Below, piece by piece: positions 1 through 25,303 of a DNA stretch of 25,303 nucleotides. The translations under genes were made by a program, and so were the position numbers. Each line of letters starts with the position of its first letter. Position 1 is the first letter of the stretch. This stretch comes from a virus. Below the pieces are notes generated by a model. The model did no database searches, had not been told where the DNA came from, and worked only from the letters and a program-made list of their open reading frames with translations. The stretch is from positions 1-25,303 of IMG/VR virus record IMGVR_UViG_3300041409_000151, one strand, 5' to 3'.

Positions 1-2
1 AC

Positions 3-530
3 ATGGGGACCACCGAGTTCCGGGGCCAGCTGGTGACCACGGTCGGCCTGCTGCTGAACGAGCAGCAGAACAAGAACCTGTGGGGCGACGGCATCCGGTC
101 CGGCTGGACCTCGCGCGGCCTGGGCCAGGGCGTCTTCATGCTCCAGGACCCCGAGCACCAGGTCCCGCTTCGGACGAAGGGCTGGTGGGTCCCGAAGCCC
201 GAACGGAAGCTGGTCGCCGCGAAGGCGGAGGACATGCGGAAGATGGCGGAGGCCGAAGCCTGGGCCGCGCTTATGGGCACGAACGGCGTGGTCGTCGTCG
301 TGCCGGGCGAGGTCGTGCCGGCTCGCGAGCGGGACGCGGTCCTGCGGGCGCTCACCGAGTCCGCGACCGGCGTGCTCAACGTGAAGGAACTCCAGGCGGA
401 GACGGGGCTCAGCCGCTCCCAGGTCTACAAGCGACTGTCCAGCCTGGGCGAGGAGCAGGTCCGCAAGCTCGGTGGCGGGCGCTTCGCACGCGTGGGCGAC
501 ACGCGTGTGCCCGTGAACGCGGGCAAGTAG
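3..530 (+). CDS. FtsK/SpoIIIE-like DNA translocase, C-terminal part (partial)
   Basis: The frame is open to the left edge of the window, so this is the 3' end of a larger plus-strand gene; position 3 is only the first in-frame ATG. The first 60 residues (TTEFRGQLVTTVG, GWTSRGLGQGVF, LLQDPEH-like) resemble the last part of an FtsK/TraB-type motor domain. Residues about 115-160 form a helix-turn-helix (NVKELQAETGLSRSQVYKRL), as expected of a winged-helix tail that reads DNA sequence. The Walker A and B motifs would lie outside the window, so the motor assignment is inferred. The gene converges on the minus-strand operon ending at 696 and shares its terminator. It could instead be an unrelated wHTH protein. 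Confidence 0.5.
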   Translation: MGTTEFRGQLVTTVGLLLNEQQNKNLWGDGIRSGWTSRGLGQGVFMLQDPEHQVPLRTKGWWVPKPERKLVAAKAEDMRKMAEAEAWAALMGTNGVVVVVPGEVVPARERDAVLRALTESATGVLNVKELQAETGLSRSQVYKRLSSLGEEQVRKLGGGRFARVGDTRVPVNAGK

Positions 531-604
531 TACGCGTGTCTCATGATCTCGTCCGCTCGCCTCGCACGTATTAGCGCAGGCGGGCGCGAGAAAGTCTCAA
601 GTCT

Positions 605-625
605 CACCCCCTGAAATGGGGGGTG
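605..625. promoter_or_regulatory. Operator-like C6-N5-G6 palindrome without a promoter
   Basis: Arms CACCCCCt and GGGGGGTG flank the 5-base centre gaaat. This is the same architecture as the promoter-embedded palindromes at 3231, 6842, 15012, 17014 and 20284. No TTG-type -35 or TAnnAT -10 flanks it on either strand. It lies between two convergent gene ends, just before the terminator. The heptamer AAGTCTC is repeated in tandem at 592-605 beside it. A binding site for the same protein is inferred. Confidence 0.5.
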
Positions 626-636
626 GGAGCCACGGA

Positions 637-681
637 GAAGGCCCCCGATCGGCGCGGAAGTCTCGCCGGTCGGGGGCCTTC
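637..681. terminator. Bidirectional terminator between convergent genes
   Basis: An 18-bp stem (637-654 with 664-681, one G-T pair) closes a 9-base loop. It lies between the plus-strand gene ending at 530 and the minus-strand gene ending at 696. The stem is bounded by GAA and TTC, giving only a short T run, as is common in GC-rich actinophages. Confidence 0.8.
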
Positions 682-695
682 GTCTCGCAGAGGGG

Positions 696-980
696 TCAGC
701 CGGCGGTCCAGGTGATCGTCTGCTTCCCGCCGCCGTAGCGGTGGTGCCAGAACTCGATCGGGTGCTTCCCCTCGACTTCGTCCAGGACCACGTCGAGCAG
801 GCCCGTGTCCCCGTTCGGGTCGATCGCCTCGAAGCTGTCCCCGGTGCTCTCCTGGAACTCCAGGGAGGCGTACTCGCGGGCGCGCTCCGCCACGCCGGCC
901 TGGCCCATCGCGGTGGACTTCTCCAGCGCGACGTTCCGGGCCTCGACGACCAGCTCCTGTGCGGTGATCTTGTGGGTCAT
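696..980 (-). CDS. Hypothetical protein, 94 aa
   Basis: The ATG at 980 overlaps the stop of the HNH gene (ATGA), which fixes the start; the longer upstream frame is a shadow of that gene. The protein begins MTHKITAQELVVEARNVA, is helical and acidic in its first two thirds, and ends with an aromatic/basic segment (IEFWHHRYGGGKQTITW). I do not recognise the family. It is the last gene of the minus-strand operon and ends just before the 637-681 terminator. Confidence 0.7.
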   Translation of the reverse strand: MTHKITAQELVVEARNVALEKSTAMGQAGVAERAREYASLEFQESTGDSFEAIDPNGDTGLLDVVLDEVEGKHPIEFWHHRYGGGKQTITWTAG

Positions 981-1513
981 GCTGCTGCCTTCCTCGGTTT
1001 GGTGGTGCTCTCTACGAGCAGCGCATACAGCGCGGCCCGCAAGGTCTGGTGATCCCCGGTCATCGGCCAGGTCTCTTCGATCGCCTCCAGCCAGCGCGTG
1101 GCCGTCCAGGCACCGGCGGCCCGCCGGGTGACGTACCCGACGTACTGGTCCCCCAGGTGCACGTACCAGCGGTGGGACGCCCCCCGCAGGCCCCAGGGGC
1201 TCACCCGCGAGCGACGGAGGCCCCGGCGGTGCCACTCCTTCCAGCGGCGGGACTCCAGCGCCATCCGCGCACCCTGGGTCTCCGAGCAGCCCCGGCAGTG
1301 AACGCGGAGGTTCGAGAGCTGGTACCGGCCGCCGTGCTTGCCCGGCTTCTTCCGGTCGCAGATCATCGTGGAGAAGGTGACGGACGTGCCGCACTCCCAG
1401 CAGGGAGCCGAGATCCCGTCGCCGTCGCGGACCAGCAGGGCCTGCTTCCGCCGCCGTCGGCTGGCGGCCGATCCCCGGTCGTTGGTGTTCGAGGTCCCTC
1501 GGGTCACGGTCAC
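977..1513 (-). CDS. HNH endonuclease-like protein
   Basis: The GTG at 1513 overlaps the upstream stop (GTGA) and gives 178 residues; an ATG at 1528 is the alternative start. Residues 38-41 (CWEC) and 73-76 (CRGC) form the structural Cys4 frame of an HNH fold. Between them lies DRKKPGKHGGRYQLSNLRVHC, which carries the D-R, G-G-x-Y and N-L positions of the family. The basic RRRRK stretch at 19-23 suits DNA binding. HNH proteins are common near phage terminases and can assist DNA packaging. This one lies five genes downstream of the gene that follows TerL, in the same co-directional run. Confidence 0.7.
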   Translation of the reverse strand: MTVTRGTSNTNDRGSAASRRRRKQALLVRDGDGISAPCWECGTSVTFSTMICDRKKPGKHGGRYQLSNLRVHCRGCSETQGARMALESRRWKEWHRRGLRRSRVSPWGLRGASHRWYVHLGDQYVGYVTRRAAGAWTATRWLEAIEETWPMTGDHQTLRAALYALLVESTTKPRKAAA

Positions 1514-1899
1514 GTCGTCTCCAGGCATTTCGCGTGGGCGTAGCCCATGTTGGTGTTCACGATCCACTGGCCGGACTGGATGAACGTCGGGCAGAACGGG
1601 CACTTCGTGCCGGTGTAGTTGGCCCGGAAGATCCGACTGGTCTTGACCACGCTGCTCGGGTCGGCCTCGCCGGTGCGGAGCCAGAAGTGGTCTCGCACCG
1701 GCCGGAGCGCGCGAGCGGAGAGCTCTTCGTCCGGCGTCGGCTCGGTGTCCGGCTCGCCGTAGTCCGTGTCCGGCTCGGGCTCAGTGGCGAGCAACGCGTC
1801 CACAAAGGTCGTGTCCGAGCCCCGACACCCTGCGCAGTCCGAGGGCAGGAGGTCCGTCGCGCGGCACCGGCCGTCTTCGTCCGGCTCATGCCTGCTCAT
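1510..1899 (-). CDS. Hypothetical protein with Cys pairs, 129 aa
   Basis: The ATG at 1899 overlaps the end of the upstream gene by 14 bases. There is an N-terminal Cys cluster (C12, C22 and C25) and a C-terminal CPFC plus HAKC set, which together could hold zinc. An acidic linker rich in Asp, Glu, Pro and Thr (about residues 38-60) joins them. It may be a small zinc-binding phage protein; the function is unknown. Confidence 0.65.
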   Translation of the reverse strand: MSRHEPDEDGRCRATDLLPSDCAGCRGSDTTFVDALLATEPEPDTDYGEPDTEPTPDEELSARALRPVRDHFWLRTGEADPSSVVKTSRIFRANYTGTKCPFCPTFIQSGQWIVNTNMGYAHAKCLETT

Positions 1900-2212
1900 T
1901 CGGAACTCCCGTCGGCCCGAGCTTCTGTGTGGTCAGGTGCCAGTGGTTCCCGCCGCGCGTGTCGTGGGACTTGCACAGGTACAGGAAGTGAGGCTTCGCC
2001 GCGATCCGGGCCAGCTGCTGACCGGTGGAACGGGCGATCTCGTTCGTGTCGTAGATCAGCTTCTTCGCGAAGAAGCAGTGGATCGGCCGACCGCACCGGT
2101 CCTGGCGCGCGAAGCGGCGGGCCGTGCTCATCAGCTGGAGGGAGTGGTCAGGCTTCGGCGCACCGAGCCCGATGTTTCGGCGCATCTTTTCGGCGCGCTG
2201 GCTGTGCTTCAT
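1886..2212 (-). CDS. Hypothetical basic protein, 108 aa
   Basis: The ATG at 2212 overlaps the stop of the YdjM-like gene (ATGA). The product is basic and holds scattered Cys and His residues (CGRPIHCFF, LYLCKSHDTRGGNHWHL) that could bind a metal. No family is recognised. It is translationally coupled within a run of small genes downstream of the terminase. Confidence 0.65.
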   Translation of the reverse strand: MKHSQRAEKMRRNIGLGAPKPDHSLQLMSTARRFARQDRCGRPIHCFFAKKLIYDTNEIARSTGQQLARIAAKPHFLYLCKSHDTRGGNHWHLTTQKLGPTGVPNEQA

Positions 2213-2874
2213 CGGCCCTCCAGGAGACTCACGACAGGCGACCACCAGGGCGACCCACCGGCGATCAGGACAAGGCACCCCAGGCCGCCAGCCAGGCCGG
2301 TGAAGACCAGCGTGGCGATCCGCTCACCGACGGGGCCACCGGCGCGGAACCAGCGGAGACCGGACGTGCTCCAGCGACGGCCTTTCGAGTCGAGCAGCGG
2401 CCAGCGCACCGGCACGCCGGACAGCGTCATCGCGTCGCCCAGGATGTGCACCAGCGTGCCGATCGCGAGCGCGACGCCCACGAAGGCGGCCCAGGCGTGC
2501 GCGGGGGTGGCCAGCAGGATCGCGGCCACCCCGCCACCGGTGAGCAGTGGGAAGGGCAGGGTGTGCGTGAAGGTGCGGTGGCACCCGCCCTTGCGGTCCT
2601 TCTCCGTCCGGGTCGCTTCGTAGATCGCCATGCTCGCGTGGCGCATGACCCAGCAGGTCAGCTGCGAGACCACGGGGATGCACTTGGAGATGAACGCGGG
2701 CTTGTGGTCGATGTCCGGCCAGAGCGAGCCCACGCCCACGACGGCTGTGTACGCCCCTGCGAGGGCGAGAGCGCGTACGGGCGTCTCCGCACCCGCCGGG
2801 GCCAGTGCGCCCGCGAGCGGGCTACTCAGCAGCCCCACGGTGGCACCCGAGAGGAAGTGCCCCCGGGCCATCAT
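2209..2874 (-). CDS. YdjM-like membrane-associated metal-dependent hydrolase
   Basis: The 221-residue protein has the conserved polar set of the YdjM/DUF457 family: an early GH (residues 5-6), PDIDH (53-57), HRTFTHT (99-105) and HILGD (143-147), separated by hydrophobic helices at about 8-28, 36-52, 108-145 and 185-210. It should be an inner-membrane protein with its metal ligands at the membrane face. The role in phages is not established; membrane remodelling or modification during infection is a guess. The start overlaps the preceding small gene (TGATG); a second ATG lies at 2871. Confidence 0.75.
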   Translation of the reverse strand: MMARGHFLSGATVGLLSSPLAGALAPAGAETPVRALALAGAYTAVVGVGSLWPDIDHKPAFISKCIPVVSQLTCWVMRHASMAIYEATRTEKDRKGGCHRTFTHTLPFPLLTGGGVAAILLATPAHAWAAFVGVALAIGTLVHILGDAMTLSGVPVRWPLLDSKGRRWSTSGLRWFRAGGPVGERIATLVFTGLAGGLGCLVLIAGGSPWWSPVVSLLEGR

Positions 2875-3029
2875 CGGGCTTTGCCGTTCATCCAGGACAT
2901 CCGGCAGGACTCGACGTAGTCGGCCAGGTCGTTGATCGCGTCGGTCATACTGCTGTCCGACCCGTTCCAGTACTCCTCATCCAGGTGGTGGACCTTGTTC
3001 TGGATCTCCCCCAGCTCTTCGGGGGTCAT
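2871..3029 (-). CDS. Small hypothetical protein, 52 aa
   Basis: I found this short gene by reading the minus strand between its neighbours. The ATG at 3029 overlaps the stop of the gene ending at 3026 (ATGA), and its TGA at 2873-2871 overlaps the ATG of the YdjM-like gene. The product starts MTPEELGEIQNKVHHLDEEY, is acidic and helical, and has one Cys. Perfect coupling on both sides and the lack of any other gene in the gap support it. The function is unknown. Confidence 0.7.
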   Translation of the reverse strand: MTPEELGEIQNKVHHLDEEYWNGSDSSMTDAINDLADYVESCRMSWMNGKAR

Positions 3030-3217
3030 CGGGCCAGCCTCGCTTCGATGCCGGTCCGGGCACGGCTGGCCGCGTCCACGATGTCGCCCAGGTAGGTGAT
3101 CATCTCCAGGGGGTTCGTGCGTTCGTCGAACAGCTCCAGGTTCTCGATCGCCTCGCGGAGCTGGGCCAGCTCCTCTTCCACGTTGACGCCCGTGGTGGGG
3201 CTCAGTTTCGGTGTCAT
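3026..3217 (-). CDS. Small hypothetical protein, 63 aa, first gene of a palindrome-promoter operon
   Basis: The ATG at 3217 is chosen over an upstream TTG because the predicted -10 (TACCAT, 3230-3225) ends only 7 bases before it and there is no Shine-Dalgarno sequence, so a leaderless mRNA starting at or near this ATG is expected. The product (MTPKLSPTTGVNVEEELAQL...) is a mostly helical, amphipathic 63-residue protein of unknown function. It begins a coupled run: 3026, 2871, 2209, 1886, 1510, 977 and 696. Confidence 0.7.
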   Translation of the reverse strand: MTPKLSPTTGVNVEEELAQLREAIENLELFDERTNPLEMITYLGDIVDAASRARTGIEARLAR

Positions 3218-3224
3218 GCCTGGG

Positions 3225-3255
3225 ATGGTACCCCCCAAAATGGGGGGTACGTCAA
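3225..3255 (-). promoter_or_regulatory. Palindrome-spacer promoter (leaderless) for the 3217-696 operon
   Basis: Read on the minus strand: -35 TTGACG (3255-3250), a 19-base spacer filled by the palindrome TACCCCCC-N5-GGGGGG, then -10 TACCAT (3230-3225). Seven bases separate the -10 from the ATG at 3217. Palindrome arms extend to GTACCCCCC / GGGGGGTAC (3228-3250). The hexamer assignment is by eye, and control by a dimeric regulator is inferred. Confidence 0.65.
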
Positions 3256-3259
3256 GGGG

Positions 3260-3751
3260 CTACGCGGGTGGGTCAACGATGCCCAGCGCCCGCCGATTCG
3301 CCCGTACACGCTGAACCAGCTGGGTGTCGTCCCCGTACACCCGGCCGCCCGGGGAACGCCACCGGCCGTCCTCCAGGCGCTTCCAGTCCGCCGGGTTCCG
3401 CGCGTCGCTCCGGGTGATCCGGTTCCGCGTCCGCGTCGGGGCCGGCAGAGCCGTACGCGGGTCGGTCGGGTCCACGTCGGTCATCGCGTCCAGGTCGTAG
3501 ACCTCGCCCTTCCACGCGGCGTAGCTGGCGACCTGGGCCTCCGTGAAGGCGGCCTGGAGCACGTTGGCCAGTTCGTGCGGGGTGCGCGCCACGGCGGCCC
3601 AGCCGCGCGCCTGCGGGCTCGACACGCGTACCCCGCCCGAGGGCAGCGTCTCGACGCGCAGGTTCACCGCGCGCACCTGGTGCCCGGTCCGCGCGGCCCC
3701 GAGCGTTCCCGGGACGTGAGTCTCGCCCTGGCGGCGGATCGGGGAAGTCAT
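3260..3751 (-). CDS. Hypothetical protein downstream of TerL, 163 aa
   Basis: The ATG at 3751 overlaps the TerL stop (ATGA), so the longer in-frame extension upstream is not used. The protein is basic, with a central segment (ELANVLQAAFTEAQVASYAAWKG) and a C-terminal WKRLEDGRWRSPGGRVYGDD motif followed by a basic helix. No family is recognised. Its position directly after the large terminase suggests a packaging or DNA-binding accessory role, but that rests on context only. Confidence 0.65.
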   Translation of the reverse strand: MTSPIRRQGETHVPGTLGAARTGHQVRAVNLRVETLPSGGVRVSSPQARGWAAVARTPHELANVLQAAFTEAQVASYAAWKGEVYDLDAMTDVDPTDPRTALPAPTRTRNRITRSDARNPADWKRLEDGRWRSPGGRVYGDDTQLVQRVRANRRALGIVDPPA

Positions 3752-5574
3752 CGGTACCGTCCGCCGCGCAAGCCTCCGCGCGTGACGCCCTGGCGCTGGA
3801 GCGACGGAACGGCCTGGCTCGGGCGCTTCGGCAGGGACTGGCCGCGCCCGGACGCGGGCGGCTCCATCGTCGCTTCCGTCGACTGGCCCAGGCGCGTGAC
3901 GCCGTGCACGAAGGCGTCCATCCGGTCGGGGCTGTCCTGGCTGTCCTGCCAGCTCACCAGCTGGTGGACCAGCTCGGGGTACGCCTTCGGCCGGCCGACC
4001 AGGTGGACCTTCCCCCACTCGACCATCGGCGCGGCCATCTTCGCCCGATACGTCTTCGTGCCCTTCGCCGGGAAGCTCGACACCGGGACGCCGGTCTGCG
4101 GGAGCGCGAGCACCTTCGGGACCAGCGGCCACAGCTCGGTGAGGTCGCGCTCCAGGGCCAGGATCTCTTCGGGCTCCGCGTCGTCGCGGGCCAGCTCGCG
4201 CGCGGCCTGGTAGACGATGGCCTCATCGGGCAGGGCTGGCCGCTTCCCGGGGAGCAGCTTGAACGGGTCCAGTTCGTCGAGCTTCTTCGCCTCGCGGAGC
4301 AGGTCCTTCCACGCACGCCGGCCGATGCGGCGGAGCCCGGACAGCGACTTCTCGTAGCGGATGGCGGTCGCGTCGTGCCGGACGGCGGCGAGGTACGCCA
4401 CCCGGAACCAGCGACCACTGGTCATCTGTGTGGAGTTGTCGTCCAGGACGTAGACCTCCTGGTCCTCCGCGCCCCGCCCCATCGTGATCACGCCGGCTTC
4501 GTCGCCGTCGCCTTCGTTGTCCGCCGGGTCGACGTAGACCTCCACGGTGGACAGCTCGGGCGCGACCGGCACGCGCGACCGGTCGAGCCAGGTCAGTTGG
4601 TAGATTCCCCCGGCCGGGGGATGCGGGTCACCCATGTAGAGCGCGGACCAGAAGCGCTCCCCGACCTGCTTCCGGATCTCGTCCCACTGCTCGGGGGTCC
4701 GGCCGCGCGTACTGGTCAGGTACTCGCCGGGCTCGCGGCCCAGCGGGTCGCCGGACTTCGCGATGGCGGGGATGATCAGGTGCCGGAACAGCGGCCGGCG
4801 TGTCCCTTCGTCCTGGGCGAGCAGGCGGCCGATCAGGTCGTCTTCGTGCCAGCGGGTGCCGATCACGATCACGATGGCCCCGGGGGAAAGCCGCGTCGTG
4901 GCGGTGGCCTGGTACCACTCCCACAGCAGTTGCCGCTGGGTGGCGTTGTCGGCCTGCTTCGAGTTCTTCAGCGCGTCGTCGATGATCATCACATCGGCGG
5001 AGCGACCAGTCAGTGAGCCACCGACACCGACCGCGACCATGCCGCCGTTCTGTCGGCCGGGGCCGTCGATCAGGTTCCAGTTCGTTTGCTGCGCACGGTC
5101 CGGGTCGAGCAGAAGCCCGAGCTGGTCCTCCTGGTTCGCGTACGTCCGGTCACCCTTGTAGCCGCCGCCGAAGGTCTCGATGGCCTGGCGGACGGCGAGG
5201 GTCGACCGGCCGGCCACGCCCTGCTCATAGGAGGCGACGACGATCCGGCGCGTCGGGTCGCGCATCAGCAGCCACAGGGGCACGGCGGTGCCCATGCGCA
5301 TCGTCTTGCCCTCCTGCGGGGGCGTGCTGATGATCCAGCGACGCTGGAACCCGGAGTCGGCCGCGATCGCGATCTGGTCCAGCGCGGTCATCATGGCCGT
5401 CTGGACCGTGTCGGGAACCAGCAGCTTCGCCAGGTGCCCCGGGCTCGGGTACTCCGCGAGGGCCTTCCGGCGGCGGAGGATGCGGTCCAGGCGGATCTGG
5501 GCCAGGCGTCGTTCGCCGGGGTTCAGCAGATCGAGCTGTTCGCGGATCTCCGCTTCCAAGGGGTCTTCATTCAT
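3748..5574 (-). CDS. Terminase large subunit (TerL)
   Basis: 608 residues, a normal TerL length. The N-terminal ATPase has a Walker A-like loop STPPQEGKT (83-91), a Walker B VMIIDD (195-200) and the coupling segment VIVIGTRWHEDD (236-246), where GTRWHEDDL is typical of phage terminases. The C-terminal RNase H-like nuclease is marked by VEVYVDPADNEGDGDEAGV (D349) and the late acidic pair in DSPDRMDAFVHG (D550, D553). It would translocate DNA into the prohead and cut it. Its start overlaps the TerS stop (ATGA). The last 40 residues are basic and variable. No portal gene follows it, which is unusual. Confidence 0.95.
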   Translation of the reverse strand: MNEDPLEAEIREQLDLLNPGERRLAQIRLDRILRRRKALAEYPSPGHLAKLLVPDTVQTAMMTALDQIAIAADSGFQRRWIISTPPQEGKTMRMGTAVPLWLLMRDPTRRIVVASYEQGVAGRSTLAVRQAIETFGGGYKGDRTYANQEDQLGLLLDPDRAQQTNWNLIDGPGRQNGGMVAVGVGGSLTGRSADVMIIDDALKNSKQADNATQRQLLWEWYQATATTRLSPGAIVIVIGTRWHEDDLIGRLLAQDEGTRRPLFRHLIIPAIAKSGDPLGREPGEYLTSTRGRTPEQWDEIRKQVGERFWSALYMGDPHPPAGGIYQLTWLDRSRVPVAPELSTVEVYVDPADNEGDGDEAGVITMGRGAEDQEVYVLDDNSTQMTSGRWFRVAYLAAVRHDATAIRYEKSLSGLRRIGRRAWKDLLREAKKLDELDPFKLLPGKRPALPDEAIVYQAARELARDDAEPEEILALERDLTELWPLVPKVLALPQTGVPVSSFPAKGTKTYRAKMAAPMVEWGKVHLVGRPKAYPELVHQLVSWQDSQDSPDRMDAFVHGVTRLGQSTEATMEPPASGRGQSLPKRPSQAVPSLQRQGVTRGGLRGGRYR

Positions 5575-6107
5575 CCCGCCGCCTCATCGCTCGGGGCGGC
5601 CTCGATCACCAGGACGCCGGACTCCAGCAGACGGGGGATCTGGTCCTCCCGCTGGTCGACCAGGGAGACCAGTCGCGAGACGGTCTCGTCAATCCGCTGG
5701 TTCGAGATCTGGATCTTCAGGGAGGTCGACAGGCCGGCCAGGTCGGCGACCCGATCGACCACCTTCAGGATGATGTTCGCGGCCTGCGCGTCGCCCGAGA
5801 TCGCGCGAGGCATCCAGCTCTTCTTCAGTAGCCGCAACGTCTCCAGCTCGCGTTCCAGCATGGCCTGCCGGAGTGACGTGTCCGCTTCGGCGACCGCCTG
5901 AAGGGCTCGGTTGAACAGCGTGGACGCCTGGGTCTTCGACATGGGCGGCTCCATGGCCTCGCCCGCTTCGGTCACCGTCATTCCACTGGCGACCAGTTCG
6001 AAAATCCGCTGGGCCTTCAGCTCCGTTTGCGCGATCGTCGCGCGCGGGGTCTGGCTCGGGGCCTTGCCGCCCTTGACGGCCGCCAGGGTGCGCTTCTTCG
6101 GGGGCAT
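5571..6107 (-). CDS. Terminase small subunit-like protein (TerS)
   Basis: A 178-residue protein with a basic N-terminus, a helix-turn-helix around residues 30-65 (IFELVASGMTVTEAGEAM, then TQASTLFNRALQAV), a helical oligomerisation-like centre and an acidic C-terminus. It lies directly upstream of TerL with a 4-base overlap, which is the main support for the assignment; TerS sequences are poorly conserved. An AAGGAG Shine-Dalgarno sits 9 bases before the ATG at 6107. Confidence 0.75.
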   Translation of the reverse strand: MPPKKRTLAAVKGGKAPSQTPRATIAQTELKAQRIFELVASGMTVTEAGEAMEPPMSKTQASTLFNRALQAVAEADTSLRQAMLERELETLRLLKKSWMPRAISGDAQAANIILKVVDRVADLAGLSTSLKIQISNQRIDETVSRLVSLVDQREDQIPRLLESGVLVIEAAPSDEAAG

Positions 6108-6144
6108 CGGGGAGGTCTCCTTCGTGGCGCGCGACTCGACCGGA

Positions 6145-6741
6145 TTAGCGGGAGATCGCGACCGGGAGACCGGCCATGGCCAGGATGTATGCCGAGTTGT
6201 CCTCGACGGGGCGGTGAGGGGCGAGCACGTGAGTGTGGACGTGGTCCTCGGTGTTCCGCAGGCGGTCCACCAGCTGGTAGAAGTTCCGGGCGGCGGTCTG
6301 GCGGCCCTTCAGCCACTGGGCGTTCTGGTTCGAGCCGCGCTCTTCCCGCCGCTGGCGCGCGATCTCGGGGCCGTACAGGTAGAAGAGGTCCAGGGAGTGG
6401 CCGCCTTCGAGCACGGCGGTCACGAAGCGCTTGTTCATCAGGCGCGTGCCCTCCAGCACCACGAACCCGAGGTCGTCCGCGCCTGCGCGGAGCCAGTCGT
6501 CCACGCCCACGATCGCCGTCTGGCTCATCGTGTCGGTGCCGGGGTAGCCCTCGGGGTGCTTGCCCGCGCGGCGGCCCAGCTCGCATCCGACCAGGGCCGC
6601 GTCGTGCCACAGCAGCTCGCGCATCGGGCCGCCGGCCTCGCGGTGGTCGACCTCCGCGCGCTCCAGGTTTCCGAACGCGTGGTCGACCAGTGTGGACTTC
6701 CCGACCCCGGGCTCCCCGACGACGAACAGGATCTTGCTCAT
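6145..6741 (-). CDS. P-loop NTPase, nucleotide/zeta-like kinase
   Basis: 198 residues beginning with a beta strand and Walker A loop (ILFVVGEPGVGKST, GxxGxGKST at 9-17). VDDWLRAG and FVVLEGTRL sit where the second acidic strand of a P-loop kinase would be, and RQRREER could be the lid arginines. This fits an AAA_33/zeta-like or deoxynucleotide kinase fold; the substrate cannot be named. It is the first gene of the terminase transcript, behind a palindrome promoter and an 87-base structured leader. A GGAAGG element lies 9 bases upstream of the ATG. Confidence 0.7.
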   Translation of the reverse strand: MSKILFVVGEPGVGKSTLVDHAFGNLERAEVDHREAGGPMRELLWHDAALVGCELGRRAGKHPEGYPGTDTMSQTAIVGVDDWLRAGADDLGFVVLEGTRLMNKRFVTAVLEGGHSLDLFYLYGPEIARQRREERGSNQNAQWLKGRQTAARNFYQLVDRLRNTEDHVHTHVLAPHRPVEDNSAYILAMAGLPVAISR

Positions 6742-6760
6742 GGTGACCGACCTTCCGTTC

Positions 6761-6824
6761 GGTGATCGGTCTCGCCGTCCGGCCGCTCCCGATTGCGGCG
6801 AGACGAAGCGCGAGACCGATCACC
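6761..6824 (-). promoter_or_regulatory. Structured 5' leader with competing hairpins
   Basis: Perfect 15-base inverted arms (6761-6775 and 6810-6824) lie between the predicted start of transcription near 6828 and the ATG at 6741. Inside, CGGCGAGAC (6796-6804) can also pair with GTCTCGCCG (6769-6777), so two stems compete for the same strand. There is no T run, so a plain terminator is not favoured. RNA-level control is inferred. Confidence 0.5.
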
Positions 6825-6834
6825 CACGGTCGCG

Positions 6835-6865
6835 ATCATAACCCCCAGATTGGGGGTGCACACAA
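6835..6865 (-). promoter_or_regulatory. Palindrome-spacer promoter for the kinase/terminase genes
   Basis: Minus strand: -35 TTGTGT (6865-6860), 19-base spacer holding ACCCCC-N5-GGGGGT, then a near-consensus -10 TATGAT (6840-6835). The flank ATCATAACCCC is shared with the 15005 promoter. Transcription would begin near 6828, only a few bases before the hairpin leader. Confidence 0.7.
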
Positions 6866-6887
6866 TGTGACGCTCAGTCGTTGCCCG

Positions 6888-7169
6888 TCACGCGGGCACG
6901 ACACTGTTTCCTTCGTAGTCGATGTAGGGCCGCTCCTCCGGCCCGTCGCGGAACACGACGAACCAGCCGAGCTGGAGTTCCAGGAATCCGAACTGCTGGG
7001 CGTTCGAGTCGTGGCGGAGCACGACCGGCGCGTTCTCACCCTCGCCTGGGTAGACGGCCCAGTTCCACCAGGCGTTCGTCTCCGCCTGGAGTTCGGCGAG
7101 GAAGGCGGCGGGGTCGCCGGTGAACTGGACGCGCTTGTAGATCGTCGGCTTCTTCACGTAGTCGGTCAT
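6888..7169 (-). CDS. Hypothetical protein, 93 aa
   Basis: The ATG at 7169 lies 10 bases after the stop of the last tail-fibre gene. The product begins MTDYVKKPTIYKRVQFTGD and is rich in Trp and other aromatic residues (WWNWAVYPG, LGWFVVFRDG), with a likely small beta fold. No family is recognised. It closes the lysis/fibre transcript and is followed by the next promoter. Longer in-frame starts upstream overlap the fibre gene and are not used. Confidence 0.7.
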   Translation of the reverse strand: MTDYVKKPTIYKRVQFTGDPAAFLAELQAETNAWWNWAVYPGEGENAPVVLRHDSNAQQFGFLELQLGWFVVFRDGPEERPYIDYEGNSVVPA

Positions 7170-7179
7170 GCCGCACAGG

Positions 7180-8025
7180 CTATCCGGCGAACATGCCCCA
7201 GATCCTGACACGCGGCAGACGGGTAATCGTGGTGGCCGTAGCCGTCGCCGTGTTGTTGTAGAAGTAGAAGGTCCAGGCGGTCCCGGCCGTGAGCCAGATG
7301 CACCCGGACAGGCCCGTGTCGCCCCAGGTCGGTTGCATCGGATGCTTCGGGGCCATGAGGAGAGTCGCGTCCGAGTAGCCGCCGGACCCGGGGGTGAGAC
7401 CCATCGCGACACCGCTGGCCACGAGAGTCGACATGCGGAACTGAACGTCGATGAAGTACAGGCCCTCGAACTCATTCGTCCAGTCCCGGCCGCCGTTGGT
7501 GGCCGTGATCCCGTTGCCCGCGCCCTTCGCGGTGTCCCGCGTCGGGAAGAGCAGCGCGTTCGCGTTCGCGCCGAAGTTCTGGGTCGCGCCGTTCGTCCAC
7601 TCGCCGCCGATGGCCTGCCCGGTCATCAGGCCGGAGTTGATGATCTGCCAGCCGTTCGTGGCTCCGGAGTACTGCCACCGGCGGTACTCGTCACCGGCGT
7701 TGATCACCTGCTGGCCGACGTACGGCGTGGTGATGTCCGCCGTGCTGGAGACTACGACCGTGCCGGGGACCAGCCAGTTCGTGCCGTCGTAGACCTCCAG
7801 GAAGTTCTTATCCAGCCGCCAATAGCCCTGTCCGGCGAGCGGTGCGACCGGCCGGCCAGCGGTGCCGGTGCCGACGATGACGCCCGGCCCCTTCGCGTCC
7901 ACGTACCCCTTCGTGGCCGCGTCGGTGCTGGCGGTCGGCGTGCCCAGGTTGGTGACCTTGAACCCGTTGAACGTCGTGTCACCGGCGACGGAGGCAGGCC
8001 CCAGCAGGGGGATCGATGCGACCAC
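7180..8025 (-). CDS. Tail fibre / receptor-binding protein (second paralogue)
   Basis: A GTG start at 8025, 3 bases after the upstream stop, with a GGAG Shine-Dalgarno. The 281-residue protein starts MVASIP, like its neighbour, followed by the classical fibre motif KVTNLGTPTASTDAATKGYVDAKG (about 23-46). This is followed by a beta-rich middle (GYWRLDKNFLEVYDGTNW) and a C-terminal domain (about 190-281; GLYFIDVQFRM to RVRIWGMFAG) that resembles a C1q/jelly-roll-type head. It is likely a trimeric adhesin at the tail tip; the receptor is unknown. Confidence 0.75.
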   Translation of the reverse strand: MVASIPLLGPASVAGDTTFNGFKVTNLGTPTASTDAATKGYVDAKGPGVIVGTGTAGRPVAPLAGQGYWRLDKNFLEVYDGTNWLVPGTVVVSSTADITTPYVGQQVINAGDEYRRWQYSGATNGWQIINSGLMTGQAIGGEWTNGATQNFGANANALLFPTRDTAKGAGNGITATNGGRDWTNEFEGLYFIDVQFRMSTLVASGVAMGLTPGSGGYSDATLLMAPKHPMQPTWGDTGLSGCIWLTAGTAWTFYFYNNTATATATTITRLPRVRIWGMFAG

Positions 8026-8028
8026 GGA

Positions 8029-9285
8029 TCAGCTCCGGATCTCAGCCGAGTACTGGCCTGCGGTCGGGGCGGTGCCGAAGTCGAGCGTCACGCTCGCGGA
8101 GCCGGGCGCGTTGACTACCGAGCAGTAGACCAGCGCGTTGTCCGAGTTCCGCCAGACCTGGACCTGGAGACGGCGGCTGGCCGGCGGGGCGTACGGCGAG
8201 GTGATCGTGACCGGCGTGGCTCCGCCCGGCACGGCGACGGTCGCGCTCCGGCTCACCGTGTTGTCGACGGCGAGCCCGCCCGTGGTGCTGATCCCGCCGC
8301 CACCGGTCGCCACGGCGGAGATCGTGGAGCCGACCACCTGGACGCCGTTCGTGCCCGTGTAGGTCACCTGGGCACCGAACTGGCGGATCACCACGGGGTC
8401 GGTGCCGATGACGGGGTTCGTCGCGTTGGTGACGATCCACTGGGTCGCGCCGTTCGCGGTGCCGTTCTTGACGAACCAGAACGCGCCCGGCAGTTCCTCC
8501 TGGGGCGTGGCTCGGGTCCAGCTCCCCGCCGCCGCGATCCACACACCGTTCGAGACGTGGCCACCGGCGACGGCCTGGAGGACGCGGTCGCCAGCCACCA
8601 GCGTGTAGCCGTCGATCGTGGTCAGGCCGGACTTCGTGACGTTCGTCGTCGCCAGGACGGCCACGTCGTTCTTCACGTCGAGCCCGGCGGTCGCATTCGC
8701 GACGGCCGTGTCCACGTAGGTCTTGTTCGCGCCGTCGGTGCCGGTCGTCGGCGTGCCCACGGCGGTGAGCCGCTGGGAGTTGATGTTCAGCGCGGACGTG
8801 GGCGCGGCGAACTGGTCGAGCCGGTCCGCGAGCGCGGCGGTCGCGGCGGCGGTCGCGAAGTTCGAGATTGCGGCGTCCGTGCGCTGGCCGGTGGTCAGGC
8901 TGAAGTCGCGCACCTGCGCGAGGGTCTGGCCGCCCAGCTTGTTCGAGTCGAGCGCGGTGGTCGCGGTGGTCGCCGTCGTGGCGGAGCCCGCCGTGGTGGC
9001 GGTGGTCGCGGAGTCGGCCGCCGTCGCGTGGTCCGCGTTCGTCGCGTGCGCCGCGTCCGTCGCGGTGGTGGCCGTCGTCGCGGTGGTCGCGGAGTCTGCG
9101 GTACCGGCGTCCGGCTTCTTCCACGCGGAGCCGGTGCACTCCCAGACCGTGTTCTGGTACCAGACCAGCCGGCCCGTCTGGGCGGCGGTCGCCGTCGGGA
9201 GCGCGCCCACCGGCTCGATGTTCAGGTTCAACGGCGGGTAGTTCGCCAGGTCCTGGCTCGCCGTGAACGGGATCGTCGCGACCAT
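8029..9285 (-). CDS. Tail fibre protein with Ala/Thr-rich repeat shaft
   Basis: 418 residues starting MVATIP. A short N-terminal domain with LVWYQNTVWECTGSAWKK is followed by a shaft of heptad-like Ala/Thr repeats (about 61-112; ADSATTATTATTATDAA type), then LNINSQRLTAVGTPTTGTDGANKTYVD, a motif shared with the next gene. The remaining half is beta-rich, ending in a sandwich-like domain (SVTLDFGTAPTAGQYSAEI). The composition indicates a trimeric fibre shaft. It starts 1 base after the upstream stop. Confidence 0.8.
   Translation of the reverse strand: MVATIPFTASQDLANYPPLNLNIEPVGALPTATAAQTGRLVWYQNTVWECTGSAWKKPDAGTADSATTATTATTATDAAHATNADHATAADSATTATTAGSATTATTATTALDSNKLGGQTLAQVRDFSLTTGQRTDAAISNFATAAATAALADRLDQFAAPTSALNINSQRLTAVGTPTTGTDGANKTYVDTAVANATAGLDVKNDVAVLATTNVTKSGLTTIDGYTLVAGDRVLQAVAGGHVSNGVWIAAAGSWTRATPQEELPGAFWFVKNGTANGATQWIVTNATNPVIGTDPVVIRQFGAQVTYTGTNGVQVVGSTISAVATGGGGISTTGGLAVDNTVSRSATVAVPGGATPVTITSPYAPPASRRLQVQVWRNSDNALVYCSVVNAPGSASVTLDFGTAPTAGQYSAEIRS
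8950..9105 (-). repeat. Low-complexity Ala/Thr repeat in tail fibre gene
   Basis: About 50 residues of A/T/S/D units (SATTATTATT-like), giving a degenerate GTGGTCGCC-type DNA repeat on the plus strand. It would form the fibre shaft and could expand or contract by slippage. Confidence 0.7.
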
Positions 9286-9286
9286 G

Positions 9287-9946
9287 TCAGGTGACCTCCA
9301 TCGTGCCGATGACGGGGTCGCCGTGCTCGACCCTCACCGTGTTTGCGTCCGGCCAGCTGACCGATCCGAAGAACTGCTTCCCGTTCTGGTCACGGGTGGT
9401 CGGAAAGGGGTGGCGGCCCAGGCCGTGTTCGAAGACCCAGATCTTCATGGGCGTGCTGAAGGTCTTCGACTGCCCGAGCAGGGGGGCGCGCTGGGCGATC
9501 CACTGACCGTTCGAGCCGTAGGCCAGGTGGTCGCCCACCTGCTTCCCGACGGTGTCCACGTCCGAGAGGTCGTCGAGCGCCATCGACCACGGCGGGTCGG
9601 TGCCCGGCGGCGGGACGGCGATCAGGAGGTCCGAGAGCCAGTGCGTCGAGCCTTCGTCGGTTAGCCGGAAGGGCCACGCGGAGCCGTGCGGGGCACAGCG
9701 TTCGTCGGCCAGGTAGTAGTTCCCGGCCTGCTCGATCTCGGAGTTCAGCAGCAGCGTCGCGGACCACTGGCCGTCGTGGTCAGTGTCGACGGGCGTATCG
9801 GCCAGCACTTCGCCGATGCCGTTGGCCAGAAACGGATCGCCCGGTGCGATCAAGCGAATCCTTACGGTGACGTTCTGGAGTGCTCGCCCGGTCCCGTCCA
9901 TCAGCGTGTTGATCACCGTGGCCCGCCGGCCGATTGGCTCCGTCAT
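9287..9946 (-). CDS. Tail-tip / fibre-associated protein, 219 aa
   Basis: A strong GGGAGG Shine-Dalgarno lies 7 bases before the ATG at 9946. The N-terminal 90 residues look like an Ig/FnIII-type sandwich (VTVRIRLIAP to GQWSATLLLNSEI). A linker with DLSDVDTVGKQVGDHLAYGSNGQWIAQ follows. The C-terminus (KIWVFEHGLGRHPFPTTRDQ, then FGSVSWPDANTVRVEHGDPVIGTMEV) matches the terminal module seen in many phage fibres. It heads the fibre gene cluster. The RusA-like frame runs 167 bases into its 5' end. Confidence 0.75.
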   Translation of the reverse strand: MTEPIGRRATVINTLMDGTGRALQNVTVRIRLIAPGDPFLANGIGEVLADTPVDTDHDGQWSATLLLNSEIEQAGNYYLADERCAPHGSAWPFRLTDEGSTHWLSDLLIAVPPPGTDPPWSMALDDLSDVDTVGKQVGDHLAYGSNGQWIAQRAPLLGQSKTFSTPMKIWVFEHGLGRHPFPTTRDQNGKQFFGSVSWPDANTVRVEHGDPVIGTMEVT

Positions 9947-10349
9947 CCGTCACCTCCCTGATCTCCAGGATCACTGTAGGGCGGGAGCGGTCCTCGGGGT
10001 CGTGCGAGCGTGGGACGACTTCGGCCGCCGCGATGCGCACGTGCCGCGCGTTGTCGTCCGGCCAGACGCCGGCCAGCGTGAGCCCGTCCAGGATCGGCTT
10101 CAGGGAGTCCGTCTGGTTGTCGCTGTCCGCGACGCGGTTCGAGCCCGGGAACCAACGGAGCAGCACGTCCACTCGGGTGCCGGGCGCGATCTTCAGCCCG
10201 TGCTGCTGCTGCCAGTGCTTCCCGAGGTAGTAGAGATCGTTCTTCGTCTCGCGGTACTCGCGGTGCGCTGGTGACCAGTGCTTCCGCCGGTTCGCGGACA
10301 GGGGTGGTCGTTCGTACGGGAGCACGAACGACCACACCCGCCCGTCCAT
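9780..10349 (-). CDS. RusA-like Holliday junction resolvase
   Basis: The ATG at 10349 overlaps the holin stop (TGATG). Residues 1-135 match the RusA fold: ANRRKHW near 19-25, then the acidic set in VADSDNQTDSLKPILDGL (D75, D77, D88) and LAGVWPDDNARHV (D98, D99). RusA dimers cut four-way junctions and branched DNA before packaging. The homologous part ends near residue 135, where the next gene starts. The frame stays open for about 55 more residues across the start of the tail gene. That extension is low-complexity and arginine-rich, so it may be translated but non-essential. Confidence 0.75.
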   Translation of the reverse strand: MDGRVWSFVLPYERPPLSANRRKHWSPAHREYRETKNDLYYLGKHWQQQHGLKIAPGTRVDVLLRWFPGSNRVADSDNQTDSLKPILDGLTLAGVWPDDNARHVRIAAAEVVPRSHDPEDRSRPTVILEIREVTDDGANRPAGHGDQHADGRDRASTPERHRKDSLDRTGRSVSGQRHRRSAGRYARRH

Positions 10350-10723
10350 CAGCCGGCCCGCAGGTTCGTGACCTTCGGAACGACCTGGCCGCGCGCGTCG
10401 ATCGGCGCGACCACCTGCGGTCGGACCAGCAGGCCCAGCACGGCCTGGACCATGAACATGACCTCCGCCTGCTGCTCCGGGGACCACTTCAGGCCGAAGG
10501 CGAGCCCGAGCGCGATGCCCGCCTTGAACAGGCCGGTGACCGCCGGGACTGCCGAGCCGTCGCGGACGACGATCGCCTGGATCACGCCCACGATGGCGAG
10601 CGAGAAGGCCGCGATCAGACCCTGGGTCTCGATGCTGATCGGGGTCAGGAAGGCGGAGACGAACTGGACGATCGCGGCGACCAGCCCCAGCCAAAGGACC
10701 GGGTCCCTACCGAAGATCTTCAT
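10349..10723 (-). CDS. Holin-like membrane protein
   Basis: A 124-residue protein with hydrophobic segments at about 9-26, 35-53, 61-78 and 86-99, a short charged N-terminus (MKIFGRDP) and a polar C-terminal tail. Its size, topology and position directly downstream of the endolysin support a holin that permeabilises the host membrane. Holins share little sequence, so the call rests on context. A GGGAAA element precedes the ATG. Confidence 0.7.
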   Translation of the reverse strand: MKIFGRDPVLWLGLVAAIVQFVSAFLTPISIETQGLIAAFSLAIVGVIQAIVVRDGSAVPAVTGLFKAGIALGLAFGLKWSPEQQAEVMFMVQAVLGLLVRPQVVAPIDARGQVVPKVTNLRAG

Positions 10724-10739
10724 CTGGTTTCCCTTTCAA

Positions 10740-11768
10740 CTACCCGAGCAGGTAGCTCGGGACGAACATCACGGCCGTCCGGCCGTTGCTGGACAGCGAA
10801 TACGTCACCCGCGTGGTGCCCTTCGGCACCTCGTACGCCTGGGCGTTGTTCCAGTCGGCGCGGCGCTCGGTGCCGTCCTTCCACTTCCCCGCCGGGACCA
10901 CCGAGTGGCCGCCGCCCATCCCGCCGCCGGGACCCCAGCAGCCGACCGGCGCGGCCGGCTCCGCGTTCCCGAAGAAACAGGTCTTGTCGTCGAGCGGCTG
11001 GACGATCAGCTGGCCGCCGCACGGCGGGACCAGCTGGTACGCGAACTCGATCTGGGTGTCCTTGCCGGGGCCGCCGCCGTCCTTGACGATCGGGGTCGGG
11101 CCGTGGATCACGGGGTTGAACATGGCTTCCTCCATCTGCGCGACGGTCAGCCGGCCGCCGGGGATTGGTGTCGGGGTGGGGGTCGGGCGCGGAGCTGGCC
11201 CGGGGCCGACGATCACGGGAGCGTCGCCGGTGTTCAGGTCGACACCGGACGCCTTGATGCCCGGGACCACGCCCGAGCTGCTGTGCTGCCACGTCCGGAA
11301 CGCGTTCTTCGGCCGCGCCCCGTAGCGGGCGATCCAGGGCCAGACGCTCGGGATGGAGTTCCGCACCGTCGCGAGCAGGTAGCCCATCATCGAATCGTTC
11401 GCGTAGAAGACCGGGATCTGGCCGGCGTCGACCGCGCGGCGGAGCCAGGCGATCGCGAACTGGGCCGCCGTGTTGCCCGGGACGAACGGGTCTTCGAGGT
11501 CGAGCGCGGGCGAGAGGTCGAGCGCGTTCCGCGACCGCGCCGTCCGGAGCAGCAGGTCGTACTGGTCAGCAGCGGAACCGGGCTGGGCGTAGCCGTAGAG
11601 CCCGCACGCGATGCCCGCCGCCTTCGCCGCCTGGGGCCAGTTCGCGGTGTCCCGCGTCGTCATCCCGTCGGTTCCCTTGAAGTACGCGAACGTCCGGCCG
11701 GAGCGACGGACCGCGCCCCAGTCTTCGACGGACTGGTACTTCGTGTAGATGTCTAGACCTTCGGCCAT
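10740..11768 (-). CDS. Endolysin, GH25 muramidase with C-terminal wall-binding-like domain
   Basis: 342 residues, with GGAGG 7 bases before the ATG. Residues 1-180 form a GH25 lysozyme-like barrel: GLDIYTKY (D6), FAYFKGTDG, GLYGYAQPG and the catalytic PALDLEDP (D90, E92), then PVFYANDSMM and TWQHSSSGVVPGIKASGVDLN, which is near the usual end of the domain. A Pro/Thr linker (about 190-206) joins a Cys-containing C-terminal domain of unknown type (CGGQ, TCFFGN, GCWGPGGG) that could bind the cell wall. It would cleave peptidoglycan glycan strands at lysis. It lies 1 base after the papain-like gene. Confidence 0.88.
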   Translation of the reverse strand: MAEGLDIYTKYQSVEDWGAVRRSGRTFAYFKGTDGMTTRDTANWPQAAKAAGIACGLYGYAQPGSAADQYDLLLRTARSRNALDLSPALDLEDPFVPGNTAAQFAIAWLRRAVDAGQIPVFYANDSMMGYLLATVRNSIPSVWPWIARYGARPKNAFRTWQHSSSGVVPGIKASGVDLNTGDAPVIVGPGPAPRPTPTPTPIPGGRLTVAQMEEAMFNPVIHGPTPIVKDGGGPGKDTQIEFAYQLVPPCGGQLIVQPLDDKTCFFGNAEPAAPVGCWGPGGGMGGGHSVVPAGKWKDGTERRADWNNAQAYEVPKGTTRVTYSLSSNGRTAVMFVPSYLLG

Positions 11769-11769
11769 C

Positions 11770-12570
11770 TCAGAGCCTCCCCGTCGGCACGCTCACGTCG
11801 CCGTGGAGCTTCAGCAGCTGATCCAGGTGCGTGAACCGGAGCAGCGCCCGGCCGTTGATGCCCCAGCCCTTGCCCCAGCTGTTCGTGATCTCGACGGCCT
11901 GGCGCTCGAAGTCCACGCCGGTCGCGGTGATCTGATGCCCGCCGGCCAGGCCCGTGAAGGACTGGACGACCAGGAACCCCTGGCGGTCCACGTCGAACAT
12001 CGAATTGAACCAGGGGAGCCCGAGGGAGATCGGCGAGACCTGGAGCAACTTCTTCACGGTGGCGAGCGAGAAAGCCCAGCGGTAGGCCGGAATCAGGCCG
12101 TCCGCGCGGAGCTGCTTCATGCTCCACAGGCCGGTGCTTCCGGTGTCGTCCGGCGGGTACCGGCCGGGGATCTGCCGGTCGTCGAGCGCGGTCTCCCGCG
12201 AGTAGAACGCCAGCGCGTCTTCGGTGGTGAACAGCTTCGAGCCGACGAACGGCTCCGTGTTCATCAGGCCCAGCGCGGCCATCGCGGTGCACGCGCCCAC
12301 GTCGCCCTGGTCGAAGATCTCACCGTGGCGCATGTGGTACGTCGTCCGCTCCGTGGCCACGTGCTCGACCAGCGAAGCCGCGTCGTAGTCCAGCGATCGC
12401 GCGTCGTGGAGCACGTGACGCCCGAGCCCGGGACCCTGTTCGAGCTGGTGGAAGTACTGACCGGTGACGTGTGGAACTCCCAGGTCGAAGTCCCTGCCGT
12501 GCTCGCGGTCGTAGCGTTCGGCCGGCCGATCCGCCACGCCGTCGCCGTCTTCGTCGAAGTGCTGTCCCAT
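11770..12570 (-). CDS. Papain-like (C1A family) cysteine peptidase
   Basis: The catalytic set is recognisable: DQGDVGACTAMAA with oxyanion Gln88 and Cys94, GGHQITATGVD with His212, and ITNSWGKGWG with Asn230, in the right order and spacing for a papain fold of about 200 residues. The usual CGSCW box is changed to VGACT. No clear signal peptide is seen. The N-terminus has a Ca-binding-like DEDGDGVAD. It sits in the lysis cassette, 1 base upstream of the endolysin. A role in lysis, host takeover or tail maturation cannot be distinguished. GGAGG lies upstream of the ATG. Confidence 0.8.
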   Translation of the reverse strand: MGQHFDEDGDGVADRPAERYDREHGRDFDLGVPHVTGQYFHQLEQGPGLGRHVLHDARSLDYDAASLVEHVATERTTYHMRHGEIFDQGDVGACTAMAALGLMNTEPFVGSKLFTTEDALAFYSRETALDDRQIPGRYPPDDTGSTGLWSMKQLRADGLIPAYRWAFSLATVKKLLQVSPISLGLPWFNSMFDVDRQGFLVVQSFTGLAGGHQITATGVDFERQAVEITNSWGKGWGINGRALLRFTHLDQLLKLHGDVSVPTGRL

Positions 12571-12600
12571 GTGGCTACCTCCGCGAAGCAGCCTACGCGA

Positions 12601-12625
12601 CTCACCCCCCAGTCCGGGGGGTGAG
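12601..12625. promoter_or_regulatory. Perfect C6-N5-G6 palindrome without promoter hexamers
   Basis: Ten-base arms CTCACCCCCC / GGGGGGTGAG flank the centre agtcc, the most perfect copy in the window. It lies in the 66-base gap between the helicase stop and the protease start. Neither strand has a TTG -35 or TA..T -10 at the positions used by the other copies. It could be an operator or roadblock for the shared regulator, or act as an RNA hairpin. Confidence 0.5.
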
Positions 12626-12636
12626 TGCGGCGTGGC

Positions 12637-13956
12637 TCAGTCCTCGCCCTGGGGGTCCCAGTGCTTCGGCGCGTCGTAGTACTCCTCGCGGCTGATCGGC
12701 CCCATGGCCCACGGGAGGATGCCCTCGCCGTGCGTCTTCTGGAGGTCCTTCGGCCAGCTCCGCTCATCGCGGTGGCCGCGCCAGCTCACCACCTGGGCCA
12801 GGCGCTCCGGGTCCTCGCGGTCGCGCCGGAGCCCGAGCCCGAACTCCGGCCACCCGAGGAACAGCGACGACCCTCGGGGCCGCATGAAGCGGTTGCCCTC
12901 GGAGTCCTTCGAGTTCCCCGCGTGGGCTTCGGTGATGATCGCGACGCCGTACCGCTCGCGGAGCATGTCCAGCTTCCCCACCAGCTCGCGCGCGGCCTCT
13001 TCGTTGTTCATGTCCGCGCGGTGCAGCTTGTAGAGCGGCCCGACGGCGAGCACGTCCGGCGCGGTGGCGGAGACGAAGCGCTCCAGGCGGATCATGTCCC
13101 CGCCCTTCAGGAGGTCGAGCCCACCGGGCGCGAAGTCGATGAACAGCCGCTTGTCCCAGCCGACCGGGGGCAGGCCCTGCTGGGCGCGCATGGAGTCGAC
13201 CAGGCCCACGATCCGGCGGTACCGGCGGCGGGACTGGCTGGGCGAGTTCTCGCAATCCATGATCGTCACGCGGAGTTCGCCGATCCCCTGGATCTCCTCC
13301 GTGGTGAAGGGGTGGATGCCCGCCGCGATGCAACACAGCATCTGGGCCACCAGCTCGGACTTCCCGAAGCCTTCGTCCCCGGTGAGCACGACGCGGTCCA
13401 TCCGCTCCAGCAGGCCGGGCACCACCCAGTCGTACTCCGTGGTCCCCGCCAGGAGGTCGGCCAGCGTCGGGGGCATCCACTCGTCCGACGGCGCGGCGAG
13501 CGTCGCCAGCTCCTCCAGCGTGACCCGGACGCGGTCGATCGTGGCCGACAGGGGCAGGGCGTCGCCGGACTCCCACTGGGCGTCCAGGTGCTGGATCTCG
13601 CGGGTGAAGTCGTCGGCGAGCCGGCGGCGGGCGTACAGCTCGCAGATCCGCCAGGCGTAGCTGGGCGCGGACTGCGCGCCGACGTGGCTCCCCTGCTGGA
13701 CGATGTCGAACAGCTCGACGGCGTGGATCTTCGAGGCGAGCCCCTGGTCCATGATCTGGGCGTTCACGGTGTTGGGGTCGATCGCCTCGCGGCGGATGAT
13801 CATCTCCCGCAGGATCGACGCGATCGCCTGGTGCTTCAGGGAGTAGTACGCCTCCGTCGGCACGGACATGAACGTCGGACCGGTCTGCTCGGGGGCGTTG
13901 ATCATCGCGGCGAGGAGAGCCCGCTCGATGATGAGATCGTGTGCGTTGCGTGCCAT
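12637..13956 (-). CDS. DnaB/RepA-like replicative helicase
   Basis: 439 residues. An N-terminal DnaB_N-like helical domain (1-115) is followed by a RecA-type ATPase: Walker A GDEGFGKSE (193-201), the TIMDCENS strand (231-238), DVLAVGPLYKL (301-311) as Walker B region, ITEAHAGN (341-348) in the position of the sensor His, and RPRGSSLFLGWPEFGLGLRRD (359-379) typical of phage RepA/DnaB-like helicases. It should form a hexamer that unwinds the fork. It starts 1 base after the initiator gene stop, an O-P-like arrangement. Confidence 0.85.
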   Translation of the reverse strand: MARNAHDLIIERALLAAMINAPEQTGPTFMSVPTEAYYSLKHQAIASILREMIIRREAIDPNTVNAQIMDQGLASKIHAVELFDIVQQGSHVGAQSAPSYAWRICELYARRRLADDFTREIQHLDAQWESGDALPLSATIDRVRVTLEELATLAAPSDEWMPPTLADLLAGTTEYDWVVPGLLERMDRVVLTGDEGFGKSELVAQMLCCIAAGIHPFTTEEIQGIGELRVTIMDCENSPSQSRRRYRRIVGLVDSMRAQQGLPPVGWDKRLFIDFAPGGLDLLKGGDMIRLERFVSATAPDVLAVGPLYKLHRADMNNEEAARELVGKLDMLRERYGVAIITEAHAGNSKDSEGNRFMRPRGSSLFLGWPEFGLGLRRDREDPERLAQVVSWRGHRDERSWPKDLQKTHGEGILPWAMGPISREEYYDAPKHWDPQGED

Positions 13957-13957
13957 G

Positions 13958-14731
13958 TCAGTACTCCAGGAGCTGGTTTCCGACCACGCGCGCAGCGGTG
14001 GACGGGCGGGAGGGAGCGGGACGGCTGGCCGGTCGCGGGCCGCCTTCGAGGGTGTTCCGCAGGCGCTCAGCCGTGAGCGTCCAGCGGTTCTCCGCGATGT
14101 AGTCCAGGGCCTTCTGGATCTGGTCGTCGCGGTATCCGGCGCGGAGTCCCATCCGGATGATCTTCGCGAAGGCGGGCACGTTGCCCATCTTGCCCAGTCG
14201 TTCGTAGTAGTGCCCTGCGAGTGCGTTGGCCCGCTGGTTCTCGGTGGGCTCCTTCGCCGGTCCCTGCTCCGGCTTGCCGGCCTCGAAGAGCGCTTCCGAC
14301 GCGGGAGCGGCGGGGTCTTTAGGTTCTTCTTTTGGGTTCCCCTGGGGGTTATCCCGCTCAGGTTGAGCGGCCCCCCCGCTCGTTTTGAGCGGAGGGGTCC
14401 GCTCGATCTTGGCGGCCCTCCGCTCAGATCGAGCGGAGGTAGCGAGGTCTGCCAGACGGTCGACGTTCAGGCGGTAGATGCTGCGATCGTTGTTCTTGCC
14501 GTCGCTGGCCTTCTGGAGCTGGCGGGCCAGGAGACCCTGCTTCTCCAGCTCCGCGCACGCCTTCCGCGCGGTGGAGAGTCCGCAGTCCGCGCGGCTCGCG
14601 ATCGTGGCCATGAACGGCCAGCACACGCCATCGTCGTTGGCCTGGTCGGCGAGCGCGAGCAGGACCAGGCGGACGGTCGCGGACCCCACGCTCGGGCCGT
14701 CCCACACGTCGGTCATGATCCGGATGCTCAT
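13958..14731 (-). CDS. Replication initiator-like protein (winged-helix N-terminus, lambda O-like layout)
   Basis: 257 residues. The N-terminal winged helix (about 12-95; TVRLVLLALADQANDDGVCWPFMATIASRADCGLSTARKACAELEKQGLL) is of the kind seen in phage replication organisers. Residues about 98-160 are a disordered, charged, Pro-rich linker encoded by the iteron/AT-rich DNA. A helical C-terminal domain (about 165-230) could contact the helicase, whose gene follows after 1 base. The ATG at 14731 has no good Shine-Dalgarno; it overlaps the stop of a small upstream ORF. It would bind the origin and load the helicase. Confidence 0.75.
   Translation of the reverse strand: MSIRIMTDVWDGPSVGSATVRLVLLALADQANDDGVCWPFMATIASRADCGLSTARKACAELEKQGLLARQLQKASDGKNNDRSIYRLNVDRLADLATSARSERRAAKIERTPPLKTSGGAAQPERDNPQGNPKEEPKDPAAPASEALFEAGKPEQGPAKEPTENQRANALAGHYYERLGKMGNVPAFAKIIRMGLRAGYRDDQIQKALDYIAENRWTLTAERLRNTLEGGPRPASRPAPSRPSTAARVVGNQLLEY
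14316..14436. other. Putative replication origin: four iterons plus AT-rich tract
   Basis: Three exact CCGCTC-N5-GAGCGG palindromes lie at 14354-14370, 14376-14392 and 14420-14436. A degenerate copy (CCGCTC-N5-TGGCGG) lies at 14399-14415. Their centres (14362, 14384, 14407, 14428) are 22, 23 and 21 bases apart. Next to them, on the downstream side of the gene, 14316-14338 has 15 A/T of 23 bases in a very GC-rich genome. In phage lambda, four iterons and an AT-rich element lie in the same order inside gene O. The spacing changes reading frame, so protein repeats do not explain it. Confidence 0.7.
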
Positions 14732-14793
14732 CGCGCACCCACAACCGGTGGGGGTTCCGACGGAAAAGTGTCGGCAGATGTTGCTACACTCAC
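14728..14793 (-). CDS. Possible leader peptide (21 aa) coupled to the initiator gene
   Basis: A GTG at 14793 preceded by a GAAAGGA Shine-Dalgarno with a 7-base gap opens a 21-codon frame starting MSVATSADTF. Its TGA (14730-14728) overlaps the initiator ATG (ATGA). The initiator has no good site of its own, so coupling is plausible. The peptide holds a PPP run (residues 14-16), a known ribosome-stalling motif that EF-P relieves. It may be a control element rather than a functional peptide. Confidence 0.45.
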   Translation of the reverse strand: MSVATSADTFPSEPPPVVGAR

Positions 14794-14884
14794 GCCTAGT
14801 TCCTTTCGGGGATCGTGAAGGACCTTCGTTCTTGAGCGGGGCGAAGACTTAGCTGGCGTCGTTCGGGCGACTCAACCAGCACCG

Positions 14885-14917
14885 AGAGCCGGACCCTTAC
14901 GCGAGGGGTCCGGCTCT
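14885..14917. terminator. Strong hairpin in the initiator leader (terminator-like)
   Basis: A 12-bp stem (14885-14896 with 14906-14917) closes a 9-base loop. No long T run follows in the minus direction. It lies about 80-110 bases downstream of the predicted start at about 14998 and could terminate or attenuate the transcript. Confidence 0.5.
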
Positions 14918-14942
14918 TCGGCGTTACGGGCTCGATACCATC

Positions 14943-14990
14943 GGGTGCTCGCCCTCTCGTGCTCGGTGTCCGGGAGGGCGAGCCCACCCG
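14943..14990. terminator. Hairpin at the start of the initiator leader
   Basis: A perfect 10-bp stem (14947-14956 with 14974-14983) is extended by a CGGGT/ACCCG pairing across a 2-base bulge. It begins about 15 bases after the predicted transcription start. It could terminate readthrough from the upstream gene ending at 15027, or be the first element of a regulatory leader. The 295-base stretch 14732-15026 holds this hairpin, the one at 14885, the promoter -10 and most of its spacer, and the leader-peptide ORF. Confidence 0.45.
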
Positions 14991-15004
14991 CTGGGCGTCC
15001 GCCG

Positions 15005-15035
15005 ATCATAACCCCGTGGCGTGGGGTCAGAACAA
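15005..15035 (-). promoter_or_regulatory. Palindrome-spacer promoter for the replication genes
   Basis: Minus strand: -35 TTGTTC (15035-15030, inside the last codons of the upstream gene), 19-base spacer with ACCCC-N7-GGGGT, then -10 TATGAT (15010-15005). The palindrome is weaker than elsewhere: the innermost C-G pair is lost. The flank is identical to the 6835 promoter (ATCATAACCCC). Confidence 0.65.
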
Positions 15036-15590
15036 CTGCTGTGGCCCAACGGTTTCCGGCCGCGAACCGGAGGCACGCTCCGCTCCCTGGGCCAGCTGCT
15101 CCGCCGCCGCCTCGCCGGCCACGGTCAACTGCCACGCCTGCCACGCGCGGCCCCGGTGCTCGCGCGTCACGGCCATTCCGTTGATGACCACTGGAGTGAC
15201 CAGGTTGGCGTCCACCAGCTCGCCACGGCGCGGGCGCTCGGTGTTCGGGTCCATCTTCAGGCGCTCCTGGATCTCGAAGTCCGTGAGGTCGCCGTACTGG
15301 TAGAGCGCCAGCAGAACGGCGGCCCGCTTGGAGCCCGGAGTCAGGACGCGGCCCGCCGCCGCCCGGCTGGTGTCCAGCGCGTCGTTCCGGACCTTCCCGG
15401 GGCGATCCCCCGTGGCGTCGGTCCGGAGGGCGTCCAGGCCATCTGAGAGCTTCTGGATCACGCACACCAGCTCGGACTGGACGCCGGAGGCGACCTGGCG
15501 GAGGTCGCCCGGACCGCGCACCTTGTCGAGATCGCGTGCCAGGGTGAGCGCGCGTTCGGCGCACGTGAGCGCTTCGGAGAAGTCGGTCAT
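15027..15590 (-). CDS. Winged-helix DNA-binding-like protein, 187 aa
   Basis: The ATG at 15590 comes 2 bases after the upstream stop. The N-terminal half is helical (LTCAERALTLARDLDKVRG, VQSELVCVIQKLSDGLDAL). Residues about 90-170 look like a winged helix (KRAAVLLALYQYGDLTDFEIQERLKMD, ELVDANLVTPVVINGMAVTREHRGRAWQAWQLT). It could be a transcription regulator or DNA-binding accessory of replication. It is the last gene of the 17000 transcript, and the next promoter overlaps its 3' end. Confidence 0.65.
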   Translation of the reverse strand: MTDFSEALTCAERALTLARDLDKVRGPGDLRQVASGVQSELVCVIQKLSDGLDALRTDATGDRPGKVRNDALDTSRAAAGRVLTPGSKRAAVLLALYQYGDLTDFEIQERLKMDPNTERPRRGELVDANLVTPVVINGMAVTREHRGRAWQAWQLTVAGEAAAEQLAQGAERASGSRPETVGPQQLF

Positions 15591-15592
15591 GA

Positions 15593-15856
15593 TCAACGCT
15601 TCCTGTAGGCAGGGCTTCGGAGTCCCCAGTCGACGGCCGCCGCGTAGCCCTTGCCGGTGAAGTTCTCACCGATCACCAGTCCGGCGCGGCTCAGGTCGTG
15701 GAAGGCCCGCACCAGGGGCGGGCTCAGGGGCTGGTTCGTGTCGTTGTCGATCGGGTCGGCGGCCCAGGTGTGGATCTTCTTGTCCAGCACCAGCTGGAGG
15801 ACCATCCGGCGCTCGGGCGTCTCGGGGAGGTCGTATTCGTCGCGGTCGGTGGCCAT
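15593..15856 (-). CDS. Hypothetical protein, 87 aa (possible small wHTH)
   Basis: The ATG at 15856 overlaps the preceding stop (TGATG). The product is MATDRDEYDLPETPERRMVL..., with helices in the middle (PLVRAFHDLSRAGLVIGENF) that look like the recognition part of a small helix-turn-helix, and a basic C-terminus (SPAYRKR). No family is recognised. It lies in a coupled series of small early genes. Confidence 0.65.
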   Translation of the reverse strand: MATDRDEYDLPETPERRMVLQLVLDKKIHTWAADPIDNDTNQPLSPPLVRAFHDLSRAGLVIGENFTGKGYAAAVDWGLRSPAYRKR

Positions 15857-16017
15857 CAGCTCATCAGCTCCAGGGTGACCTTCGCCCGACGACCGTCGCC
15901 CATGGTCATTTCGAACTCGGATCGGTTGACCACGGTCAGCAGCGGGCCGACGGTCGCCGCGCGGTCCGCGTCCAGGATGCGGTCCATCAACCAGTTGGCC
16001 AGGTCTTCAGAATCCAT
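15856..16017 (-). CDS. Small hypothetical protein, 53 aa
   Basis: A short gene read directly from the minus strand. The ATG at 16017 is 3 bases after the stop of the 233-residue gene, and its TGA overlaps the next ATG (TGATG). The product starts MDSEDLANWLMDRILDADRA and ends KVTLELMS, with a helix followed by strands. Tight packing on both sides supports it. The function is unknown. Confidence 0.65.
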   Translation of the reverse strand: MDSEDLANWLMDRILDADRAATVGPLLTVVNRSEFEMTMGDGRRAKVTLELMS

Positions 16018-16020
16018 CGG

Positions 16021-16722
16021 TCACTTCTCCTTCGGCTGTTCGCGTTCGATCTTGAACCCTTTGAGCTGGGTCTTCTTCGTGATGGCACCTTTCACGGTGC
16101 TGGCCAGCTTGTCGTCCCCGCGTCCGGCGGCGGCATTCGCGAGCGCCTTCACCTTCGTCACCTGGGCCTCGAACTTGCCGGTCGCCAGCACGCGCTTCAC
16201 GGCTTCGGCCAGCACCCAGGTAAGCGCGGAGACGGACACCTGGGCGTCGCCCTTGAACTCCGCCTGGAACATCTCCGCCAGGGCCTCGCTCACGTCGTCG
16301 TCGGCGAGCATGTCCACCACGGCCGCGCTGATGATCGAGTCCACGTCGAAGGTGTAGCTGTTCGCGTGGTCGCGCTTGACCCTGATCTTCGTGCCGTCGG
16401 TGTCCGGCACCACGGCGTCATCGTTCGGGACGCCGTCCTGCTCGCCGTACATCAGGGACAGCTGCTCGCCCGAGCGCGCCCGCACGTCCTTCGCGAAGTC
16501 CAGGAACGCCCGGCCGTAGTCGACGGCGGTCTCCTCGACGGCGGCGTACCGGCGGATCAGGGCGTACGCGTCCTCGGGCTTCTCGATCTCCGCCCCGCCG
16601 CGCGCGGCGTACTCCTCCGCCTGGAGAGCGTCGAGCCCTTCGCGGAGCACAGTCCGCAGGCTCTTCGTGGTCGGGAGCTGCTGGCCGTCGTGGAGCACCA
16701 GGCCCACGTCGGGTTCGGTCAT
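16021..16722 (-). CDS. Hypothetical early protein, 233 aa
   Basis: The ATG at 16722 is 2 bases after the upstream stop; a longer frame reading through the upstream gene is a shadow. The N-terminal half is acidic and helical (LRTVLREGLDALQAEEYAARGG, YALIRRYAAVEETAVDYGRAFLDFAKDVRA). The C-terminal half has TWVLAEAVKRVLATGKFEAQVTKVKALANAAAGRGDDKLASTVKGAI and a basic end. No known family is recognised. Its place between the SSB and initiator operons suggests a role in DNA metabolism, from context only. Confidence 0.7.
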   Translation of the reverse strand: MTEPDVGLVLHDGQQLPTTKSLRTVLREGLDALQAEEYAARGGAEIEKPEDAYALIRRYAAVEETAVDYGRAFLDFAKDVRARSGEQLSLMYGEQDGVPNDDAVVPDTDGTKIRVKRDHANSYTFDVDSIISAAVVDMLADDDVSEALAEMFQAEFKGDAQVSVSALTWVLAEAVKRVLATGKFEAQVTKVKALANAAAGRGDDKLASTVKGAITKKTQLKGFKIEREQPKEK

Positions 16723-16724
16723 GA

Positions 16725-17000
16725 TCACTTCTCCTTCGCGTATTCGATGACGGCGTCCCGACTGGGGTCCAGCTGGACGTGATCGAAGACCACGGCGGGC
16801 GCGCAGCAGCGGCACGCGTGGAGCAGGTCGTTCCCCGCACCGCGAACGGGCACGTAGACGTTGCACTCGATCTGCTGGCCTTCGAGCTGGCACCACTCGC
16901 AGTTCTCGCCGTGGTGGTCGATCTGGTCGGCCCAGACCTCGCGGAACGCGATGTGGATCGTGGGACGGCCGGTGATGCTGAAGTTCGGCGCGGTGGTCAT
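16725..17000 (-). CDS. Cys-rich small protein, 91 aa, first gene of a leaderless operon
   Basis: The ATG at 17000 follows the -10 (TACGAT) by 7 bases and has no Shine-Dalgarno, so the mRNA is expected to be leaderless; the longer frame upstream runs through the palindrome and terminator and is rejected. Six Cys residues (CEWC, IEC, HACRCC) and several His suggest a zinc-binding fold. The function is unknown; it leads a run of small genes that ends at 15027. Confidence 0.7.
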   Translation of the reverse strand: MTTAPNFSITGRPTIHIAFREVWADQIDHHGENCEWCQLEGQQIECNVYVPVRGAGNDLLHACRCCAPAVVFDHVQLDPSRDAVIEYAKEK

Positions 17001-17007
17001 GGTCAGG

Positions 17008-17036
17008 ATCGTACCCCCCAAAATGGGGGGACACAA
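17008..17036 (-). promoter_or_regulatory. Palindrome-spacer promoter (leaderless) for the 17000-15027 genes
   Basis: Minus strand: -35 TTGTGT (17036-17031), spacer CCCCCC-N5-GGGGGG of exactly 17 bases, then -10 TACGAT (17013-17008). It abuts the terminator of the SSB operon. This is the only copy with a 17-base rather than a 19-base spacer. Confidence 0.65.
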
Positions 17037-17072
17037 GTAGACCCCCGGAGCCGCACCCTCCGGGGGTCTACT
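17036..17072. terminator. Terminator after the SSB gene
   Basis: A 15-bp stem (17036-17050 with 17058-17072) closes a 7-base loop. It lies between the ssb stop and the next palindrome promoter, separating the two transcripts. About 78 bases between it and the ssb stop hold nothing I recognise. Confidence 0.75.
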
Positions 17073-17150
17073 ACTCGCGTTCGCCGCGTGCGCCACACAC
17101 GGCCCGCGCTCACCGACGGCAGACGATCACCACTCGCCCGCGTCGGGAGA

Positions 17151-17753
17151 TCAGAAAGGCGGTTCGTCGGTGAAGCCTCCGCCGCCCTGGCCTCCGCCGC
17201 CGCCCCACTGGTTGGCCGGCGGAGCGCCCCACGGGTCGTCGGCCGGGGCTCCGCCGCCGCGCTGGCCGCCGCCGTACTGGCCGCCCCCGCCCTGCGGACG
17301 CGACTGCTGGCGCTGGCCGCCGCCACCACCGCCACCACCGCCACCCCAGTCGCCGCTGCCCTGCTGGCCGCCCCCGCCGCCGCCCTGCTGGCGCTCGATC
17401 CGGTTGATCCGCACCGTGGCGAAGCGCAGGTCCGGCGTGACGCTCTCCGCCTGGATCTCCAGGCTCTGGCCCTCGCCACCCTCGCGGGTCTCGTACTTGC
17501 GCAGGCACACCGTCCCGATGACCACCACGCGGTCACCCTTTGCGTACGACTCCGCGACGTTCTCCGCGTACTCGCGCCACACGGTGACGCGGTACCAGGT
17601 GGTCTCCCCGTCCTCCCAGCGGTCGCCATTCTTCACGCGGCCCTGGACGGCCAGGTTCAGGCTCGCGACGGCGACGCCGGCCGGGGTGAAGCGGAGTTCC
17701 GGGTCGGCACCGAGCCGACCCACCGCCTGGATTCGTGCGTCTCCTACAGCCAT
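17151..17753 (-). CDS. ssb: Single-stranded DNA-binding protein
   Basis: 200 residues; GGAGG precedes the ATG by 7 bases. The OB fold (1-115) has the SSB hallmarks: QAVGRLGADPELRFTPAGVAVASLNLAV, TTWYRVTVWREYAENVAESYAKGDRVVVIGT and the LEIQAESVTPDLRFATV end. A long glycine-rich linker (about 122-192, with runs up to 10 Gly) leads to the acidic tip DEPPF, the docking peptide for partner proteins. It coats ssDNA in replication and ERF-mediated annealing. It is the last gene of its operon. Confidence 0.95.
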   Translation of the reverse strand: MAVGDARIQAVGRLGADPELRFTPAGVAVASLNLAVQGRVKNGDRWEDGETTWYRVTVWREYAENVAESYAKGDRVVVIGTVCLRKYETREGGEGQSLEIQAESVTPDLRFATVRINRIERQQGGGGGGQQGSGDWGGGGGGGGGGQRQQSRPQGGGGQYGGGQRGGGAPADDPWGAPPANQWGGGGGQGGGGFTDEPPF

Positions 17754-17789
17754 CTCATCCTCCGTTAGTTGATCTTCTAGCTGGGCAGG

Positions 17790-18974
17790 TCAGTTCGTCC
17801 ACGGGTCCGGCGGCGGCTCCTGCGGGAGCGGCGGCCGGGGCGGACCAGCGTGGCGTCCGTCGAGCGCGTTGGTCAGGGACACCCCGAGCGACCGGGCTAC
17901 CGACTGGTAGCCGGACAGCACGGACCGCAGGTTGTGCTGGGCGTCGCGGAGTGCGCGCACCAGCATGGACGCTTCCGTGGCCTCGAAGCGCTGGCGCTCC
18001 GTCGCGATCCACGCCTCCGCCTTGCGCTGGTCGGCCGCCTTCGCGTCGGACTGCGCGATCGCCAGGTTGTAGCGGAAATCCAGGTTGTGCTGGGCCGCGT
18101 GTTCCCGGGCGATCTGCTGGCGGAGGAACAGCTCGGAGCGGTCGATCGCGCGCATGATGTCGACGATCTTCAGCTCCACGTCCTCCGGCGTGTACGGGAG
18201 CGTCGGGTCCAGCGGGTCGAGCCGATCCACCAGCGGGTCCAGCGTCTGACCCTCGGTGGGGAAGATCGGGGTTCCCGCGAACGGGACGATCTCCTGGCCG
18301 ACGGCCGGCTCCTCGCGGACGGCGATCTCGCCGCCGGGCTGCTCCGCCGGAATCCCCTCATTTGAGGGTTTCCGGTCGTCGGTCCACGGCGGGATGTCCG
18401 ATTCGGTCTGGGCTTCGTCGGCCAGCTTCGCGAAGTCGACCGGGCCGGCGACCGCCACGGCCTCCTCCGCCACGGGCGCGGCGGGCCAGGGCTCGGGCTC
18501 CGGTTCGTCGTCCGGCGTGTCGTCGCCCCACGGGTCGCCGTCGGTCGGGCCTTCCGGCACGTCGTACGGCAGATCGTCGTACGCCACCCGGCCGTCACCG
18601 GCGGGCAGGCCCTCGGGCTCCTGGACCTCGGGCTCCTGGTAGTCGCCGGGCTCGGGCGCGTTGTCCGCACCGGGGAGCACGGTCGCAGGCTCGCCGGCCT
18701 CCGGCTCGGGCGTCGGCCGCGAGTACGCTCCGAAGGCACCCTGGACGCGGCCGGGTGCGCTCGCCGCGTCGACCTGCTCCGCCGCCTTGCGCTTCGTGTA
18801 CTGGGCCAGCGTCTCACGGTGCTCGGGGTCCGGCCAGCCGAGCACGTCCCCGCACGCGCACACGACGCCTTCGGCCGTCGACCAGCGCGCGTGCCGCGTG
18901 CCGGACTTGTGGCCGCTGTGCTCGGGCCAGTGCTCTTCGATCGTCGTCTGGGCCGTCTTGACCTCGCCTGCCAT
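17790..18974 (-). CDS. Hypothetical acidic protein with C-terminal helical domain, 394 aa
   Basis: The ATG at 18974 overlaps the ERF gene stop (TGATG). There are three parts: an N-terminal domain with a small Cys/His cluster (GVVCACGDVLGWPDPEH), a long acidic Pro/Glu/Asp-rich disordered region (about 85-270), and a helical, probably coiled-coil segment (about 280-375; IVDIMRAIDRSELFLRQQIAREHAAQHNLDFRYNLAIAQSDAKAADQRKAEAWIATERQRFEATEASM). No family is known to me. Its location between the annealase and SSB suggests it helps recombination. Confidence 0.7.
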   Translation of the reverse strand: MAGEVKTAQTTIEEHWPEHSGHKSGTRHARWSTAEGVVCACGDVLGWPDPEHRETLAQYTKRKAAEQVDAASAPGRVQGAFGAYSRPTPEPEAGEPATVLPGADNAPEPGDYQEPEVQEPEGLPAGDGRVAYDDLPYDVPEGPTDGDPWGDDTPDDEPEPEPWPAAPVAEEAVAVAGPVDFAKLADEAQTESDIPPWTDDRKPSNEGIPAEQPGGEIAVREEPAVGQEIVPFAGTPIFPTEGQTLDPLVDRLDPLDPTLPYTPEDVELKIVDIMRAIDRSELFLRQQIAREHAAQHNLDFRYNLAIAQSDAKAADQRKAEAWIATERQRFEATEASMLVRALRDAQHNLRSVLSGYQSVARSLGVSLTNALDGRHAGPPRPPLPQEPPPDPWTN

Positions 18975-19855
18975 CACTGGCCGCCCTTGGCCTGCTGGTC
19001 CAGGAACGCCTGGGCCTGCTCGGGGGTGGGCATGGCGCGGTTCGGGTCGATGCCGAAGCGGGACATCTCCGCCTTGATGCGCTGGCCCAGCGGGACACCG
19101 GCCGCGTCGACTTCGAGCAGCTGGCGCTGGCGGGTGATCATGTAGATGTAGCTCAGCCGGACCAGGTCCGGGAGCGCCTTGATCTCGCGCTGGACCCAGC
19201 CGATGTGCGCCTGGACGTTCTCCTCGCGGGTGCCGTTGGCCTCCGGCGGCTGGACACCCTGGACGCGCGCCTGCTCGCGTGCGGCCTGCTGGCGCGTCCG
19301 GGCGGCGGCGTTCGGGTCGTAGCCCTGGCCCTGGCCGACCGGCCGGGAGTAGTCGCCGTCCCCGGGGCGTTCGGTGTCCGGGTCCTTCTCATCGGTGGGC
19401 AGTAGGAACGCCTGCCCGAGCGCGGCCTTCAGCGCCATGGTGTGCGCCTTCATCGTGGCTTTGTCCGACGTGTCCGCGCCCTCGCCCCACGCCTCGAAGG
19501 TGAGGGTCGAGCCGTCCTCCAGGGACGTGAAGCGGTAGCTGATCTTCACGCGGACCGTGGTCCAGACGTTGCCGGACTGGGTCTTCCGGTCGCGGTCGCT
19601 GTGGAACTCCAGCTGCTCGGACTGGACGAAGACGCCGTGCGTGCGGAACGCGGTTCCGAGGTCGCGGGCCAGGTCGTCGATCGAGCGGAATTTGTACTCC
19701 GTCCGACCTTCCTTGTACTGGCTCGCCTTCGCCACGAAGGTCACGTCCTTCATGACGCGCCAGATCGCGGCGAGGATCTTGGGAGGGCCGTAGCCCGGCT
19801 GGTTGGGGTCGTCGGCGGGCATGGTCGGTTCACCGATCTGGGCAGGCGCGGTCAT
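18974..19855 (-). CDS. ERF-family ssDNA-annealing recombinase
   Basis: The ATG at 19855 follows the upstream stop by 2 bases; a GTG at 19861 overlapping that stop is an alternative. The ERF core is clear: ILAAIWRVMKDVTFVAKASQYKEGRTEYKFRSIDDLARDLGTAFRTHGVFV, then YRFTSLEDGSTLTFEAWGEGADTSDKATMKAHTMALKAALGQAFLLPTDEKDPD, which carries the family's G-E-G-D-DKA-T-A pattern. A variable linker and a helical C-terminus follow. It should anneal complementary ssDNA, with the SSB two genes downstream as partner. Confidence 0.9.
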   Translation of the reverse strand: MTAPAQIGEPTMPADDPNQPGYGPPKILAAIWRVMKDVTFVAKASQYKEGRTEYKFRSIDDLARDLGTAFRTHGVFVQSEQLEFHSDRDRKTQSGNVWTTVRVKISYRFTSLEDGSTLTFEAWGEGADTSDKATMKAHTMALKAALGQAFLLPTDEKDPDTERPGDGDYSRPVGQGQGYDPNAAARTRQQAAREQARVQGVQPPEANGTREENVQAHIGWVQREIKALPDLVRLSYIYMITRQRQLLEVDAAGVPLGQRIKAEMSRFGIDPNRAMPTPEQAQAFLDQQAKGGQ

Positions 19856-19857
19856 TC

Positions 19858-20271
19858 TCACTCGCTCTCGGGGTCGTTGTCGGTGGTGGTCTCCGGCTCG
19901 GGCGCGGCGGCGACGCGCACGATCGTGCCGGTCTCGACGTAGATCTTCAGCAGCTTCTCGACGGCCTCCGGCACTCGCACGCCGGACGCCTCGATCGCTG
20001 CTCGGGTGGCCTTCTTCTTCGCGGCGGGCACCTGGAACCGGATGCGCTCGCGGTCGACCCCGTACTCCCGGGGCTTGAGCAAGTCCCGGCCGCCGGGGAC
20101 GGGAACCGCGAGGGCCGCCGCCGCGTAGTAGCAGGCCCGCGTGACGCTCGCCAGCGTCTCGCCCTGCTGGGTCGCGCGCTTCATGGCGGCGTTGTAGGTG
20201 TCGGTCTCGATGTAGAGCTCTTCCGGCGAGGGCGACACCTCCGCCTCTTCGGGAGACTTGAGTTCGTTCAT
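19858..20271 (-). CDS. Ribbon-helix-helix-like protein, candidate regulator
   Basis: 137 residues. The ATG at 20271 lies 6 bases after the -10 with no Shine-Dalgarno, so it should be leaderless. Residues about 77-114 fit an RHH unit: strand RIRFQVP, helix KKKATRAAIEASG, turn, helix PEAVEKLLKIYVETG. The N-terminus is acidic, a central helix (NAAMKRATQQGETLASVTRACYYAAAAL) may dimerise, and the tail is acidic. As the first gene behind one of the palindrome promoters, it is the most natural autoregulator visible. This is inference. Confidence 0.6.
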   Translation of the reverse strand: MNELKSPEEAEVSPSPEELYIETDTYNAAMKRATQQGETLASVTRACYYAAAALAVPVPGGRDLLKPREYGVDRERIRFQVPAAKKKATRAAIEASGVRVPEAVEKLLKIYVETGTIVRVAAAPEPETTTDNDPESE

Positions 20272-20277
20272 GCGGCC

Positions 20278-20308
20278 ATCTTACCCCCTATGATGGGGGG
20301 TAAGACAA
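20278..20308 (-). promoter_or_regulatory. Palindrome-spacer promoter (leaderless) for the recombination operon
   Basis: Minus strand: -35 TTGTCT (20308-20303), 19-base spacer TACCCCCC-N5-AGGGGG, then -10 TAAGAT (20283-20278); the ATG is at 20271. The outer arms CTTACCCCC / GGGGGGTAAG make it nearly symmetric, and TAAGAC is present on the plus side (20301-20306), so weak transcription towards the HNH gene is possible. Confidence 0.7.
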
Positions 20309-20318
20309 GGGCCGGCCG

Positions 20319-20792
20319 ATGAAAGGCAAGATCATGACGAAGAAGCGCCAGGACCCGAAGTGGCGGGAGTTGAGCGAAGCGCTCTGGACCAGGTGCAACG
20401 GCTTCTGCGAGGTCACCGGCGTGCCGCTCGACTACGACACCTTCGACCGACACCACCGCCGTCCAAAGGCCATGGGCGGGACGTACCGCGCGGACACGGA
20501 CACACTGGTGAACCTGATCGCCGTGGACCCGATCGTGCACAACGGGCACGCGGCCTCGATCCACCAGGCCCCGAGCTGGAGCCGACCGCGCGGCTACCTG
20601 CTCCGCCAGGTCGACGACCCGCAGGAGATCCCGATCTTGCGCCACGGCCGGGTGTGGGTCGCGCTCACGGTCGACGGTCAGGCGGTCGAGCTTTCCGCCA
20701 GTCACCAACGGTTCTGGACGGCGCGGCTCCGGGCGGAGGAAGCAGTCGCCGCGAACGTGCCCACCCGGCGCGGGCTCTCGCAGTACCGGTGA
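20319..20792 (+). CDS. HNH endonuclease-like protein (isolated plus-strand gene)
   Basis: 157 residues from the ATG at 20319 (AAGGG upstream); an ATG at 20334 with AAAGG 7 bases upstream is equally plausible and gives 152. Counted from 20334: C21 and C25 (RCNGFCEVTG), H40-H41 (FDRHHRRPKAMGG), N60 (DTLVNLIAVDP), and H69-N70-H72 (VHNGHAASIH), a good HNH pattern. It may be a free-standing nicking or homing nuclease. It sits alone between the tail operon terminator and the early promoter, facing against all neighbours. Confidence 0.8.
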   Translation: MKGKIMTKKRQDPKWRELSEALWTRCNGFCEVTGVPLDYDTFDRHHRRPKAMGGTYRADTDTLVNLIAVDPIVHNGHAASIHQAPSWSRPRGYLLRQVDDPQEIPILRHGRVWVALTVDGQAVELSASHQRFWTARLRAEEAVAANVPTRRGLSQYR

Positions 20793-20796
20793 CGCG

Positions 20797-20835
20797 CCGA
20801 AGCCCCGCCTGGTTCGCCGCCCGGCGGGGCTTCGG
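20797..20835. terminator. Bidirectional terminator between HNH gene and tail operon
   Basis: A perfect 13-bp stem, 20797-20809 with 20823-20835 (CCGAAGCCCCGCC and its complement), with a 13-base loop, lies between the convergent gene ends at 20792 and 20890. Confidence 0.8.
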
Positions 20836-20889
20836 TGGAGGATGCCGCGCCTGCCCAGCACGGCGGCCCAGGGGATGGGCAAGGCCAGG

Positions 20890-23445
20890 TTACCCCGGGA
20901 ACGTCCGGATCGTGAGCACGTCGGTCAGCCGGCCGGCGTTCTTCGAGCCCCCGGTGAACTTCCGCTTGATCCCCACCACCGAGCCGTACGCCTGGGTGGC
21001 ACCGGTCATGCCGGGCTGGCCGCCGGGGGCGTCCTGGTGGACGATCCGGCACACGTCCTGGAGCTGGCGGCGGGGGTCGCCCACGACCTCGATGTCCTGG
21101 AACTGGACGGTCGGGTTCTTCGTGTCCGCGAGCACCGACGCCCCGAGCGACCGCAACCACAGGATGTCCTGGTGGTAGTCGTCGGCGGGGAGATTGAAGA
21201 TCCGCTCTTTGTAGCGCGCGATCGACGTGGCATCGCTCACCGACTCGACGACCGTCGGCTGGTCTTCGAGCTTGATCCCGCCGATGAGCAGGAACGGCGT
21301 GGAGTCGTCGACCGCCGTCTCCGTCGCGCTGGTGAACCCGCCGCCGATCGCGATGCGCAGGTGCCGCGAGTTGTTGTCGATGTTGAACCACCCGGGCAGG
21401 CAGTAGACGAACATGCTGGAGGCCGGCGGCGGCGGGCCGTTGCTCGGGCGCGTGCCGGGGACGTACAGGCACACACCGTTGTTGTAGTACGACGCTGTGT
21501 AAAATTGCATGTACTGCTGCCAGTACAGCGTGGGCGGCGAAAGCCCCGGGTCGTACCCCTGCGGGAAGGTCAAGGTGGGGAGCGGCCCGCAGTAGTACGC
21601 CTGGACGTTGTCGACCGTGACGTTCCAGCGCGGCGACTTCCCCACCTGAGTCAGGAACTGGTCCGCCTTGCTCGCCGCGTAGATCGTCCGGTACTCCGCC
21701 GCGAGCTTGACGGCCGCCGTGTACCCGATTCGATTGGCGACCGATAGATACGCGGACACTGGCGTGAGCGTGCTCGCCGTATCCACGGTGACATCGAAGG
21801 CGGAGTTCACTGCGAGCTGGCGGGACTTGATCGTCGCCCGGGAATCGAACGTCGCGACGCCCTGCTCCGTGAAGTAGAACGCCCCGAGGTCCGCGCCGGT
21901 GATCGCCTGGATCACGTCGCCAGCCGCGTCGTTCTCGATGTTGGGCAGCCAGATCAGGCGCTGGCCCGCAAGGTCCACTTTGGCCTGCTGGCGCGGATTC
22001 GTTGGGGGAACACTGGTCGGCTGGACGTAGTTCGCCAGTGGCGTGTCGTAGGAGTTGATCCACTGGATGTACTGGGCCTGGCCCTCGACGTTCAGGTACG
22101 TCGTGTTGGTGCACCCCTCGATCCAGGTGTACCCGAGCGTCCCGAGCGCGCCGACCAGGCCGCCGGTCGTGGCGTTGACGACCTGGACGCCGTCGAGCCA
22201 CACGGAGCCCCGAACCTGGGTGCTGGTGAATTGGACCACGCCCGAGTAGAAGTGCCAGCCGGTCGCGCCTAGCGCGATGGTCCATTTCCAGTTCTTCGTC
22301 GCGCCTTCGTTGTTGACCTCCAGGACCGCGCTGGCGGTCTTGTGCTTGATGGTCAGGAAGACGTTCGCGGGGTACTGGTCCGAACCACTGAAGTTCTGAT
22401 GGAAGGCGGACAGGTAGAAGCCCGTGGTCGTCCAGGGGTCGTTCGTCTGCGCGGTGTCGACGTAGAACCAGCCGGAGACGCCCACCAGGTTCGAGTTATT
22501 GCCCGCGTACTGGTCGGCCCCGTACCAGGTGGCGGACTGCGGGTTGCTGTCCAGCTCGGTGAGCCCGCGCGAGCCGGTGCCCGCGTAGTTGCCCAGGTTG
22601 TACTTCCCCTTGAACCCGGGGCCGTACTTGCCCGCTGTCTTCGACCAGATCTCGCCGGGCGTCTGGCACGCCGGCCCCATGTGCGGCAGGTTCCGGAAGA
22701 TCCCGAAGGTCCAGGTGTTCGTCCAGTTCCACTGGGTGATCTGGTTCCACGTGCCGATCTCGGGCAGCGCGGAGCCGCGCAGCGTCCAGGCGCACACGGC
22801 CTGCGGGTGCCACGGCGGCCCCTCGAAGAAGCCGCTCCGGCGGAGCATGGAGTCCACCAGCCAGCCGGCCTCGATCGTCCCGGCCTCCAGTGCCTCGCCC
22901 GTGTTCGCGGCGGTGTCGCCGTACGTCGAGTACCGCCGGTAGTAGTCCGCGCCCCAGCGGTTCATGGTGACCGCGTTCTCCAGCTGGCCGCCGCCGTCGA
23001 AGCAGACCATCGTCACGGTGCCGGTCGCGAGATCCGGTACGGCACTGTCGATCCAGCCGGTGAACTGGTCGATGTTCCATACGCCCAGCGGACTCTGGAC
23101 GACGGTCTGGAGGTACATCGGGATGTTCAGCGCGGAGCCGGAGCCGTAGCTCAGGCCGGAGAACGGGGAGAAGACCTTCCACAGCGGCGTGCCGTCCGGC
23201 GCGTTGCCGGTGAGCTTGATGGTCAGCTTCGCCGTGGAGTAGCCCTCGGTGGTCTGGAGCTGGTCGGGCAGGACCCCGGCCAGCGACCGGTCCAGGTCCC
23301 ATTCGTCCACGTTCGCGGACATGTCCGAGAAGGGGTCGGCGAAGGCGTTGTTCCGCGCCCAGTCGATCTTCAGGACGTTGCCGAAGTACCGCTTCTGGCC
23401 CTCCTTCAGGGCGGCGGCCAGGTTCGCATCGGCGGCGAGCTGCAT
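20890..23445 (-). CDS. Large minor tail protein with LamG-like insert
   Basis: The ATG at 23445 is 2 bases after the upstream stop; the longer frame upstream is a shadow of the Dit-like gene. 851 residues. The N-terminal part (1-210; VLKIDWARNNAFADPFSDMS, LDRSLAGVLPDQLQTTEGYSTAKLTIKL) resembles actinophage minor tail (baseplate hub) proteins. About 318-470 looks like an inserted LamG/concanavalin-like sandwich (SNLVGVSGWFYVD, WHFYSGVVQFTSTQVRGSVWLDGVQV). The C-terminal half (about 500-851) returns to hub-like sequence. It should sit at the tail tip and may bind glycans. It is the last tail gene before the terminator. Confidence 0.8.
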   Translation of the reverse strand: MQLAADANLAAALKEGQKRYFGNVLKIDWARNNAFADPFSDMSANVDEWDLDRSLAGVLPDQLQTTEGYSTAKLTIKLTGNAPDGTPLWKVFSPFSGLSYGSGSALNIPMYLQTVVQSPLGVWNIDQFTGWIDSAVPDLATGTVTMVCFDGGGQLENAVTMNRWGADYYRRYSTYGDTAANTGEALEAGTIEAGWLVDSMLRRSGFFEGPPWHPQAVCAWTLRGSALPEIGTWNQITQWNWTNTWTFGIFRNLPHMGPACQTPGEIWSKTAGKYGPGFKGKYNLGNYAGTGSRGLTELDSNPQSATWYGADQYAGNNSNLVGVSGWFYVDTAQTNDPWTTTGFYLSAFHQNFSGSDQYPANVFLTIKHKTASAVLEVNNEGATKNWKWTIALGATGWHFYSGVVQFTSTQVRGSVWLDGVQVVNATTGGLVGALGTLGYTWIEGCTNTTYLNVEGQAQYIQWINSYDTPLANYVQPTSVPPTNPRQQAKVDLAGQRLIWLPNIENDAAGDVIQAITGADLGAFYFTEQGVATFDSRATIKSRQLAVNSAFDVTVDTASTLTPVSAYLSVANRIGYTAAVKLAAEYRTIYAASKADQFLTQVGKSPRWNVTVDNVQAYYCGPLPTLTFPQGYDPGLSPPTLYWQQYMQFYTASYYNNGVCLYVPGTRPSNGPPPPASSMFVYCLPGWFNIDNNSRHLRIAIGGGFTSATETAVDDSTPFLLIGGIKLEDQPTVVESVSDATSIARYKERIFNLPADDYHQDILWLRSLGASVLADTKNPTVQFQDIEVVGDPRRQLQDVCRIVHQDAPGGQPGMTGATQAYGSVVGIKRKFTGGSKNAGRLTDVLTIRTFPG

Positions 23446-23447
23446 AG

Positions 23448-24326
23448 TCAGATCTCCCGGAAGGTGAACGAGCCATCGGTGTACGCGCCGACCGCGTGCC
23501 GGTTTCCCTTCGCGTCGTCGACCATCATCACCTTCGGGACGCCCACGCCCAGGTGCCAGGTCGTCGGCGTCGCGGAGCCGGACTCCAGCATCCAGGCCAG
23601 CGTCGTCGTCGTGCCGGAGGTCGCCTGGCGGAGCTGGACGGCGACCGCCACGATCGTCCCGTTCGTCGGCACGGTGTACGTCACGTACCGGCGCGGCGGC
23701 GTGCCCGCGACGACCACGGTTCCGGTGATGGGCGTCTGGGCGACAAGGGCCGCGTTGTAGGGCACGATCTCCAGCGTCGGCGTGCCCGCCTGAACGTAGG
23801 CGCTGAAGCACAGCTGTTCGCCCGGCAGGACGGGCACCAGGGCCGTGTCCGTCATCGTGCGGTTCGCGTTGTTGGCGAACCAGGTGACCGCCTTGCTCGG
23901 TGCCGGGGCCAGCTCGCCGCCGGGTACGGTGCCGGGAAGCAGCGTCGCCGTCGCGGCCACCACGGTCACGGTGTCGCCCGCGCCCGGCGCGCTCCAGTCC
24001 GTCGAGCCCGGGAGCGCGAGGATCGTGGAGCCGGTCGAGCTGATCCGCTGGCGAAGCAGGTTCTTGTTCGACGACTCGCGGAGGTAGAGCGGTCCCGCGA
24101 TGGCCTCCGTGTAGAGCATCCGGAACCAGGACAGCGCGCGCGGCGTGAGCCCGTCGGTCCCGATCTCGTACTCCAGGCGGCGGCTGAAGATGTCCTTCGT
24201 GCGCTTCCCGGACAGCGGCACGTGCTCGGAGCCGTACTCGACCAGGTCCGCCTTATACCCGCCCGAGGGCACGTCGATGGACATCAGCCGGCCCAGCGGC
24301 CCCAGGTAGATCTTCTCCACGGTCAC
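23448..24326 (-). CDS. Distal tail (Dit-like) protein with carbohydrate-binding-like insert
   Basis: A GTG start overlaps the tape measure stop (GTGA). 292 residues. The N-terminal 95 residues (IYLGPLGRLMSIDVPSGGYKADLVEYGSEHVPLSGKR, RRLEYEIGTDGLTPRALSWFRMLY) match the first minor tail protein found after the tape measure in many actinophages. Residues about 100-255 form a beta-sandwich insert (LCFSAYVQAGTPTLEIVPY, TYTVPTNGTIVAVAVQLRQ, WMLESGSATPTTWHLG) ending in the E-x-G-S-x-x-T-x-W signature seen in phage carbohydrate-binding modules. It joins tail tube and tip. Confidence 0.75.
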   Translation of the reverse strand: MTVEKIYLGPLGRLMSIDVPSGGYKADLVEYGSEHVPLSGKRTKDIFSRRLEYEIGTDGLTPRALSWFRMLYTEAIAGPLYLRESSNKNLLRQRISSTGSTILALPGSTDWSAPGAGDTVTVVAATATLLPGTVPGGELAPAPSKAVTWFANNANRTMTDTALVPVLPGEQLCFSAYVQAGTPTLEIVPYNAALVAQTPITGTVVVAGTPPRRYVTYTVPTNGTIVAVAVQLRQATSGTTTTLAWMLESGSATPTTWHLGVGVPKVMMVDDAKGNRHAVGAYTDGSFTFREI

Positions 24327-25303
24327 CGCCTCCGGGCGTTCTGCTGGTCGACCTTCTTCACTTCGGTACTCACTTCGTCGGCCGACACTACGACACGGAG
24401 CGCAGCGATCGCAGAAGCGAGATCGGCCGGCAGGGTCTGGCCCTGCGCGAGCAGCGCGTCCGCGAGCGCCTGGAGCGTGAGCAGCTGGGCCGTCGCCGTG
24501 CTGGCCGGCCCCTTCGTCAGGTCGCCGATCTGCGGGCCGCCGCCGGACACGCTCGGGAGCGCCACGTCCGGCCGGATCGCGCCGACCGCGAGCTGGACGG
24601 CACCGGCGAGCGCGTGCGCCTCGCTGATCGCCCGAGCCCCGCTCCGCCGGATACCTTCGGCCAGGGCCTCCGAGATCGCCATACCGGAGTAGAGCGTCCA
24701 GCCGCGCCCCGCGAACGGACCCTCCTTCGCGGGCGAGAACGGGAGCAGCCGCCGCGCCTTCGACAACACGTCACCGATGGCACCGGCGACGGCCCCGGCC
24801 GCGTTCTTGATGCCGTTGATCAGGCCCTGGATGATCGCCTTACCGGCGTTGAACAGCATCCCGCCCAGGTCACCGAGCGCCCCCCAGATCCGGCCGGGGA
24901 TCGAGGAGACGAAGGACCACACGCCCTGGGCCGTGCTCACGATGCCGTCGATGAAATTCCGGAAGCCGTTCACGGCCGCGTCGCGCAGTGTGGTACCCAG
25001 CGACGACAGTCCACTTCGGACACGGCCGGGGATGGACTTGATGAACGTCCAGGCGTTCTCCGCTTCGGTGGTGATGCCGGTGACGAAGTTGTGGAACCCG
25101 GTCACGGCCATGTCGCGCAGGGTGGTCCCGAGCGACACCAGGCCGTCACGGATGCGGCCGGGGATGGAGGTGATGAACGCCCAGAGTGCTTCGGCGGTGG
25201 TCACCACTCCGTCGATGAAGGCGTGGAACGCGCTCACGGCGGCGTCGCGCAGCATCTGCGCGAGCGCGGCGAGCCCGAAGATGATCTGGAACGGGAGCGC
25301 GAT
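24323..25303 (-). CDS. Tape measure protein, C-terminal part (partial)
   Basis: The frame is open through the right edge, so only the last 326 residues are present. Three tandem 44-residue repeats (from about 25252 to 24857) start LRDAAV/LRDMAV and contain the SIPGR signature of tape measure proteins. A fourth, degenerate unit with NAGKAIIQGLINGIKNA follows, then FSPAKEGPF and a helical end. The protein sets tail length inside the tube. The 132-base repeat unit is also visible in the DNA. Confidence 0.9.
   Translation of the reverse strand: MALPFQIIFGLAALAQMLRDAAVSAFHAFIDGVVTTAEALWAFITSIPGRIRDGLVSLGTTLRDMAVTGFHNFVTGITTEAENAWTFIKSIPGRVRSGLSSLGTTLRDAAVNGFRNFIDGIVSTAQGVWSFVSSIPGRIWGALGDLGGMLFNAGKAIIQGLINGIKNAAGAVAGAIGDVLSKARRLLPFSPAKEGPFAGRGWTLYSGMAISEALAEGIRRSGARAISEAHALAGAVQLAVGAIRPDVALPSVSGGGPQIGDLTKGPASTATAQLLTLQALADALLAQGQTLPADLASAIAALRVVVSADEVSTEVKKVDQQNARRR
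24857..25252 (-). repeat. Three tandem 132-bp repeats in the tape measure gene
   Basis: Units 25252-25121, 25120-24989 and 24988-24857 each encode 44 residues beginning L-R-D and containing F-x-x-F, W-x-F and SIPGR at the same positions. The copies are diverged, so selection on the protein rather than a recent duplication is likely. Confidence 0.8.

Follow-up and report, generated by a model that had tools for sequence, protein, structure and literature searches.

The stretch of DNA analysed here (the window) is the 25,303-bp virus record IMGVR_UViG_3300041409_000151. It has a G+C content of 69%, and its genes were called by codon usage. Phage genes for a terminase, an endolysin, a DnaB-like helicase, an initiator, SSB and Erf are present. 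A first-pass annotation listed seven interrupted palindromes, and all seven are found in the window (Table 1). As it described, five of them lie exactly between a TTG-type -35 element and a TANNAT -10 element on the minus strand, with spacers of 19, 19, 19, 19 and 17 bp, and precede operons of different function, an arrangement that is conserved in relatives. The distance from the dyad centre to the -10 element is 8 nt in all five. The pattern TTGN6CCCCN7GGGGNTANNAT matches the window four times but never occurs in 100 shuffles, and CCCCN{5,9}GGGG has 23 overlapping matches where 8.6 are expected. The suggested seven-site family holds for these five promoters, but the two at 605 and 12605 belong to another type of site.

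Table 1. Palindromic sites of the window and the gene of the candidate regulator.
Feature	Positions	Strand	Elements	Context	Relatives
Dyad without promoter geometry	607..623			Convergent intergenic gap	
Promoter-operator	3225..3255	-	TTGACG-19 bp (CCCCCCATTTTGGGGGG)-TACCAT	ATG 7 nt past -10; predicted leaderless gene 3026-3217	
Promoter-operator	6835..6865	-	TTGTGT-19 bp (CCCCC AATCT GGGGG)-TATGAT	Upstream of inverted-repeat leader and P-loop kinase/terminase operon	Best dyad, with 1-4 mismatches, upstream in 8/8 family members
Related dyad at -35 position	12590..12621	-	CCCCCCGGACTGGGGGG, 9 nt, TAGGCT	Upstream of peptidase/endolysin genes	
Promoter-operator	15005..15035	-	TTGTTC-19 bp (CCCC ACGCCAC GGGG)-TATGAT	Upstream of inverted-repeat leader and replication initiator/helicase genes	Near-identical sites in G002, G003, G005, G006
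Promoter-operator	17008..17036	-	TTGTGT-17 bp (CCCCCCATTTTGGGGGG)-TACGAT	ATG 7 nt past -10; predicted leaderless gene 16725-17000	Dyad upstream in 14/14 family members; 29-30 nt from called start in 12/14
Tandem RHH protein, 137 aa, proposed dyad binder	19858..20271	-		AlphaFold2 model and fold match	First gene behind own dyad promoter in 16/16 (position only)
Promoter-operator	20278..20308	-	TTGTCT-19 bp (CCCCCC ATCATA GGGGG dyad)-TAAGAT	Before RHH/Erf operon; start codon 6 nt past -10 (predicted leaderless)	Dyad in matching place in 16/16 gene-family members

The leaders behind the promoters at 6835 and 15005 (6742-6834 and 14732-15004) contain the inverted repeats GGTGATCGGTCTCGC/GGCGAGACCGATCACC and GGCTCGCCCTC/GAGGGCGAGC. 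Their outline is kept in relatives, and leader control is possible. The P-loop kinase (6145-6741), encoded behind a dyad promoter and directly upstream of the terminase genes, has weak similarity to zeta toxins. A convergent gene at 3-530 on the plus strand, with a counterpart in the relative G017 (38720-41408), resembles the C-terminal part of an FtsK/TraB-like translocase that ends in a winged helix (HTH_IclR match). In relatives it is adjoined by the gene of a small membrane protein. Together they resemble the plasmid transfer genes of Streptomyces, which is odd for a phage.

Dyad promoters in related contigs

Viral contigs were scanned with the promoter pattern, and a further scan using the 17-bp form gave more matches. 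The family found consists of high-G+C contigs, several of them with multiple matches, all on one strand. Including the window, 26 contigs were read, many of which are near-identical or partial; G014 was left out as a chance, unrelated match. G015, G017 and G019 have 127-bp terminal repeats and appear complete. Both the dyad and the promoter geometry recur in the relatives. Since the motif served to retrieve most relatives, the share of dyad-bearing contigs is ascertained, whereas the fixed geometry, the extra sites and the relative G027 described below are unaffected.

The dyad CCCCCCA-NNN-TGGGGGG (CCCCCCANNNTGGGGGG) occurs 231 times with at most two mismatches in 27 contigs (G014 among them), compared with 12.7 times in Markov shuffles. 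Enough flanking sequence is available for 223 of the dyads. Of these, 211 (~95%) lie between genes, and 143 are flanked by a TTG and a TANNNT at fixed offsets, with a spacer of 17 bp in 75, 18 bp in 51 and 19 bp in 17. Removal of near-identical flanks leaves 87 promoters (17 bp, 56; 18 bp, 25; 19 bp, 6), and TTGACA is the commonest -35 element among them. The promoter counts are lower bounds because promoters with CATGAT-like -10 elements were not counted. In this family of actinobacterial phages, a single genome has up to ~20 copies of one palindromic dyad. The central triplet is alike in 0.233 of pairs within a genome and in 0.110 of pairs between genomes (0 of 2000 shuffles).

The palindromes could also be hairpins in RNA or DNA, acting as terminators or attenuators, with the promoter elements being incidental. 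They do fold stably (-15 to -29 kcal/mol), and the sites at 605 and 12605 may be hairpins, the latter with compensatory changes in its stem. The fixed -35 and -10 offsets in 143 of 223 sites, however, speak against this explanation. Furthermore, 25 single changes (T/G or C/A) are seen at positions 5/11, where a compensated T-A pair never occurs. Since the changes in the arms are one-sided and uncompensated, the spacer dyad is a DNA site and not a hairpin, and we regard hairpins as an extremely improbable explanation of the family.

A search of 257 Gb of bacterial and archaeal genomes gave one match to the promoter pattern, apparently by chance, in a Pseudoxanthomonas contig. The binder of the dyads is therefore probably phage-encoded. 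Phages do use host regulators, and a host protein exploited by the phage might read the operators; given this single match and an operator sequence that differs between phage lineages, this is very improbable. The earlier proposal of one dimeric regulator from phage or host is thus best read in its phage-encoded form. The family is supported as one promoter type with a dyad in the spacer. The dyad is best taken as the operator of a single regulator, dimeric or pseudo-dimeric, that the phage encodes.

Predicted leaderless starts and atypical sites

An ATG or GTG follows exactly 6 or 7 nt past the -10 element in 46 of the 87 promoters, whereas most other offsets occur about once each. The window promoters at 3225-3255, 17008-17036 and 20278-20308 have this spacing. 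Judged from these distances, the mRNAs of about half of the promoters should be leaderless, a feature that was absent from the first-pass annotation and is added here. The relative G015 has small genes behind dyads at 699, 5697, 8041, 9851, 11528, 11900 and 12405. Most of their products begin with MTN, as if a cassette of operator, promoter and first codons had been copied whole.

Promoter elements are absent around the palindrome at 605, which is probably a terminator-like hairpin. The site at 12605, before the lysis genes, is without TTG, and its dyad is followed by a TAGGCT hexamer at the distance given in Table 1. Its stem is extended (ACTCA/TGAGT) and shows compensatory changes in some relatives; the extension is missing in G016 and G019. 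Sites of this type in relatives have a conserved TANNNT 8-9 nt downstream of the dyad. In a minority of dyads the TANNNT hexamer does not adjoin the dyad but follows 5 or 9 bp downstream (G001 41897, G020 8705, G021 21702 and the 12605 type). Because some dyads stand at -35 or have no promoter, plain repression from the spacer does not account for them. The dyads in the -35 place are possibly activated promoters.

The first-pass annotation had compared the long spacer holding a dyad with MerR-type activated promoters. A bound regulator might activate, either by MerR-like twisting at 19-bp spacers or by contact with the polymerase where the dyad replaces the -35 element. The 19-bp spacers and non-consensus -35 elements in four of the five window promoters and the conserved layout of the lysis-gene site are consistent with activation, and the viral regulator AvtR both activates and represses (PMC5569661). 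The family as a whole, with its spacer mode at the canonical 17 bp and TTGACA as its commonest -35 element, points the other way. Additionally, the MerR domain PF13411 has no match in eight genomes or records, whereas the control gave a match in 12 of 14. The 17-bp mode and the lack of a MerR match in these records argue against MerR activation as the general mechanism, so that the MerR-type comparison is not supported. Activation of either kind is improbable, although it may act at the 19-bp promoters or at the site before the lysis genes.

A predicted tandem ribbon-helix-helix protein as candidate regulator

The gene behind the promoter at 20278 encodes a putative tandem ribbon-helix-helix (RHH) protein. 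The AlphaFold2 model contains two RHH units in one chain (E14-22, H23-35, H40-54 and E74-82, H83-94, H100-114) with pLDDT values above 90 in the core. Two diverged members were modelled in all, this one included, and both models have two RHH motifs in one chain. In a fold search with the RHH model, TraY of the F plasmid is the best match (Z 9.5) and AvtR scores Z 7.3. Sequence searches of Pfam and the PDB gave no RHH match; the predicted assignment is based on the AlphaFold2 model together with a weak match to an Arc-like PHROG (E 0.02, 4/11 members).

Arg74 and Arg78 are invariant in the alignment of the RHH proteins. By alignment to Arc, the residues that face the DNA would be E18 and position 20 in the first strand, and R76, R78 and position 80 in the second. 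The acidic residue that the first strand thereby turns towards the DNA counts against the proposed binding. A search with the RHH protein alone returned 15 contigs, all of them already dyad-bearing, and a search with an RHH alignment returned the same phages and G027. The gene was not found in the isolated-phage collection and is absent from 17 more distant terminase relatives, among which the site is present in only one short fragment. The predicted tandem fold, the dyad promoter before the gene and this co-occurrence strengthen the suspicion of an RHH regulator raised in the first-pass annotation.

G027 was found by a terminase search and is a complete genome of 60,437 bp with a 127-bp terminal repeat. 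Its RHH gene (E 1.1e-23) occupies the same position, flanked by the HNH and Erf genes. No dyads of the type described so far (class A, C6ANNNTG6) are present in this genome. Ten promoters have, at the same promoter position, a class B dyad, CCCCG-N8/9-CGGGG (CCCCGCGCCAGTCGCGGGG), followed by TACATT-like -10 elements. In seven of the ten an ATG stands at 6-7 nt, and one of the ten lies directly before the RHH gene. None of the main-family genomes tested has a class B dyad followed by TA. The G027 protein has the same predicted fold as the window protein and retains R74, R76 and R78, while E18 is replaced by Asp and position 20 by Lys. This switch is the best evidence that RHH protein and dyad belong together; it comes from one pair of lineages, in linked genomes. 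Further class B contigs (IMG/VR 3300036784_000094 and 3300036795_000165) have the form TGTNCCCCG-N9-CGGGGTACA, a second operator lineage.

The same operators could be read by another phage protein, for example the one encoded at 15027-15596 or an unrecognised immunity repressor. The former has a winged-helix-like C-terminus, is present in every complete genome including G027, and its gene belongs to an operon that a dyad promoter precedes. It matches phrog_1123 (phage proteins without assigned function; E 1.9e-7), so its relatives probably also occur in dyad-free phages. The RHH protein, in contrast, is found only in dyad-bearing phages. We consider a different phage binder unlikely.

Two other classes of regulator were rejected as binders: WhiB is absent from the complete genomes G015 and G027, and the domain of HTH_3-type repressors is not found in eight genomes or records. 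WhiB-like genes are present in G009, G016, G017 and G019, with one or two per genome. Tyrosine and serine recombinases (PF00589, PF00239) have no match in nine genomes or contigs; lysogeny without integration is conceivable.

Proposed mechanism and related systems

We favour near-consensus sigma-A promoters that are repressed by an autoregulated phage protein and shut off in a coordinated manner. The palindromes would be operators built into sigma-A-type phage promoters. Both RHH halves of one chain would form one DNA-binding unit, and two molecules would occupy each dyad, one on each C6/G6 half-site, which the 11-bp distance between half-sites would fit. The conserved second-strand arginines R74, R76 and R78 would be in a position to touch the G-tract. 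From its site between the -35 and -10 elements, the RHH protein would block RNA polymerase, also at its own promoter. The promoters would fire early and be shut off jointly as the protein accumulates. Many transcripts would start at the start codon, so that operator, promoter and translation start may form a compact cassette that was copied around the genome. We infer both the binding by the RHH protein and repression rather than activation. The joint reading, in which the tandem RHH protein binds the dyads and represses the promoters including its own, has a probability of just under 0.6 in our estimate.

A more far-reaching reading is tentative, and we doubt it more than we believe it. A single-chain tandem-RHH master regulator would read a fused cassette of operator, sigma-A promoter and leaderless start, present in copies around the genome, and control most transcription. 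Between lineages its operator specificity would have gone from C6ANNNTG6 to CCCCG-N8/9-CGGGG, the protein and all of its sites changing in step, and it may repress from the spacer and activate from the -35 place.

The nearest known cis-elements are the extended start-associated sequences (ESAS) of cluster K mycobacteriophages. These are SigA-like promoters that recur in intergenic regions, have a spacing of 17-18 bp and imperfect inverted repeats of 15-17 bp, and are usually accompanied by a 13-bp SAS close to a start that has a leader; their consensus differs by subcluster, and repression by an unidentified regulator was proposed (PMC3203893; PMC11373665). Adephagia has seven copies, whose regulator is not known (PMC11373665). 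The promoters described here are likewise repeated, intergenic and SigA-like, combine an inverted repeat with spacers of 17-18 bp, and appear to work like ESAS without being members. They differ in sequence, in the C6/G6 dyad, which fills the spacer exactly, in the predicted leaderless state of about half of the transcripts and in having a named candidate regulator. The 13-bp SAS GGGATAGGAGCCC near start codons has no match in the window at up to two mismatches. Further systems for comparison are the G-tract operators of the CsoR/RicR type and the conserved inverted repeats of phiC31.

AvtR of Acidianus filamentous virus 6 (4HV0) is a tandem RHH protein that represses its own gene and binds eight conserved sites of the viral genome (PMC5569661). 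The candidate shares with it the viral origin, the predicted tandem RHH architecture, several putative sites conserved at homologous genes and, by position, one at its own gene. In contrast, AvtR belongs to an archaeal virus with TATA/BRE promoters, has an AT-rich site and shows no significant sequence similarity. Both TraY and AvtR are single-chain RHH pseudo-dimers (PMC12117103; PMC5569661). TraY (relaxosome entries 9F0X-9F12; PMC12117103) also holds a whole RHH dimer in one chain but acts in plasmid transfer at oriT. The stoperators of cluster A mycobacteriophages are asymmetric, and the monomeric two-domain repressor that binds them also halts elongation (PMC9283540; PMC6550527). Similar to the dyads, they occupy many sites across the phage genome and their specificity varies between groups. 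The dyads, however, are symmetric, with their centres in promoter spacers, and a phage integrase was not found.

Phage-wide promoter dyads with an unidentified regulator have been known since 2011 from ESAS; the present family adds a named candidate for the regulator. The cassette could mark gene starts and provide a promoter signature for annotating this phage family. G027 keeps the layout with a different palindrome, which makes the pairing of protein and site directly testable. With a named candidate, a compact site and a switched relative, regulator-operator coevolution and leaderless control in phages become testable.
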